This document shows positions 1 to 64,000 of a DNA stretch of 64,000 bases, piece after piece. The position numbers and the translations under genes were made by a program. Source of the stretch: Pseudorhodoferax sp. Leaf274 (GTDB lineage: Bacteria; Pseudomonadota; Gammaproteobacteria; Burkholderiales; Burkholderiaceae_C); NCBI RefSeq assembly GCF_001422445.1, contig NZ_LMNA01000008.1, positions 62,001-126,000 of the forward strand. The letters run 5' to 3'. Positions within the stretch are counted from its first letter, which is position 1. Each line of letters starts with the position of its first letter. Below the pieces are notes generated by a model. That model was not told the DNA's origin. It was given only the letters and a program-made list of their open reading frames with translations, and made no database searches.

Positions 1-2
1 GC

Positions 3-272
3 TGGTACGACGTGTGGATCGGCGCGGCCGCCACGGCGCTGCTGTTCACGGTCGGCCGCTTCCTGATCGGGCTGTACATCGGCAAGAGCGGCGTGGCGTC
101 CAGCTTCGGCGCGGCCGGCTCGCTGATCGTGATCTTCGTCTGGGTCTACTACTCGGCCCAGGTGTTCCTGATGGGGGCCGAGTTCACCTGGCTGTACGCC
201 AAGCAGTACGGCTCGATGCGCAACCTGCCGGGCTCGCCCACGGAGCCGGCCCCCACCTCGGTCAAGGGCTAG
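3..272 (+). CDS. YihY/BrkB family membrane protein, C-terminal part
   Basis: This is the last 89 residues of an inner-membrane protein whose start lies before the window. The reading frame is open to the left edge, so the GTG at 12 is only an internal codon. Two hydrophobic segments are visible (about residues 7-30 and 36-58 of the fragment), with the small-residue-rich stretch typical of the last two helices of the YihY/BrkB family. It ends in a short cytoplasmic-looking tail with KQYGS. The family is a six-helix membrane protein, once called RNase BN, whose function is not well settled. Its stop codon overlaps the end of the convergent gene on the other strand by 11 bases. The family call is fairly sure; no function is claimed. 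Confidence 0.8.
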   Translation, partial: WYDVWIGAAATALLFTVGRFLIGLYIGKSGVASSFGAAGSLIVIFVWVYYSAQVFLMGAEFTWLYAKQYGSMRNLPGSPTEPAPTSVKG

Positions 273-1005
273 CCGGCGCCACCGCGGCACCCTGGATGCC
301 GTGGCGCCGCAGCGCCTCGGCCACGAAGCCGCCGGCCTTCATCTCTTCCACGAAAGCCGCCAGCGTGGCCTGCGCCGCGGCGCCGCGGTCCGCCGGCACG
401 CCCATGGCCTGCTGGATCACCATGAAGCAGCCGGGCAGCAGGCGCAGGCCGCCCAGCCGTGCGGCGTCGGCCTCGAGCTGCTGCTTCACGCCGGCCGCCA
501 CCTCGGCGTCCTCGTCCAGGAAGCTCTGCACCACGGCCGGCGAACTCGGTGCGCGCAGGATGGTCGCGGCCTTCAGCTCGCGCGTGAGGAACAGGTCGTA
601 GGCGCTGCCCTTGCCCACCATGACGGTGCGGCCCGCTGCGTCCACCTCTTCGTTGCGCTGCAGTTCCGAGCCGGCGCGCACCAGGTAGCAGCCCTCGATC
701 AGCACATAGGGCGCCGTGAAACGGATGCCCTCGCCGCGCAACGGGTCGATGGCGAAGAAGCCGATGTCGGCCTCGCCGGCCTTGACCGCATCGACCGACT
801 TGCCGGCCGTGTCGAACACCATGAGGTCCAGCGCCACGCCCAGCCGCTGCGCGAACGCGCGTGCCAGGTCGACCGACACGCCCTTGGCCTGGCCTTCGGC
901 GTCGCGGCCGGCCAGGATGGGATTGCCCAGGTTGATGGACGCGCGCAGGCGGCCGGTGGGGGTGAAGGCGCGGACGATGTCGGCGCCGGGGGCGGGATGG
1001 TTCAT
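262..1005 (-). CDS. Type 3 solute-binding-like protein without signal peptide
   Basis: The 247-residue product has the fold signature of amino-acid-type ABC solute-binding proteins (SBP_bac_3). It contains a GVSVDLARAFAQRLG segment, a GEADIGFFAIDP segment and an FTAPYVLIEG segment, which line the two-lobed ligand site in this family. The first residues already belong to the binding domain, so there is no signal peptide at the ATG chosen here (complement 1003-1005); upstream in-frame sequence is Arg/Pro-rich and does not look like one either. No permease or ATPase gene is next to it. It may therefore be a cytoplasmic sensor or enzyme-like relative rather than a transporter subunit. Its 3' end overlaps that of the convergent membrane protein gene. 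Confidence 0.75.
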   Translation of the reverse strand: MNHPAPGADIVRAFTPTGRLRASINLGNPILAGRDAEGQAKGVSVDLARAFAQRLGVALDLMVFDTAGKSVDAVKAGEADIGFFAIDPLRGEGIRFTAPYVLIEGCYLVRAGSELQRNEEVDAAGRTVMVGKGSAYDLFLTRELKAATILRAPSSPAVVQSFLDEDAEVAAGVKQQLEADAARLGGLRLLPGCFMVIQQAMGVPADRGAAAQATLAAFVEEMKAGGFVAEALRRHGIQGAAVAPASP

Positions 1006-1254
1006 GGGCAGGGTCCTTCCAGAAGAATCACGGGGCCGGGCTGACGCAGGGGCCATGCCCGCGGTCCAAGGGCGCAAGCATGCCAGCACCGGCGGGGCGC
1101 CGGTCCAGCGGCACTGGCCTCGTGCCGGTGCCTGGGCGATACTGGCCCGGCCCCGCGCCGGACTCGGCGCCCCTGGGCGGGACAGCACATCGCACCCCAT
1201 GGCCGTGTTGGTGCACCCCGCAACGCGCGTCCAGGCGTGCCGCGCAGCACAGAC

Positions 1255-1266
1255 AGGAGGTGTTCC

Positions 1267-1269
<3 letters not shown>
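1255..1269 (+). promoter_or_regulatory. Strong Shine-Dalgarno before an apparent ATT start codon
   Basis: A perfect AGGAGG stands at 1255-1260, followed by six bases and then ATT at 1267-1269, in frame with the hybrid histidine kinase. No ATG, GTG or TTG lies at the right distance. The in-frame GTG at 1237 has no ribosome-binding site before it, and the in-frame CTG at 1276 is 15 bases away. The spacing makes ATT (the start codon used by infC in enterobacteria) the best-placed initiator. A sequencing error or mutation of ATG to ATT is the other simple explanation. Confidence 0.55.
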
Positions 1270-4257
<2,988 letters not shown>

Positions 4258-4316
4258 CGGGCCGTCCGCACGGCCCGCGCAAGGCGGCGCACGGAGGCCG
4301 CGCGCCACAATGCGGC

Positions 4317-4799
4317 ATGCCCGCCGCACACCGCCCCAGCGTCCTCTTCATCTGCACCGGCAACATCTGCCGCTCGCCCACGGCACAGGCGCTGCTGGTC
4401 CACAAGGCCGGCGCTGCCGGCCTGCAATTGGAGGTGGACAGCGCTGCCATTTCCGACGAGGAGCGCGGCAACCCGTTCGACCGCCGCGCCGCGGCGGAAT
4501 TGAAGCGGCGCGGCGTGCCCGCCCATGCGCATTGCGCACGCCAGGTGCGGCGCGACGACTTCGCGCACTTCGACTGGATCGTCGGCATGACGCAGGCGCA
4601 TTGCGCCGCGCTGCGCCGCCAGGCACCCGCCGGCGCGCATGCGCAGATCGCGCTGATGCTGGACTTCGCCGCGGGCCATGCGGGCGAGGACGTGCCCGAC
4701 CCCTGGTATGGCGGCGCGCAGGACTTCGTCCACGCCTTCGACCTCATCGACCGCGGCGTGGACGGCCTGCTGGCGCGGATCAGCCGACCGAGCCCGTGA
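4317..4799 (+). CDS. Low-molecular-weight protein tyrosine phosphatase
   Basis: This is a 160-residue member of the low-molecular-weight phosphotyrosine phosphatase family. The P-loop CTGNICRS (Cys13, Arg19) forms the phosphate site, and the general-acid Asp lies in the DPWYGG motif (Asp128) near the C terminus, both at the usual places for the family. It should be cytoplasmic and remove phosphate from tyrosine residues or small phosphoesters; the bacterial substrate cannot be deduced. It starts 59 bases after the histidine kinase on the same strand, so the two may be co-transcribed. Its last 20 bases overlap the 3' end of the convergent SDR gene. Confidence 0.93.
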   Translation: MPAAHRPSVLFICTGNICRSPTAQALLVHKAGAAGLQLEVDSAAISDEERGNPFDRRAAAELKRRGVPAHAHCARQVRRDDFAHFDWIVGMTQAHCAALRRQAPAGAHAQIALMLDFAAGHAGEDVPDPWYGGAQDFVHAFDLIDRGVDGLLARISRPSP

Positions 4800-5796
4800 T
4801 GGGCAGCACGATGCCGCTGATGTAGCTGGAGCAGCACGGCGCGGCCAGGAACACGAAGGCCGGCGAGATCTCCTCGGGCTGCGCCGGGCGGCCCATGTCG
4901 GTGCCGGCGCCGAACTGTTCGATCTCGTCGGCCGGCTTGTCGGCCGGGTTCAGCGGCGTCCACACCGGGCCCGGCGCCACCGCGTTCACGCGGATGCCCT
5001 TGTCCATGAGGTTGGCCGCCAGCGACATCGTGAACGCGTGGATCGCGCCCTTGGTCGCCGAATAGTCCAGCAGGTGCTTGCTGCCCTTGAGCCCCGTCAC
5101 CGAGCCGCAGTTGACGATGCTGGCACCGCGCCGCAGGTGCGGCACGGCCGCCTTGGCCATGTGGAAGTAGCCATACACGTTGGTGCGCAGCGTCTCGTCG
5201 AAGCGCTCCTCGCTCAGGTCCTCGATGGCCAGCGCATGCTCCTGGAAGGCCGCGTTGTTGACCAGCACGTCGAGCTTGCCGAAGGCGTGCACGGTCTTGG
5301 CGACCGCGTCGCGGCAGAACTGCGGGTCCTTCACGTCGCCGGGGATCAGCAGGCAGCGCCCGCCCTCGGCCTCGACCAGTTGGCGCGTGCGCACGGCGTC
5401 ATCGTGCTCGTTGAGGTAGACGATGGCCACGTCCGCGCCTTCGCGCGCGTACAGCACCGCCACGGCGCGGCCGATGCCCGAGTCGCCGCCCGTCACCAGC
5501 GTGGCGAAGCCAGACAGCTTGCCGCTGCCCTGGTAGTGCGGCGCATCGAAGCGCGGCTTTTGCGCCATCTCGGCCTCATGGCCGGGCTTGGCCAGGTGCT
5601 GGCGCGGCATGGGCGGCGCCGGTTCCTCGCGGTGCGGTCCGGGCGCCACGGCCTTGCGCTGCTTCGCCGCGCCGCTGGAGGGCTGGCCCTTGGCTTGCGC
5701 GCGCGCCTCGGCGTCGGCATGGTCCTGCTCGCGCTGGATGCGCTGCTGCTTGCGCGCGGTGTCGTCGGCTGGGCGGGCGTCGGTCTTGCGGGGCAT
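4780..5796 (-). CDS. SDR family oxidoreductase with long N-terminal extension
   Basis: The 338-residue protein is a short-chain dehydrogenase with the cofactor motif TGGDSGIG, the NNAA motif, the active-site Ser in NCGSVTG and the catalytic YSATK. The first 80 or so residues form a charged, low-complexity extension rich in Lys, Arg, Gln and Ala, ending in a PRFDAPHYQGSGKL segment typical of the YghA/YhdF-like SDR group. Such proteins use NAD(P)H on carbonyl compounds and are often linked to general stress; the substrate is not known here. The ATG is preceded by GGAGA. Two in-frame codons further upstream would extend the protein into Arg/Pro-rich sequence and were not chosen. Confidence 0.88.
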   Translation of the reverse strand: MPRKTDARPADDTARKQQRIQREQDHADAEARAQAKGQPSSGAAKQRKAVAPGPHREEPAPPMPRQHLAKPGHEAEMAQKPRFDAPHYQGSGKLSGFATLVTGGDSGIGRAVAVLYAREGADVAIVYLNEHDDAVRTRQLVEAEGGRCLLIPGDVKDPQFCRDAVAKTVHAFGKLDVLVNNAAFQEHALAIEDLSEERFDETLRTNVYGYFHMAKAAVPHLRRGASIVNCGSVTGLKGSKHLLDYSATKGAIHAFTMSLAANLMDKGIRVNAVAPGPVWTPLNPADKPADEIEQFGAGTDMGRPAQPEEISPAFVFLAAPCCSSYISGIVLPITGSVG

Positions 5797-6011
5797 GCGG
5801 TTCTCCTGTGGATGGGGTGGCTTGCTCCGATGCTGGCGTGGGCGGCGCGACGGCGGCTTCGGACGGCGCCGCGCGCGCCCGTCGGCCCAGGTGCCACCCC
5901 ACAACGCCGTGCCCACAAGCCGCGCCCTTCCTACGTCCGCTCACGCCACCACCTACAGCGAGGCGCACCGGGCGGCACTAGGCTGTGGGCACGCAAACTA
6001 GGAGCAATACC

Positions 6012-6401
6012 ATGGCACGCAGCAGCATCATGGGCGGAGAGACGCCCGCCACCCGACCCAGCGGCGCCGACGTCGACATGCTGGGCCCGAGCGACACGTC
6101 CGACAGCGGCAGCGATGTGCAGGGCGAACGCCCGATGGCCACGGGTGCCGACAACCCCGCCGAATGGGGCGCGGTGGTGACCGACCACGATTCCGACAGC
6201 GACTCGACCGGCACTGGCGAGCGCGCATCGGCCACCGGCGATGACGGCCGCGCCAACGCCGACATCCTGCCCGACCGCATCGTCACGCCCGGCCTGGGCG
6301 GCAGCCAGGATGCGCTGGACGAGGTGCCCACCCTGGCCGACGAGGACGGCGAGAGCGACGACGACCCCATCGAAGGCACCGGCGACGACGACGCCATCTG
6401 A
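6012..6401 (+). CDS. Small acidic hypothetical protein
   Basis: A 129-residue, strongly acidic protein very rich in Asp, Ser, Gly and Thr, with repeated SDTSDSGSD-like and DSDSDSTGTG stretches. No membrane segment, signal peptide or known catalytic motif is visible, and it is probably disordered. An AGGAG ribosome-binding site precedes the chosen ATG by six bases, which supports translation and argues against the earlier in-frame codon at 5985. Codon use matches its neighbours. Similar proteins occur in related Comamonadaceae to my knowledge, without an established function. Confidence 0.65.
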   Translation: MARSSIMGGETPATRPSGADVDMLGPSDTSDSGSDVQGERPMATGADNPAEWGAVVTDHDSDSDSTGTGERASATGDDGRANADILPDRIVTPGLGGSQDALDEVPTLADEDGESDDDPIEGTGDDDAI

Positions 6402-6424
6402 AGAAGCGCCCTGCGCGCGCGGGC

Positions 6425-7951
6425 TCAGCCCTGCGGCGCCTCGCGCTGTGCATCCAGCTCGCGCAGCGCGCGCTTGAGCACCTTGCCGTAGCTGTTCTTG
6501 GGCAGCGCGTCGACGAAGACATAGCGCTTGGGCCGCTTGAACCGCGCGATGTGCGCCAGGCAGTGGGCGTCGAGCGCCGCCGCGTCCTGCGGCAGGCCAG
6601 GCGCCACGACGACATAGGCCACCACCACCTCGCCCCACTGCGCATCCGGCGCGCCGACCACGCAGGCCTCGGCCACGCCCGGGTGCGTGAGCAGCACCTC
6701 TTCCACCTCGCGCGGGTAGATGTTGGAGCCGCCGCTGATCACCACGTCCTTGGAACGGTCGCGCAGGCTGAGCCGGCCGCCGTGGTCCAGCACGCCGATG
6801 TCGCCCGTCCACAGCCAGCCGCCAGCGCCCTGCGGCAGCGCCTGTGCGGTGGCTTCGGGGTTGCGCCAGTAGCCGGCCATGACCGTGGCGCCACGCACGG
6901 CGATCTCGCCGGGCTCGCCGGCCGGCAGCGGCGCCCCCTGCGCACCGAGGATGGCCACCTCCGTGCCGCTGCGCGGCCAGCCGACCGAAGCCAGCTGCTG
7001 CGCGTCGGCGCTGCCGTGGTCTGCGCGCGTGAGGCCGGTGATGGTCATCGGCGTCTCGCCCTGGCCATAGATCTGCGCGAACACGGGGCCGAACGCGTCC
7101 ATCGCGCGGCGCAACTCCTGCAGGTACATGGGCCCGCCGCCGTAGACGATGCAGCGCAGCTGCCGCGGCCGCCGGCCACCGCGCGCGGCCAGCGCCTCGC
7201 GCAGGCGCTGCACCATGGTCGGCGCCAGGAACGCGCCGCTGCCGGGGTGCGTGTCGCACAGGGCCAGGAACTCGTCGGGCTCGAAGCCATGGGACGCCGG
7301 CACCACCTGGCGCGCGCCGCGCGCCAGCGAGGGCAGCAGGTACAGGCCCGAGCCGTGCGACATCGGCGCGCCATGCAACTGGCTGCACTGCGGGCCGAGT
7401 TCGGGCTCGATGTCGGCCAGGTGCGCCACCGCCATGGCCAGGAGGTTGCCATGCGTGAGCATCGCGCCCTTGGACCGGCCGGTGGTGCCGCTGGTGTAGA
7501 ACAGCCAGGCCAGCGCATCGGCCGCCACCGGCGCGATCTGCAGCGGGGCCGGCGCCAGCAGCGCGCGGTAGGCCGCGCCGTCCAGCGCGATCACCGGGCA
7601 CGGCAGGGCCTGCTGCAGGTCCGGTGCCAGCCCGGGCGAGGCGAACGCCAGCGCGGCCCCGGCGTCCTCGACGATCTGCCGCACCTCGCGCGCATGCAGC
7701 TTGTAGTTGACGGGCACCGCCACCAGGCCTGCGGCCCAGATGCCGAACAGCAGCTCCACATACTCAGGCCGGTTCTCCGAACACAGCGCGATGCGCGCAC
7801 CGGGCGCATGGTCGGCGCGCAGCGCCGCGGCGATCGCGCCCACGCGCGCATGCAACTGCGCGAAGGTCCACAGCGTCTCGGTGCCCAGGCACACGGCGGG
7901 CAGGCCGGCGTGGCGGGTGGCGGCTTGGTCGAGCAGGACGGCAAGGTTCAT
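6425..7951 (-). CDS. AMP-forming acyl-CoA synthetase (acyl/aryl-CoA ligase)
   Basis: This 508-residue adenylate-forming enzyme activates a carboxylic acid to its acyl-AMP and then the CoA thioester. It shows the P-loop-like YTSGTTGRSKG, the motif YGQGETP, the ATP-binding GWLWTGDIG, the hinge region around RSKDVVISGG and the C-terminal catalytic Lys in KNSYGKVLKR. The acid cannot be read from the sequence. It lies 31 bases downstream of a Bug-type binding protein on the same strand, which suggests that the imported acid is its substrate. A start nine codons earlier (7978) is possible; the ATG at 7951 fits the usual family N terminus. Confidence 0.9.
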   Translation of the reverse strand: MNLAVLLDQAATRHAGLPAVCLGTETLWTFAQLHARVGAIAAALRADHAPGARIALCSENRPEYVELLFGIWAAGLVAVPVNYKLHAREVRQIVEDAGAALAFASPGLAPDLQQALPCPVIALDGAAYRALLAPAPLQIAPVAADALAWLFYTSGTTGRSKGAMLTHGNLLAMAVAHLADIEPELGPQCSQLHGAPMSHGSGLYLLPSLARGARQVVPASHGFEPDEFLALCDTHPGSGAFLAPTMVQRLREALAARGGRRPRQLRCIVYGGGPMYLQELRRAMDAFGPVFAQIYGQGETPMTITGLTRADHGSADAQQLASVGWPRSGTEVAILGAQGAPLPAGEPGEIAVRGATVMAGYWRNPEATAQALPQGAGGWLWTGDIGVLDHGGRLSLRDRSKDVVISGGSNIYPREVEEVLLTHPGVAEACVVGAPDAQWGEVVVAYVVVAPGLPQDAAALDAHCLAHIARFKRPKRYVFVDALPKNSYGKVLKRALRELDAQREAPQG

Positions 7952-7982
7952 GGGCGGTCGGTCTCCGCCCGCGAGCATAGGG

Positions 7983-8960
7983 TCAATCCAGCCGGATGTT
8001 GGCCTCCTTGACCACCTGGCCCCAGCGCGCGAGGTCGGCCTTGACCTGCGCTGCGAACTCGGCGGGCGTGTTGCCCACGGGCTCGAAGCCGCCCTTGGCG
8101 TATTTCTCGCGGATCTCGGGCAGGGCCAGCACGGCGGCGACCTCGCGCTGCAGTTTCTCCACGATGGCCCGCGGCGTCTTCGCCGGTGCGAACAGGCCGT
8201 ACCAGGACGCCACCGCGTAGCCCGGCGCGCCGGACTCGGCCGCGGTGGGCACGTCGGGCAGCACGCGCGACCGCGTGGCGCCGGCCACCACCACTGCCTC
8301 GAGCTTGCCGGTGCTGACGAAGGGCGCGATGGTCGGCAGCACCGTGAAGATCAGCGGAATCTGCCCGCCGACGACGTCGGTCACCGCCTGCCCGCCGCCC
8401 TTGTAGGGCACGTGGGTGAGCCGCATGCCGGTGCGCAGCGCCAGCAGCTCGCCGGCCAGGTGCGTGGTGGTGCCGGCGCCGGACGAGCCGAACTGCAAGC
8501 CGCCCGGCCGCGCCTTCGACAGGGCCACCAGCTCGGGCAGCGTCTTCGCGCCCACGGAGGGGTGGGCAGCCAGCACCAGCGTCGCATCGTTCAGCTTGGT
8601 GATGGGCGCGAAGTCGGCGAGCGTGTCGAACGGCGCCTTCAGCAGGTGCGGCGCCACCACCATCGCACCGTCGAAACCCATGAGGATGGTGTAGCCGTCC
8701 GGCGGCGCGGCGGCGACGAGCTGGGCGCCGATGAAGCCAGAAGCGCCGGGCCGGTTGTCGACGACGACCTGCTGGCCCAGCCGCTCGCCCAGCTTGTCGA
8801 CGATGTTGCGCACCACGGCGTCGCCGCCGCCACCGGGCGAGAACGGCACGACGATGCGGATGGGCCGGGTGGGAAAGTCGGCCGCGTTGTCGGCCAGGGC
8901 CGTGCCCGCGAGCATGGCGGTGGCGCCGGCCAGGGCCGGCAGCAGGTAGCGCAACTGCAT
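7983..8960 (-). CDS. Tripartite tricarboxylate transporter (Bug/TctC) binding protein
   Basis: The 325-residue protein starts with a classical signal peptide (about residues 1-23, ending ALA-DN). The Bug-family fold follows, with PIRIVVPFSPGGGGD, the DNRPGASGFIGA loop, THVPYKGGG and VVGGQIPL. Such periplasmic proteins bind small carboxylates or similar solutes. No TctA/TctB membrane partners are adjacent, as is common for this expanded family in Burkholderiales. It forms a likely operon with the downstream acyl-CoA synthetase (31-base gap). Confidence 0.92.
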   Translation of the reverse strand: MQLRYLLPALAGATAMLAGTALADNAADFPTRPIRIVVPFSPGGGGDAVVRNIVDKLGERLGQQVVVDNRPGASGFIGAQLVAAAPPDGYTILMGFDGAMVVAPHLLKAPFDTLADFAPITKLNDATLVLAAHPSVGAKTLPELVALSKARPGGLQFGSSGAGTTTHLAGELLALRTGMRLTHVPYKGGGQAVTDVVGGQIPLIFTVLPTIAPFVSTGKLEAVVVAGATRSRVLPDVPTAAESGAPGYAVASWYGLFAPAKTPRAIVEKLQREVAAVLALPEIREKYAKGGFEPVGNTPAEFAAQVKADLARWGQVVKEANIRLD

Positions 8961-9082
8961 CTCGTGTCTCCTTGTTCTGGGTGTCCGGCCTGTCCTGCAT
9001 CCGGCCGTGCATGGGACCGGATGCGCCTGCCCGCACCGACCACGCGGACCGCAGGGCCCGCACGGGTCGCGCAAGGCGCGGC

Positions 9083-9847
9083 TCAGCCCCAGACTTCGTC
9101 GGGCACCGGCAGGCCGGCCAGGTCGTCGTCGGTCAGCGGGCCGTCGGGCGCGATGCCGTAGCTCTCCAGCATCAGCATCAGCTGGCGCGCGTGCTGGGCA
9201 CCGTGCCAGGCCGTGCGTTCGATCACGTCGTGGCAGCTGCGCCGGCCGTAGTAGGTGGGCACGGTGTAGGCCAGCGTGCGGTCGGTCTCGGCGGCCCACC
9301 AGGCGCGCACGCGCTCGCGCACCGACAGGCCCCAGTCGGCGATCTGCGCAGCCGTCCAGTCCGGCGGCGGCAGGTCGTTGAAGCCCTCGAACTCCAGCGG
9401 CACCTGCTGGGCGGCCTGCAGTCCCATCTCGGTCAGGCGGAACACGTGGAAGGCCGTGCCGGCCGGCGTGCGCTTGCGGTTGCGGAACTCCTCGTGCATG
9501 GCCTGCGGCGGGAACTGGCGCATGTAGCGCGCCGCGGCCGCCAGCACGCGGTCGATGCGCTCGACCAGTTGCGCCGGCGGCAGCGGGTCCATCAGCTTGG
9601 TCTTGAGGTCCAGGAACTTGACGACATCGCCGAACGACTGGCACAGCGTGTAGCGCTCGCCCAGCGAGACCACCGGCACGCTGCGCACGCCCAGCGCCTG
9701 CAGCTCGGCCATGCCCTCGGGATTGCCGTGCACGTTGATGGATTCGAACTCGATGCCCTGCTTGGTCAGGAACTCCTTGGTGCGCAGGCAGGACGTGCAT
9801 CCCGGCTGCCAGAACACCTTGATGCGCGCGGGCGCCGTGGTCTGCAT
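9083..9847 (-). CDS. Glutaredoxin-like domain fused to a DinB-like domain
   Basis: The first 75 or so of 254 residues form a glutaredoxin/NrdH-like thioredoxin fold with the redox motif CTSC (preceded by WQPG) and a VPVVSLGE segment containing the cis-proline. The remainder looks like a DinB/YfiT-type four-helix bundle, with candidate metal-ligand histidines in RRSCHDVIERTAWHGAQHARQL. DinB-like proteins bind a divalent metal and often act as thiol-dependent transferases or isomerases, so fusion with a glutaredoxin is suggestive. Substrate and partner are unknown. It is the first gene of a minus-strand run ending in the acyl-CoA synthetase, and diverges from the LysR gene. Confidence 0.78.
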   Translation of the reverse strand: MQTTAPARIKVFWQPGCTSCLRTKEFLTKQGIEFESINVHGNPEGMAELQALGVRSVPVVSLGERYTLCQSFGDVVKFLDLKTKLMDPLPPAQLVERIDRVLAAAARYMRQFPPQAMHEEFRNRKRTPAGTAFHVFRLTEMGLQAAQQVPLEFEGFNDLPPPDWTAAQIADWGLSVRERVRAWWAAETDRTLAYTVPTYYGRRSCHDVIERTAWHGAQHARQLMLMLESYGIAPDGPLTDDDLAGLPVPDEVWG

Positions 9848-9966
9848 GCTCGATCTCTCCGTGGGGGTCGCGTTGTGGAACCCGCCGATTGTTGGAGGCC
9901 GTGCGCCCGCGGCATAGCAGTGCTTCGTGAGGCCGCCCTCGCGCCAGACGATGGCAGACTCGCCGC

Positions 9967-10890
9967 ATGCAAAGGCTCGATCCGCAATCCCTTCGCCTGT
10001 TCGTGCGCGTCGTCGAGGAAGGCCGCATCGCGCTGGCCGCCGAGCGCGAGCACATCGCCGCTGCTGCCATCAGCAAGCGCATCAGCGACATGGAGGAGCT
10101 GGTCGGCACCGCGCTCCTGCTGCGCACCAACAAGGGCGTGGAGCCGACGGCCGCGGGGCTGGAGCTGCTCGCGCTGTCGCGCCGCGCGCTCCACGAGCTC
10201 GACCAGATCCTGGAGCAGATGCGCAGCTACTCCAGCGCCGTGCGCGGCCTCGTGCGGCTGTGCGCCAGCACCTCGGCCATCGCCGAGTTCCTCTCGCCGG
10301 AGATCAAGAGCTTCCTCGCGCTGTACCCGCAGGTGCGCGTGCAGGTGGAAGAGCGCATCAGCACGCGCGTGGTGCAGGCGGTGCTGGAGAACGTGGCCGA
10401 CATCGGCATCTTCGCGCCGGTGCCGATGCCGCACCCCTTGCAGACGCATGCCTACCACGCCGACCGGCTGGTGCTGGTCGTGCCGCGCGGCCATGCGCTG
10501 GCGCGGCGGCGCCAGGTCGCTTTCGGCGACACGCTGGACCAGGACTTCGTGGGCCTGCACGCGGGCAGCGCCATCAACCTGCTGCTGCAGCAGGCGGCCA
10601 ACGACGCCGGCCGCGCGTTGACGCTGCGCGTGCAGGTGACCAGCTTCGACGCGCTGTGCACGATGGTGGCCTCGGGCATGGGCATCGGGGTGCTGCCGCA
10701 GCTGCTGGCCGAGCGCTTCGCACCGGCCGCCGGGCTGCGCGTGGTGCCGCTCGTCGATGCCTGGGCGCACCGCGACTTCCTGCTGGGCGTGCGCTCGGCC
10801 GAGGCGCTGCCGACGGCGGCGCGCTCGCTGCTGGCACACCTGCGCGCGCAGGTGCGCCCGCCGCCGCAGGCCGGACTGTCACGCGGCTGA
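9967..10890 (+). CDS. LysR family transcriptional regulator
   Basis: The 307-residue protein has an N-terminal winged helix-turn-helix of the LysR type (about residues 5-63) with AAAAISKRISDMEELVG as the recognition region. The co-inducer domain follows (about 90-295), containing GMGIGVLPQLL. It is transcribed away from the DinB-fusion, Bug and acyl-CoA synthetase genes, with 119 bases between, the usual arrangement for a LysR protein that controls its divergent neighbours. Its ligand is unknown; a carboxylic acid related to the synthetase substrate is a reasonable guess. Confidence 0.92.
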   Translation: MQRLDPQSLRLFVRVVEEGRIALAAEREHIAAAAISKRISDMEELVGTALLLRTNKGVEPTAAGLELLALSRRALHELDQILEQMRSYSSAVRGLVRLCASTSAIAEFLSPEIKSFLALYPQVRVQVEERISTRVVQAVLENVADIGIFAPVPMPHPLQTHAYHADRLVLVVPRGHALARRRQVAFGDTLDQDFVGLHAGSAINLLLQQAANDAGRALTLRVQVTSFDALCTMVASGMGIGVLPQLLAERFAPAAGLRVVPLVDAWAHRDFLLGVRSAEALPTAARSLLAHLRAQVRPPPQAGLSRG

Positions 10891-10927
10891 CACATCGGGG
10901 GCGCAGCATGCCCGGTTGCCCGACGCC

Positions 10928-11953
10928 ATGGACAGCGACCAACAGACCGAACCCACACGCTATGGCGCCGATGCGCACGGGCTGGTCTGCGGCTACCGCT
11001 TCGATGCCGACACCGCGGCCCAGCCGCTGGGCTCCGACGAGGCCGCGCAGTGGCTGGCCGATGCCGCGCAGGGCAGCGGTTTCGCATGGCTGCACTTCAA
11101 CCTGGCCCATGCCGGCGCCGAGCGCTGGCTGCGCCGCCATGCCGGCCTGTCGGACGCCTTCTTCGAGGCGCTGCAGGGCGGGCTGCACTCCACGCGCATC
11201 GAGCGCGACGAGGACGCGCTGGTGGCCGTCATCAACGACGTGCAGTTCGACTTCGCCTTCGAATCCTCGGACATCGCCACGCTGTGGATCGCCGTGGACA
11301 AGCGCCTGGTGGTCACGGCGCGGCAGTCGGCGCTGCGGTCGGTCGACCAGCTGCGCCTGGCGATCCGGCGCGGCGACCCGATGCGCTCATCCGTCGAGCT
11401 GCTGGAGCGGCTGCTGCGCGCCCAGGCCGACGTGCTGGTGGACGTGGTGCGCGGCGTCACGCGGCGCATCGACGAAATCGAGGACGCCCTGCTCGCGGAC
11501 CGGCTGCAGCACAAGCGCACGCGCCTGGGCGTGCTGCGACGGCTGCTGGTGCGGCTGCAGCGGCTGCTGGCGCCCGAGCCGGCCGCGCTGTTCCGGCTGC
11601 TGCAGCACCCGCCGGCCTGGATGGTGGAGCGCGACGTGGACGAGCTGCGCCAGGCCACCGAGGAGTTCTCGGTGGCGCTGCGCGACATGACGGCGCTGCA
11701 GGAGCGCACCAAGCTGCTGCAGGAAGAGATCGCCGCGGCCGTCAACGAGCGCACCAGCCGCAGCCTGTTCGTGCTGACCGTGGTCACGGTGCTGGCGCTG
11801 CCCATCAACATCCTGGCCGGCCTGTTCGGCATGAACGTGGGCGGCGTGCCGCTGGCCGAGAACCCGCACGGCTTCTGGATCCTGGTGGCGGTGGTGATCG
11901 CCTTCACGGCCGTGGCCGGCTGGCTGGCCTTCCGCGGCCGCAACGACCGCTAG
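10928..11953 (+). CDS. CorA/ZntB family divalent cation transporter
   Basis: This 341-residue protein has the soluble alpha/beta funnel domain, a long charged helix, and two C-terminal transmembrane helices. The signature GMN (about residues 301-303) follows the first of them, and the family uses it as the selectivity loop of the pentameric channel. The segment after GMN reads VGGVPLAENPHG, closer to the ZntB-like branch than to classical magnesium CorA, so zinc or another divalent ion is possible. It follows the LysR gene by 37 bases and precedes the CYTH-CHAD gene by 10, so these may share a transcript. Confidence 0.92.
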   Translation: MDSDQQTEPTRYGADAHGLVCGYRFDADTAAQPLGSDEAAQWLADAAQGSGFAWLHFNLAHAGAERWLRRHAGLSDAFFEALQGGLHSTRIERDEDALVAVINDVQFDFAFESSDIATLWIAVDKRLVVTARQSALRSVDQLRLAIRRGDPMRSSVELLERLLRAQADVLVDVVRGVTRRIDEIEDALLADRLQHKRTRLGVLRRLLVRLQRLLAPEPAALFRLLQHPPAWMVERDVDELRQATEEFSVALRDMTALQERTKLLQEEIAAAVNERTSRSLFVLTVVTVLALPINILAGLFGMNVGGVPLAENPHGFWILVAVVIAFTAVAGWLAFRGRNDR

Positions 11954-11963
11954 CATCGGCGCC

Positions 11964-13502
11964 ATGCCCTCCTCTTCGATGACCGAGATCGAACTCAAGT
12001 TCGACATCCCACGCGCCGCCCTGCCCGCCCTGGAGGCCGCGCTGCGCGGCCCGGGCAGCCGCCGCACGCACCTGCAGGCCCGCTACTTCGACACGCTGCA
12101 GGGCGACCTGGCCGCGCACGGCGTGGCCCTGCGCCTGCGCAAGGAGGGCCCGCGCTGGGTGCAGACGGCCAAGGCCCTGGGCGATGGCCCGGTGCAGCGG
12201 CTGGAGCACAACGTGGACCTGGGTCCGGCGCGCAAGTCGCAGGTGGCGCAGGCCGACCCTGCGCGCCACGCCGGCACGCCCGTGGGCCGGCGCCTGCAGC
12301 ACGTGCTGCGCCAGGCCGGCACGCCGCTGGTGGAGGTCTACGGCACCGACATCTGGCGCGCCACGCAGGAGCTGCAGGTGGGCACCAGCCGCATCGAGCT
12401 CGCGCTGGACCAGGGCCGCGTGCTGGCCCCCTCGCCCGACGGCGGCCTGCCGCGCAGTGCCGTGGTCTGCGAGCTGGAACTCGAGCTGCTCGAGGGCGAT
12501 GTGGGCGACCTGGCCGGCGTGGCCGCCGAATGGGCCGCGCGCCACGGGCTCACGCTGAGCACCGTGACCAAGTCCGAGCGCGGGCTGCGTCTGGCGCATG
12601 GCCAGTCCACGCGCGCAGCCGTCAAGGCCAGCGCGCCGCAGTGGACGGCGGGCAGCGGCTTTCCGGACGGCGCCACGGTGCAGCGCGCCGTGGTGGGCGC
12701 CTGTCTCGCGCAGATCCTGCCCAACGCGAGCGAGATCGCAGCCGGCAGCGAGGATGCCGAACAGATCCACCAGCTGCGCGTGGGCCTGCGCCGGCTGCGC
12801 ACGGCGCTGCGCGAACTGGCGCCGCTGGGGCCGGGGCTGGATGCGGACTGGGAGACGGCGCTTGCGCAGGCCTTCCGCGCGCTGGGCGCCCGGCGCGACC
12901 GCCAGCAGCTGCAGGAGCGCATGCAGCCGCGCCTGTTGGCCGCGGGCGCGCCGCCCATCGTGCTGCCGCCGGCGCAGGACAGCGCGCCCTCGCCCGCCGA
13001 GGCCGTGCGCGACAGCGCCTTCCAAGCCACGCTGGTGGCACTGGTCGGTTTTGCCGCCGCACAGGCGGGCACCGGCTTGGCCCCGCGCGACACGCAGCGC
13101 CACCTGCGCAAGCGGCTGGACCGGCTGCAGCAGCGCGTGCGCGACGAGGGCGCCCGTTTCGAGGAGTTGGCGCCCGAGGCCCGTCACAGCCTGCGCAAGC
13201 GCCTCAAGCGGCTGCGCTACCTGGCCGAGTTCGTGGGGGCCTGCTTCGCGCCGCGGCGCGCTGCGCAGTTCACGCGCGCGCTGGAGCCGGCCCAGGACGC
13301 GCTGGGCGCCTACTACGACGAGGTGGTGGCGCTGGAAAGCTACCGCGCAGCGGCAGCGCAGGAGCCGCGCGCATGGTTCGCGGTGGGCTGGCTGCAGGCC
13401 CGGGCGCCGCACAGTGCGCACCAGGCCGGTCTTGCGCTCGAGGAACTGGCCGGGGTGGCCCGGCCGTTCTGGCGCAAGAAGAAGGACAAAAAGACAGGCT
13501 GA
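11964..13502 (+). CDS. CYTH and CHAD domain protein (putative inorganic triphosphatase)
   Basis: The 512-residue protein has an N-terminal CYTH domain (about residues 6-205) with the diagnostic EIELKF motif and alternating acidic/basic tunnel residues, the triphosphate-hydrolysing fold. A CHAD domain (about 225-500) follows, an all-helical module rich in His and Arg (HQLRVGLRRLRTALR) that binds polyphosphate. E. coli YgiF, of the same layout, is a triphosphatase, so inorganic triphosphate or polyphosphate is the likely ligand. It ends in a Lys-rich tail and is separated by one base from the convergent small gene. Confidence 0.92.
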   Translation: MPSSSMTEIELKFDIPRAALPALEAALRGPGSRRTHLQARYFDTLQGDLAAHGVALRLRKEGPRWVQTAKALGDGPVQRLEHNVDLGPARKSQVAQADPARHAGTPVGRRLQHVLRQAGTPLVEVYGTDIWRATQELQVGTSRIELALDQGRVLAPSPDGGLPRSAVVCELELELLEGDVGDLAGVAAEWAARHGLTLSTVTKSERGLRLAHGQSTRAAVKASAPQWTAGSGFPDGATVQRAVVGACLAQILPNASEIAAGSEDAEQIHQLRVGLRRLRTALRELAPLGPGLDADWETALAQAFRALGARRDRQQLQERMQPRLLAAGAPPIVLPPAQDSAPSPAEAVRDSAFQATLVALVGFAAAQAGTGLAPRDTQRHLRKRLDRLQQRVRDEGARFEELAPEARHSLRKRLKRLRYLAEFVGACFAPRRAAQFTRALEPAQDALGAYYDEVVALESYRAAAAQEPRAWFAVGWLQARAPHSAHQAGLALEELAGVARPFWRKKKDKKTG

Positions 13503-13503
13503 C

Positions 13504-13830
13504 TCAGGAGGGGCTCTGCGCCGGCGTGTCGGCCGCGACGGTGGCCGATGGCTGCTGGGGTGCGGCAACCGCCTGGCCGGGCGCGTTCAAGGCGCTGGCC
13601 TGCACGGCGAAGTCGTACAGCTTGGCCTTGCCGGCGTAGTAACGGTCCAGGCGCCATTCCTTGATGATCTGCACGGCCAGGTCGAAGTCGCTCAAGTGCA
13701 GCGAATACAGGCGTTCCAGTTGGAAGGGCTCATGGGATTCGAGGGACAGGACCAAGTCCGCGAGGGTCTTGGCGGAAGGCTTGAAGGGGTCCTTGGCGAT
13801 GAGTTTCTTGGCTTCTTTGATGGCGTTCAA
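13504..13830 (-). CDS. Conserved small hypothetical protein with TTG start
   Basis: A 108-residue soluble protein with no recognised domain. The first 75 residues are mixed alpha-helical with a conserved-looking core (SLESHEPFQLERLYSLHLSD, IIKEWRLDRYY), and the last 30 are Ala/Pro/Gln-rich. The start is placed at TTG (complement 13828-13830) because AGGAA lies nine bases before it. Upstream in-frame sequence (to 13917) is Cys/Arg-rich and unlike a protein start. The coding stretch is less GC-rich than its neighbours. Similar short proteins occur in Comamonadaceae to my knowledge, with no established role. Confidence 0.72.
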   Translation of the reverse strand: MNAIKEAKKLIAKDPFKPSAKTLADLVLSLESHEPFQLERLYSLHLSDFDLAVQIIKEWRLDRYYAGKAKLYDFAVQASALNAPGQAVAAPQQPSATVAADTPAQSPS

Positions 13831-13932
13831 CTGGTTCTTCCTGGCGCGCGAGGGATTAGCGCAAACCCTGATTGGACACCGCCGACCCCAGAAAAATTGT
13901 GTCAGCTGAATGACCAATTCGTGACGGCATTG

Positions 13933-15087
13933 TCACGCAGCCAATTGCAGATGTCCCGGCATTGGTGCATTTTGAACCAATTTCGCCATCAAATCGGGCA
14001 ATTCGAAGACAGATCGGTTCTGTAACAGGGCCACGCGTGCACGGTATTCGGGCATCTGCGCGCAAAGCGTACGGACGGCCGGGGCCACCCCCGCGAAGCC
14101 CGGCAGCACCAGGCCCAGGCGCTGCTCCTGCAGCCATTGGGTGTTGTAGCGCTCCTGGGGCATGGTGAACGCGTTGCGCGTGGTCAGCACGGGCAGGCCC
14201 ATCAGCAGCGCCTCGCTCAGGCTGCCCGGGCCGGGCTTGCCGATGAAGAAGTCGGCCAGCGCCAGGTAGCGCCGCACCTCGCGCGTGAAGCCCAGCACCA
14301 CGCGCGGCGCCGTGGCGGGCAGTGCGCGCAGGCGCTGCGCCAGCCGGCGGTGGTGGCCGCACAGCAGCACCAGCGGGGTGTCGGGCAGCAGCCGCGCGAT
14401 GCGCTCCATCACCATGGAGCCGGCGCCGCCGAACATGACCACGCCGACCGGCGCGGCGCCGTCCGGGCCGGGCAGGCCCAGGGCACGGCGTTCGGCCGCG
14501 CGGTCCAGCGCCAGCGGCGCATAGAAATCCGGATGCACGGGCATGCCCGAGACCAGGTGCAGCCGGCGCATGTCGTGCCCGGCCGCGCGGGCCTGGGCCA
14601 GCGCATGCGGCGTGCCGCAGACCAGGTGCTGGTCCACCCCGTCTGCGCGCCAGAAATGCGGCGGGTGGTCGGCCATGTCGGTCATCACCGTCATGAAGGG
14701 CACGCCGGGCCGGGCCTGGGCCACGCTCTCGCCCAGCGCGCGGTTGAAGTTGGGGATCAGCGAGACCACCAGATCGGGCCGGCTCGTGCGCCAATGCGCG
14801 GCCAGCCGCTGGCACAGCTGGCCATGGGCCATGCGGATCAGGCCCTGCAGCAGCTTGAGCTCCTGCGCCAGCCCCAGGGTCCAGCCGCGCGCGAGCCGGG
14901 CGTTGTAGAGGTCTTCCGGCGCCATGCCGGTGCAGCGCTGGAACAGGCCCTGCGGGTCGACCACGTCGACGAGGTTCACGGCCTGCACGTCCCAGGGCCG
15001 CTGCTGCTGCGCGCAGGCGGCCTGCAGCGCCTGCGCCGCCGCGCGGTGGCCACCACCGGCGTTGAAGTAGACCAGCTGGACCTTCAC
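13933..15087 (-). CDS. MGDG-synthase-like glycosyltransferase (GT28-type)
   Basis: The 384-residue protein starts with an N-terminal domain like monogalactosyldiacylglycerol synthase (YFNAGGGHRAAAQAL, acceptor side). It has a C-terminal nucleotide-sugar site with VMFGGAGSMVMERIA and a glycine-rich FIGKPGPGSLSEALLMGLPV loop typical of GT28/MurG-like enzymes. Such enzymes move a sugar onto diacylglycerol or a related lipid at the inner membrane. The GTG start overlaps the stop of the upstream glycosyltransferase (GTGA), so the two are translationally coupled and probably act in the same glycolipid pathway. The sugar and acceptor are not known. Confidence 0.85.
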   Translation of the reverse strand: MKVQLVYFNAGGGHRAAAQALQAACAQQQRPWDVQAVNLVDVVDPQGLFQRCTGMAPEDLYNARLARGWTLGLAQELKLLQGLIRMAHGQLCQRLAAHWRTSRPDLVVSLIPNFNRALGESVAQARPGVPFMTVMTDMADHPPHFWRADGVDQHLVCGTPHALAQARAAGHDMRRLHLVSGMPVHPDFYAPLALDRAAERRALGLPGPDGAAPVGVVMFGGAGSMVMERIARLLPDTPLVLLCGHHRRLAQRLRALPATAPRVVLGFTREVRRYLALADFFIGKPGPGSLSEALLMGLPVLTTRNAFTMPQERYNTQWLQEQRLGLVLPGFAGVAPAVRTLCAQMPEYRARVALLQNRSVFELPDLMAKLVQNAPMPGHLQLAA

Positions 15088-16328
15088 GGCAGGCCGGCCA
15101 CGGCGCGCGTGGCCGTGGCCGCGCGGATGCCGGCCGCGCCCTGGCGCGACAAGGTGTCGAAGGCCGATTCGAGCTCGCCCACGATCTGCGGCCAGGCCCG
15201 CGCCACGGCGGCGGCGCGGGCCTGCAGCCGCAACCGCTGCACCAGCGCGCCGTCGCGTGCCAGCCGCTCGGCCTGGGCGATGAACTGCGCCGGCTGCTCC
15301 AGCGGGGCCAGCAGGCCGTTCTCGCCCTCGTCGATGAGCTGTGCCGCTGCCGCATAGCCATAGGCCAGCACCGCCAGGCCGCTGGCCATGGCCTCGGGCG
15401 TGACGTTGCCGAAGGTCTCCGTCACGCTGGGGAACAGGAAGATGTCGCCGCTGGCGTAGTGCCGGGCCAGGTCCTCGCCCTGGCGCGCGCCGGCGAACAC
15501 CACGTCCTGGCCGGCGCAATCGCGTTCCAGCTCGGCACGCAGCGGCCCGTCGCCGACCATCACCAGGCGCACGCGCGGGTCGATGCGGCGCATGGCCTGC
15601 ACCGCCTGCAGCAGCAGGCCGAGGTTCTTCTCAGGCGCGAGGCGGCCGACATGCAGCACCACCGGCGTGTCGGGGCCGGCGCCCCATTGCGCGCGCAGGG
15701 CCTCGCTGCGGCGCGCCGGGTCGAAGCGCTGCGCGTCCACCCCGCGCGCCACCACGCGCAGGCGTTCCAGGCCCTGGCCTGCCAGCTGCTGGCGCAGCGC
15801 TTCGGTGGGCACCATGGTCAGGTCGCAGCGGTTGTGGAACTTGCGCAGGTAGGCCATCAGGGGCTTGTGCAGCCAGCCCAGGCCGTAGTGCTGGCCGTAG
15901 GCCTGGAAGTTGGTGCGGAAGTCCGAACTCACGGGCAGGCGCAGCTTGCGCGCGGCCTGCAGCGCCGACCAGCCCAGCGGGCCCTCGGTGACGATGTGCA
16001 CCACATCGGGCCGCGCCAATGTCCACAGCCGCAGCAGCGCGCGCGTGGCCGGCAGGCCCATCTTGAGGTGCGGGTAGCGCGGGATCGGCAGGCCGCGCAT
16101 CAGCACCTCGGCCGTGGGCGCCTCGGGCGCGTCGGCTGCATCCTGGCGCGGGCGCACCAGTTGCACCTGGTGGCCGCGCGCGCGCAGGCCCTGCACCACG
16201 CAGGCGATGGTGGCCGCCACGCCGTTGACCTCGGGAGGGTAGGTTTCGGTGACGAAGGCCAGACGCAGCACGCGCCGGGCCGGCGCGAACTCGTCCACGA
16301 TGATGGGGGTGGGTTCGGCTTGCGGCAT
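15084..16328 (-). CDS. Family 4 glycosyltransferase (GT1/GT4, alpha-mannosyltransferase-like)
   Basis: This 414-residue GT-B enzyme has an N-terminal Rossmann domain beginning LRLAFVTETYPPEVNGVA, an intermediate HYGLGWLHKPLMAYLRKFH segment, and a C-terminal donor domain with VVLHVGRLAPEKN and the FPSVTETFGNVTPEAMASG motif whose Glu residues hold the nucleotide sugar. The closest named relatives are GDP-mannose-dependent alpha-mannosyltransferases of the MgtA type. It is the first gene of a two-gene operon with the MGDG-synthase-like enzyme. The ATG at 16328 is preferred to a TTG eight codons earlier because family members start just before the PIIVDEF-like segment. Confidence 0.88.
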   Translation of the reverse strand: MPQAEPTPIIVDEFAPARRVLRLAFVTETYPPEVNGVAATIACVVQGLRARGHQVQLVRPRQDAADAPEAPTAEVLMRGLPIPRYPHLKMGLPATRALLRLWTLARPDVVHIVTEGPLGWSALQAARKLRLPVSSDFRTNFQAYGQHYGLGWLHKPLMAYLRKFHNRCDLTMVPTEALRQQLAGQGLERLRVVARGVDAQRFDPARRSEALRAQWGAGPDTPVVLHVGRLAPEKNLGLLLQAVQAMRRIDPRVRLVMVGDGPLRAELERDCAGQDVVFAGARQGEDLARHYASGDIFLFPSVTETFGNVTPEAMASGLAVLAYGYAAAAQLIDEGENGLLAPLEQPAQFIAQAERLARDGALVQRLRLQARAAAVARAWPQIVGELESAFDTLSRQGAAGIRAATATRAVAGLP

Positions 16329-16664
16329 GCCGCCATGCTGCGAGCCGCGCAAGTCAGCGGCGTGACGCTGCCGTGGCAGTTCGGTGTCGCAGGGCTAGGA
16401 GCGCGGGCGGCAGAAATCCGGCCCCGCGTGCGGCCTGCAAGGGGGCGCAGGCTAGGCGCCGGACGAAGCGCAGGCTGGCCGCCTGCGCGAGGACGGCAAC
16501 GACGCATGCGCCCCCTTGCAGGCCGCACCCTTCGGGCCGGGGCGATTGGCAGCGCCATCCTTCGTTGCCGGCTCGTTGTGTGGCAGGCCACACGGCCTCG
16601 CCGGCGCCTCGGCTGGCACCGCCACTCGCCCCGGCGCGGGGCCGGATTTCTGCCGCTCGCGCTC
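16329..16664. other. Intergenic region filled by nested inverted repeats
   Basis: No gene is supported here. Open frames that cross it are continuous with shadow frames of neighbours and have no ribosome-binding site or family motif. Almost the whole stretch is taken up by the palindromic structure at 16395-16668 described separately, which lies between the 5' end of the glycosyltransferase operon and the 3' end of the MFS gene. The promoter of the glycosyltransferase pair must lie in or beside this structure. Confidence 0.7.
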
Positions 16665-16668
16665 CTAG
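16395..16668. repeat. Nested inverted repeat element (34-bp outer arms)
   Basis: The outer arms at 16395-16428 and 16635-16668 are inverted copies of 34 bases with one mismatch. Immediately inside, 16429-16449 and 16507-16527 are perfect inverted copies of 21 bases. Further pairs are 16454-16462 with 16601-16609 (nine bases) and a hairpin 16468-16475/16481-16488 (eight-base stem). The right arm includes the stop codon of the MFS gene. The layout could fold as a large branched DNA or RNA structure and resembles dispersed palindromic elements rather than a simple terminator. Neither a target-site duplication nor a transposase was seen. Confidence 0.75.
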
Positions 16669-17873
16669 GCCCGCGCGGCCACCAGCCCGCGCGTGCCGAA
16701 CGCCGCCACGAGCGCCAGCGCCAGCAGCACGGCGCCGTAGCCCAGCGCGGTGGCATGCAGGCCGAACCAGCCGGCCGCCAGCCCGGCCAGGATGGCCGGC
16801 ACGCTGAACGCCAGATAGCTGCACACGAAGAAGCTGGCCATCAGGCCGGCGCGCTGCTGCGGCGAGGCCAGCGGCGCCAGCGTGCGCAGCGTGCCGCCGA
16901 AGCTGCAGCCCATGCTGAAGCCTGCCACCAGCGCGCCGCCGAAGAAGGCCACCGGCGCATGCCAATGGATGCCGGCCAGCGCCAGCACCATGCCCAGTGC
17001 CAGCCCGTTCGCGCCGAGCACCAGCGCCAGCGCCGATGGCCGGTGCTGCATGGCCACGCTGGCCAGCGCACCCGGCAACACCATGGCCGCGATCAGCGCG
17101 CCGCCGGTCAGCGGCGCGGCGTTGCCCGTCACCTGCCGCGCCAGCGTGGGCCCGAGGGAGAGGAAGAAACCCATCAGCGCCCAGCCCACGGTGTTGGCCG
17201 GCAACAGGCGCCGCAACGCGCCGCGTGCGGCGTGCGGCACGGCCATCTGCGGACGCAGCGAAGCCCAGGCCCCGGGCCGGTGCGGCACGGTGTCGGGCAG
17301 GCGCAGCGCCATCGCCAGCTGCACGGCCAGCATGACCAGCAGCACTTCGTAGACGAGCCGCGTGGGCATTGGTGCGAACTGCACCAGCGCCGCCGTGCCC
17401 AGCGCGCCCAGCGCCATGCCGATCATCGGCGCGACGCCGTTCATCATCGAGGCGCGCAAGGGGCTCAGGTCGAGCAGCATGGAACTCAGCGCGCTCGTGG
17501 CGATGCCGGTGGCCACGCCCTGCAGGATGCGCGCGGCCAGCAGCCAGGCGACCGATTCGGACTGCCAGAACAGCACGACGGAGACGAATTCCAGCACCAG
17601 CGCGCCGACGATCACGCGCCGCCGGCCCAGGTGGTCCGACAGCCGGCCGCACATCAGCAGGGCCGCCAGCAGCGCGAACGCGTAGCTGCCGAACACCCAG
17701 GTCAGCGTGAGCGCCGAGAAGCCCCAGGCCTCGCGGTACAGCGCGTACAGCGGCGATGGCGCGCTGGACGCGGCCAGGAAGGTGACCATCATCGCGGCCG
17801 TCCACCACAGCGCCGGCGTGGGCGCCAGCGGTTGGCGCGGCGAAGGTGTGGTGGCGGGGCTCGGGGTGGACAT
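16665..17873 (-). CDS. MFS transporter (drug/metabolite efflux type)
   Basis: The 402-residue protein has about twelve hydrophobic helices. The conserved loop between helices 2 and 3 reads GRLSDHLGRRRV, and ARILQGVATGIATS matches the helix 4-5 region of MFS antiporters. Helix 1 contains TFLAASSAPSPLYALY, a pattern of the bacterial YcaD/CynX-like MFS groups. It diverges from a TetR repressor with 91 bases between, and two palindromic operator-like sites lie in that gap, so substrate-induced efflux controlled by TetR is likely. The start ATG at 17873 was chosen because it gives the usual N terminus; an ATG at 17921 would place the start inside the regulatory sites. Confidence 0.88.
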   Translation of the reverse strand: MSTPSPATTPSPRQPLAPTPALWWTAAMMVTFLAASSAPSPLYALYREAWGFSALTLTWVFGSYAFALLAALLMCGRLSDHLGRRRVIVGALVLEFVSVVLFWQSESVAWLLAARILQGVATGIATSALSSMLLDLSPLRASMMNGVAPMIGMALGALGTAALVQFAPMPTRLVYEVLLVMLAVQLAMALRLPDTVPHRPGAWASLRPQMAVPHAARGALRRLLPANTVGWALMGFFLSLGPTLARQVTGNAAPLTGGALIAAMVLPGALASVAMQHRPSALALVLGANGLALGMVLALAGIHWHAPVAFFGGALVAGFSMGCSFGGTLRTLAPLASPQQRAGLMASFFVCSYLAFSVPAILAGLAAGWFGLHATALGYGAVLLALALVAAFGTRGLVAARA

Positions 17874-17885
17874 GCACTGGCTTCT

Positions 17886-17953
17886 CAAACGCAAAGAAAT
17901 AGCGTTTGCGCCATTGTGCACCGGGCCGGCGCATAAAGCAAACGCTTTGCGTT
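17886..17953. promoter_or_regulatory. Two palindromic operator-like sites between MFS and TetR genes
   Basis: The left site is CAAACGC-N9-GCGTTTG at 17886-17908. The right site is AACGC-TTT-GCGTT at 17941-17953, a perfect 13-base palindrome preceded by two more matching bases. Both share the AACGC/GCGTT half-site and are 55 bases apart. The right one ends 11 bases before the TetR start codon, a position suited to autorepression; the left one ends 13 bases before the MFS start. Binding by the adjacent TetR protein is inferred from position and symmetry. Confidence 0.7.
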
Positions 17954-17964
17954 AACATCGTTCC

Positions 17965-18555
17965 ATGCCTCCACGCCCCACTCCACGGCCCGGCGGGCGC
18001 AGCGCGCGCGTGCAGGCCGCCGTGCACCAGGCCACGCGCGAACTCACCGAGCAGCATGGGCGCGATGCGCTGACGGTGCCGCTGATCGCGGCACGCGCCG
18101 GGGTCACGCCGTCCACCATCTACCGGCGCTGGGGCGATCTGGCGGAGCTGCTGGCCGATGTCTCGGTCGAGCGCATGCGGCCCGAGGGCGAACCGGCGGA
18201 CACGGGCAGCTTCCGCGGCGACCTGATGCTGTGGGCCGACCAGTTCCACGAGGAAATGTCGTCCGAGGTCGGCCAGGCCATGCTGCGCGACGTGGTCGCC
18301 GCCGCCGGCCGCGGCGAGGCGGCAGGCACCTGCCAGTGCGCGCAGTTCACGGCCGGCGTGGTGTCGGTGCTGGTGCAGCGCGGCGCGGCGCGCGGCGACG
18401 CCGTGCCGACGGTGGAGGACGTCATGGACCGCCTGGTCGCGCCCATCATCTACCGCCTGCTGTTCGGCATGGTGCCGGCCAGCGCAGAGCAGGTCGCCGG
18501 CTGGGCCGAGGCCTGCGCGCCGGCGGCCGCAGACAAGCGTTCGCGCAGCCACTGA
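17965..18555 (+). CDS. TetR/AcrR family transcriptional repressor
   Basis: A 196-residue protein with an N-terminal three-helix DNA-binding domain (about residues 15-65). The recognition segment is LTVPLIAARAGVTPSTIYRRWGDLAELLADV, split here for naming only as ARAGVTPSTIYRRWG. The C-terminal ligand and dimer domain is of the TetR_C type found in exporters' regulators. It is divergent from an MFS transporter and probably represses both genes through the two palindromes in the gap. The ligand is unknown. Confidence 0.92.
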   Translation: MPPRPTPRPGGRSARVQAAVHQATRELTEQHGRDALTVPLIAARAGVTPSTIYRRWGDLAELLADVSVERMRPEGEPADTGSFRGDLMLWADQFHEEMSSEVGQAMLRDVVAAAGRGEAAGTCQCAQFTAGVVSVLVQRGAARGDAVPTVEDVMDRLVAPIIYRLLFGMVPASAEQVAGWAEACAPAAADKRSRSH

Positions 18556-18618
18556 ACCCTGTCATCAGTGCTTCATGCGCGCTCGTCACGATCGCGCCAC
18601 ATGACAACGGGGGTACCC

Positions 18619-19233
18619 ATGCAAGACTTCTTCCAGACGGTCCAGGTCCAGCGCGACGACGACCACCGCTACTACCACCACAGCCGCATCAACCAGTCGT
18701 TGCACCTGCTCAGCGCCTGCACCTTCGTGGTGGCCTATGTGCTGCTGTTCATCGACCCGGCCGTGGCCGCACTGCTGGCCTGGACCGTGGCCATGGTCAG
18801 CCGCCAGGCCGGCCATTTCTTCTTCGAGCCCAAGGGCTACGACCATGTGAACCAGGCCACGCACGAGCACAAGGAAGAGATCAAGGTCGGCTACAACCTG
18901 CGCCGCAAGGTGGTGCTGATGCTGCTGTGGGTGGCCCTGCCGCTGCTGTTCTGGATGGAGCCCGGTCTGTTCGGCCTGATCGAGCCCGCCGCCACGCTGG
19001 AAGGCTGGGCGCGCCACGTGGGCCTGGCCTGGCTCGCGCTGGGCGTGGCCGCCGTGCTGACGCGCACCGTGCACCTGTTCTTCCTGCAGGGCGTGGTGGC
19101 CGGCCTGGCCTGGGCCACGAAGATCGTGACCGACCCCTTCCACGACATCAAGCTGTACTGGAAGAGCCCGCTGGCCCTGATGCGCGGCGAGCTGATCGAC
19201 CCGATGCACGACGTGCAGGGCGCGGCCCGCTGA
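18619..19233 (+). CDS. Mpo1/DUF962-like membrane protein
   Basis: A 204-residue protein with about four transmembrane segments (near residues 28-62 and 95-160). The N-terminal motif YHHSRINQSLH and the later QAGHFFFE match the His-rich motifs of the DUF962/Mpo1 family (pattern YHH-x-R-x-N-x3-H and GH-x2-FE). Yeast Mpo1 is an iron dioxygenase that shortens 2-hydroxy fatty acids by alpha-oxidation, and its histidines are essential. A third His-rich segment, THEHKEE, follows. The family assignment rests on motif recall, not on a search. The ATG at 18601, six codons earlier, is an alternative start. Confidence 0.7.
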   Translation: MQDFFQTVQVQRDDDHRYYHHSRINQSLHLLSACTFVVAYVLLFIDPAVAALLAWTVAMVSRQAGHFFFEPKGYDHVNQATHEHKEEIKVGYNLRRKVVLMLLWVALPLLFWMEPGLFGLIEPAATLEGWARHVGLAWLALGVAAVLTRTVHLFFLQGVVAGLAWATKIVTDPFHDIKLYWKSPLALMRGELIDPMHDVQGAAR

Positions 19234-19310
19234 GCCACCGATCCGCGGCGCGACGCATCCGCACCGCATGCCCTGGACAGGCCTTCGGCCGCCGTGCACC
19301 TGGTTCGACC

Positions 19311-19373
19311 AGGCCGCCGGCGGCCTTTGCACTGGCGCTGCCGCACAGACGCCGGGCGGCCAGGCCGCCCGGC
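19311..19373. terminator. Palindromes between convergent gene ends, possible bidirectional terminator
   Basis: Between the Mpo1-like gene and the aminotransferase gene stand two GC-rich palindromes. The first, at 19311-19326, is a perfect 16-base palindrome. The second has stems 19351-19360 and 19364-19373 (ten pairs) with a three-base loop. There is no run of T residues on either strand, so intrinsic termination is unproven. Position between two gene ends supports a stop or mRNA-protecting role. Confidence 0.45.
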
Positions 19374-19381
19374 CCACCCGC

Positions 19382-21028
19382 TCAGGCCCTGCCGAACATC
19401 TCGCGCAGGATGCGGCGCTGGATGGTCTTCTTGCTCAGGCCCGCGTCCTGCCACCACCAGCCATCGGCCTGCATGGCCTGGCAGCCCGCGACGAAACGGC
19501 GTGCCACCTCGGCGAACTCGGCATCGCCGTAGTTCAGGCTGAAGATCAGCCGGCCCGTGCCGACCCAGCTCAGCGCCAGGCCCTGCGCGCGTAGGTAGTA
19601 GGGCAGCATCCAGTGGTAGCGCGAGGCCTGCGTGAAGCCCACCGCCCAGACCGTGGACATGCCGCCCACGCGCACCGGCAGGCCGGCGCCTTCGAGCAGG
19701 CCGTTGAGCTGCGCGGCGCGGCCTTCCCAGGTCACGTCCAGGTCCTGGTACATGGCCTGCACGGCGGGCGTGGCCAGGCGCTCCAGGAACACCTGCATCG
19801 CGCCCATCACGTAGGGGTGGGCATTGAAGGTGCCGCGCGCGAAGCAGATGTCCGCCGGCCGGTCTTCGCGCCAGCGCTGCATGAGCCGGTGCGGGCCGCA
19901 GACCACGCCCACCGGCAGGCCGCCACCCAGCGTCTTGCCGTAGGTGACCATGTCGGCCTGCACGCCGAAGTATTCCTGCGCGCCGCCGGGCGCCAGGCGA
20001 AAGCCCAGGAACACCTCGTCGAAGACCAGCACGATGCCGCGCGCGGTGCAGACGGCGCGCAGCTTGTGCAGCCAGGCGGTGTAGGCCGCGCGGTCGAAGG
20101 CCGGCGCGGCGCGGCCGGCGACCAGCGCCGAGTCCGATGGCGCGTTCGCGTTCGGGTGCAGCGCCTGCAGCGGGTTGACCAGCACGCAGGCGATGTCGCG
20201 CCGGCTTGCGAGCACGCGCAGCGTGCGCTCGTCCATGTCGCGCAGCGTGTAGGTGCGCTCGGCCGAGACCGGGTTGCCGATGCCGGGCTGCACGTCGTCC
20301 CACCAGCCGTGGTAGGCGCCGCAAAAGCGCACGATGTGCGTGCGCCGCGTGTGGTAGCGCGCCAGCCGCACGGCCTGCATCACGGCCTCGGTGCCGGACA
20401 TGTGGAAGGACACCTCGTCCTTGCCCGAGATGGCGCGCAGCGCGCGCACGTTGTCGAGCACGGCCGGGTGGTAGCTGCCCAGCACCGGGCCCAGGTCCTG
20501 CACGCGCGCGCTGCCTTCGGCGATGCAGGACTTGTAGAAGTCCTGGCCGAACAGGTTCACGCCGTAGGAGCCGGCCAGGTCGTAGAAGGCATTGCCGTCC
20601 AGGTCCGTCACCTGCACGCCCCTGCTTTCCTGCACGAAGGCGCCCATCTTGAGGCTCTCGCGCAGCACCCGGCTGTACTGGAAGGGCACGCGGTAGCGGC
20701 TCGTGAACTGCAGGTCGGCGATGCCCTCGCGCGCGGCCTCGGTCATGGCCAGCGTCTTCGGGAAGCGCTGCGCGAACACCGCCGCCAGGCGCGCCATGCC
20801 CGCCTCGCGCTGAGCCGCCACGGCGGCGGGTGCGCCATCCGAGTCGAAGAAGCGATCGCGCCCGAAATCGTAGAACGGCAGCTTGCGCGCCACGCGGCGC
20901 GACAGCTTGGAATGCCCGGCCAGCGAACGGTGCTTGGCGCGCGACAGCGCCAGGCGTTGGCTGGCCGCCGGCAACAGGGCCAGCACGGCCGCGGCACCGA
21001 AGCCGCCAAGGAATGTGAGTTCGTTCAT
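19382..21028 (-). CDS. Membrane-anchored class III PLP aminotransferase
   Basis: The 548-residue protein belongs to the class III aminotransferase family (glutamate-1-semialdehyde aminomutase-like). Visible motifs are FHMSGTEAVMQAVRLAR (phosphate-binding), FCGAYHGWWDD, the Asp of VLVFDEVFLGFR that holds the pyridine nitrogen, and the Schiff-base Lys in MVTYGKTLGGGLP. Unlike ordinary members it has about 110 extra N-terminal residues that begin with a hydrophobic helix (about residues 5-27), which probably anchors it to the membrane. It diverges from phosphatidylserine decarboxylase with 54 bases between. The amino donor and acceptor are unknown; a lipid-linked or polyketide-like substrate is conceivable. 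Confidence 0.85.
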   Translation of the reverse strand: MNELTFLGGFGAAAVLALLPAASQRLALSRAKHRSLAGHSKLSRRVARKLPFYDFGRDRFFDSDGAPAAVAAQREAGMARLAAVFAQRFPKTLAMTEAAREGIADLQFTSRYRVPFQYSRVLRESLKMGAFVQESRGVQVTDLDGNAFYDLAGSYGVNLFGQDFYKSCIAEGSARVQDLGPVLGSYHPAVLDNVRALRAISGKDEVSFHMSGTEAVMQAVRLARYHTRRTHIVRFCGAYHGWWDDVQPGIGNPVSAERTYTLRDMDERTLRVLASRRDIACVLVNPLQALHPNANAPSDSALVAGRAAPAFDRAAYTAWLHKLRAVCTARGIVLVFDEVFLGFRLAPGGAQEYFGVQADMVTYGKTLGGGLPVGVVCGPHRLMQRWREDRPADICFARGTFNAHPYVMGAMQVFLERLATPAVQAMYQDLDVTWEGRAAQLNGLLEGAGLPVRVGGMSTVWAVGFTQASRYHWMLPYYLRAQGLALSWVGTGRLIFSLNYGDAEFAEVARRFVAGCQAMQADGWWWQDAGLSKKTIQRRILREMFGRA

Positions 21029-21082
21029 GGGATCCGAGGAAATGGCGATCCCCCATTGGTAACCCTTTCATTTGTCAACACG

Positions 21083-21994
21083 ATGACGCAGACCACCGCC
21101 CCGACCCATCCGTCCGCCCTCGCCCGCCTGCGCGACCGCCTGCTGCTGCAGGAAGACCTCAACTTCCTGCTGACCAACCGCGTGCCGCGCCTGGCGCTGA
21201 CGCGCTTCATGGGCTGGTTCAGCAAGATCGAGAACCCACTCGTGCGCGAAGCCTCCATCGCCATCTGGCGCGCCTGCACCGACATCGACCTGTCGGACGC
21301 GCAGGAGCAGCGCTTCAAGAGCCTGCACGCCATGTTCACGCGGGCCTTGAAGCCCGGCGCGCGGCCCGTGGTGATGGACCCAGATGTGCTGGCCAGCCCC
21401 TGCGAAGGCATCGTCGGTGCTTGCGGCGCGGTGGACGGCACGCGGCTGTTCCAGGCCAAGGGCTTTCCGTACGAGATCGGCGAGCTGTTCGGCGACGAGG
21501 AGGCCGCCCGCCCCTGGCACGGCGGCCAGTACGTGACGCTGCGGCTGACCTCGGCCATGTACCACCGCTTCCACGCGCCGCACGACGGCACGGTGGAGCA
21601 GCTGCGCTACCTCTCGGGCGACACCTGGAACGTGAACCCGATCGCGCTCAAGCGCGTCGAGCGGCTGTTCTGCCGCAACGAACGCGCCGTGCTGCGCATG
21701 CGGCTGGCTGGCGGCCAGCCGATTGCACTGGTGCCGGTGGCGGCGATCCTGGTGGCCAGCATCCGGCTGCACTTCATGGACACTCTGCTGCACCTGCGCA
21801 CGCTGGGCGCGCAACCGGTGGACTGCGCGGCGCCTTTCGCCAAGGGGCAGGAGATGGGCTGGTTCGAGCACGGCTCGACCATCATCGTGCTCGCGCCCAA
21901 GGGCTTCGCGCTGGCCGAGGGCATCGCCGAGGGCGCGCGCATCCGGATGGGGCAGGCGCTGATGCAGGTGGGCTCCACGGCACCCTGCGCTTGA
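21083..21994 (+). CDS. psd: Phosphatidylserine decarboxylase family protein
   Basis: The 303-residue proenzyme should cleave itself at FEHGSTIIV (Ser265 becoming the pyruvoyl group) to give beta and alpha chains and turn phosphatidylserine into phosphatidylethanolamine at the inner membrane. The conserved histidine region is YHRFHAP (His161, His164). The triad Asp, normally in a P-x-DG motif, appears to be Glu108 (SPCEGIV). The usual LGST is HGST. These changes mark it as a divergent copy, perhaps the second psd of the genome. Its start lies 54 bases from the divergent aminotransferase, so the two may act on related lipids. No clear ribosome-binding site precedes the ATG. Confidence 0.85.
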   Translation: MTQTTAPTHPSALARLRDRLLLQEDLNFLLTNRVPRLALTRFMGWFSKIENPLVREASIAIWRACTDIDLSDAQEQRFKSLHAMFTRALKPGARPVVMDPDVLASPCEGIVGACGAVDGTRLFQAKGFPYEIGELFGDEEAARPWHGGQYVTLRLTSAMYHRFHAPHDGTVEQLRYLSGDTWNVNPIALKRVERLFCRNERAVLRMRLAGGQPIALVPVAAILVASIRLHFMDTLLHLRTLGAQPVDCAAPFAKGQEMGWFEHGSTIIVLAPKGFALAEGIAEGARIRMGQALMQVGSTAPCA

Positions 21995-22147
21995 TCGGCA
22001 GGTGATGCCCGGGCGACGCGTTCGCCCGCACCGACCCCGCGTTCTCGTCCTGCTGCGTCAGGGCGCGAGCGCGCACGCCCTGTAGCGCCCCCCGTCCGCA
22101 GGCCGCGCCCCACACGGCGCCGTGTGCTCGCCACCCTGCGGGCCCAA

Positions 22148-22171
22148 ACGCACACGCACACGCACACGTAC
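22148..22171. repeat. Short hexanucleotide tandem repeat
   Basis: Three exact copies of ACGCAC followed by one variant, ACGTAC, lie in the non-coding stretch downstream of psd. No coding or regulatory role is evident. Confidence 0.8.
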
Positions 22172-22214
22172 AGGGCAGACCGCACCAAACCGCTGCGCCA
22201 TGCGCGTCACAACC

Positions 22215-22245
22215 GGGCGCGGCGCCGCTCGACGCCCCTTTTTTT
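22215..22245 (+). terminator. Putative intrinsic terminator after psd
   Basis: A stem of GGGCG (22215-22219) with CGCCC (22233-22237) encloses a loop that itself contains the self-pairing CGGCGCCG. It is followed by a run of seven T (22239-22245). It stands about 220 bases after the psd stop codon and before the catabolic island, the expected place to separate the two transcripts. Confidence 0.5.
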
Positions 22246-22295
22246 GCGCCCTGGCTGCTGGCATCAAACCTGCTTTGTCTCATTGGCAAACCAGT

Positions 22296-22408
22296 GATTC
22301 ACCAGTAAAACATATAAACCTGGGGTTTCTACTGATTTCAAGCGCACGCATCGATCGATAATTCGACCTAAGCGTTCCATTAGTAAATCCATGTTTCACC
22401 AACGAAAC
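22296..22408. promoter_or_regulatory. Three related 16-bp operator-like sites (candidate IclR sites)
   Basis: The sites are GATTCACCAGTAAAAC at 22296-22311, GTTCCATTAGTAAATC at 22374-22389 and GTTTCACCAACGAAAC at 22393-22408. Eight of sixteen positions are the same in all three. The third is an inverted repeat, GTTTC-N6-GAAAC, and the others are imperfect versions. The last two start 19 bases apart, about two helix turns. IclR-family regulators bind palindromes of this size, and an iclR gene is the fifth gene of the operon that begins at 22420, so it is the likely binder. This is inference from position and symmetry. Confidence 0.6.
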
Positions 22409-22419
22409 AAACAACAACC

Positions 22420-23391
22420 ATGACGAGCCTGATCCGCAAGTTGTTCCTGGCCGGCGCCGTCGGTGCGCTGGCATTGTCGGCAGCCGCCGAAGGCTATCCG
22501 GCCAAGCCCATCACCATCGTCGTCGCCTACCCGGCCGGCGGCGACACCGACGCGCTGGCGCGCGTGTTCGCCGAGAAGCTCTCCGCCCGTGTGAAGCAGC
22601 CCGTGGTGGTCGACAACCGGGCGGGCGCCAGCGGCGTGATCGGCAGCAGCTACGTGTCCAAGGCGCCGGCCGACGGCTACACACTGCTGATGGCGCCCAG
22701 CACGTTCTCCATCGCCCAGCTGGTGCTCAAGACCGGTTCCGGCAGCGGCTACGACGTGGTGAACGGCTTCACGCCGATCTTCCAGCTCGGCACGCAGCCG
22801 CTGTTCCTGGCCGCCGGCCCGGCCGGCAAGGCCGCCACGCTCAAGGACGTGCTGGCCGCCTCCAAGGCAGCGCCCATGGCCTACGCCAGCCCCGGCAGCG
22901 GCTCGCCCATGCACATCCTGGGCGAGATGTTCAACAAGGCCTCGGGTGCGGGCCTGCGCCATGTGCCCTACAAGGGCATCGCCCCCGGCATCACCGACGT
23001 GGTCGGCGGACACGTGCCGTTGACCTGGGTGACCTACGGGCCGGCCGCTCCATACCTGGCCGACGGCAAGATGCGGCTGCTGGCCGTGGCGCAGGGCGCG
23101 CGCTCGCCGCTGGCGCCCGAGGTGCCCACGCTGGCCGAGCTGGGCTACAAGGATGTCGAGGTCGTGGCCTGGAACGGGCTGTTCGGTCCCAAGGGCCTGC
23201 CGGCCGACATCGTGCAGCAGCTCAACGGCCACTTCAACGAGATCCTCAAGATGCCCGACGTGCTGGACCGCATGAAGACGCTGGGCACGCTGCCCGTGGG
23301 CGGTGCACCGGCCCAGCTGGCCAAGACCAATGCGGCGGACCTGGAGCGCTTCACCCGCATCGTCAAGGAACTGAACATCCTGCCCGACTGA
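22420..23391 (+). CDS. Bug/TctC family periplasmic binding protein (first of island)
   Basis: The 323-residue protein has a signal peptide (about residues 1-23) followed by the Bug fold: PITIVVAYPAGGDTD, VDNRAGASGVIGSS, the phosphate-like loop SPGSGSPMH and RHVPYKGIAPG. It should bind a small acid in the periplasm. No membrane subunits of a tripartite transporter occur anywhere in the island, so the MFS gene at its far end may be the actual carrier, or the protein may act as a sensor. It is the first gene downstream of the three operator-like sites. Confidence 0.92.
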   Translation: MTSLIRKLFLAGAVGALALSAAAEGYPAKPITIVVAYPAGGDTDALARVFAEKLSARVKQPVVVDNRAGASGVIGSSYVSKAPADGYTLLMAPSTFSIAQLVLKTGSGSGYDVVNGFTPIFQLGTQPLFLAAGPAGKAATLKDVLAASKAAPMAYASPGSGSPMHILGEMFNKASGAGLRHVPYKGIAPGITDVVGGHVPLTWVTYGPAAPYLADGKMRLLAVAQGARSPLAPEVPTLAELGYKDVEVVAWNGLFGPKGLPADIVQQLNGHFNEILKMPDVLDRMKTLGTLPVGGAPAQLAKTNAADLERFTRIVKELNILPD

Positions 23392-23425
23392 CGTCCGGAC
23401 CCCTCCACCTGTGATCCGCCCCACC

Positions 23426-24241
23426 ATGACACAAGCACACGGCATTGCCGACCCCCGCAGCCTCGACGGCCTGCTCGCCGAACTGCCGCGCGACCTGCTG
23501 CGGGGCCGCCGCGTGCTGGTCACCGGCGCCGCGCGCGGCCTGGGGCTGGCGTTCGCCAAGAGCATCGCCCAGGCCGGCGGCCGCGTGGTCCTGGCCGACG
23601 TGCTGGCCGAACTGGCGCAGGCCGAAGCCACCGCCATGCGCGGCGCCGGCCTCGATGCGCAGGCGCTGGCCGTCGACCTGCTCGACCCCGAATCCATCCA
23701 GCGATGCGCCGAGCAGACGCTGCAGCGGCTGGGCGGCCTGGACGGGCTCGTGAACAACGCCGCCATCACCAACTCCGGCGGCCGCGACGCCCACGCGCTC
23801 GACGTGGCCACCTGGGACCGCGTGATGGACGTGAACGTGCGCGGCACCTGGCTCACGAGCCGCGCCTGCCAGCCGGCGCTGGCGGCCAGCGGCCACGGCG
23901 CCATCGTGAACCTGGCGTCCGACACCGCGCTGTGGGGCGCGCCCAACCTGCTGGCCTATGCGTCGAGCAAGGGTGCCGTCATTGCGATGACGCGCTCGCT
24001 GGCCCGCGAATGGGGCGGCGACGGCATCACCGTCAACGCGATTGCGCCCGGCCTCACGCTGGTCGAGGCCACCGAATACGTGCCCCAGGCGCGCCACGAC
24101 AAGTACCTGGAAGGCCGCGCCCTGCCGCGCGAGCAGCAGGCCGTGGACGTCTGCGGCGCCGTGCTGTTCGCCCTGTCGCCGCTGGCGCGCTTCGTCAGCG
24201 GCCAGCTGCTTGCCGTCAACGGCGGCTTCGTGATGCATTGA
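23426..24241 (+). CDS. SDR family oxidoreductase
   Basis: A 271-residue short-chain dehydrogenase with the cofactor motif TGAARGLG, an acidic residue after strand 2 (VLADV) that favours NAD(H), NNAA, the catalytic Ser in NLASDTALWG and YASSK. The end reads FVSGQLLAVNGGF as in typical 3-oxoacyl-reductase-like SDRs. It should oxidise or reduce a hydroxyl or keto group of a pathway intermediate, possibly the cis-diol or hydroxyacid. It starts 34 bases after the Bug gene. A GTG five codons earlier (23411) is another possible start. Confidence 0.9.
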   Translation: MTQAHGIADPRSLDGLLAELPRDLLRGRRVLVTGAARGLGLAFAKSIAQAGGRVVLADVLAELAQAEATAMRGAGLDAQALAVDLLDPESIQRCAEQTLQRLGGLDGLVNNAAITNSGGRDAHALDVATWDRVMDVNVRGTWLTSRACQPALAASGHGAIVNLASDTALWGAPNLLAYASSKGAVIAMTRSLAREWGGDGITVNAIAPGLTLVEATEYVPQARHDKYLEGRALPREQQAVDVCGAVLFALSPLARFVSGQLLAVNGGFVMH

Positions 24242-24278
24242 CCGAACCGGATCGCCACCCCACCCCAAGGAGTTCCCC

Positions 24279-24827
24279 ATGACCGACCTCTCCGAACAAC
24301 AGAAGATCGACGACGCCGCCCCGAGCTGGGCCCGCCCCGAAGGCGCCAGCCTGGAGGACTGGATGGGCGCGCGCATCGCGCGGTATTCGACGCGCAAGTA
24401 CGACTGGAACGCGCTGAAGTTCCAGGCCGACGTCGACCCCAAGTTCCGCCGCGCGCAGATGCGCTACGTGGGCACCGGCGGCACCGGCGTGATGGCCGAC
24501 GTCAACACCGTGCCGGCCGAGCACTTCACGTTTTCCACCATGGTGATCCCGGCCGGCCACGAAGGCCCGCCGCACCTGCACATCGACGTGGAAGAAGTGT
24601 TCTTCCTGATCCGCGGCAAGCTCAAGGTGGTGCTGACCACGCCGGAGGGCGAGCGCTTCGAGACCATCCTGACCGACCGCGACCTGATCTCGGTGCCGCC
24701 AGGCGTGTACCGCGAGGAGATCAACGTCGGCGACGAGGACGCGCTGATGTGCGTCATGCTGGGCGCCAAGAAGCCCATCACGCCGACCTATCCGGCCGAC
24801 CACCCGCTGGCCAGGATCAAGCGCTGA
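24279..24827 (+). CDS. Cupin domain protein
   Basis: A 182-residue protein with one cupin barrel. The metal-binding motif is seen as HEGPPHLHIDVEEVFF (two His and a Glu), and the second cupin motif as SVPPGVYREEINVGDEDA, though without an obvious fourth His. About 60 N-terminal residues precede the barrel and start with an acidic helix. Cupins of this kind are dioxygenases, isomerases or simple ligand binders; the activity cannot be deduced. GGAG lies eight bases before the ATG. Confidence 0.85.
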   Translation: MTDLSEQQKIDDAAPSWARPEGASLEDWMGARIARYSTRKYDWNALKFQADVDPKFRRAQMRYVGTGGTGVMADVNTVPAEHFTFSTMVIPAGHEGPPHLHIDVEEVFFLIRGKLKVVLTTPEGERFETILTDRDLISVPPGVYREEINVGDEDALMCVMLGAKKPITPTYPADHPLARIKR

Positions 24828-24856
24828 GCGCCCTGCCGCTGCCCTGCCTCGCCGCC

Positions 24857-25732
24857 ATGACACCCTCCACGCTGCCCCCGTTGCCTGCCGCGGAACTGGA
24901 ATTGCTGGACCAGCATTTCCCCGAACGCACGCTGGCCCTGGCCCATGGCCGGCAGGCCGTGCGCGAGGCCGGCGCGGCGGACGCGCCCGCGCTGGTCTGC
25001 CTGCACGGCATCGGCTCGGGCGCGGCGTCCTGGCTGGGCGTGGCGCGCACGCTGGCGCCGCAGGCACGGCTGATCGCCTGGGACGCACCCGGCTATGGCG
25101 TCTCCAGCCCGCTGCTGGCCAGCGCGCCGCGCGCCGCGGACTATGCGGCGCGGCTGGCCGAGCTGCTGCAGGCCCTGGACATCCGGCGCTGCGTGCTCGT
25201 GGGCCACTCGCTGGGCGCGCTGGTCGCCGGCGCGGCGGCGCGACCGGACAGCGCGCTGCGCGAGCGCATCGCGCGGCTCGTGCTGGTCAGCCCGGCCCGC
25301 GGCTACGGCGGCGCCGGCCGCGAGCCGCAAGCCCGGCAAGTGCGCACCCAGCGCCTGGCCGCGCTGGCCGAGGGCGGCATCGCCGGCATGGCCGGCCAGC
25401 GCGCGGACCGGCTGCTGTCCGCCGATGCGGACGCCACCGCGCGCCAATGGGTGCGCTGGAACATGGGCCGGCTCAACGAAGGCGGCTACCGCCAGGCCAT
25501 CGAGCTGCTGTGCGGCGACGACCTGCTCGCGGCGTTGCCGCCCGCCATGCCGGTGCGCGTGCTGTGCGGGGCCGAGGACGTCGTGACCCCGCCCGCCGCC
25601 TGCCGCGACGTGGCCGCGGCCTGCGGCGTGGGCCTGGAAGAATTGCCCGGCGCCGGCCACGCCTGCTATGTCGAACAGCCCGGGACCGTGGCCCGCGCGC
25701 TCCTGCAAGAACTTCACAAGGCCACCGCATGA
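24857..25732 (+). CDS. Alpha/beta hydrolase
   Basis: The 291-residue protein has the alpha/beta-hydrolase landmarks: oxyanion segment LHGIGSGAASW, the nucleophile elbow GHSLGA (Ser), an acid in LCGAEDVVTPP, and the catalytic His in GAGHACYVEQP. Its size and helical cap fit the carbon-carbon or ester hydrolases found in aromatic degradation (for example meta-cleavage product hydrolases). That role would match the VOC-type gene downstream but is not proven. Its stop codon overlaps the iclR start as ATGA, so translation of the regulator is coupled to it. Confidence 0.9.
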   Translation: MTPSTLPPLPAAELELLDQHFPERTLALAHGRQAVREAGAADAPALVCLHGIGSGAASWLGVARTLAPQARLIAWDAPGYGVSSPLLASAPRAADYAARLAELLQALDIRRCVLVGHSLGALVAGAAARPDSALRERIARLVLVSPARGYGGAGREPQARQVRTQRLAALAEGGIAGMAGQRADRLLSADADATARQWVRWNMGRLNEGGYRQAIELLCGDDLLAALPPAMPVRVLCGAEDVVTPPAACRDVAAACGVGLEELPGAGHACYVEQPGTVARALLQELHKATA

Positions 25733-26574
25733 CCAATGACGACACCCTGCCGACCACGGACGAGGGCGGCGACCGCTACAACGTGCCCGCGCTCGAGCGC
25801 GGCCTGCGCATCCTGTCCGAATTCGGCCACGACGCGCGCACGCTGTCGGCGCCCGAACTGGCGCGCCGCTTCGACCTGCCGCGCTCCACCGTGTTCCGCC
25901 TGCTCACCACGCTGGAGAACATGGGCTTTCTCGAACGCACCGAGGGCGGCCGCGAATACCGCCTGGGCCTGGCCGTGCTGCGCCTGGGCTTCGAGTACCT
26001 CGCGTCGCTGGAACTGACCGAGCTCGGCATGCCGGTGCTCAACCGCCTGAGCGAAGACGTGGGCCACATCTGCCACCTCGTGGTGCGCGACGGCCGCTCC
26101 ATCGTCTACGTGGCCAAGACCGCCTTCTACTCGCCGTTCCGCAGCACCGTCAGCGTCGGCACGCGGCTGCCGGCCCACGCCACGGTGCTGGGCCACGCCA
26201 TGCTGGAAGACATGACGCTGCCCGAGCTGCGCGCGCTGTACCCCGAAGACAAGCTGGAGCGCTTCACGAGCCAGACACCCGCCACCGTCCACGCGCTGTT
26301 CGACATGGTGCAGGCCGGCCGCGAACGGGGCTACACGGTCAGCGAGAGCTTCTACGAGCCCAACATCTCCACCGTGGCCACCTCCGTGCGCGACCGCGCC
26401 GGCCATGTCGTGGCGGCGCTGGGTGTCACGGTCAACGCCGGGACCCTCGAGCCGGCCGAGGTCGAACTGCTGTCGGCCCGCGTCTGCAGCGCGTCCGCCG
26501 AGATCTCCGAGCTGCTGTACGGCGTGCGCCCCGCCCTGGCCCGCAAGGTCGTGCCGCTGCGCGGCGGCGCCTGA
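25729..26574 (+). CDS. IclR family transcriptional regulator
   Basis: The 281-residue protein has an N-terminal winged helix (about residues 15-80; LARRFDLPRSTVFRLLTTLE) and the C-terminal IclR effector domain (about 95-265), including GTRLPAHATVLGHAML and ISTVATSVRDRAGHVVAALGV. IclR-type regulators respond to aromatic acids or glyoxylate-like metabolites. Being embedded in the operon with four-base overlap to the hydrolase gene, it is likely autoregulated. The three 16-base sites upstream of 22420 are the best candidate targets. Confidence 0.93.
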   Translation: MTNDDTLPTTDEGGDRYNVPALERGLRILSEFGHDARTLSAPELARRFDLPRSTVFRLLTTLENMGFLERTEGGREYRLGLAVLRLGFEYLASLELTELGMPVLNRLSEDVGHICHLVVRDGRSIVYVAKTAFYSPFRSTVSVGTRLPAHATVLGHAMLEDMTLPELRALYPEDKLERFTSQTPATVHALFDMVQAGRERGYTVSESFYEPNISTVATSVRDRAGHVVAALGVTVNAGTLEPAEVELLSARVCSASAEISELLYGVRPALARKVVPLRGGA

Positions 26575-26597
26575 TCCCTTTCGCCCACCACACCACC

Positions 26598-27434
26598 ATG
26601 ACCACCCCCTCCAGCCCCTCCTTCCTGGCCGCCGACGCGCTGGCCGGCCGCACCGCCGTCGTGACCGGTGGCTCCTCCGGCATCGGCCTGGCCACCGTGC
26701 AGGTGCTGCTGGCCTGCGGCGCGGCCGTGGCCCTGTGCGGCCGCGACGGCGCACGGCTGGACCGGGCGGTCACGCAGCTGCGCCAGGAGTTCCCGCGCGC
26801 CCGGCTGTTCGCCCAGCGCTGCGACGTGCTGGACGCGGCCTCGGTGCAGGCCTTCGCCAGCGCCAGCCAGGCCGCGCTCGGCCCGGCGTCCATGCTGGTC
26901 AACAACGCCGGCCAGGGCCGCGTCTCCACCTTCGCCGACACCGCGGACCAGGCCTGGGTCGACGAGCTGCAACTCAAGTTCTTCTCGGTCATCCACCCCA
27001 CGCGCGCCTTCCTGCCGCAGCTGGCGGCCGAGCGCCAGCGCCTGGGCGACGCGGCCATCACGTGTGCCAACTCGCTGCTGGCACGCCAGCCCGAGCCGCA
27101 CATGGTCGCCACCTCGGCCGCGCGGGCCGGCGTGCTGAACCTCGTGCGCTCCATGGCCGCCGAGTTCGCGCCGCAGGGCGTGCGCGTGAACGGCATCCTG
27201 ATCGGGCTCGTGGAATCGGGCCAATGGCGCCGCCGCTTCGACGCACGCGACGACACCTCGCAGGACTGGGCCGCCTGGAGCGGCCAGCTCGCCAGCGACA
27301 AGCACATCCCGCTGGGCCGCCTGGGGCTTCCACTGGAAGCCGCACGCGCGCTCGTTTTCCTGTCCTCGCCGTTCGCCTCGTACACGACCGGCAGCCACAT
27401 CGACATCTCCGGAGGCCTGTCCCGCCATGCTTAA
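26598..27434 (+). CDS. SDR family protein lacking the canonical YxxxK pair
   Basis: A 278-residue SDR with an intact cofactor motif TGGSSGIG, the NNAG motif and a C-terminal SSPFASYTTGSHIDISGG that fits the family. In the catalytic region, where YxxxK is expected, the sequence reads PEPHMVATSAARAG. Aligned on the following ARAGVLNLVRSMAAE helix, the Tyr is replaced by Thr and the Lys by Arg. The preceding Ser is kept (CANSLLA). The protein may use another mechanism, with the His close by, or may no longer be an oxidoreductase. It overlaps the next gene by eight bases. Confidence 0.85.
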   Translation: MTTPSSPSFLAADALAGRTAVVTGGSSGIGLATVQVLLACGAAVALCGRDGARLDRAVTQLRQEFPRARLFAQRCDVLDAASVQAFASASQAALGPASMLVNNAGQGRVSTFADTADQAWVDELQLKFFSVIHPTRAFLPQLAAERQRLGDAAITCANSLLARQPEPHMVATSAARAGVLNLVRSMAAEFAPQGVRVNGILIGLVESGQWRRRFDARDDTSQDWAAWSGQLASDKHIPLGRLGLPLEAARALVFLSSPFASYTTGSHIDISGGLSRHA

Positions 27435-29151
27435 GCCCGTCACTTCCACCGCCTCCACCACCCAGGCGCAGCAGGCCACCGTCGGCGCCGTGGTCGCCGC
27501 CTTCCTCGAACAGTGCGGCGTGCAGGCCGCGTTCGGGGTGATCTCCATCCACAACATGCCGATCCTGGACGCCTTCGCGCAGCGCGGCAGGACGCGCTTC
27601 GTGATGGCGCGCGGCGAGGCCGGCGCCGGCAACATGGCCGACGCCTACGCGCGCTCCACCTCCAGCCTGGGCGTGTGCATCACCAGCACCGGGCCCGCGG
27701 CCGGCAACATCGCCGGCAGCCTGGTGGAGGCCCGCACCGCCGGCACGCCGCTGCTGCACATCACGGGCCAGATCGAGACCCGGTACCTGGACCAGAACCT
27801 CTCGTACATCCACGAGGCGCCGGACCAGCTGACCATGCTGGGCGCCGTCTCCAAGGCCGCGTTCCGCGTGCGCAGCGTGGAGACCGTGCTGTCCACCCTG
27901 AAGAAGGCCGTGCAGCTCGCGCTGACCGCGCCCACCGGCCCGGTCAGCGTGGAGATCCCGATCGACATCCAGCAGGCCGTGGTCGCCATGCCGGCCGATC
28001 TGTCGCCGCTGCCGGTCGTCCAGGCCGCCCCCGGCGCGGACGCGCTGGACGCGCTGGCCGACGCACTGGCCCGGGCCCGCCGCCCGCTGCTGTGGCTGGG
28101 CGGCGGCGCCCGCCACGCCGGCCGCGCCGTGCAGCGCCTGAAGGCCCTGGGCTTCGGCATCGTCACCACCGTGCAGGGCCGCGGCATCGTGGCCGAAGAC
28201 GACCCGGCCTCGCTGGGCGCCTACAACATCCACAAGCCGGTCGAAGCCTTCTACCAGCGCTGCGACGCCATGCTGGCCGTGGGCACGCGCCTGCGCAGCA
28301 ACGAGACGCTGAAGTACGAGCTGAAGCTGCCGCGCCCGCTGTACCGCGTGGACGTGGACGCCGCGCAGTCCGGCCGCTGCTACGCCGACGACGGCTTCGT
28401 CTGCGGCGACGCGGCCCTGGTGCTGGCCGGCCTGGCCGACCGCCTGGAGGCGCGCGGCTACCGGGCCGACCCGGAGCTGCTGGCCGACCTGCGCCACACG
28501 CACCAGGAAGTGGTCGCCTCGCTGCACGACGGCCTGGGCGTCTACAGCCAGCTGGTGCAGCAGCTGCAGAAGGTGGCCGGCCGCAACTTCAACTGGGTGC
28601 GCGACGTGACGGTGTCCAACAGCACCTGGGGCAACCGCGAACTGCGCTTCTTCCAGGCCGACGCGGGCGTGCACGCCACCGGCGGCGGCATCGGCATGGG
28701 CATGCCCATGGCGATCGGCGCGGCGGTCGGCGCGGCGGCCACGGGCTCTGGCCGCAAGACGCTGGGCCTGGCCGGCGACGGCGGCTTCATCCTGAACCTG
28801 GGCGAGCTGGCCACGCTGGTGCAGGAACAATGCGACGCCCTGATCGTGCTGATGAACGACCAGCGCTACGGCGTGATCCAGAACATCCAGGATGCGTCGT
28901 ACGGCGGACGCCGCTGCTACGTGGAGCTGCACACGCCGGACTACGCGCAGCTGTGCGCCTCGATCCAGCTGCCGCACGCCCGCGTCCAGAGCCTGGACGC
29001 CCTGTCGGCACAGCTGGAGGCGGCCTGGCGCCAGCCGGGCCCCTTCCTGCTCGAGATCGACATGCGCGCCATCGGCAGCTTCAAGACCAGCTTCTCCGGC
29101 CCGCCGGTGAACAAGCTGGACCAGATCCCGGCGCTGCAGCCCGCCGCCTGA
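27427..29151 (+). CDS. Thiamine pyrophosphate-dependent enzyme (acetolactate synthase-like)
   Basis: The 574-residue protein has the three domains of the pyruvate-oxidase/acetolactate-synthase family. The N-terminal PYR domain carries the catalytic Glu in RGEAGAGNMADAYAR, a central Rossmann-like domain spans about residues 195-330, and a C-terminal PP domain holds the metal/TPP motif GDGGFILNLGE (about residue 452) ending in VLMND. Such enzymes decarboxylate 2-oxo acids and release an aldehyde or transfer the two-carbon unit. With an amino-acid-dehydrogenase-like gene and an aldehyde dehydrogenase directly downstream, a 2-oxo acid decarboxylase role is likely. Confidence 0.9.
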   Translation: MLKPVTSTASTTQAQQATVGAVVAAFLEQCGVQAAFGVISIHNMPILDAFAQRGRTRFVMARGEAGAGNMADAYARSTSSLGVCITSTGPAAGNIAGSLVEARTAGTPLLHITGQIETRYLDQNLSYIHEAPDQLTMLGAVSKAAFRVRSVETVLSTLKKAVQLALTAPTGPVSVEIPIDIQQAVVAMPADLSPLPVVQAAPGADALDALADALARARRPLLWLGGGARHAGRAVQRLKALGFGIVTTVQGRGIVAEDDPASLGAYNIHKPVEAFYQRCDAMLAVGTRLRSNETLKYELKLPRPLYRVDVDAAQSGRCYADDGFVCGDAALVLAGLADRLEARGYRADPELLADLRHTHQEVVASLHDGLGVYSQLVQQLQKVAGRNFNWVRDVTVSNSTWGNRELRFFQADAGVHATGGGIGMGMPMAIGAAVGAAATGSGRKTLGLAGDGGFILNLGELATLVQEQCDALIVLMNDQRYGVIQNIQDASYGGRRCYVELHTPDYAQLCASIQLPHARVQSLDALSAQLEAAWRQPGPFLLEIDMRAIGSFKTSFSGPPVNKLDQIPALQPAA

Positions 29152-29155
29152 GGAC

Positions 29156-29989
29156 ATGCGCACCATGCCTACCATGCCCACCTTGCCCACATTGCAAGTG
29201 GCCCTGATCGGCTGCGGCGCCATCGGCACCGCGCTGCTGGAACTCGTGCAGCACGACACCGGCCTCGCAGTGGCCGCCATCGTGGTGCCGCAGGCCGGCG
29301 TCGAAGCCGCGCAGGCCGTGGCCCGGCGGCTGGCCCCTGCGGCCCGCGTCTGCGACAGCGTGCCGCACGACGGCATCGCGCTGGTGGTGGAAGCCGCCGG
29401 CCATGCCGCCATCGCACAGCACGTGCTGCCCGCCTTGCGTCGCGGCGTGCCCTGCATCGTGGCCTCGGTCGGCGCGCTGTCGGCCGCCGACCTGGCCGAA
29501 CAGCTGGAAATGGCCGCCCACGCCGGCGGCACGCAGGCCCAGCTGATCGCCGGGGCCATCGGTGCCATCGATGCGCTGGCCGCCGCGCGCATCGGCGGGC
29601 TGGACAGCGTGCGCTACACCGGCCGCAAGCCGCCGCAGGCCTGGAAGGACACGCCGGCCGAGGCCGGCCGCGACCTCGCCAGCCTGGCCACGGCCACCGT
29701 CATCTTCGAAGGCTCGGCCCGCGAGGCCGCCCGGCTCTACCCCAAGAACGCCAACGTGGCGGCCACCGTGTCGCTGGCCGGCCTGGGCCTGGACCACACC
29801 ATGGTGCGCCTGGTGGCCGACCCCGGCGTGACCGAGAACGTGCACCAGGTCGAGGCCGCGGGCGCGTTCGGCAGCTTCGAGCTGACCATGCGCAACCAGC
29901 CCCTGGCCGCCAACCCCAAGACCTCGGCGCTCACGGTCTACAGCGCCGCGCGCGCACTGCGCAACCGCACGGCCGCCGTGTCGATCTGA
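29156..29989 (+). CDS. Aspartate dehydrogenase-like protein (NadX family)
   Basis: The 277-residue protein has an N-terminal NAD-binding Rossmann fold (VALIGCGAIGTALLE) and the C-terminal domain of the aspartate dehydrogenase family (PF01958-like), with PKNANVAATVSLAGLGLDH holding the active-site His. Known members oxidise L-aspartate to iminoaspartate or release ammonia. In this island it sits between a TPP decarboxylase and an aldehyde dehydrogenase, which suggests deamination or reductive amination in a catabolic pathway rather than NAD synthesis; no nadA/nadC gene is near. It starts four bases after the TPP gene. Confidence 0.88.
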   Translation: MRTMPTMPTLPTLQVALIGCGAIGTALLELVQHDTGLAVAAIVVPQAGVEAAQAVARRLAPAARVCDSVPHDGIALVVEAAGHAAIAQHVLPALRRGVPCIVASVGALSAADLAEQLEMAAHAGGTQAQLIAGAIGAIDALAAARIGGLDSVRYTGRKPPQAWKDTPAEAGRDLASLATATVIFEGSAREAARLYPKNANVAATVSLAGLGLDHTMVRLVADPGVTENVHQVEAAGAFGSFELTMRNQPLAANPKTSALTVYSAARALRNRTAAVSI

Positions 29990-30016
29990 ACTCCCTCGCC
30001 CCTGCAAGGCCCCAAG

Positions 30017-31492
30017 ATGCCCTCCCTGGAAATTCTCCCGATCAACGTTGCCGGCGTCTGGCGCCTGGGCGGCGGCGATGTCTACGACAGCCTGTACCCC
30101 GCCACGGGCGAGCCCATCGCCCGCCTGCGCGCGGCCAGCCTGGCCGATGTCGAGGAAGCCATTGCGCGTGCCGACCACGCCTTCCGCACCAGCGGCTGGG
30201 CGCAGATGCTGCCGCACCTGCGCGCCGCCGTGCTGCACCGCGTGGCGGCCCTCATCCGCGAGCGCGCCGAGCCGCTGGCCCAGCAGCAGCGGCTGGACAA
30301 CGGCAAGCCCATCAACGAGACGCGCGCGCTGGTGGCCAGCGCCGCGGCCACCTTCCAGTTCTTCGCCGCCGCGCTGGAGACGCTGGAGGACACCATCACG
30401 CCGTCGCGCGGCGACTTCGTGACCATGAGCGTGCACGAGCCGATGGGCGTGGTGGCGACCATCACGCCGTGGAACTCGCCGATCGCGAGCGAGGCGCAGA
30501 AGCTTGCGCCGGCCCTGGCCGCGGGCAATGCCGTGGTCGTGAAACCGGCCGAGGTCACGCCGCTGATGGCGCTGGAGCTGGCCAGGATCTGCGAAGAGGC
30601 CGGCGTGCCGAAGGGCATCGTCAGCGTGCTGCCGGGCAAGGGCTCGGTCATCGGCGATGCGATCACCAAGCACCCGCTGGTCAAGCGCGTGTCGTTCACG
30701 GGCGGCACCACCACAGGCAAGCACATCGCCCACATCGCGGCCGACAAGATGATGCCGGTCTCGCTGGAACTGGGCGGCAAGTCGCCCACCATGGTGCTGG
30801 AAGACGCGGACCTGGACCATGCCGTGGCCGGCGTGCTCTACGGCATCTTCAGCAGCTCGGGCGAGTCGTGCATCGCCGGCTCGCGCCTGTTCGTGGCGCG
30901 CCCGATCTACGACGAGTTCGTGACGCGCGTGGCCGCGGCCGCCAAGGCGCTGCGCGTGGGCGACCCCGCGAGCGAACGCACGCAGATGGGCCCGCTGATC
31001 ACGGCCAGGCACCGCGAAGGCATCGAGCGCTACGTGGACCTGGGCATCAGCGAAGGCGGCCGCATCCGCACGGGCGGCGTGCGCCCGCACGGCGCCGGCT
31101 TCGACAACGGCTACTTCTACATGCCCACCATCCTCGAAGGCCTGAGCAACCGCGCGCGCATCGTGCAGGAAGAGATCTTCGGCCCGGTGCTGGTGGCCAT
31201 GCCGTTCGACAACGAGGAAGAACTCATCGCGCAGGCCAACGACAGCATCTACGCCCTGGCCGCCGGCGTCTGGAGCCGCGACTTCAAGCGCGCCTGGCGC
31301 CTGGGCCGCGCGGTGCAGGCCGGCACGGTCTGGGTCAACACCTACAAGCAGTTCTCGGTCTCCACGCCGTTCGGCGGCTGGCGCGACTCGGGCCTGGGCC
31401 GCGAGAAGGGCCGCGAAGGCATCTTCCAGTACATGGAGCAAAAGAGCATGTACTGGGGCACCAATGCACAGCCCCTGCCCTGGGCGAACTGA
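30017..31492 (+). CDS. NAD(P)-dependent aldehyde dehydrogenase
   Basis: A 491-residue aldehyde dehydrogenase with WNSPI and KPAEVTPL in the cofactor site, SFTGGTTTGK, the general-base Glu251 in SLELGGKSP, and the nucleophile Cys285 in SSSGESCIAGSR. EEIFGPVL and a full C-terminal bridging segment complete the family pattern. It oxidises an aldehyde to its acid, probably the product of the TPP enzyme upstream. It lies 27 bases after the NadX-like gene and 18 before the VOC gene, in one apparent transcript. Confidence 0.95.
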   Translation: MPSLEILPINVAGVWRLGGGDVYDSLYPATGEPIARLRAASLADVEEAIARADHAFRTSGWAQMLPHLRAAVLHRVAALIRERAEPLAQQQRLDNGKPINETRALVASAAATFQFFAAALETLEDTITPSRGDFVTMSVHEPMGVVATITPWNSPIASEAQKLAPALAAGNAVVVKPAEVTPLMALELARICEEAGVPKGIVSVLPGKGSVIGDAITKHPLVKRVSFTGGTTTGKHIAHIAADKMMPVSLELGGKSPTMVLEDADLDHAVAGVLYGIFSSSGESCIAGSRLFVARPIYDEFVTRVAAAAKALRVGDPASERTQMGPLITARHREGIERYVDLGISEGGRIRTGGVRPHGAGFDNGYFYMPTILEGLSNRARIVQEEIFGPVLVAMPFDNEEELIAQANDSIYALAAGVWSRDFKRAWRLGRAVQAGTVWVNTYKQFSVSTPFGGWRDSGLGREKGREGIFQYMEQKSMYWGTNAQPLPWAN

Positions 31493-31510
31493 ACCACTGG
31501 AGCACCCGAC

Positions 31511-32479
31511 ATGAGCGTTCTCGGCATCGACCAGATCACCTACGGCACGGACGACCTTGCGTTGTCGCGCCGCTTCTTCCAGGACTGGGGCCTGACCCTG
31601 GCGCACGAGAGCGCCGACACGCTGGTGTTCACCTGCCTCAATGGCTGCCGCGTGGTCGTGGCCGCCATGGACCACCCCGGCCTGCCGCCGGCCATCGAAC
31701 CAGGCCCGACGCTGCGCGAAGTGGTGTGGGGCGTGGAGCGCGCGGAAGACCTCGCGCGCTATGCCGATGCGATCCGCCACGACCCGGGCTTCGTCGACAC
31801 CGAGGTCGACGGCGCGCGCCGCATCGGCTGCACCGACCCCAACGGCCTGGCCGTGCGGCTGCAGGTCACGAGGAAGCGCGACATCGCGCTGCAGAGCGCC
31901 GCCATGAACACCTGGAGCGACAAGCCGCGCATCAACCAGCCCAGCCCGGTCTACGAGCGCGCCACGCCGATCGAGGTCGGCCATGTGGTGTTCTTCGCGG
32001 CCGACGTGCCGGCCTGCGAGGCCTTCTACGCCAGCCGCTTCGGCTTCGTCTCGTCCGACCGCTACCCGGGCCGCGGCGCCTTCATGCGCTGCGCGCCGAG
32101 CGGCGGCCACCACGACCTGTTCCTGTTGCAGCTGCCTTCGGGCAAGCGCGGCATCAACCACGTGGCGTTCACCGTGCGCGACATCCACGAGGTGTTCGGC
32201 GGCGGCCTGCACTTCTCGCGCTGCGGCTGGGAGACGCAGCTCGGCCCGGGCCGGCACCCGGTGTCGTCGGCCTATTTCTGGTACTTCAAGAACCCGGCCG
32301 GCGGCCTGATCGAGTACTACGCCGACGAGGACCAGCTGACCGCCGACTGGCAGCCGCGCGAGTTCGAACCCGGCCCCACGGTGTTCGCCGAGTGGGCCGT
32401 GGACGGCGGGCTGGACGGCCACACGCGCCGGCAAAAGGGCGTGGACGCCGGTGGCAAGTTCCTGACCGAGAAGAAGTGA
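31511..32479 (+). CDS. VOC family protein, extradiol-dioxygenase-like
   Basis: The 322-residue protein has two VOC modules, the layout of type I extradiol ring-cleavage dioxygenases. The first begins LGIDQITYGTDDL. The second begins EVGHVVFFAADVPACEAFY, has a His in GINHVAFTVRD, and ends GGLIEYYADEDQL. Candidate metal ligands are the His in VGHVVF, the His in INHVAF and the Glu in IEYYAD, the usual 2-His-1-Glu set. A ring-opening dioxygenase acting on a catechol-like intermediate is therefore plausible. A C-terminal tail of about 45 residues is extra. Confidence 0.85.
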   Translation: MSVLGIDQITYGTDDLALSRRFFQDWGLTLAHESADTLVFTCLNGCRVVVAAMDHPGLPPAIEPGPTLREVVWGVERAEDLARYADAIRHDPGFVDTEVDGARRIGCTDPNGLAVRLQVTRKRDIALQSAAMNTWSDKPRINQPSPVYERATPIEVGHVVFFAADVPACEAFYASRFGFVSSDRYPGRGAFMRCAPSGGHHDLFLLQLPSGKRGINHVAFTVRDIHEVFGGGLHFSRCGWETQLGPGRHPVSSAYFWYFKNPAGGLIEYYADEDQLTADWQPREFEPGPTVFAEWAVDGGLDGHTRRQKGVDAGGKFLTEKK

Positions 32480-32484
32480 GCACC

Positions 32485-33468
32485 ATGCAACGCAAGACCT
32501 TCCTCGCGGCCCTGCTCGGCGTGGTGGCGGCCACGGGCGCCATCGCCCAACCGGCCGACGCGGCCAGGTCGCTGGCCGCCGAGCGCTTCACCATCGTCTC
32601 GCCGTTCCCGGCGGGCGGCCCGGTCGACACGCTGGCACGCATCCTGGCCGACGGGCTGGCCAAGCGCTATGGCCAGGCGGCCGTGGTCGAGAACACCGCG
32701 GGCGCGGCCGGCAACATCGGCATCGACAAGGTCAAGCGCGCCAAGGGCGACGGCCACACGCTGCTCGTGGTGCCGGCCGGCAACCTCACGATCAACCCGA
32801 CGCTGATGCCGAACTTCCCGTTCGACATCGCGAAGGACTTCGTCGCCGTCACCATGCTGGCCAAGGCGCCGAACGTGATCGTGGCCACGCCGGCCTCGGG
32901 GCTCAAGACCGCGCGCGACCTGGTGGCGCAGGCCAAGGCCAGTCCGGGCACGCTGTCGTACGCCTCGCCGGGCGTGGGCAGCGGGCTGCACCTGGCCGGC
33001 GAGCTGTTCAAGCAACAGGCGGGCGTGGACATGCTGCACGTGGCCTACAAGGGCACGCCGCCGGCGCTGAACGACGTGCTGGGCGGCGTCGTGCCGCTGA
33101 TGTTCACCAACCTGCCGACGGCGCTGCCCTACCTGAAGAGCGGCAAGCTCGTGGCGCTGGGCGTGACCGAGGCCAGCCGCACGCCGGTCGCGCCCGAGAT
33201 CCCCACGCTGGCCGAGCAGGGGATCGCCGGTGTCAACGTGACCTCGTGGTACGGCCTGCTGGCGCCGGCCGGCACGCCGCCCGCGGTGGCCGAGCAACTG
33301 GCCCGCGACGCGGCCGATTTCCTGTCGCAGCCCGAGGTCCGCACGCGGCTTGCCGCGCAGGGGATGGCCCAGGCCACGATGGCGCCGGCCGCGTTCGCCC
33401 AGGCCATGCGCGAGGAAACGGCGACCTGGGCGCAGGTCATCAAGGCCCGCAACATCCGCGCCGAGTGA
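32485..33468 (+). CDS. Bug/TctC family periplasmic binding protein (second of island)
   Basis: The 327-residue protein has a signal peptide (about residues 1-26) and the Bug fold: FTIVSPFPAGGPVD, VENTAGAAGNIG, SPGVGSGLHLAGE and HVAYKGTPPALND. It is clearly different in sequence from the first Bug protein of the island, so the two may bind different compounds, such as the parent substrate and an intermediate. It starts five bases after the VOC gene stop codon, which links uptake to the ring-cleavage-type gene. Confidence 0.92.
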   Translation: MQRKTFLAALLGVVAATGAIAQPADAARSLAAERFTIVSPFPAGGPVDTLARILADGLAKRYGQAAVVENTAGAAGNIGIDKVKRAKGDGHTLLVVPAGNLTINPTLMPNFPFDIAKDFVAVTMLAKAPNVIVATPASGLKTARDLVAQAKASPGTLSYASPGVGSGLHLAGELFKQQAGVDMLHVAYKGTPPALNDVLGGVVPLMFTNLPTALPYLKSGKLVALGVTEASRTPVAPEIPTLAEQGIAGVNVTSWYGLLAPAGTPPAVAEQLARDAADFLSQPEVRTRLAAQGMAQATMAPAAFAQAMREETATWAQVIKARNIRAE

Positions 33469-33520
33469 TCCGCACCGGCGCCCACCGATCCATTCCAACG
33501 CAACCCCACGGAGGTTCACG

Positions 33521-33742
33521 ATGCCACAAGACCGCTACCTGCAACCGCACCAGGCGCGCCAGCGCCCCGCGACCACCTACGAAGACCTGCTGGGCGACGC
33601 GATCGAGCGCGCGTTCGGTGCGGGTGCGCACGACCTGGCCAGCCTGGTCCAGGCCCTGAACGCCAGCGGACTGGCCAGCCCCAGCGGCAAGGCCTGGACC
33701 GAAGCGGTCTACCGCACCGAGATCGCCGCGCTGGCCGCCTGA
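33521..33742 (+). CDS. Small recombinase-like helix domain protein
   Basis: This 73-residue protein is helical and charged, with a PHQARQRP stretch, TTYEDLLGDAIERAFGAGAHDL and a helix-turn-helix-like end (LNASGLASPSGKAWTE). The last part resembles the small helical module of site-specific recombinases, hence the family name used for such proteins. It is too small to be a recombinase. To my knowledge it recurs next to Rieske oxygenase genes in Burkholderiales. GGAGG lies seven bases before the ATG. It precedes the oxygenase gene by 11 bases, so a role tied to that enzyme is likely. Confidence 0.75.
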   Translation: MPQDRYLQPHQARQRPATTYEDLLGDAIERAFGAGAHDLASLVQALNASGLASPSGKAWTEAVYRTEIAALAA

Positions 33743-33753
33743 GGAGAACCACG

Positions 33754-34794
33754 ATGACGATTGCCATCCACCCGGTCGCCGCCGACCCGGTCGACCACCT
33801 GCTCGAGATCGGCCTGAAGGACCTCTGGTACCCGATCTGCCCCTCGCACTTCATCCAGGAGAACCCGGTCTCGCTGCGCCGCCTGGGCCGCAAGCTCGCG
33901 CTGTGGCGCGACGGCGACGGCGTGCTGCACGCGCTGGAAGACCGCTGCCCGCACCGCGGTGCGCCGCTGTCGCAGGGCGTGATCCTGGGTGACCGGCTGT
34001 CCTGCCCCTACCACGGCGTGGAAGTGCGCCACGACGGCACGGTCACGCGCGTGCCCGGCAGCCCGGGCTGCAAGCTGGAAGGCTCGCGCGCCACGCGCCA
34101 CTTCCACGTGCAGGAGCGCGCGGGCGCCGTGTTCCTCTACAACAGCAAGGAGCCGGTCGACACGCCGCCGCCGCTGGTGCTGCCCGAGCAGCTGACCGAC
34201 GACGCCGAGTACGCGAGCTTCCTGTGCTACACCGAGTGGAAGGGCGACTACCGCTACGTGCTGGACAACGTGATGGACCCGATGCACGGCACCTTCCTGC
34301 ACAAGCAGTCGCACTCGATGGCCGAGGGCGATTCGACGGCCAAGTTCGGCATCCGCCCGACCGACACCGGCTTCGTGTTCGAGAAGGAAGGCCAGCGCAA
34401 CGTCAACTTCGACTGGACCGAGTGGGCCGATACGGGCATCCACTGGACGCGGCTGGAGATCCCCTATCCGAAGACCGGCGGCCCCGGCGGCAACTTCATC
34501 ATCGTGGGCGCGTTCGCCCCCATCGTGAAGGGCATGACGGCCACCTTCTTCTGGCGCGTGCGCAAGCTGGCCCCGGGCTGGGAGCGCGACACCTGGCGCT
34601 TCCTGTACAGGAACCGCCTGGAGGCGCGCCACTGGCATGTGCTCGAGCAGGACCGCGTGATGCTCGAGGACATGGAGGCCGACGCCAACCAGCACGAGAA
34701 CCTGTACCAGCACGACCTGGGCATCGTGCGGCTGCGCCGGCACATGCGCAACCTGGCGCAGCAACAGCTGCAGGGCGAAACCGCCGCCGCCTGA
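33754..34794 (+). CDS. Rieske non-heme iron oxygenase, alpha subunit
   Basis: The 346-residue protein has an N-terminal Rieske [2Fe-2S] domain with CPHRG (Cys65, His67) and CPYHG (Cys84, His87). The C-terminal catalytic domain shows the mononuclear iron ligands as NVMDPMHGTFLH (His178, His183, with the bridging Asp175). The length and the PDR-type reductase next door fit the phthalate/vanillate-oxygenase group, which work as homo-oligomers without a beta subunit and hydroxylate or demethylate aromatic acids. No small-subunit gene is present. This is the most likely first step of the pathway. Confidence 0.95.
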   Translation: MTIAIHPVAADPVDHLLEIGLKDLWYPICPSHFIQENPVSLRRLGRKLALWRDGDGVLHALEDRCPHRGAPLSQGVILGDRLSCPYHGVEVRHDGTVTRVPGSPGCKLEGSRATRHFHVQERAGAVFLYNSKEPVDTPPPLVLPEQLTDDAEYASFLCYTEWKGDYRYVLDNVMDPMHGTFLHKQSHSMAEGDSTAKFGIRPTDTGFVFEKEGQRNVNFDWTEWADTGIHWTRLEIPYPKTGGPGGNFIIVGAFAPIVKGMTATFFWRVRKLAPGWERDTWRFLYRNRLEARHWHVLEQDRVMLEDMEADANQHENLYQHDLGIVRLRRHMRNLAQQQLQGETAAA

Positions 34795-34841
34795 ACGCGC
34801 CGCACGCCGACCGACCACCGCCGAATCCCCGAGGCCCCGCC

Positions 34842-35816
34842 ATGTCCGCTCCCACGTTGAACGCCCTGGTGCACACGATGCGCCACGAGGCCGACGGCAT
34901 CGTCAGCGTCGAATTCCGTCCTGCCACCGCGGACGTGGAATTCCCCGCGTTCGAGGCCGGCTCGCACATCGACCTGCACCTGCCCAACAGCCTGGTGCGC
35001 AGCTACTCGCTGTGCAACCCCAGCAGCGACCGGGGGCGCTACGTGGTCGGCGTGCTGCACGACCGCGCCAGCCGCGGCGGTTCGCGCTACGTGCACCAGC
35101 AGCTGCGCGTGGGCAGCACGGTCCAGATCTCCGCCCCGCGCAACAACTTCGCGCTGCACGAGGACGCGCCGCGCAGCGTGCTGGTGTCCGGCGGCATTGG
35201 CGTAACGCCCATCTGGTGCATGTTGCAGCGCCTGGTGGCGCTGGGCCGGCCGGTGGAGCTGTTCTATTGCGCCCGCACGCGCAAGGAGGCCGCGTTCATC
35301 GCCGCCATCGAGGCGCTGGCCGAACAGGCGCCGGCGAAGGTGCAGGTGCACTGGCACTTCAACGACGAGCGCGGCGGACCGCCCGACCTGGCCGCGCTGC
35401 TGGCCGGCCGCGGCGCCGACAGCCACTACTACTGCTGCGGCCCCACGCCGATGCTGGATGCGTTCGAGAAGACCTGCGAGCAGCTGGGCTACGCGAACGC
35501 CCACATCGAGCGCTTTGCGGCCGTGGCCGTGCCGCAGACGCTGGCCGACAGCGGCTTCGAGGTGGTCTGCCGCAAGAGCGACAAGACCGTGGAAGTGCCG
35601 GCCGGCAAGTCCATCCTGGACGCGCTGATCGACGCCGGCCTGAACCCGGACCACAGCTGCAAGGAAGGCGTCTGCGGCGCCTGCGAGACCGCCGTGCTCG
35701 GTGGCGAGGTCGACCACCACGACGGCATCCTGTCCAAGGCCGAACGCGCGGCCAACAAGACCATGATGATCTGCGTCTCGCGCTGCAAGCGCGGGCCGCT
35801 GGTCCTCGACATCTAG
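34842..35816 (+). CDS. PDR/VanB-type oxygenase reductase
   Basis: The 324-residue reductase carries, in order, an FMN-binding domain (RSYSLCNPS), an NAD-binding domain (VSGGIGVTPIWCML and the CCGPTPMLDAFE motif) and a C-terminal plant-type [2Fe-2S] ferredoxin domain with the cluster cysteines in CKEGVCGACE and MICVSRC. This order is that of phthalate dioxygenase reductase and VanB. It takes electrons from NADH and passes them to the Rieske centre of the oxygenase encoded 47 bases upstream. Confidence 0.95.
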   Translation: MSAPTLNALVHTMRHEADGIVSVEFRPATADVEFPAFEAGSHIDLHLPNSLVRSYSLCNPSSDRGRYVVGVLHDRASRGGSRYVHQQLRVGSTVQISAPRNNFALHEDAPRSVLVSGGIGVTPIWCMLQRLVALGRPVELFYCARTRKEAAFIAAIEALAEQAPAKVQVHWHFNDERGGPPDLAALLAGRGADSHYYCCGPTPMLDAFEKTCEQLGYANAHIERFAAVAVPQTLADSGFEVVCRKSDKTVEVPAGKSILDALIDAGLNPDHSCKEGVCGACETAVLGGEVDHHDGILSKAERAANKTMMICVSRCKRGPLVLDI

Positions 35817-35832
35817 CCCCCCTTTTTCAACC

Positions 35833-35862
35833 GCCTGTGCCGCAGGCCCCGTGTGCGGGGCC
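35833..35862. terminator. Tandem hairpins between reductase and porin genes
   Basis: Two short hairpins follow the reductase stop codon: GCCTG-N5-CAGGC at 35833-35847 and GGCCCCG-TGTG-CGGGGCC at 35845-35862. They share three bases, so only one can form at a time. No T-run follows on the plus strand. They may attenuate or separate transcription of the porin/MFS pair from the enzyme genes. Confidence 0.4.
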
Positions 35863-35908
35863 GTGGCCGGCCGTTGCCCGGATTTCCCCTCAGCACCACC
35901 CCCAACCC

Positions 35909-36931
35909 ATGAAAACCATTCGCACCACCCTTGCCGTCGCGGCCGCCGCCTGCTGCGGCACCGCCGCCCTGGCCCAGTCCTCGGTCACGGTCTTCGGCAC
36001 CGTCGATCTGGGCCTCACGCACCTGCGCGCCTCCGAGGGCTCGCAGACCGGCATGTCGCACAGCAACGCCAACATCAGCCGCATCGGCTTTCGCGGCGTG
36101 GAAGATCTGGGCGGCGGCCTGTCCGCGCACTTCTGGCTGGAGGGCGGCTTCTCGCCCGACACCGGCGCCGGCCCGGGCCCGACGGGGCTGACCAGCCTGT
36201 CCTTCAACCGGCGCGCCACCGTCGCGCTGCAGAGCGGCCTGGGCGAGCTGCGCCTGGGCCGCGACGACTCGGCGACCTTCCTCAACACGCTGGTGTTCGA
36301 CCCGTTCCTGACCAACGGCGTCGGCGGCACCAACGCGTTCGTCATGAACGGCGCGCCGATCCAGATCAGCAACGCCATCAGCTACCTGACGCCGGCCGGC
36401 CTGGGCGGCTTCTACGGCCAGTTGCAATACGCACCCGACGAGACGGTGGCCTCGGCCGCCGGCAAATACACCGGCGCGCGCGTGGGCTGGCGCCAGGGCC
36501 CGGCCCATGTGGCAGCCTCGGCCGGCACCTTCAAGGGCGCGACCGAGGCGCAGGACGTGCGCATCCGCAATGCCGCGGCCAGCTACGACTTCGGCATGGT
36601 CCAGCCCATGCTGCTGTGGGCCACCGAGAAGCGCAACGGCGTGGAACTGCGCGCGCTGCAGCTGGGCGTGAAGGTGCCGATCGGCGTGGCCGAGATCCGC
36701 GCGCAGGTGAGCCGCTACGACACCTCCAACAGCAATGCCGACTGGCGCAAGTTCGCGATCGGCTACGGCTACAACCTGTCCAAGCGCACGCAGGTCTACG
36801 CCACCTACGCGCACATCGCCAACTCGGACCGCTCGCAGCGCAGCGTGGGTGCCCAGGGCGTGGTGGCACCCGCCAACAGCCTGGGCGCGGGCTCGTCGGG
36901 CTACGAAGTCGGCCTGCGCCACTTCTTCTGA
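35909..36931 (+). CDS. Gram-negative general porin (OmpC/Omp32-like)
   Basis: The 340-residue protein has a signal peptide (about residues 1-22, ALA-QS). Mature sequence begins SSVTVFGTVDLGLTHL, typical of beta-proteobacterial porins, with ISRIGFRGVEDLGGGL and a C-terminal aromatic residue (RHFF) needed for outer-membrane insertion. It should form a 16-stranded trimeric pore. Its place in the island suggests a specialised entry route for the substrate. Confidence 0.93.
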   Translation: MKTIRTTLAVAAAACCGTAALAQSSVTVFGTVDLGLTHLRASEGSQTGMSHSNANISRIGFRGVEDLGGGLSAHFWLEGGFSPDTGAGPGPTGLTSLSFNRRATVALQSGLGELRLGRDDSATFLNTLVFDPFLTNGVGGTNAFVMNGAPIQISNAISYLTPAGLGGFYGQLQYAPDETVASAAGKYTGARVGWRQGPAHVAASAGTFKGATEAQDVRIRNAAASYDFGMVQPMLLWATEKRNGVELRALQLGVKVPIGVAEIRAQVSRYDTSNSNADWRKFAIGYGYNLSKRTQVYATYAHIANSDRSQRSVGAQGVVAPANSLGAGSSGYEVGLRHFF

Positions 36932-36969
36932 ACATCGCGGCCCGCGCCCACAGCACCCGAGGACAGCCC

Positions 36970-38262
36970 ATGCAGAACGGTCGCTCCCTACGCTGGGCAG
37001 GTGTGTTCACCCTGCTCGTCATCGTCGCCATCTCGTACGTGGACCGGATCAACATCTCGATCCTGATCACGGACCCGGGCTTCCTCGCGCACGTGGGCCT
37101 GTCGCCGCAGGACCGCACGCGCCAGGGCCTGCTGGCCACCGCGTTCATGGTGGGCTATGGCGTCTCGGCCTTCGTGTTCACGCCCTTCTGCGCGGCGCTG
37201 TTCGGCGTGCGCCGCAGCCTCATGTACGGGCTGGCGCTGTGGGGCGTGGTGACCTTCCTGTCGCCGCTGCTGCACAGCTATGGGCTGCTGCTGGCCTCGC
37301 GCATCCTGCTCGGCGTTTCCGAAGGCCCGCTGTTCGCGCTGGCGGCCGGCTACATCAAGGCGCATTTCGACAGCCGCGAGAACGGCAAGCCCAATTCGCT
37401 CGTCAACATGGGCACCGGGCTGGGCCTGGCGCTGGGCTACCCGTTCGTCGGCTTCCTGGTCGGCAGCTACGACTGGGAGACCTCGTTCCATGTGCTGGGC
37501 CTGTTGAACCTGGCGCTGGGCATTCCGCTGGTGCTGGCCTTCGTGCACATGCCGCAGCCCGAAAGCGGCCTGCCGCGCCCGCGCTCGCTGGCCGAGGCCG
37601 TGGAGCAGGTCGGCAAGATCGTGCGCGGCGCGCTGCACACGCGCTACCTGCTGCTGGTCACGGTGTTGACCGCGGCGTTCCTGGCCTACCTGTGGGGCAG
37701 CAGCAACTGGCTGCCGGCCTACCTGAAGGAAGCGCGCGGTTTCTCGCTGCGCGAGATGGGCTGGCTGGCCGCGCTGCCGCAGTACGCGACCATGCTGGCC
37801 GTGCTGCTGGGCGGCGTGCTGATCGACCGCGTCGCGCGCCGCCACGTGCCGCTGGTGTTCGTCGCGGGCAGCCTGGGCGTGGCGGCGGCGGTGTGGCTGG
37901 CCGTGCACGTGGAAGACCGCTACGCCGCGGCGTATTGCCTCATCGCGGCGAACTTCTTCTGGGGTCTCATGAGCCCTGCGATTCCGAGCACGGTGCAGCA
38001 CTTCGCGCGGCCGGAACACACAGCCAGCGCCTACGGCGTGGTGAACGGCGCGGGCAGCCTGGTGGCGGGCTTCATGCCGGCGCTGATGGGCGCGGTGATC
38101 GGCTGGACCTCGGGCAGCCAGGGTGGCGGCTTCCTGGCCGGGTTCAGCCTGCTGGTGGGATCGCAGCTCGTGGTGCTGGCCTGCGGCGGGCTGCTCTGGT
38201 GGCACGAGCGCCGCCCGGCCGCCCCCAGGCAGTCGGCACCGCAGCACGCGGTGCGCAGGTAG
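36970..38262 (+). CDS. MFS transporter, anion:cation symporter type
   Basis: The 430-residue protein has twelve hydrophobic helices. Helix 1 carries the ISYVDRINISI pattern and helix 4 the SRILLGVSEGP pattern typical of the ACS (anion:cation symporter) family that imports organic acids such as hexuronates, phthalate or hydroxyphenyl acids. Being the last gene of the island, 38 bases after the porin, it is the best candidate for inner-membrane uptake of the pathway's substrate. Confidence 0.92.
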   Translation: MQNGRSLRWAGVFTLLVIVAISYVDRINISILITDPGFLAHVGLSPQDRTRQGLLATAFMVGYGVSAFVFTPFCAALFGVRRSLMYGLALWGVVTFLSPLLHSYGLLLASRILLGVSEGPLFALAAGYIKAHFDSRENGKPNSLVNMGTGLGLALGYPFVGFLVGSYDWETSFHVLGLLNLALGIPLVLAFVHMPQPESGLPRPRSLAEAVEQVGKIVRGALHTRYLLLVTVLTAAFLAYLWGSSNWLPAYLKEARGFSLREMGWLAALPQYATMLAVLLGGVLIDRVARRHVPLVFVAGSLGVAAAVWLAVHVEDRYAAAYCLIAANFFWGLMSPAIPSTVQHFARPEHTASAYGVVNGAGSLVAGFMPALMGAVIGWTSGSQGGGFLAGFSLLVGSQLVVLACGGLLWWHERRPAAPRQSAPQHAVRR

Positions 38263-38306
38263 CCGGGCGCCGCGGCCGTCCCGGCCAGGCACGGCCTGCG
38301 CCGAGG

Positions 38307-39182
38307 CTACGGCGCGACAGGCTCGGCCGCGCCCACCCGGCGCGGCTGGTGCTGGTGCGCGCCGTGCCACTGCACGAGCTCGAGCCGGCCATCGTGGTGT
38401 TCGACCAGCGCGGTCAGGCTCTCGACCCAGTCGCCGTCGTTGCAGTACAGCGTGCCTTCGATCTCGCGCATCTCGGCGCGGTGGATGTGGCCGCAGACCA
38501 CGCCCTGGTAGCCGCGCTTGCGCGCCTCGGCGGCGACCGCCTGCTCGAACGCCGTGACGTAGTTGAGCGCCTTTTTCACCTTGTGCTTGAGGTAGGCCGA
38601 GAGCGACCAGTACGGCAGGCCCATGCGCGCGCGCAGGCTGTTGAGGTGGCGGTTGAGCCGCAGCGTGAGCTCGTAGGCGTTGTCGCCCAGGTAGGCGAGC
38701 CACTTGGCGCACTGGATCACGGCATCGAAATCGTCGCCGTGCACGACCCACAGGCGCCGGCCGTCGGCCGTGGTGTGCACTGCCTCCTCGCGCACCTCGA
38801 TGCCGCCGAAGTGGTGGCCGGCGAAGCCGCGCGCGAACTCGTCGTGGTTGCCGGGCACGAAGACCACCTTGCAGCCCTTGCGGGCACGGCGCAGCAGCTT
38901 CTGCACCACGTCGTTGTGGGCCTGCGGCCAGAACCAGCGCCGGCGCAGCTGCCAGCCATCGACGATGTCGCCGACCAAATACAGGGTCTGGCTCGGGTGG
39001 GCCTTGAGGAATTCCAGCAGCGGCTCGGCCTGGCAGCCGGGCGTGCCCAGGTGCAGGTCGGAAATGAAGACGGCGCGGTAACGCGGCGGGCCGTTGTCCT
39101 CGGCGTCCAGGTGGGCATGGTGGTCCGCCGCCTCGTGCGTGCCCTGCCAGAAGCCGGTGGCGTCGAAGGCCGCGCGCATCAT
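38307..39182 (-). CDS. LpxH-like metallophosphoesterase
   Basis: The 291-residue protein is a calcineurin-type phosphoesterase with the dimetal motifs FISDLHLGTPG, LVGDIVDGW, VPGNHDEF, VHGDDFD and GHIHRAEM. It resembles the UDP-2,3-diacylglucosamine hydrolase (LpxH) branch but has an extra N-terminal segment and a longer helical insert around residues 150-205, so it is probably a paralogue rather than lpxH itself. Its ATG overlaps the stop of the olsB-like gene (ATGA), which ties it to a lipid pathway. A second ATG directly follows the first. Confidence 0.88.
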   Translation of the reverse strand: MMRAAFDATGFWQGTHEAADHHAHLDAEDNGPPRYRAVFISDLHLGTPGCQAEPLLEFLKAHPSQTLYLVGDIVDGWQLRRRWFWPQAHNDVVQKLLRRARKGCKVVFVPGNHDEFARGFAGHHFGGIEVREEAVHTTADGRRLWVVHGDDFDAVIQCAKWLAYLGDNAYELTLRLNRHLNSLRARMGLPYWSLSAYLKHKVKKALNYVTAFEQAVAAEARKRGYQGVVCGHIHRAEMREIEGTLYCNDGDWVESLTALVEHHDGRLELVQWHGAHQHQPRRVGAAEPVAP

Positions 39183-39982
39183 CGGCTCCCGCCGAAATGG
39201 CGACGGTAGCGCGCGGGCATGTCGTGCAGGCGCATGAGCAGCGGCAGGTCGGCGGTGTTGAAGTCGGGGTCCCAGGCCGGCGGCCCCAGCAGCCTGGCGC
39301 CCAGGCGCAGGTAGCCCTTGACCAGCGGCGGCGCCTCGACCTGCAGGCTGTCGTCGAAGCGCTCGACAGGCAGGGGCAGGCGCGGCAGCACATGCTCGGT
39401 GATGGGGGCCAGGTGGTCCGTGCGCAGCCGGCGCCACAGGCTGGCGGCCACGGCCGGATTGAACACGCCCTGCTGCTGCAGCGGCACGCTGGCGCTGCCG
39501 ATCACGAGGTCCAGCCCGTTGCGCTGCATGAAGGCGATCAGCGCGGTCCACAGGCTCATGATCACCCCACCCTGGCGGTGGTCCGGGTGCACGCAGCTGC
39601 GGCCCAGTTCCATCATGCGCGGGCGCAGCTGGCGCAGCCGGGTCAGGTCGAATTCGGTGTCGGCGTAGAAGCTGCCGATGCGGCATGCCTGCACCGGCGT
39701 CAGCACGCGGTAGGTGCCGACGACGGTGCCGCTGGTGGCTTCGCGCACGAGCAGGTGCTCGCAGTAGTCGTCGAACAGGTCGATGTCGTGGCCGGGCAGC
39801 GGCGTGGCCAGGCGCGCGCCCATCTCGCCGGCGAACACCGCATGGCGCAGGCGCTGCGCGGCGCGCACCTCGTCCTGGTGCTGCGCCCACTGCACCAGCA
39901 GGCCGCCGGCCACGGGCAGTGCCTGTGGCGCGGGACGCGGCCCCAGCGACAGCGGATAGGCCGGGGACGGCAACTCTCTCAT
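39179..39982 (-). CDS. olsB: Ornithine-acyl[ACP] N-acyltransferase-like protein
   Basis: A 267-residue GNAT-fold acyltransferase of the OlsB/hemolysin-like group (Acetyltransf_5). Visible landmarks are QRLRHAVFAGEMGAR, DDYCEHLLVRE, VVGTYRVLTP, and the segment MMELGRSCVHPDHRQGGVIM, which contains the conserved ELGRS and acyl-carrier site. Known members add a 3-hydroxyacyl chain to ornithine as the first step of ornithine lipid synthesis. No olsA gene is nearby. It is translationally coupled to a metallophosphoesterase. The ATG at 39982 was chosen over one 14 codons upstream in Arg-rich sequence. Confidence 0.8.
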   Translation of the reverse strand: MRELPSPAYPLSLGPRPAPQALPVAGGLLVQWAQHQDEVRAAQRLRHAVFAGEMGARLATPLPGHDIDLFDDYCEHLLVREATSGTVVGTYRVLTPVQACRIGSFYADTEFDLTRLRQLRPRMMELGRSCVHPDHRQGGVIMSLWTALIAFMQRNGLDLVIGSASVPLQQQGVFNPAVAASLWRRLRTDHLAPITEHVLPRLPLPVERFDDSLQVEAPPLVKGYLRLGARLLGPPAWDPDFNTADLPLLMRLHDMPARYRRHFGGSR

Positions 39983-40093
39983 GGTCTGGCTCCTGCGACA
40001 CGGGCGCTCCACCAGGGAGCGCACGGGAGCCAGTGTGCGAAGCGGCCATGACCGGCGCGTGTCGCGCCGATGGCAAGTTCGTGACGGCCTGCG

Positions 40094-41449
40094 TCAGCGC
40101 AAGGTTGCCGCGATGCGTTCGGCGCAGCGGCGGGCCTGGGCGGCGTCGCGTGCCTCGACCATCACGCGCAGCACGGGCTCGGTGCCGCTCGCGCGGATCA
40201 GCACGCGGCCGTCGTCGCCGAGTTCGCGCTCGACCTCGGCCTGGGCCTGGGCCATGGCCTGGTTCGACTTCCAGTCCTGGCCCACGGCGAGCCGCACGTT
40301 GACCATGGTCTGCGGGAACAGCACGAGCTCGCCCAGCGCCTGGGCCAGGCTCTGGCCGTTGCGCACGCAGATCTGCAGCACCTGCAGTGCGCTGATGAGG
40401 CCATCGCCCGTGGTGTGCTTGTCCAGCGCCAGCAGGTGGCCCGAGCCCTCGCCACCCAACAGCCAGCCGCGCTTCTCGAGCTCCTCGAGCACGTAGCGGT
40501 CACCGACCTTGGCGCGCACCAGCGCCACGCCCTTGGCGCGCAGCGCCACCTCCACGGCCTTGTTGGTCATGAGCGTGCCGACCACGCCGTCGACGGCCTC
40601 GCCGGCGCGCTTGCTGCGTTGCGCGCCGCCGCGCGACAGGCGCTCGTTGACCATGATGTAGAGCAGTTCGTCGCCGTTGAACATGCGGCCGTCTCGGTCG
40701 ACCATCTGCACGCGGTCGGCGTCGCCGTCCAGCGCCACGCCGAAGTCGGCCCGGTGCTTGTGCACGGCCTCCACCATGGCCTCGGGGTGGGTGGCGCCGA
40801 CCTTCTCGTTGATGTTCAGGCCATCGGGCGCGCAGCCGATGCGGATGACTTCCGCACCGAGTTCATGGAACACCATGGGCGCAATCTGGTAGGCCGCGCC
40901 GTGCGCGCCATCGACCACGATGCGCAGCCCCTTGAGCGTGAGCGCGGTCGGGAAGGTGCTCTTGCAGAACTCGATGTAACGGCCGGCCGCGTCTTCCAGG
41001 CGCGTGGTCTTGCCCAGGCTGGCGGAATCGACCCATTGCGGCGGCAGTTCGAGTGCCGCCTCGACCGCGATCTCCCAGTCGTCGGGCAGCTTGGTGCCCT
41101 GGGCGCTGAAGAACTTGATGCCGTTGTCGGCAAAGGGGTTGTGGCTGGCGCTGATCACCACGCCCAGGCTGGCGCGCTGCGCCCGCGTGAGGTAGGCCAC
41201 GCCGGGCGTGGGCAGCGGGCCCAGCAGCACGACATCCACGCCGGCCGAGTTGAAGCCCGATTCGAGCGCGCTTTCCAGCATGTAGCCAGAGATGCGCGTG
41301 TCCTTGCCGATCAACACCGTCGGCCGGGCATCGGCCTTGCGCAGCACGCGGCCCACCGCATGGGCCAGGCGCAGCACGAAGTCCGGCGTGATGGGGGCTT
41401 GGCCCACGGTGCCGCGGATGCCATCGGTGCCGAAGTAGCGACGGGTCAT
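40094..41449 (-). CDS. glmM: Phosphoglucosamine mutase
   Basis: The 451-residue enzyme converts glucosamine-6-phosphate to glucosamine-1-phosphate for UDP-GlcNAc, peptidoglycan and lipid A. It shows GTDGIRG at the N terminus, the phosphoserine loop [12 protein letters not shown], the metal loop DGDADR, the sugar-binding GEGSGH and the C-terminal phosphate site [12 protein letters not shown]. Length is normal for the family. It follows folP by 13 bases, as in many Burkholderiales. A weak hairpin (stems 40004-40010 and 40016-40022) lies downstream without a T-run. Confidence 0.97.
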
Positions 41450-41462
41450 GGAACGATCCTTC

Positions 41463-42344
41463 TTATGGTGTCAGGGAAAAAGACGAGGGCGTGGCTGCGC
41501 GCCATACCCGCAGGGCGGCCACAGTGTCGCGCACGTCGTGCACGCGCACGATGCGCGCGCCGCGCTCCACGGCCAGCAGGGCGGCCGCCACGCTGGGCAC
41601 GAGCCGCTCGCCGGCCGGGCGGTCGACGCCACCGGCCACCGCGGCAAGGGACGACTTGCGCGACCAGCCCGCCAGCAGCGCATGGCCCAGGTCGAGCAGG
41701 CCGGCCTGGTGCGCCAGCAAGTCGAAGTTCTGCGCCACGGTCTTGCCGAAGCCGATGCCGGGGTCGAGCACGATGCGCTCGGCCGCCACGCCGCGCGTGC
41801 GCAATTGCAGCGCCGCTTCGGCCAGGAAGGCGCGCACCTGGGCCGGCGCGTTACCCGCCATGGGCTGGCGTTGCATGGTGGCCGGCTCGCCATGCATGTG
41901 CATGAGGCAGACGCCGCAGGCCGGGTGGCCAGCCACCACGGCCTGGGCCGCATCCGGCGACTCGCCGGCCGCGGCATCGTGCCAGCGCAGGGCCCAGATG
42001 TCGTTCACGATGTCGGCACCCAGGTCGAGGGCGGCCTGCATCACGCGCGGCTTGTAGGTGTCGATGGACAGCGGCACGCCCAGCCGCACGGCCTCGCGCA
42101 GCACCGGCAGCAGGCGCGCCAGTTCCTCGTCGGCCGGCAGCACGGCGGCCCCCGGGCGCGAGGATTCCGCGCCCAGGTCGAGGATGTCGGCCCCCTCGGC
42201 CAGCAACTGCTCGCAGTGCCGCAGCGCCGCGGCCGGGCCGGCATGGCGGCCCCCATCGGAAAAGGAGTCGGGCGTCAGGTTCACGATGCCCATGACGCGG
42301 GCCTGGCGCAGGTCGATGCGGTGGCGGGAGGTCTGCCAGAACAT
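41463..42344 (-). CDS. folP: Dihydropteroate synthase
   Basis: The 293-residue TIM-barrel enzyme joins p-aminobenzoate to the pterin diphosphate in folate synthesis and is the sulfonamide target. Landmarks are [15 protein letters not shown], the pterin site [31 protein letters not shown], and the GWSRKS segment with Lys and Ser. The C-terminal VRVHDV with its His and Asp completes the site. It is separated from the upstream ftsH gene by an intrinsic terminator and is followed closely by glmM. Confidence 0.97.
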
Positions 42345-42366
42345 GCTGGGGAATCGTTGGGACCGG

Positions 42367-42394
42367 AAAACAAAACGGGGCCGCGAGGCCCCGT
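42367..42394 (-). terminator. Intrinsic terminator after ftsH
   Basis: On the minus strand an eight-pair stem ACGGGGCC/GGCCCCGT (42375-42382 with 42387-42394) and a four-base loop are followed by TTTGTTTT (complement 42367-42374). It lies just downstream of ftsH and ahead of folP, so folP-glmM need either readthrough or their own promoter. Confidence 0.85.
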
Positions 42395-42414
42395 ATTGTG
42401 GTTCAGGCGTGGTG

Positions 42415-44334
42415 TCACGCCGCGGAAGGCGATGGCTCCGGATTGACCGCCGGCGCACCACCGCTGCCACCGCCGTTGCCGCCGGTCGGCGTGCGCGGCG
42501 TGAAGTCCTTCGGCGGACGCGGGTCGCGGCCCGCCATGATGTCGTCGATCTGCTCGGTGTCGATGGTTTCCCATTCGAGCAAGGCCTTGGCCATGGCGTG
42601 CATCTTGTCGCTGTTCTCTTCGATCAGGCGACGCGCCAGGTTGTACTGGTCGTCGATGATGCGGCGCACCTCGCCGTCGACCTTCTGCATGGTCTGCTCG
42701 CTCATATTGGTGGTCTTGGTGACCGAGCGGCCCAGGAACACCTCGCCTTCGTTCTCGGCATAGACCATCGGGCCCAGCGCATCGGTCATGCCGTAGCGCG
42801 TGACCATGTCGCGGGCGATGGAGGTCGCACGTTCGAAGTCGTTGCTGGCGCCGGTGGTCATCTGGTTCATGAACACTTCTTCGGCGATGCGGCCACCGAA
42901 CAGCATGCTGATCTGGCTCAGCATGTATTCCTTGTCGTAGCTGTAGCGGTCCTGCGAGGGCAGGCTCATCGTCACGCCCAAGGCACGGCCGCGCGGGATC
43001 ACGGTGACCTTATGCACGGGGTCGCACTTGGGCAACAGCTTGCCGATGAGCGCGTGGCCGGCCTCATGGTAAGCGGTGTTGCGCCGCTCTTCCTCGGGCA
43101 TGACCATGCTCTTGCGCTCGGGGCCCATGATGATCTTGTCCTTGGCCTTCTCGAAGTCCTGCATCTCGACCACGCGCGCGTTGCGGCGCGCGGCCATCAG
43201 CGCGGCCTCGTTGCACAGGTTGGCCAGGTCGGCACCGGACATGCCGGGCGTGCCGCGCGCGATGATGCTGGGGCTCACGTCCTGGCCGATCGGCACCTTG
43301 CGCATGTGCACGTTGAGGATCTGTTCGCGGCCGCGGATGTCGGGCAGCGTGACGTAGACCTGGCGGTCGAAACGGCCCGGGCGCAGCAGCGCGGCGTCCA
43401 GGATGTCGGGGCGGTTGGTGGCGGCGACCACGATCACGCCCAGGTTGGTCTCGAAGCCGTCCATCTCGACCAGCATCTGGTTCAGCGTCTGCTCGCGCTC
43501 GTCGTTGCCGCCGCCCAGGCCAGCGCCACGCTGGCGGCCCACCGCGTCGATCTCGTCGATGAAGATGATGCAGGGCGCGTTCTTCTTGGCGTTCTCGAAC
43601 ATGTCGCGCACGCGGGCCGCGCCCACGCCGACGAACATCTCGACGAAGTCGGAGCCCGAGATGCTGAAGAACGGCACCTTGGCCTCGCCGGCGATCGACT
43701 TGGCCAGCAGCGTCTTGCCGGTGCCCGGAGGGCCGACCAGCAGCAGGCCGCGCGGGATGCGCCCGCCCAGCTTCTGGAACTTCTGCGGATCCTTCAGGAA
43801 GTCAACGACCTCCTTGACCTCTTCCTTGGCCTCGTCGCAACCGGCGACATCGGCGAAGGTGACGGTGTTGTTGTTCTCGTCCAGCATGCGCGCCTTGCTC
43901 TTGCCGAAGCTGAAGGCGCCGCCCTTGCCACCGCCCTGCATCTGGCGCATGAAGTAGACCCAGACGCCGATCAGCAGCAGCATCGGGCCCCAGCTGACCA
44001 GCAGCGTCATCAGCAGCGAGCCCTCTTCGCGCGGCTTGACGTCGAACTTGACGTTGTTGGCGATCAGGTCGCCGACCAACCCGCGGTCGAGGTAGGTGGC
44101 GGTGGTGCGCACGCGGCGGTCATCGGTCGTGATGGCCACGATCTCGGTACCGCCCTGCCCTTCCTGGATGGTGGCGGTCTTGATGCGTTTGTTGCGGACC
44201 TCCTCCAGGAAGTCAGAGTAGCCCACAAAGCCCGCGCCTGCCGTGGCACGGGTGTCGAACTGTTTGAACACCGTGAACAGCACCATGGCGATCACGAGCC
44301 AGACAGCAACTTTGGAAAACCAGGGATTCTTCAA
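42415..44334 (-). CDS. ftsH: ATP-dependent zinc metalloprotease FtsH
   Basis: The 639-residue membrane protease has two N-terminal transmembrane helices (about 6-24 and 103-122) around a periplasmic domain. An AAA+ module follows with Walker A GPPGTGKT, Walker B IIFIDEID and the second region of homology, and then the zinc protease motif HEAGH with the distal Asp further on. It degrades misfolded membrane proteins and, in other bacteria, LpxC and sigma-32. The start codon appears to be TTG (complement 44332-44334) with GGAG nine bases upstream; the sequence begins [11 protein letters not shown] as in relatives. It lies downstream of rlmE, the common rlmE-ftsH pair. Confidence 0.97.
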
Positions 44335-44457
44335 GCGGGGACTCCGGTAAGCCGTACGACAGGCAACGGCGCTGGGGCGTACTTGCGTGCCATTTTAGGC
44401 ATTTCAAGGGTGCTGCACGGGCGCCAAACCCGCGTCAGCCATAGCTGCAGCAAGGGT

Positions 44458-45138
44458 TTAAGCCGGTTTTTCGCCGGTTTGCCCCGCTTTGAGCCCGATG
44501 CCGACCAGGAAGGTCTCGGACGACTTGTCGCGCGAGGCCTTGGGCTTGATCGGTTTGACGACACGGAACTCGCTCCTGAAGAGCTTGACCAGCTCGGCGT
44601 AGCCGCTGCCATGGAAGAGCTTGACGACCAGCGCCCCTTCGGGCTTCAGGTAGGTCTGGCAGAACTCCACCGCCAGCTCCACCAGGTGGGAAATGCGGGC
44701 GGCGTCGGCAGATTCGATGCCCGAGAGGTTGGGCGCCATGTCGGAGACGACCACATCGGCCTGGCGGCCCCCCATGGCGGTGTGCAGTTGCTCCAGTACC
44801 TCGGGCTCGCGGAAGTCGCCCTGCAGGAACTGCACCCCTTCGATCGGCTCCATCGGCAGGATGTCCAGCGCGATGATGGTGCCATTGAGTTCACCCACGG
44901 CAGCGCCCTGGGGCGACAGGCGCCGCCGCGCGTACTGGCTCCAGGCCCCGGGCGTGGAACCCAGGTCCACCACCAAGTGGCCAGGCTGCAGCAGCTTGAG
45001 GCCCTCGTCGATCTCCTTGAGCTTGTAGGCCGCGCGCGCGCGGTAACCCTCCTTGGCGGCGAGCTTGACGTAAGGATCGTTGACATGGTCGTTCAACCAT
45101 GCTTTGTTGACCTTCTTCGATTTGGTCTTGACTTTCAT
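44458..45138 (-). CDS. rlmE: 23S rRNA 2'-O-methyltransferase RlmE
   Basis: The 226-residue SAM-dependent enzyme methylates U2552 of 23S rRNA. The Rossmann motif is [13 protein letters not shown]. The catalytic tetrad is represented by the N-terminal Lys (AAYKLKEID), Asp in SDMAPNLSG, Lys in LVVKLFHG and Glu in SSETFLVG. It is somewhat longer than the E. coli protein owing to a short C-terminal tail. It is divergent from yhbY with only 20 bases between the two start codons and lies upstream of ftsH. Confidence 0.97.
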
Positions 45139-45146
45139 GCAACCGG

Positions 45147-45153
45147 GATAATA
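45147..45153. promoter_or_regulatory. Shared -10-like element between rlmE and yhbY
   Basis: The plus strand reads GATAAT at 45147-45152, and the minus strand TATTAT over 45148-45153, so one AT-rich island in GC-rich DNA matches a -10 box in both directions. It lies six bases before the yhbY ATG and nine before the rlmE ATG. If used, transcripts of both genes would start at or within a few bases of their start codons. No well-spaced -35 box was found on either side, so this is tentative. Confidence 0.4.
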
Positions 45154-45158
45154 CGGGG

Positions 45159-45641
45159 ATGCCCCAAATTCAACTCACCCCCGCGCAACGCAAGGTCCAC
45201 CGCGCCGAGGCCCACCATCTGGACCCCGTGGTCATGGTCGGCGGCGATGGCCTGACGCCCGCGGTGGTGCGCGAGACCGATCTCGCGCTCAACGCACACG
45301 GCCTGATCAAGGTGCGCGTGTTCTCCGACGACCGGGTCGCGCGCGAAGCCATGTACCAGCAACTCGCTGATGAGCTCAACGCCGCGCCCATCCAGCACAT
45401 CGGCAAGCTGCTCGTGCTGTGGCGGCCCAAGCCCGAGGTCGCGCGCGAGCGCACCGAGGACGAAGACCGGATGCCCGGCCCGCGCGACGTGAAGATCCTC
45501 AAGTTCAGCAAGCGCGGCGGCCAGCGGCCCGAGGTCAAGACCCTGCGCGTGCTGGGCAACCAGCGCCTGACGGCGGGCGGCAAGGTCAAGCGGGCCAAGC
45601 CCGTCGTCAAGACCTCCGTCAAGAAGCGCAACCAGACCTGA
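45159..45641 (+). CDS. yhbY: YhbY/CRS1-type RNA-binding ribosome assembly protein
   Basis: The 160-residue protein starts with the CRM domain (about residues 4-97): [28 protein letters not shown], shown by the shorter core [10 protein letters not shown], then [11 protein letters not shown] and [10 protein letters not shown]. YhbY of E. coli (97 residues) binds pre-50S ribosomal particles. This protein has an extra basic tail of about 60 residues rich in Lys and Arg, common in beta-proteobacterial versions. It is divergent from rlmE, another 50S-related gene. Confidence 0.93.
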
Positions 45642-45659
45642 ACCTGGCGCGTCCTTTTC

Positions 45660-46787
45660 TCAGAGCACCTGGTCCAGCGCGCGGGCCAGGTGGCCCACCG
45701 TGCGGTCGACGTTGTGCCACTTCTCCAGGCCGAACAAGCCGATGCGGAAGGTGCGGAAATCCGCCGGTTCGTCGCACTGCAGCGGCACGCCCGAGGCGGT
45801 CTGCAGACCGGCCGCCAGGAACTTCTTGCCGTTCTGGATGTCCGGGTCGGTCGTGTAGCTCACCACCACGCCAGGCGCCTTGTAGCCCTCGGCTGCCACG
45901 CTGGGCAGGCCACGCGACTCCAGCAGCGCACGCACCTTGGTGCCCAGCTCCAGCTGCGCTGCGCGGACCTTGTCGAAACCCCATTCACGCGTTTCCAGCA
46001 TCACGTCGCGCAGGCGCACCAGCGCGTCGGTCGGCATGGTCGTGTGGTAGGCGTGCTGGCCCTTCTCGTAACCCTCGGCGATCTGCATCCACTTCTTGAG
46101 GTCGCAGGAGAAGCTGCTGCTGGTGGTGCCGTCGATGGTTTCGCGCGCCCGCGCGCTCAGCATCACCATGGCGCAGCACGGCGAGCTGCTCCAGCCCTTC
46201 TGCGGCGCGGAGATCAGCACGTCGACACCGGTGGCCTGCATGTCCACCCACATCGCGCCGGAGGCCACGCAGTCGAGCACGAACAGCGCGCCGACCTCGT
46301 GCGCGGCGGCACTGACGGTGCGCAGGTAGTCGTCTGGAAGCAGGATGCCGCTGGCCGTCTCCACATGCGGGGCGAACACGACCTTGGGCTTTTCAGCACG
46401 GATCGCGGCGGCGACCTCCTCCGCCGGCGCCGGCTGCCAGGGCGCCTGCGGGCCATCGCCCACGCGGCGTGCCTTGCAGACCACCGCACCGCCCCCCAGG
46501 CCACCCGCGTCGAAGATCTGGCTCCAGCGGTAGCTGAACCAGCCGTTGCGCACGATCAGCACCTTCTCGCGGTTGGCGAACTGGCGTGCCACGGCCTCCA
46601 TGCCGAAGGTGCCGCTGCCGGGCACCAGCACAGCGGTGTGCGCGCGGTACACCTGCTTGAGCGTGGCCAGGATGTCCTGCACCGCGCCCGTGAAGCGCTT
46701 GGACATGTGGTTCAGCGCGCGGTCGGTGTAGACCACCGAAAATTCCAGCAGGCCGTCCGGGTCGACATCGGGCAAGAGTCCGGGCAT
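45660..46787 (-). CDS. Class V aminotransferase (alanine/serine-glyoxylate type)
   Basis: The 375-residue PLP enzyme has VLVPGSGTFGMEAVARQF (phosphate site), FVLDCVASGAMWVD with the Asp, and the Schiff-base Lys in LISAPQKGWSSSP. The overall pattern fits the alanine-glyoxylate/serine-glyoxylate aminotransferase group, though relatives include 2-aminoethylphosphonate transaminases, so the substrate is open. AAGGAG lies before the ATG. It follows the DUF4149 gene by two bases and converges on yhbY. Confidence 0.9.
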   Translation of the reverse strand: MPGLLPDVDPDGLLEFSVVYTDRALNHMSKRFTGAVQDILATLKQVYRAHTAVLVPGSGTFGMEAVARQFANREKVLIVRNGWFSYRWSQIFDAGGLGGGAVVCKARRVGDGPQAPWQPAPAEEVAAAIRAEKPKVVFAPHVETASGILLPDDYLRTVSAAAHEVGALFVLDCVASGAMWVDMQATGVDVLISAPQKGWSSSPCCAMVMLSARARETIDGTTSSSFSCDLKKWMQIAEGYEKGQHAYHTTMPTDALVRLRDVMLETREWGFDKVRAAQLELGTKVRALLESRGLPSVAAEGYKAPGVVVSYTTDPDIQNGKKFLAAGLQTASGVPLQCDEPADFRTFRIGLFGLEKWHNVDRTVGHLARALDQVL

Positions 46788-46789
46788 GG

Positions 46790-47218
46790 TCAGTCTCCTT
46801 CTTGGAATGGGGGCGCAGGGCGCGCCAGTTGCCACAGCGTGATGCTGGCACAGACCCATTGCAGCAGCAGCATGCCGCTGCCCAAGTTGTGCCACAGCTT
46901 GAGATTCTCACGCGCCACGATGCGCGGCGCGACCGCGAACTCCACCACCAGCGCCAGCAGCAGCCCGCCCAGCACCCAGGGCAGCACGGGCCGGGCCCAG
47001 GCTGCCGTACGGTCCGCATCGCGTGGGCGCGAGGCCATCAGGATCAGGAGGCAGCAGGCCAGCGTGGCCCAGGTCTGGGCACCGAACAACCGGGCCGCGG
47101 CGCCACCGGCCAGCGCCGGGCTCGGCAGCTGCATGAACAGCAGGGGCACGGTCCAGAACAGGGCGGTGAGACTGCCCCACCACAGGGCAGCGGCCAGCAG
47201 CGGCACGCGTGCGCGCAT
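46790..47218 (-). CDS. DUF4149 membrane protein
   Basis: A 142-residue protein with four predicted transmembrane helices (about 5-30, 45-62, 76-97 and 108-128), matching the size and spacing of the DUF4149/TMEM205-like family. No catalytic residues stand out. It lies 10 bases downstream of greA, a neighbourhood kept in many Comamonadaceae. Function unknown. Confidence 0.85.
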   Translation of the reverse strand: MRARVPLLAAALWWGSLTALFWTVPLLFMQLPSPALAGGAAARLFGAQTWATLACCLLILMASRPRDADRTAAWARPVLPWVLGGLLLALVVEFAVAPRIVARENLKLWHNLGSGMLLLQWVCASITLWQLARPAPPFQEGD

Positions 47219-47228
47219 CGCCGGCGCC

Positions 47229-47708
47229 TCAGATGTAGCGAACGCTGACGACTTCGTAGTGCTTGAGGCCGCCGGGCGTCTGCACCTCGGCGCTGTCGCC
47301 CTCGCCCTTGCCGATCAGCGCACGCGCGATGGGGCTGGAGATGTTGATGCGGCCCAGCTTCAGGTCGGCCTCGTCCTCGCCGACGATCTGGTAGGTCACG
47401 GCCTGGCCGCTGTCCTCGTCTTCCAGGTCGACCGTGGCGCCGAACACCACCTTGCCGCCCGCGTTCAAGGCCGCCGGATCGATGACCGATGCCACCGACA
47501 GCTTGCCCTCGATCTCCTGGATGCGGCCTTCGATGAAGCCCTGGCGGTCCTTGGCGGCGTCGTAGTCGGCGTTCTCGGACAGGTCACCCTGCGCGCGCGC
47601 CTCGGCGATCGCGTTGATGATGAAGGGGCGGTCCACGGTCTTCAGGCGATGCAGTTCGGCCTTCAAGGCCTCGGCTCCGCGCCGGGTCACCGGAAAGGTG
47701 GTCGTCAT
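47229..47708 (-). CDS. greA: Transcription elongation factor GreA
   Basis: The 159-residue factor has an N-terminal antiparallel coiled coil (about residues 8-75) whose tip carries the acidic residues of [14 protein letters not shown], used to trigger RNA cleavage in backtracked RNA polymerase. The C-terminal FKBP-like domain (about 82-158) reads [11 protein letters not shown] and [12 protein letters not shown]. Length and motifs are standard. Confidence 0.97.
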
Positions 47709-47719
47709 GTTTCAGGTCT

Positions 47720-47754
47720 CCAAAAGCAAACCGCCGAACGTCGCCGTTCGGCGG
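47720..47754 (-). terminator. Intrinsic terminator between kdoO and greA
   Basis: On the minus strand a nine-pair stem, CCGCCGAAC with GTTCGGCGG (47731-47739 and 47746-47754) and a six-base loop, is followed by TTTGCTTTTGG. It should end the carA-carB-kdoO transcript ahead of greA. Confidence 0.8.
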
Positions 47755-47770
47755 TGTGAGGTGAGCGGGG

Positions 47771-48640
47771 TCAGACGAGGGTTCGTCCTGTCAGCCGGCT
47801 CAGAATCGCCAGCGGACTTGCGGCGGGATTGTATTGGCTCGCTGCTGGCAGATGCAGCGTCTGCTCGGCCATGAACTGGCCCGACATCACGGCGTGCGAG
47901 GTCTGGTCGGAGAAGCAGACCCAGACCGAGCCCGGTGGAAAAGGCACGGTCTCCTGCGCAGCGCCTTGCTGGTAGTCCAGGTCGGACTTCATGGCATCGT
48001 GCAGCTGCAGCATCAGGTGGTCGTATTCGCTGCGCAGCGACTTGGTCACGCGCAGGGTCCGCAAGGCCTTGGCCTGCCAGCGGGAATAGGGCTTGAGCCG
48101 CGGCAGGAAGCGCTGGGCCACGGCCTCGAACGGCTCGCCCACGCGCCATACGCGCGGTGCGCCATCCGGGTTCAGGTTGGTGAAGACGCGCAGGATGCGC
48201 TCGCCGTAGTTGGGCCGCGAAGGGAAGGCATCGACATGCAGGCGCTTGTCGTCCGCGCGCCAGGACTGCGTGCGGGTTTCGACCTGGGCCGGCCGGAAGC
48301 TGGTGGGCGCCATGCGCAGCGCCGTGCCGTAGCCCGGAAGCAGCCCGTCCACGAGCTGGCGGGCCTGGCTGCGAAAGCGCGCGACCATGGCGGCCACGGC
48401 CTGCTGCGTCCCGGCATCGCCGGCCGCACCTTTGAGCTTGCCCTGCCCATCCAGGCTGATGTTGCGAGAGCCCTCGGCCAGCAGCGCCGGATCGAGCAGG
48501 CGCCGCTCCTGCGGCAGCAGGTCGAAGCGCAGGCGCGGGAAATACAGCACCTTGCCCGCTTCCAGCGCGGCGATCCAGTCGTCGTCGGACCGGGCCCCGG
48601 CCCAATCGGCCAGATCCAGTTCCAGCAGTTGCGACGTCAT
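47771..48640 (-). CDS. kdoO: Kdo hydroxylase (2-oxoglutarate/Fe-dependent family)
   Basis: The 289-residue protein matches the Kdo 3-hydroxylase family (KdoO), iron enzymes that turn the outer Kdo sugar of lipopolysaccharide into Ko in Burkholderia and Yersinia. The iron ligands are probably the HVD of RLHVDAFPSRP and the His of SHAVMSGQF, with a family-typical start GKVLYFPRLRFDLLPQE. It has no signal peptide and should act at the cytoplasmic face. It lies 18 bases downstream of carB and is probably in the car operon. Confidence 0.85.
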   Translation of the reverse strand: MTSQLLELDLADWAGARSDDDWIAALEAGKVLYFPRLRFDLLPQERRLLDPALLAEGSRNISLDGQGKLKGAAGDAGTQQAVAAMVARFRSQARQLVDGLLPGYGTALRMAPTSFRPAQVETRTQSWRADDKRLHVDAFPSRPNYGERILRVFTNLNPDGAPRVWRVGEPFEAVAQRFLPRLKPYSRWQAKALRTLRVTKSLRSEYDHLMLQLHDAMKSDLDYQQGAAQETVPFPPGSVWVCFSDQTSHAVMSGQFMAEQTLHLPAASQYNPAASPLAILSRLTGRTLV

Positions 48641-48658
48641 CGGGCGGCCCTCACAGGC

Positions 48659-53093
<4,435 letters not shown>

Positions 53094-53220
53094 TGGGTTC
53101 TCCGGATGGTGACGGTCGCCCGGCGCCCTCGACAAGCACCTGGAGTGCTTCCCTGGACTGCTGCTCGAAGGGGGTGTGGCGGTGGATGCGGCCGGCGACG
53201 CGATTGCGAAAAAGCCCACG

Positions 53221-53257
53221 ATTGTAGCGCGGGCCTCTGCTCCGCCTGCCGGCGGAG
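53221..53257 (-). promoter_or_regulatory. Candidate carA promoter and upstream hairpin
   Basis: On the minus strand TACAAT (complement 53221-53226) is a good -10 box about 130 bases before the carA start; the matching -35 is poor. Just upstream lies a seven-pair hairpin, CTCCGCC-TGCC-GGCGGAG (53240-53257), which may end the trmH transcript. The leader between 53094 and 53214 shows no clear attenuator or arginine/pyrimidine box. Confidence 0.45.
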
Positions 53258-53320
53258 GCGCCGTCACGGGCCATGAACCTGGGATTTACCCTCGGTTTCA
53301 GGCTGCCACCAGACAAGCGC

Positions 53321-54085
53321 TCAGGGCCGCGGTGCGCTCGCGTGCAGGCAGATGGCCGCTGCGGCAGCCACGTTCAGCGACTCCTCGCCGCCCGGCTGGG
53401 CGATGCGGATGTGCAGATTGGCGCGCGCCTGCAGCGCGGGCGACACGCCCTGCCCTTCGTGGCCCATGAGCCAGGCGCAGGGATAGGGCGGCGGCGCCGC
53501 GTGCAACCACTGGCCCTGGTGCGAACTCGTGGCCACGAGAGGCACGCGCAGCGCGGCCACGTCCTCCTCCGTGGCGGCCTCGATCAGGCGCAGGCCGAAG
53601 TGCGCTCCCATGGCGGCGCGCAGCACCTTGGGCGACCACAGCGCGGCCGTGCCCGCCACGGCCAGCACCTGGCCGAAACCGAAGGCGCCGGCGCTGCGCA
53701 GGATGGAGCCGACATTGCCGGCATCCTGCAGGCGGTCCAGCACCACGGTGGCGGCCTGCGTGTCCAACGCCGGCGTGGCGGGCAGCGCCAGCACACAGGC
53801 AAAGCCTGCCGGCGAGCCCAGCGCGCTGAGCTGGCCCCACAGCGCATCGGCCAGCAGCAGGCGCGGCACGGCGGCGTCCAGGCCCAGCGCGGCCGCTGGT
53901 GCCTCGCCCTGCTCCGACATCACCAGCTGCGCGGGCTGCCAGCCGCGTGCCAGGGCGGCACGGCACAGATGTTCGCCCTCGATCCAGATGCGCCCCTGCC
54001 GGCGGTAGGCGCCGTTCTCCTGCGCCAACCGCCGCAGCTCCTTGAACTGCGGGTTCTCGCGCGAGCGGATTTCCAGCAGGCTCAT
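53321..54085 (-). CDS. TrmH/SpoU family RNA 2'-O-methyltransferase
   Basis: The 254-residue protein has an N-terminal RNA-substrate-binding domain (about 10-80; [14 protein letters not shown]) and a C-terminal SPOUT knot. The three SPOUT motifs are visible as [28 protein letters not shown] and [16 protein letters not shown]. It methylates a ribose in rRNA or tRNA; the exact site is not deducible. Its ATG overlaps the rnhB stop (ATGA), and it ends the lpx operon. Confidence 0.93.
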
Positions 54086-54723
54086 GGGCCGACCACCAAC
54101 TCCGCGCGGATCCCCGCCTCGCGCACCGGCGCGAAGGACTGGCGGTGCAGCGCGCAGGCGCCGTGCTGGCGCAGTGCCTGCAGGTGCGCTGCCGTGCCAT
54201 ACCCCTTGTGGGCATCGAAGCCGTACTGCGGGAACCGCACATGGATCTCGCTGCACCAGCGGTCGCGGTGCACCTTGGCGAGGATGGAGGCGGCCGAGAT
54301 GGCGGGCACCAGTGCATCGCCCTTGACCACGGCCTCGGCCAGCACGTCGAGTACGGGCAGCTGGTTGCCGTCCACCAGCACACGCACGGGTTTGAGCCGC
54401 AGGCCCAGAACGGCGCGCTGCATGGCGAGCAGCGTGGCCTGCAGGATGTTGAGGCGGTCGATCTCCTCGACCGAGGCCTCGCCGATGGCGCAGCACAGCG
54501 CCTTGGCGCGGATCTCGTCGTACAGGCGCTCGCGCCGTGCCGCCGTCAGCGTCTTGGAATCGGCCAGGCCCTGGATCGGCCGCAGCTCGTCCAGGATCAC
54601 GGCGGCCGCCACCACGGGGCCGGCCAACGGGCCGCGGCCTGCCTCGTCCACGCCCGCCATCAATCCGGGCGCCACCCAGCCGAGCACCTGCTGCTCAGCG
54701 CGCAAGAAGTTTTTCGATCGCAT
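54082..54723 (-). CDS. rnhB: Ribonuclease HII
   Basis: The 213-residue endonuclease cuts RNA in RNA-DNA hybrids and removes single ribonucleotides. The active site starts at [14 protein letters not shown] (Asp, Glu), with further acids in DSKTL and VDGNQLP, and [11 protein letters not shown]. The ATG at 54723 lies inside the end of lpxB (29-base overlap), so its translation is coupled to lpxB. A start at the later ATG (before AGVDEAG) would be shorter than usual. Confidence 0.96.
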
Positions 54724-55855
54724 CACTTGCCAACTGTGCCGTGTCGCGCCGCAGCTCCAGGTGCAGCGCCATGAACCGTTGTTCCAGGGCGGCGATTGTC
54801 TCCGGGGATTCGTCCCGTGCGCGCAACCAGCGCTCCAGCGCCGCTGCCAGCGCCGCTGGCGTGGCTGCATCCTGGATCAATTCGGGCACGACGGTGTCGC
54901 GGCACAGGATGTTGGGCAGGCCGATCCAGGGCTGCAGGTTGCGCCCGCGCATGAGCCAGTAGGACAGCCGGTTCATGTGGTACGCGATGACCATGGGCCG
55001 CTTGTACAGCGCCGTCTCCAGCGTGGCCGTGCCGCTGGCCACCAACGCCACGTCGCAGGCCGCCAGCACGGTGTGCGACGCGCCACGCACGACCTGAAGG
55101 CGCGCGCCCAGCCCGGCTGCATCGGCCAGGCGCCGGATCTCGGCCTCCAGCGACGGCACGGCCGGCACCACGAACTGCAACGTCGGCCGGCTGCGCAGCA
55201 AGACGCCCGCCGCTGCGAAGAAGCGCGCCCCCATCTGTTGGATTTCCGAGCGGCGGCTGCCCGGCAGCACGGCGACCACGCCCGCACCGGCTGCAAGCCC
55301 GAGCTGGCGACGCGCGGCCAGGCGGTCGGGCTCCAGCGGGATCACGCTGGCCAGGGGATGGCCGACATAGGTGGCCGGCACGCCATGCACGGCCAGCAGT
55401 TCGGGTTCGAACGGGAAAATGCACAGCACATGGTCGGCGCTGCGCTTGAGCGTCTCGACCTTCCTGGCCCGCCAGGCCCAGAACGAGGGGCTGACGAAGT
55501 GCACCGTGGGAATGCCGGCGGTCCGCAGCCGCGCTTCCAGGCCGAAGTTGAAATCGGGTGCGTCGATGCCGATGAAGATCTCGGGCCTCTCGCGCAGCAG
55601 GCGGTCGCCCAGGTCGCGCCGGATGGCCAACAGGCGGCGCAGGTGCGGCACCACCTCCAGGTAGCCGCGCACGGCCAGCGTCTCGCTCGGCCACCAGGCC
55701 TCGAAGCCACGCGCCTGCATCTGGTGGCCGCCGATGCCCACGGACTGCAGTGCAGGCCAGCGGGCCCGCAGCCCGTCGAGCAGAAGGCCCGCCAGCAGGT
55801 CGCCGGAGGCCTCGCCGGCCACCATCGCGCAGCGCCGCGCCGAAGCCGCAGCCAT
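54695..55855 (-). CDS. lpxB: Lipid-A-disaccharide synthase
   Basis: The 386-residue GT-B (family 19) enzyme joins UDP-2,3-diacylglucosamine and lipid X to form the lipid A disaccharide. Motifs include [13 protein letters not shown] at the N terminus, the [10 protein letters not shown] segment, [10 protein letters not shown] and [12 protein letters not shown] in the nucleotide site. It lies two bases after lpxA in the conserved lpxD-fabZ-lpxA-lpxB order. Confidence 0.97.
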
Positions 55856-55857
55856 CG

Positions 55858-56646
55858 CTAGCGCGCGATGCCGACGGTGGAGCTGCGCAGAAAGCCCAGC
55901 ATGCCCGCCACCTCGCCAGCGGCCTCGGGGTGGGCAACGGTCAGGGCCTCGATGCCGGCGATGGCTTCGTCCAGCGTCTTGCCCTGGCGGTAGAGCAGCT
56001 TGTGCATCTCGCGCACAGCCGTCTGGCGTTCAGCGGAAAAATCGCGCCGGCGCAGGCCGACCAGGTTCACGCCGCGCACCTGCAGCGGATTGCCATCGAC
56101 CACCAGGAACGGCGGCACATCCTTGTTGACATGGCTGGCGAAGCCGATCATGGCGTGGTCGCCGATGCGCATGCGCTGCAGCACGCCCGTCAGCCCGCCG
56201 ACTGTGACGTGATCGCCCACCTGCACGTGGCCCGCCAGCGTGGCGTTGTTGGCCATGGTGGCGTGGTTGCCGACCTGGCAATCGTGCGCGATGTGCACGT
56301 AGGCCATGATCCAGTTGTCGCTGCCGATGCGCGTGACACCGCCGTCCTGCACGGTGCCGAGGTTGAAGGTGCAGAACTCGCGGACGACGTTGCGGTCGCC
56401 GATCACCAGTTCGGTCGGCTCGCCCGCGTACTTCTTGTCCTGCGGCACGGCGCCGAGCGATGCGAACTGGAAGATCCGGTTGTCGCGCCCGATGGTGGTG
56501 TGCCCCTCGATCACGCAGTGCGGGCCGACTTCCGTCCCCGCACCGATGCGCACGTGCGGGCCGACCACGCTGAACGCGCCGACCCGGACCGAGTCGTCGA
56601 GCTCGGCCGCCGGATCGACGATGGCGCTGCGATGGACATGGGCCAT
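55858..56646 (-). CDS. lpxA: UDP-N-acetylglucosamine O-acyltransferase
   Basis: The 262-residue trimeric enzyme adds the first 3-hydroxyacyl chain in lipid A synthesis. A left-handed beta-helix of hexapeptide repeats runs from the N terminus to about residue 190. The catalytic His is expected in the [14 protein letters not shown] segment. The C-terminal helical part contains VGLRRRDFS. It follows fabZ by 16 bases. Confidence 0.97.
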
Positions 56647-56662
56647 GGACCGCTCCCCGCGC

Positions 56663-57103
56663 TCAGGCCACCTTGCGCATGGTGCACATGAGTTCGGCTT
56701 CGCAGGCGATGGTTTCCCCCACGCTGGCCGTGCCCTTGAACTTGTAGATGCCGGCCTTCTGGCGCAGCAGCTCCACATCCAGGATCAACTGGTCGCCCGG
56801 CTCCACAGGACGCTTGAAGCGCGCGGCATCGATGCCGGCGAAGTAGTAGACCGTGTTGTCGTCCAGGTCCTTGCCGCTGCTGGCGAACGACAGCAACGCG
56901 GCAGCCTGCGCCATGGCCTCGAGCATCAGCACGCCCGGCATGACCGGACGGTTCGGGAAATGGCCGACGAAATACGGTTCGTTGATCGAGACGTTCTTGA
57001 GCGCCTTGATGCTCTTGTCCTTCTCGATGGCCAGCACGCGGTCCACCAGCAGGATGGGGTAGCGGTGCGGCAGCTTCTTGAGGATTTGGTGGATGTCCAT
57101 CAT
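56663..57103 (-). CDS. fabZ: 3-hydroxyacyl-ACP dehydratase FabZ
   Basis: The 146-residue hot-dog-fold enzyme dehydrates 3-hydroxyacyl-ACP in fatty acid synthesis and competes with LpxA/LpxD for the same substrates, which explains its place between their genes. The active-site His and Glu lie in [20 protein letters not shown], shown here by the core [10 protein letters not shown], and the start reads [13 protein letters not shown]. Two ATG codons follow each other (57103 and 57100); either may be used. Confidence 0.97.
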
Positions 57104-57116
57104 GTCGTCGTCTCTT

Positions 57117-58100
57117 CTATTCATCGCGGGCGGGGAGCCGGCGCTCCAGCGCACGCAGGCGCTCGCGCAGGCTGGGCAGCTGGCGCAGCGTCGCTGCGGA
57201 CTTCTCCCATTTGCCGAATTCGTCCAGGGGGTACACGCCGCCATACGCACCCGCCTTGCGGATGCTGCCCGTGACCGATGCGCCGCCGCCGATGTGCACG
57301 TGGTCGACGATGGTGGCGTGGCCGGTGATCTTGGCCGCGCCGCCGATGGTGCAGTGCTCGCCGACCGTGGTGCTACCGGCAATTGCGGCGCTGCCAGCGA
57401 TGGCCGAATGCTTGCCGATGCGCACGTTGTGCGCAATCTGGATCAGGTTGTCGAGCTTGACGCCGTCTTCGATCACGGTGTCACCCAGCGCGCCGCGGTC
57501 GATGCAGGTGTTGGCGCCGATGTCCACATCGTTGCCGATACGCACCGCGCCCAGCTGCTCGATCTTCTCCCAGCGGCCCGCGTTCGGCGCGAAGCCGAAG
57601 CCGTCGGCACCGATCACGGCACCCGGCTGGACGGTGCAACGCTCGCCGATGCTGCAGCGCTCGCCCACGGTCACGCGCGAGGTCAGCACCGTGCCCGCAC
57701 CGATGTGCGCACCGCGCTCGATCACGCAGAGCGGGCCGATCCAGGCCGTCGGATCGACCTCAGCCTCGGGATCGACGCAAGCGCTGGGATGCACACCGGC
57801 CGGCCGCGCCGGCATCTGGGTGTGCTTCCAGAGCTGCGTCAGCCGCGCGTAGTAGAGGTAGGGATCTTCGGTGACGATGCAGGCGCCGCGCGCCTGGGCC
57901 TGCTCGCGCAGTGCCGGGGCAACGATCACGCAAGCGGCCTGGCTCGGCGCCAACTGCGCCACGAGTTTGGCGTTGCTCAGGAACGTGATCTGCCCGGGAC
58001 CGGCCGACGCCAGCGGCGCCAGTCCTTCGACCTGCGCTGCACGGTCGCCCTGCAGCTCTCCGCCCAATGCATCGACGATGCCACCCAGTGCGAGCGCCAC
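57117..58100 (-). CDS. lpxD: UDP-3-O-acylglucosamine N-acyltransferase
   Basis: The 327-residue enzyme adds the N-linked 3-hydroxyacyl chain in lipid A synthesis. It has an N-terminal uridine-binding domain (about 1-100; ITFLSNAK), a hexapeptide beta-helix and a C-terminal helix. The catalytic His lies in [11 protein letters not shown], and [10 protein letters not shown] is the family signature. The start is GTG (complement 58098-58100). It follows skp by 18 bases. Confidence 0.97.
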
Positions 58101-58118
58101 GTCAGGTCAGCGCCCCGC

Positions 58119-58640
58119 TCACTTCGCGGGATTCGCCGCGTTCAAAGCCTTGATGACTTTGTCGGTGATGTCGTGCTTGGGATTGATGTACGCGGCCTCC
58201 TGCAGGATGGCGTCGTACTTCTCGGTCTCTGCGACCTGCTTGATGATGCGGTTGGCCTTGTCGATGACCTGCTGCAGCTCTTCGTTCTTGCGCAGGTTCA
58301 GGTCTTCCTGGAACTCACGGCGCTTGCGCTGGAAATCGCGGTCCTGGTCCACCAATTGCCGCTGGCGTGCGGTGCGCTGGCTTTCGGCCAGCGTCGGTGC
58401 CTCGCGCTCGAACTTCTCGGACGCGGCCTTGAGCACGTTGCCGGCATCCATCAGGTCCTTCTCGCGCTTGGAGAACTCGGCCTCGAGCTTGCCCTGGCCG
58501 ACCTTCGCAGGATTGGCCTCGCGCAGCAAGCGGTCGATGTTGACGAACCCGATCCGGAACTCTTCAGCCTGCGCATGGGCCACCAGGGCAGCCAGCCCCA
58601 GCACCAGGGCGGCTCCGAACGGACGCAAAAAAGTCTTCAT
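58119..58640 (-). CDS. skp: Periplasmic chaperone Skp/OmpH
   Basis: The 173-residue protein has a signal peptide (about residues 1-24, AHA-QAEE) and then the Skp fold: a short beta segment (FRIGFVNIDRLL) and long charged coiled-coil arms (about 50-150) that hold unfolded outer-membrane proteins. Its ATG shares one base with the bamA stop codon (TGATG), indicating coupled translation with the barrel-assembly protein it serves. Confidence 0.95.
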   Translation of the reverse strand: MKTFLRPFGAALVLGLAALVAHAQAEEFRIGFVNIDRLLREANPAKVGQGKLEAEFSKREKDLMDAGNVLKAASEKFEREAPTLAESQRTARQRQLVDQDRDFQRKRREFQEDLNLRKNEELQQVIDKANRIIKQVAETEKYDAILQEAAYINPKHDITDKVIKALNAANPAK

Positions 58641-60937
58641 CAAAACGACGTACCTATCTGGAATTGCAGTTTCTGAATTCTATCGCCCGCAAACTTGCGC
58701 ACCGGATTGGCGATGGCCAAGCGCAGCGGACCGACAGGGGAAATCCAGCTCACACCCACGCCTACGGAAGCGCGCATGTCGCTGAGTTCGAATTTTTCGT
58801 CCTCGCCGTACACGTTGCCGACGTCGACGAAGCCATACATGCGCAGCGTGCGGTCGTTGCCGGCACCGGGGAACGGCGTCAGGATCTCGGCGTTCAGCGT
58901 GACCTTCTTGCTGCCGCCGATGACGGAACCGGTCACGTCGCGCGGGCCCAGCGTGCCCTGCTCGAAGCCACGCACCGATCCCAGGCCGCCGGAATAGAAG
59001 TTCTTGAACACCGGGAACGCCCGCCCCGACAAGCCCTTGCCGTAGCCGAGCTCGCCGTTGAATGCCAGCGTGTACTGCTTGTTCAAGGCGATGAACTGCT
59101 GGTATTGGTAGCTGCTGCGCACGTAGCGCGTGTCACCGAACAGGCCGATCTCGGCATTGACCTTGTTCAAGGTGCCGGTGGTCGGCACCAGCGTGCTGTC
59201 ACGGCTGTCACGCGCCCAGCCCACGGACAGCGGGAACGAGTAACTGGTGTAGCCGAACTTGTCGGCGTAGGCCAGGTAGGCGGCCGGGATATTGGTGCCC
59301 GGCTTGATGGTCGTGCGCTCCACCGTGCCGCCGAAGTACACCGTGTCGACCTCGCTGAACGGCACGCCGAAACGCAGGCCCGCGCCCGTGGTTTCGAGCT
59401 GGTAGTTGCCGCCCTGGTCGTTGTAGGGCCGCGAGTTGCGGTGGAACAGGTCCATGGACAGCGACACCCCATCGGTCGTGAAGTACGGGTCGACCGTGTT
59501 CAGCACGATGGCGCGGTTGTACTTGCTGGTGTTGATGTCCAGGCCCAGGTAGTTGCCGGAACCGAATGCGTTCTCCTGCTTGATGCCGAACGAGAGCGCC
59601 AGCTTTTCCGCGCTGGAGAAGCCCGCCCCCAGCTGCAGGCTGCCGGTGGGCTTCTCGGCCACGGTGACCTGCAGGTCGACCTGGTCGGGCACGCCGGGCA
59701 CTTCCAGCGTCTCCATGTTGACTTCGGTGAAATAGCCGAGCCGGTCCACACGGTCGCGCGACAGGCGGATCTTGTTGCCGTCGTACCAGGACGATTCGAA
59801 CTGGCGGAACTCGCGGCGGATGACTTCGTCGCGCGTGCGCGTGTTGCCGACCACGTTGACGCGGCGCACGTATGCGCGCCGCGATGGCTCGGCCGTCAGC
59901 AGCAGCGCCACGCTGTTGTTGGTGCGATCGATGTCGGGCCGCGCCTCCACATTGGCGAACGCGAAGCCGTAGTTGCCGAAGTTGTCGCGGAACGCCTTGG
60001 TGGTCTCGGCCACGCGGTCGGCGTTGTAGGCTTCGCCGGGGCGGATCGTGATCAAGGACTTGAACTCGTCGTCGCGGCCCAGGTAGTTGCCCTCGAGCTT
60101 CACGCTGGACACCACGTAGCGCTCGCCCTCGGTGATGTTCAGCACGATGGCGATGTCTTCCTTGTCGGGCGAGATCGCCACCTGGGTCGACTCGACCTGG
60201 AATTCCAGGTAGCCGCGCGACAGGTAGTACGAGCGCAGCGTCTCGATGTCGGCATTGAGCTTGGCGCGCGAGTAACGGTCGGACTTGGTGTACCAGCTGA
60301 GCCAGCCGCCGGTGTCCAATTCGAACAGGCCGCGCAGCGTGGACTCGCTGAAGGCCTTGTTGCCAACGATACGGATTTCCTTGATCTTGGCCGGCTCACC
60401 CTCGGTCACGGTGAAGGTCAGGTTCACGCGGTTGCGTTCGATCGGCGTGACCGTGGTGACGACCTGCGCGCCATACAGGCTGCGGTTGATGTATTGCCGC
60501 TTGAGTTCCTGCTCGGCACGGTCGGCCAGCGCCTTGTCGAACGGGCGGCCTTCGGTCAGGCCGATGTCGCGCAGCGCCTTCTTCAAGGCGTCCTGCTCGA
60601 ATTCCTTGGTGCCGGCGAAGGTGACGTCGGCCACCGTGGGGCGCTCCTCGACCACCACCACGAGCACGTCGCCGCTGACCTCGATCCGGATGTCGGTGAA
60701 CAGGCCCAGCCCGAACAGGGCGCGGATCGCCGAAGCCCCCATCTCGTCCGAATAGGTGTCGCCCACCCGCAGCGGCAACGAAGCGAACACGGTGCCGGGC
60801 TCCACGCGTTGCAAGCCTTCGATACGGATGTCACGCACCTTGAACGGGTCGACCGCCCAGGCCTGGTTGGCCACCAACAACAGGCCCAAGGCCGTGGTCA
60901 GTGCGCGCGTGCGAAAGCGATGCATGGAATGTTTCAT
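58640..60937 (-). CDS. bamA: Outer membrane protein assembly factor BamA
   Basis: The 765-residue protein has a signal peptide (about 1-28, AWA-VDP), five POTRA domains (about 30-430) beginning FKVRDIRIEGLQRVEPG, and a C-terminal 16-stranded beta-barrel ending in Phe. The lid-loop motif VRGF is seen in GLGSVRGFEQG. It inserts beta-barrel proteins into the outer membrane. It sits between rseP and skp in the usual order. Confidence 0.98.
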   Translation of the reverse strand: MKHSMHRFRTRALTTALGLLLVANQAWAVDPFKVRDIRIEGLQRVEPGTVFASLPLRVGDTYSDEMGASAIRALFGLGLFTDIRIEVSGDVLVVVVEERPTVADVTFAGTKEFEQDALKKALRDIGLTEGRPFDKALADRAEQELKRQYINRSLYGAQVVTTVTPIERNRVNLTFTVTEGEPAKIKEIRIVGNKAFSESTLRGLFELDTGGWLSWYTKSDRYSRAKLNADIETLRSYYLSRGYLEFQVESTQVAISPDKEDIAIVLNITEGERYVVSSVKLEGNYLGRDDEFKSLITIRPGEAYNADRVAETTKAFRDNFGNYGFAFANVEARPDIDRTNNSVALLLTAEPSRRAYVRRVNVVGNTRTRDEVIRREFRQFESSWYDGNKIRLSRDRVDRLGYFTEVNMETLEVPGVPDQVDLQVTVAEKPTGSLQLGAGFSSAEKLALSFGIKQENAFGSGNYLGLDINTSKYNRAIVLNTVDPYFTTDGVSLSMDLFHRNSRPYNDQGGNYQLETTGAGLRFGVPFSEVDTVYFGGTVERTTIKPGTNIPAAYLAYADKFGYTSYSFPLSVGWARDSRDSTLVPTTGTLNKVNAEIGLFGDTRYVRSSYQYQQFIALNKQYTLAFNGELGYGKGLSGRAFPVFKNFYSGGLGSVRGFEQGTLGPRDVTGSVIGGSKKVTLNAEILTPFPGAGNDRTLRMYGFVDVGNVYGEDEKFELSDMRASVGVGVSWISPVGPLRLAIANPVRKFAGDRIQKLQFQIGTSF

Positions 60938-60995
60938 GGATAAGAAAGAGAGCCGACGGCGCTGGCCGGGCCGTGCGGCCGACCGCGATGCCGGG

Positions 60996-62351
60996 TCAGC
61001 CGAAGATTCGTGTCACGTCGTTGAACAAGGCGATGGACATCATCACGAGGAGCAAGGCGACCCCGGTGCGCTGCATGCGTTCCATCCAAGCGTCCGACAC
61101 GCCTTTGCCGGTCACGGCCTCCCAAAGATAATACATCAGGTGCCCCCCATCGAGGACCGGTAGAGGCAGCAGGTTGAGCACGCCCAGGCTCACACTGATC
61201 AGGGCCAGGAACACGAGGTATTGGGTGAGTCCGAGGCTGGCCGACTTGCCTGCGTAGTCGGCAATCGTCAGCGGCCCGCTCAGGTTCTTGAGCGAGGCTT
61301 CGCCGATCACCATGCGGCCCATCATGCGCAGCGTGAGCGCGGAAACCTCCCAGGTCCGCACGGCACCTTTCCACAGCCCATCCAGCGGGCCATGGCGCAC
61401 CGTGACCATGGCCGGCGGTGCACCGACCATGGCGCCGACGCGGCCGATCCAGGCATCGCCCTCGCGCAGCGCCTGCGGCGTCACCTCGATGTCCTGGCGC
61501 TGGCCTGCGCGTTCGATCCGCCAGCGCTGCGTGAGCGGCTCTTCGCCACGCACAGATGCGCGGATGGTCTCGCGCAACTGGGGGCCGTCGACGATGGGCG
61601 TGCTGCCGATGGCCAACACCACGTCGCCGCTCTGCAGGCCGGCATGCGCGGCGGCGCCGTTCGGAACGACCTCGCCGATGACGGGCTGGGTCCACGGCGA
61701 GGCGATGCCGATGCGCCGGAACAGCTGCGCGTCCGCCTCGCGCACGCCCATCTGCGCCAGCGGCAGCACCAGCTCGCGCGTTGCCCCCTGCGCATCCAGC
61801 TCGAGCCGGACGTCGTGCCCGTCCAGCGCTCCGCGCGTCAGCAGCCAACGCAGTTCCTCGAACGAACGCAGCGGCTGCAGCTTTTCGCCATCCCAGGCAC
61901 CACGCACCACACGTTCACCGCCGCGCACGCCCGCCTGCTCGGCGATGGAGGCCGGCACCGGGCTGGCAAGCACGGCCTGGGGCTCCTGCACGCCGCTCCA
62001 GTTCACCAGCGCATACAGCAGCACGGCCAGCAACAGGTTGGCTGCCGGCCCTGCGGCAACGATGGCGGCCCGCTTGCCCACGGTCTGGGTGTTGAACGCG
62101 CGGTGGCGCTCGGCGGGATCGACCGCCCCCTCGCGCTCGTCCAGCATCTTGACGTAGCCACCCAGCGGGAACGCGCCGATGACGAACTCGGTCGGCGATC
62201 CCTTCGGCTGCCAGCGCAACAGCACCTTGCCGAAGCCGATCGCAAAGCGCTCGACCTTGACGCCGCAGGCCACCGCCACGCGGTAGTGGCCGTACTCGTG
62301 GACCGCGATCAACAGGCCCAGGGCGACGACGAACGCCACGACGGTCAGCAT
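60996..62351 (-). CDS. rseP: RIP metalloprotease RseP
   Basis: The 451-residue inner-membrane site-2 protease cleaves anti-sigma factor RseA during the envelope stress response. The zinc motif HEYGH is in the first helix (about residues 18-22), and the third ligand is in the C-terminal LPLPVLDGGHLMYY. Two PDZ domains lie between; the second (GAAAHAGLQSGDVVLAIG) is clear, the first degenerate. It follows dxr by 10 bases and is upstream of bamA. Confidence 0.96.
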   Translation of the reverse strand: MLTVVAFVVALGLLIAVHEYGHYRVAVACGVKVERFAIGFGKVLLRWQPKGSPTEFVIGAFPLGGYVKMLDEREGAVDPAERHRAFNTQTVGKRAAIVAAGPAANLLLAVLLYALVNWSGVQEPQAVLASPVPASIAEQAGVRGGERVVRGAWDGEKLQPLRSFEELRWLLTRGALDGHDVRLELDAQGATRELVLPLAQMGVREADAQLFRRIGIASPWTQPVIGEVVPNGAAAHAGLQSGDVVLAIGSTPIVDGPQLRETIRASVRGEEPLTQRWRIERAGQRQDIEVTPQALREGDAWIGRVGAMVGAPPAMVTVRHGPLDGLWKGAVRTWEVSALTLRMMGRMVIGEASLKNLSGPLTIADYAGKSASLGLTQYLVFLALISVSLGVLNLLPLPVLDGGHLMYYLWEAVTGKGVSDAWMERMQRTGVALLLVMMSIALFNDVTRIFG

Positions 62352-62361
62352 GGGGATCCTT

Positions 62362-63534
62362 TCAAAGCCGGGCAATGTGCCGGTGCGCGTGTTCGCGCGC
62401 CAGCGCATCGAGCGCCAGCAGGTCTGCCAGCGACCCGGGGTTGGAGGGGGTCACGCCCTCCAAAGTTGCATGGTTCAGCTGGTGGATCTGGTCGAAGCTG
62501 ATGCGGCGGTCCAGGAACGCCGCCACCGCCACTTCGTTGGCCGCATTCAGGACCGCACAGGTGCCTGACGGCGCGCGCAGCGCCGCCCAGGCCAGCGCCA
62601 GGCACGGAAACCGCGCGAGGTCGGGCACCTCGAAGGTCATGGCCGCGATGCGCGCGAAGTCCAGCCGCGGGGTGCCGCTCTCAATGCGCTCTGGCCAGGA
62701 CAGGCCGTACGCGATCGGCACGCGCATGTCGGGCGTGCCCAGCTGGGCCATGACCGAGGCGTCGTGGAACTGCACCATCGAGTGGATGATCTGCTGCGGG
62801 TGGATCACGACCTCGATCTGTTCCGGCGTCACGCCGAAAAGGTACTTGGCCTCGATGACCTCCAGCCCCTTGTTCATCATGGTGGCCGAATCGACCGAGA
62901 TCTTGCGGCCCATGGCGAAGTTCGGGTGCGCGCAGGCCTGCTCGGGCGTCACGTCGCGCAGCGTGGCCGGATCGCGCGTGCGGAACGGCCCGCCCGACGA
63001 GGTCAGCATGATCTTCTCGATGCGCCGGCTCCAGGTGGCGGGATCTTCGGGCAGCGACTGGAACACGGCCGAGTGCTCGCTGTCGATCGGCAGCAGCAGC
63101 GCACCGCCGGCCTGCACAGCGTCCAGGAACACCTGGCCGCCCACGACCAGCGCTTCCTTGTTGGCCAGCAGCAGGCGCTTGCCGGCACGCGCCGCCGCGA
63201 GGCAAGGCGCCAGGCCGGCGGCGCCGACGATGGCGGCCATCACGGCGTGCACGTCGGGATGTGCGGCAACCTGGGCAATGGCATCGGCACCGGCCATCAC
63301 CTCGACCGGCAGGCCCTCGGCATGGATGCGCTCGCGCAGCCTGCGCGCCGCATCGGCATCGGCCATCACGGCAAAGCGCGGCCGGAACTGCGCGCACTGC
63401 TGCAGCATCGCGTCGACCTGGGTCGCTGCGGTCAGCGCCAGCACCTCGAAACGGTCCGGATGGCGGGCCACCACGTCCAGCGTGTTGGCGCCCACGGAAC
63501 CCGTGGAGCCCAGAATGCTCAACCGCTGCTTCAT
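62362..63534 (-). CDS. dxr: 1-deoxy-D-xylulose-5-phosphate reductoisomerase
   Basis: The 390-residue NADPH enzyme forms 2-C-methyl-D-erythritol 4-phosphate in the non-mevalonate isoprenoid route. The N-terminal site is LSILGSTGSVGANTLDV, the metal site LPIDSEHSAVFQ, with SSGGPFR and the flexible-loop HPNFAMGRKISVDSATMMN segment (core AMGRKISVDSATMMN). ANKEALV precedes the metal site. Its ATG overlaps the cdsA stop as ATGA. Confidence 0.98.
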   Translation of the reverse strand: MKQRLSILGSTGSVGANTLDVVARHPDRFEVLALTAATQVDAMLQQCAQFRPRFAVMADADAARRLRERIHAEGLPVEVMAGADAIAQVAAHPDVHAVMAAIVGAAGLAPCLAAARAGKRLLLANKEALVVGGQVFLDAVQAGGALLLPIDSEHSAVFQSLPEDPATWSRRIEKIMLTSSGGPFRTRDPATLRDVTPEQACAHPNFAMGRKISVDSATMMNKGLEVIEAKYLFGVTPEQIEVVIHPQQIIHSMVQFHDASVMAQLGTPDMRVPIAYGLSWPERIESGTPRLDFARIAAMTFEVPDLARFPCLALAWAALRAPSGTCAVLNAANEVAVAAFLDRRISFDQIHQLNHATLEGVTPSNPGSLADLLALDALAREHAHRHIARL

Positions 63535-64000
63535 GCCACGACGCAATACAACATCATCGCCAGGGGCAGGGTCGGCAGCAGTGCATCGACGCGGTCGAGC
63601 ACACCGCCATGGCCCGGCAGCAGCTTGCTGCTGTCCTTGACGCCGGCGCTGCGCTTGATCAACGACTCGACCAGGTCACCGACCACGCTCATGGCGCACA
63701 GGAACAGAACGGCCAGGGGTGTCAACCAGGGCATGCCGACCCAGAGCCGGCTGAACAGGTTGTTGCCCGATGGCCCATCCACGAGGACCCAGCCCGCCGC
63801 CAGCAGCAGCACGCCGACGGCTCCGCCGTAGACGCCCTCCCAGCTCTTGCCAGGACTGATGGCCGGCGCCAGCTTGCGGCGCCCGAAACTGCGGCCTGCG
63901 GCATAGGCGCCGATGTCGGCCATCCAGACCAGCGTGAGCACCGACAGCAGGAAACCGATGCCGATCACACGCGCCTGCACCACCGCCAGCCAGGCCAGAC
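63531..64000 (-). CDS. cdsA: Phosphatidate cytidylyltransferase, C-terminal part
   Basis: Only the last 156 or so residues of CDP-diacylglycerol synthase are in the window; the frame is open to the right edge. The family signature is complete: ESLIKRSAGVKDSSKLLPGHGG followed by DRVDAL, cited here as KRSAGVKD and PGHGGVLDRVD, with the catalytic Asp residues. Three membrane helices are visible. It makes CDP-diacylglycerol for all phospholipids and begins the conserved cdsA-dxr-rseP-bamA operon. Confidence 0.95.
   Translation of the reverse strand, partial: LAWLAVVQARVIGIGFLLSVLTLVWMADIGAYAAGRSFGRRKLAPAISPGKSWEGVYGGAVGVLLLAAGWVLVDGPSGNNLFSRLWVGMPWLTPLAVLFLCAMSVVGDLVESLIKRSAGVKDSSKLLPGHGGVLDRVDALLPTLPLAMMLYCVVA

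Follow-up and report, generated by a model that had tools for sequence, protein, structure and literature searches.

Which compound do the products of sixteen genes at 22420–38262 of the window (the whole 64,000-nucleotide stretch analysed) from Pseudorhodoferax sp. Leaf274 take up and degrade? On balance, we favour the reading that this operon serves to import and fully degrade kynurenate (4-hydroxyquinoline-2-carboxylate) or a very closely related quinoline acid. We infer the substrate and every reaction from gene content, active-site residues, linkage, exchanged modules and an upstream palindrome, the last four being conserved or compared among relatives.

Organisation of the locus

The first-pass annotation had described a sixteen-gene catabolic island running in one direction with short gaps or overlaps. 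This layout is borne out, with sixteen intact genes on the plus strand separated by intergenic gaps of −8 to 92 bases. Pfam and NCBIfam profile matches, by which gene types were assigned, recovered every module that had been named; the count of sixteen also stands, the one gene beyond the fifteen named encoding a 73-aa recombinase-like HTH protein. In a compositional sense the term ‘island’ does not apply, as gene GC across the run (0.67–0.77) is similar to that of the adjoining sequence. The gene set is not strain-specific either. The features are as follows.

22393–22408, no strand: 16-bp palindrome GTTTC-N6-GAAAC, putative IclR-type operator, 5′ of the first gene
22420–23391, +: Bug1, Bug/TctC periplasmic binding protein, proposed substrate uptake (PF03401, E 2.9e-54)
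23426–24241, +: SDR1, proposed 7,8-dihydro-7,8-dihydroxykynurenate (cis-dihydrodiol) dehydrogenase (adh_short_C2)
24279–24827, +: cupin, putative oxygenase for opening of the 4,6-dihydroxypicolinate (pyridone) ring (Cupin_2)
24857–25732, +: abh, alpha/beta hydrolase, proposed N-acyl-enamine (amide) hydrolase (Abhydrolase_6/1)
25729–26574, +: IclR-family regulator, PcaR/PcaU/PobR-like (TIGR02431, E 3.1e-48, under its cut-off)
26598–27434, +: SDR2, proposed to reduce the propenyl side chain with NAD(P)H (NF005468/PRK07062, 442.4 bits, cut-off 266)
27427–29151, +: TPP enzyme, proposed to decarboxylate the 2-oxo acid formed by ring cleavage (NF005470/PRK07064, 875 bits, cut-off 495)
29156–29989, +: NadX-like, proposed catabolic iminosuccinate reductase/L-aspartate dehydrogenase (NF009827, 414.9 bits, curated cut-off 226)
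30017–31492, +: ALDH, proposed dehydrogenase of a formylethyl-dihydroxypicolinate intermediate (PF00171, E 1.1e-169)
31511–32479, +: VOC, type I extradiol dioxygenase, proposed 7,8-dihydroxykynurenate 8,8a-dioxygenase (HpaD/C23O-like, under their cut-offs)
32485–33468, +: Bug2, second Bug/TctC binding protein (PF03401, E 6.7e-67)
33521–33742, +: 73-aa recombinase-like HTH protein whose gene accompanies that of the Rieske oxygenase (PF20552, E 2.1e-30)
33754–34794, +: Rieske oxygenase alpha subunit, proposed kynurenate 7,8-dioxygenase (PF00355 and VanA_C)
34842–35816, +: PDR-type (VanB-like) reductase, proposed electron feed to the Rieske oxygenase (Fer2 and NAD_binding_1)
35909–36931, +: outer-membrane porin, proposed substrate entry (Porin_4, E 4.2e-58)
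36970–38262, +: MFS carrier, proposed substrate entry (MFS_1, E 4.6e-49)

The palindrome is the sole match in the window when up to one mismatch is allowed, and one other exact copy is present in the 6.7-Mb genome. As shuffling the window 100 times gives at least one such match in 37 cases, its weight rests on conservation. In 51 of 87 related loci, the region 5′ of the cluster holds a sequence matching nine or ten of its 10 positions; this is so for 2.1% of 1740 random windows from the same loci and for 0.5% of 1740 shuffled versions of these upstream regions.

Conservation of the gene set

In a comparison sample of 107 related loci, 79 have a match to each of ten genes, namely SDR1, cupin, abh, IclR, SDR2, TPP, NadX, ALDH, VOC and Rieske (75 once matches with a stop inside the aligned stretch are removed); contig ends truncate some of the remaining 28. 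The gene set co-occurs beyond chance and is not peculiar to this strain. Individual genes with widespread matches include VOC (103 loci), IclR (101), ALDH (99), NadX (98), SDR1 (97), SDR2 (96) and the 73-aa HTH gene (95), followed by the PDR reductase (82), Bug2 (70), Bug1 (60, and thus accessory), porin (59) and MFS carrier (49).

The catalytic genes keep a near-identical order in Comamonadaceae and Pseudomonas, and are reshuffled in Klebsiella, Acinetobacter, Novosphingobium and Caballeronia, as well as in Comamonas and Delftia. Streptomyces chartreusis carries them as a single run (ALDH-VOC-NadX-abh-cupin-SDR1-SDR2-TPP-PDR-HTH-Rieske), which would provide one gene for each of the nine steps proposed below. 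In a separate survey of 398 genomes, the cupin (E ≤ 1e-60) and VOC (E ≤ 1e-100) genes were found in the same nine genomes, and the cupin in no others at this threshold. Seven further loci hold a diverged cupin: three of these also carry Rieske, SDR1 and a flavin monooxygenase (FMO), with no VOC, TPP, ALDH or NadX match within ∼20 kb, while one has matches to cupin, hydrolase and transporter only.

Ring-attack genes and exchangeable modules

The closest solved structures to the Rieske alpha subunit are dicamba demethylase, SxtDIOX/SxtT and carbazole 1,9a-dioxygenase. Across the alignment of relatives, Cys65, His67, Cys84 and His87, as well as Asp175, His178, His183 and Asp300, are invariant. 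SDR1 lies directly 3′ of the Rieske gene in Klebsiella, Acinetobacter, Caballeronia NK8, Paracoccus and Nitratireductor. The PDR reductase is replaced by a ferredoxin and an FAD-dependent oxidoreductase in Klebsiella, Acinetobacter and Caballeronia NK8 and SBC1, and by an FAD-dependent oxidoreductase and a flavodoxin in Paracoccus, Nitratireductor and Pseudosulfitobacter.

An FMO, absent from the present locus, is an optional member of related loci, with 6-hydroxynicotinate 3-monooxygenase (NicC) as its closest solved relative (E 1.6e-83). Among the 398 genomes, the nine with an FMO of at least 58% identity all fall within the 16 that have a cupin, four of them with the diverged 33–36% form; at most four candidates were scored per genome, making FMO absences soft. 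A Vibrio cluster contains an FMO, and the 29.6 kb of it that were examined yielded no Rieske or SDR1 gene. This is expected if both modules yield the same catechol, and suggests dihydroxylation rather than demethylation.

RidA occurs in 19 of the 107 loci. Any molybdenum hydroxylase subunit is found in 16 and the large subunit in nine, where about five would be expected from 14 domain matches in the 6.7-Mb genome and the loci are not independent; linkage to the cluster is weak. Two types occur near some clusters, one with three subunits and one with a domain-permuted large subunit (Cupriavidus campinensis); neither of their best solved relatives, 4-hydroxybenzoyl-CoA reductase and an aldehyde dehydrogenase, is an N-heterocycle enzyme. 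As optional modules, the FMO, RidA and, more weakly, the molybdenum hydroxylases would fit a quinoline acid.

Ring-cleavage and side-chain genes

The solved relatives of VOC include several extradiol dioxygenases, and His158, His217 and Glu268 are invariant together with His201 and Tyr258. VOC sequences form two clades only ∼27% identical in otherwise alike clusters, so the sub-families may differ in substrate. The TPP enzyme is a single 574-aa chain with three TPP domains and an invariant Glu64; benzoylformate decarboxylase and benzaldehyde lyase are among its distant PDB matches. It is duplicated along with Rieske and VOC in Caballeronia NK8, where a second short set on pNK84 comprises ferredoxin, HTH, Rieske, TPP, VOC and a molybdenum hydroxylase. 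No second ALDH, cupin, hydrolase or NadX is present in the stretch of this set that was read, a composition that would place TPP early and these four downstream.

Genes of the pyridone-ring end

The closest solved structure to the cupin is the quercetinase QueD (E 1.1e-5). His99, His101 and Glu105 are invariant, and the usual fourth ligand position is occupied by Arg145, a departure from the canonical 3-His/1-Glu metal site; three alphaproteobacterial relatives have His here. The hydrolase has an invariant Ser118, Asp241 and His268, with distant matches to RutD, alpha-(N-acetylaminomethylene)succinic acid hydrolase (3KXP, E 2e-8) and many other hydrolases. The curated score of the NadX-like protein and its conserved residues place it in that family, with L-aspartate dehydrogenase 2DC1 as its closest solved structure (E 2.9e-30). 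Asn228 and His230, which we take to be catalytic-type residues, are invariant in 23 sequences, and NadX distances track those of other cluster genes (r 0.77–0.94).

A proposed kynurenate pathway

Bug, porin and MFS proteins would import the acid, and the IclR protein may control the unit from the putative operator. Rieske and PDR would then dihydroxylate C7–C8 of kynurenate (step 1), SDR1 would re-aromatise the diol (step 2), and VOC would cleave C8–C8a to give 4,6-dihydroxypicolinate with a -CH=CH-CO-COOH chain (step 3). Reduction of the side-chain double bond by SDR2 (step 4), decarboxylation to an aldehyde by the TPP enzyme (step 5) and oxidation to a carboxyethyl group by ALDH (step 6) are predicted to follow, in the order of the textbook kynurenate pathway. 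Steps 7–9 are a new proposal of this analysis: the cupin would oxygenate C5, between two ring carbonyls, and break C4–C5; the hydrolase would cut the N-acyl-aminofumarate product to 2-oxoglutarate and iminosuccinate; and NadX would convert the latter to L-aspartate. By paper count the carbon balance closes (C10 = C5 + C4 + CO2), which predicts glutamate- and aspartate-derived products.

At class level, genes for ring dihydroxylation, dihydrodiol dehydrogenation and extradiol cleavage occur together with conserved catalytic residues, and this Rieske-SDR1-VOC set fits the kynurenate opening of the benzene ring. A 2-oxo acid decarboxylase (TPP enzyme) and an aldehyde-oxidising enzyme (ALDH) are likewise present at class level. 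Hayaishi, Horibata, Taniuchi and co-workers (1961–63) and Dagley and Johnson (1963) reportedly studied this pathway in Pseudomonas; its intermediates are described, with EC 1.14.99.2, 1.3.1.18 and 1.13.11.10 assigned. The predicted classes follow it in order (dihydroxylating oxygenase, diol dehydrogenase, 7,8-dihydroxykynurenate extradiol cleavage, reduction, decarboxylation, aldehyde oxidation), and glutamate and alanine-type end products are a further likeness. Titles in the reference lists of three papers place biochemical study of this kynurenate (‘quinoline’) branch of tryptophan breakdown in Pseudomonas in 1961–63 (PMC5770815, PMC11354673, PMC5610271); one reports that Pseudomonas extracts turn kynurenate into L-glutamate, D- and L-alanine and acetate (1961; PMC5770815), and another the formation of 7,8-dihydroxykynurenate (1963; PMC5610271). 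A search of open-licence papers found no genes assigned to the pathway. The ‘undescribed route’ of the first-pass annotation has to be qualified: the gene set is widespread and its enzyme classes fit the chemistry of that pathway, and it is the link from chemistry to genes that was not found in that literature.

Homologues of kynA, kynB and kynU, the genes searched for, were found in none of the 107 loci; such linkage would support the kynurenate pathway but does not strictly define it. In the strain's own genome kynA lies elsewhere (PF03301), with adjoining kynB- and kynU-like ORFs judged by eye. Of 15 genomes that carry VOC, six lack tryptophan dioxygenase, including both of the Klebsiella-type arrangement; in those six, the substrate would be external.

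Several observations sit against the kynurenate reading: the absence of kynA, kynB and kynU homologues from the 107 loci, the VOC-bearing genomes without tryptophan dioxygenase, the cupin Arg at the fourth ligand position, the VanA/DdmC type of the Rieske oxygenase, the weak molybdenum hydroxylase linkage, the diverged-cupin loci without trunk genes, and the assignment of step 4 to an SDR, a family whose members are unusual as ene-reductases.

More tentatively, the loci may form one modular quinoline-2-carboxylate system, in which exchangeable front ends would feed a shared extradiol/TPP/ALDH trunk and an unusual cupin and hydrolase, with nitrogen leaving as L-aspartate via a catabolic NadX. 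These front ends would be Rieske and SDR1 for kynurenate, the NicC-like FMO for xanthurenate and perhaps molybdenum hydroxylases for quinaldate.

Comparison with known systems

VanA/DdmC-type Rieske enzymes include many demethylases, yet many VanA_C enzymes are not demethylases. Like VanAB and dicamba demethylase, the present pair combines a VanA_C-type alpha subunit with a PDR-type reductase; unlike them, it is linked to SDR1 and an extradiol dioxygenase, and in other clades a ferredoxin or flavodoxin chain takes the place of its reductase. The optional NicC-like FMO recalls the nicotinate (nic) pathway, whereas the locus itself has a benzene-ring cleavage set, and none of the nic ring-opening genes was recognised among the sixteen. 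The Pfam and NCBIfam profiles found no hydratase-aldolase or dienoate hydratase/aldolase among the sixteen genes, which makes a naphthalene/catechol meta-cleavage pathway a poorer match than TPP-dependent processing of an arylidene-pyruvate type product.

The Lum pathway of riboflavin/lumichrome degradation, in the portion of its description consulted (PMC12746152), shares a TPP decarboxylase, a Rieske dioxygenase, an extradiol dioxygenase and a xanthine-oxidase-type molybdenum enzyme acting on an N-heteroaromatic. It differs in that a P450 and three enzymes that hydrolyse the pyrimidine ring take part, the TPP enzyme has two subunits (20 and 23 kDa) and the Rieske enzyme is of alpha/beta type (PMC12746152); profile searches found no P450 or pyrimidine-ring hydrolase among the sixteen genes and no Rieske beta subunit in the cluster, and the TPP enzyme is one chain. 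The locus was accordingly not assigned to the Lum pathway.

Alternative explanations

The core of the earlier claim, one catabolic unit for an aromatic and probably nitrogen-containing acid, holds. The aspartate-dehydrogenase-like gene in 98 loci, the NicC-like FMO and the RidA modules support nitrogen in the substrate. This evidence is shared by another bicyclic N-heteroaromatic carboxylate (e.g. isoquinoline, indole or another quinoline) degraded by the same enzyme logic, and the two molybdenum hydroxylase types and the divergent VOC clades would suit such a substrate. We consider it rather unlikely, as among the acids worked through on paper only a 4-hydroxyquinoline-2-carboxylate gives a pyridone leading to 2-oxoglutarate and iminosuccinate. 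Among the routes considered, the kynurenate one alone needs an aspartate dehydrogenase.

The same gene weighs against a nitrogen-free methoxylated or sulfonated aryl acid, an improbable substrate for which Rieske/PDR would O-demethylate or hydroxylate a methyl group, SDR and ALDH would oxidise a side chain, VOC would cleave the catechol and the TPP enzyme would resemble benzoylformate decarboxylase, with NadX incidental. The VanA_C/DdmC-like Rieske, the distant TPP matches and the 4-hydroxybenzoyl-CoA relative of the linked molybdenum hydroxylase agree with it, but NadX is almost as conserved as VOC (98 versus 103 loci) with tracking distances, the FMO and RidA modules suggest nitrogen, and the Vibrio cluster argues for dihydroxylation. 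Two neighbouring pathways under a shared regulator, an upper Rieske/SDR1/cupin part and an amino-acid/2-oxo-acid part (TPP/NadX/ALDH/SDR2), would account for the reshuffling in Comamonas, Delftia and Klebsiella and for the three loci showing only Rieske-SDR1-cupin-FMO within ∼20 kb. Both parts occur together in 79 loci and in the compact Streptomyces run, and the cupin and VOC share the same nine genomes, which makes this division very improbable.

Significance

Both kynurenate and xanthurenate arise in tryptophan metabolism, and to our knowledge three enzymes of the kynurenate pathway are long-standing orphans without sequences. If the modular quinoline-2-carboxylate reading is true, it would supply genes for all three; soil bacteria, enterobacteria, Acinetobacter and Streptomyces would then share a new ending for the degradation of N-heteroaromatics. 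Interest in kynurenate stems from its neuroactive and immune-active properties (PMC5770815), and the gene set would allow asking which soil, plant and gut bacteria clear it. For NadX-like aspartate dehydrogenases, a catabolic role beyond NAD synthesis is proposed.

Organisation of the cluster

The first-pass annotation had described sixteen co-directional genes with short gaps or overlaps, and this description holds. The genes, in a source genome of 6.7 Mb on 30 contigs, are intact and separated by −8 to 92 bases, and their families were confirmed by NCBIfam and Pfam. The features discussed below are:

22393–22408: perfect palindrome GTTTC-N6-GAAAC
22420–38262, + strand: the sixteen-gene cluster
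27427–29151, + strand: gene for the thiamine diphosphate (TPP) enzyme, a proposed 2-oxo acid decarboxylase
33521–33742, + strand: gene for a 73-aa HTH protein (PF20552)

The gene order is Bug1 (a binding protein), SDR1 (proposed dihydrodiol dehydrogenase), cupin, alpha/beta hydrolase, IclR, SDR2 (proposed side-chain reductase), TPP enzyme, NadX-like enzyme (proposed L-aspartate dehydrogenase), aldehyde dehydrogenase (ALDH), VOC dioxygenase (type I extradiol), Bug2, HTH protein, Rieske alpha, PDR reductase, porin and MFS carrier. The idea of a horizontal island was set aside, as the base composition of the cluster does not differ from that of its surroundings. Promoter and terminator scans returned no more matches than chance. 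Separately, ARAGORN called a possibly false tRNA-Thr (GGT) at 41675–41747, antisense within an open reading frame (ORF; 41463–42470) that resembles folP by eye.

The palindrome lies directly ahead of Bug1. When up to one mismatch is allowed the window contains no second copy, which proves nothing, since 37 of 100 window shuffles also contained at least one match; the genome has one further exact copy. The argument rests instead on conservation. Upstream of the cluster, 51 of 87 loci keep 9 or 10 of the 10 positions, although these are not independent events because the upstream regions are mutually related. The control rates were 2.1% for 1740 random windows drawn from these loci and 9 in 1740 for shuffled versions of the upstream sequences themselves. 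The palindrome is probably an IclR operator.

Conservation across bacteria

Searching named genomes with the VOC protein as query gave 361 relatives, from which the best 80 loci were retained. Together with 11 plasmid stretches (L089–L099) and 16 further genome stretches (L117–L132) these form a set of 107 loci, in which L125 and L126 hold diverged VOC genes only, without the full core; L134, L137, L139 and L140–L146 were added later and lie outside the set. The best 80 come from Xenophilus, Pseudacidovorax, Variovorax, Comamonas, Delftia, Ramlibacter, Polaromonas, Pseudomonas and others, and gene order is nearly kept in most, with Comamonas and Delftia reshuffled. More diverged clusters occur in Klebsiella (between speB and tkt), Acinetobacter, Novosphingobium, Caballeronia, Vibrio, Paracoccus, Nitratireductor and Pseudosulfitobacter, and Streptomyces chartreusis has a compact version, as judged from a search with the query genes only.

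By tblastn (matches covering at least 35–40% of the query, several loci stopping at contig borders), the 107 loci, which are not independent events because Variovorax makes up many of them, match VOC in 103, IclR and TPP in 101 each, Rieske in 100, ALDH in 99, NadX in 98, SDR1 in 97, SDR2 in 96, HTH in 95, cupin in 91, hydrolase in 90, PDR in 82, Bug2 in 70, Bug1 in 60, porin in 59 and MFS in 49. The uptake genes are therefore variable and the catalytic genes constant; in 79 loci each of the ten genes SDR1, cupin, hydrolase, IclR, SDR2, TPP, NadX, ALDH, VOC and Rieske is matched.

Among 398 evenly sampled members of the phylum, VOC (E ≤ 1e-100) and cupin (E ≤ 1e-60) occur in the identical nine genomes, with weaker matches set apart (VOC at E above 1e-100, five genomes; cupin at 32–36% identity, seven genomes). 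At E ≤ 1e-80 the VOC gene is present in 14 of 399 members of the order, and the sole TPP match among 369 genomes at class level was the window itself, a result that carries no information. Between-gene distance correlations are 0.72–0.96, with Rieske at 0.72–0.81 and PDR at 0.56–0.90 (47 of 75 loci, Variovorax thinned), values that strain relatedness inflates.

In a comparison that includes L031, L039, L043, L062, L064, L067–L069, L075 and L079, the TPP gene has 84–89% identity to the window in Comamonas, Delftia and three Variovorax-like loci and 75–78% in the other Variovorax, whereas the other core genes of Comamonas and Delftia are more distant from the window than those of Variovorax, which suggests gene-wise replacement inside the operon. 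The HTH gene has Rieske as a neighbour in several classes and also in Streptomyces. In Novosphingobium SA1 (L091, 4512–8737), genes for a TonB receptor and a glycoside hydrolase of family 3 stand ahead of the TPP gene and may point to a glycosylated substrate.

Active-site residues

Alignments of 21–23 sequences revealed invariant residues in VOC (H158, H217, E268, H201 and Y258), Rieske (C65, H67, C84, H87, D175, H178, H183 and D300), the TPP enzyme (E64), the hydrolase (S118, D241 and H268) and NadX (N228 and H230), whose functional roles are those generally described for these families. The cupin keeps H99, H101 and E105, with R145 at the fourth usual ligand position. This arginine recurs in Klebsiella, Acinetobacter, Novosphingobium and Vibrio, with histidine in three alphaproteobacterial relatives, and is a weak point in naming the cupin a dioxygenase.

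Exchangeable modules and natural experiments

The electron chain of the window is the PDR reductase; in Klebsiella, Acinetobacter and Caballeronia NK8 and SBC1 it is a ferredoxin with an FAD-dependent oxidoreductase, and in Paracoccus, Nitratireductor and Pseudosulfitobacter an FAD-dependent oxidoreductase with flavodoxin. A NicC-like flavin monooxygenase (FMO), whose nearest solved relative is 6-hydroxynicotinate 3-monooxygenase, is absent from the window and present in 37 of the 107 loci, mostly between the VOC and HTH genes. Nine of the 398 genomes have it at 58% identity or more, and all nine belong to the 16 genomes with a cupin, five of the nine having the close form and four the 33–36% form; absences here are soft because at most four candidates were scored per genome. 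In six of the nine, the cupin or VOC gene is no more than about 16 kb away, and one of the nine matches has an internal stop. Four genomes with FMO matches at 43–44% identity, none with a cupin, were set apart. All six plasmid records with an FMO (at least 59.7% identity) also carry the cluster's VOC or TPP gene.

RidA is found in 19 of the 107 loci. Any Mo-hydroxylase subunit is found in 16 and the large subunit in nine, and the 10-kb limit truncates several operons; as eleven genomes have 9–18 such domain matches each, chance alone would give about five of the 107, and the linkage is weak and suggestive only. The best solved relative of the large subunit is 4-hydroxybenzoyl-CoA reductase, with 6-hydroxypseudooxynicotine dehydrogenase and quinoline 2-oxidoreductase ranked lower. 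The type in Cupriavidus campinensis is domain-permuted and closest to an aldehyde dehydrogenase.

The Vibrio nigripulchritudo cluster has an FMO, and the 29.6 kb stretch examined gave no match to Rieske or SDR1. This FMO (L094, 19211–20295) spans two frames, in two pieces in one strain and three in a second, reflecting either a decayed gene or sequencing errors. If FMO and Rieske/SDR1 yield one catechol, Rieske and SDR1 would be a dihydroxylation pair and the FMO substrate an already hydroxylated analogue. Caballeronia sp. NK8 has two complete clusters, one on plasmid pNK84 (L134) and the other on pNK83 (L092); on pNK84 the cluster is followed by a second short set of ferredoxin, HTH, Rieske, TPP, VOC and Mo-hydroxylase. 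The duplication of these genes alone suggests a TPP step after VOC and a common, later intermediate as the target of ALDH, cupin, hydrolase and NadX.

Proposed chemistry and substrate

In the kynurenate pathway (KEGG map00380), a side chain is reduced, decarboxylated and oxidised to give 5-(2-carboxyethyl)-4,6-dihydroxypicolinate. Extradiol cleavage of the fused benzene ring would leave an aryl-CH=CH-CO-COOH chain, for which SDR2, TPP and ALDH, near neighbours in the window, could supply the reduction, decarboxylation and oxidation. The resulting picolinate would present a pyridone carbon flanked by two carbonyls. Acetylacetone dioxygenase and quercetinase, both cupins, perform beta-dicarbonyl type cleavage, and a C4–C5 cleavage of this type by the cupin would give N-(2-oxoglutaryl)-aminofumarate. 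The hydrolase could release 2-oxoglutarate and iminosuccinate, the latter a natural partner for an aspartate dehydrogenase such as NadX, and the carbon would balance (C10 = C5 + C4 + CO2). Entry of xanthurenate, the 8-hydroxy analogue, would need FMO alone, and that of quinaldate a Mo-hydroxylase. By their titles, a 1961 study (reference list of PMC5770815) had Pseudomonas extracts turn kynurenate into L-glutamate, D- and L-alanine and acetate, and a 1963 study (reference list of PMC5610271) concerned the enzymatic formation of 7,8-dihydroxykynurenate.

Against kynurenate, a search of the 107 loci for kynA, kynB and kynU found no homologue, and of 15 VOC-bearing genomes six are without tryptophan dioxygenase. 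In the source genome, a tryptophan dioxygenase gene lies away from the cluster, adjoined by ORFs that are kynU- and kynB-like by eye, and a NadB-like gene scores below the curated cut-off. Seven loci with a diverged cupin, from other classes of the phylum (L140–L146), also bear on the reading. L140, L142 and L144 combine Rieske, SDR1 and FMO with a larger cupin (about 315 aa), and no VOC/TPP trunk was found within about 20 kb. L145 and L146 carry the trunk (VOC, TPP, ALDH and NadX), with ALDH not seen in L146; L141 matches only cupin, hydrolase and transporter, and L143 is incomplete. TRAP transporter- and sulfatase-like ORFs, assigned by eye in L144, are conserved in L140, in L142 or in both.

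The lumichrome/riboflavin pathway (PMC12746152, PMC12752717) shares the TPP, Rieske and extradiol types, but its defining genes are missing from the sixteen. Pathways for toluenesulfonate, isovanillate, mandelate, tropate, phenylglycine, ephedrine and IAA were also set aside. On balance, we lean towards a kynurenate-type substrate.

In the open-licence literature we found no description of this gene combination or of genes for kynurenate degradation; a subscription paper could exist. The first-pass annotation proposed one unit for an undescribed route to an aromatic, possibly nitrogen-containing, acid. The unit stands, with the acid probably nitrogenous, while 'undescribed' survives only in part: the cluster is widespread and probably encodes a pathway whose biochemistry was already known.
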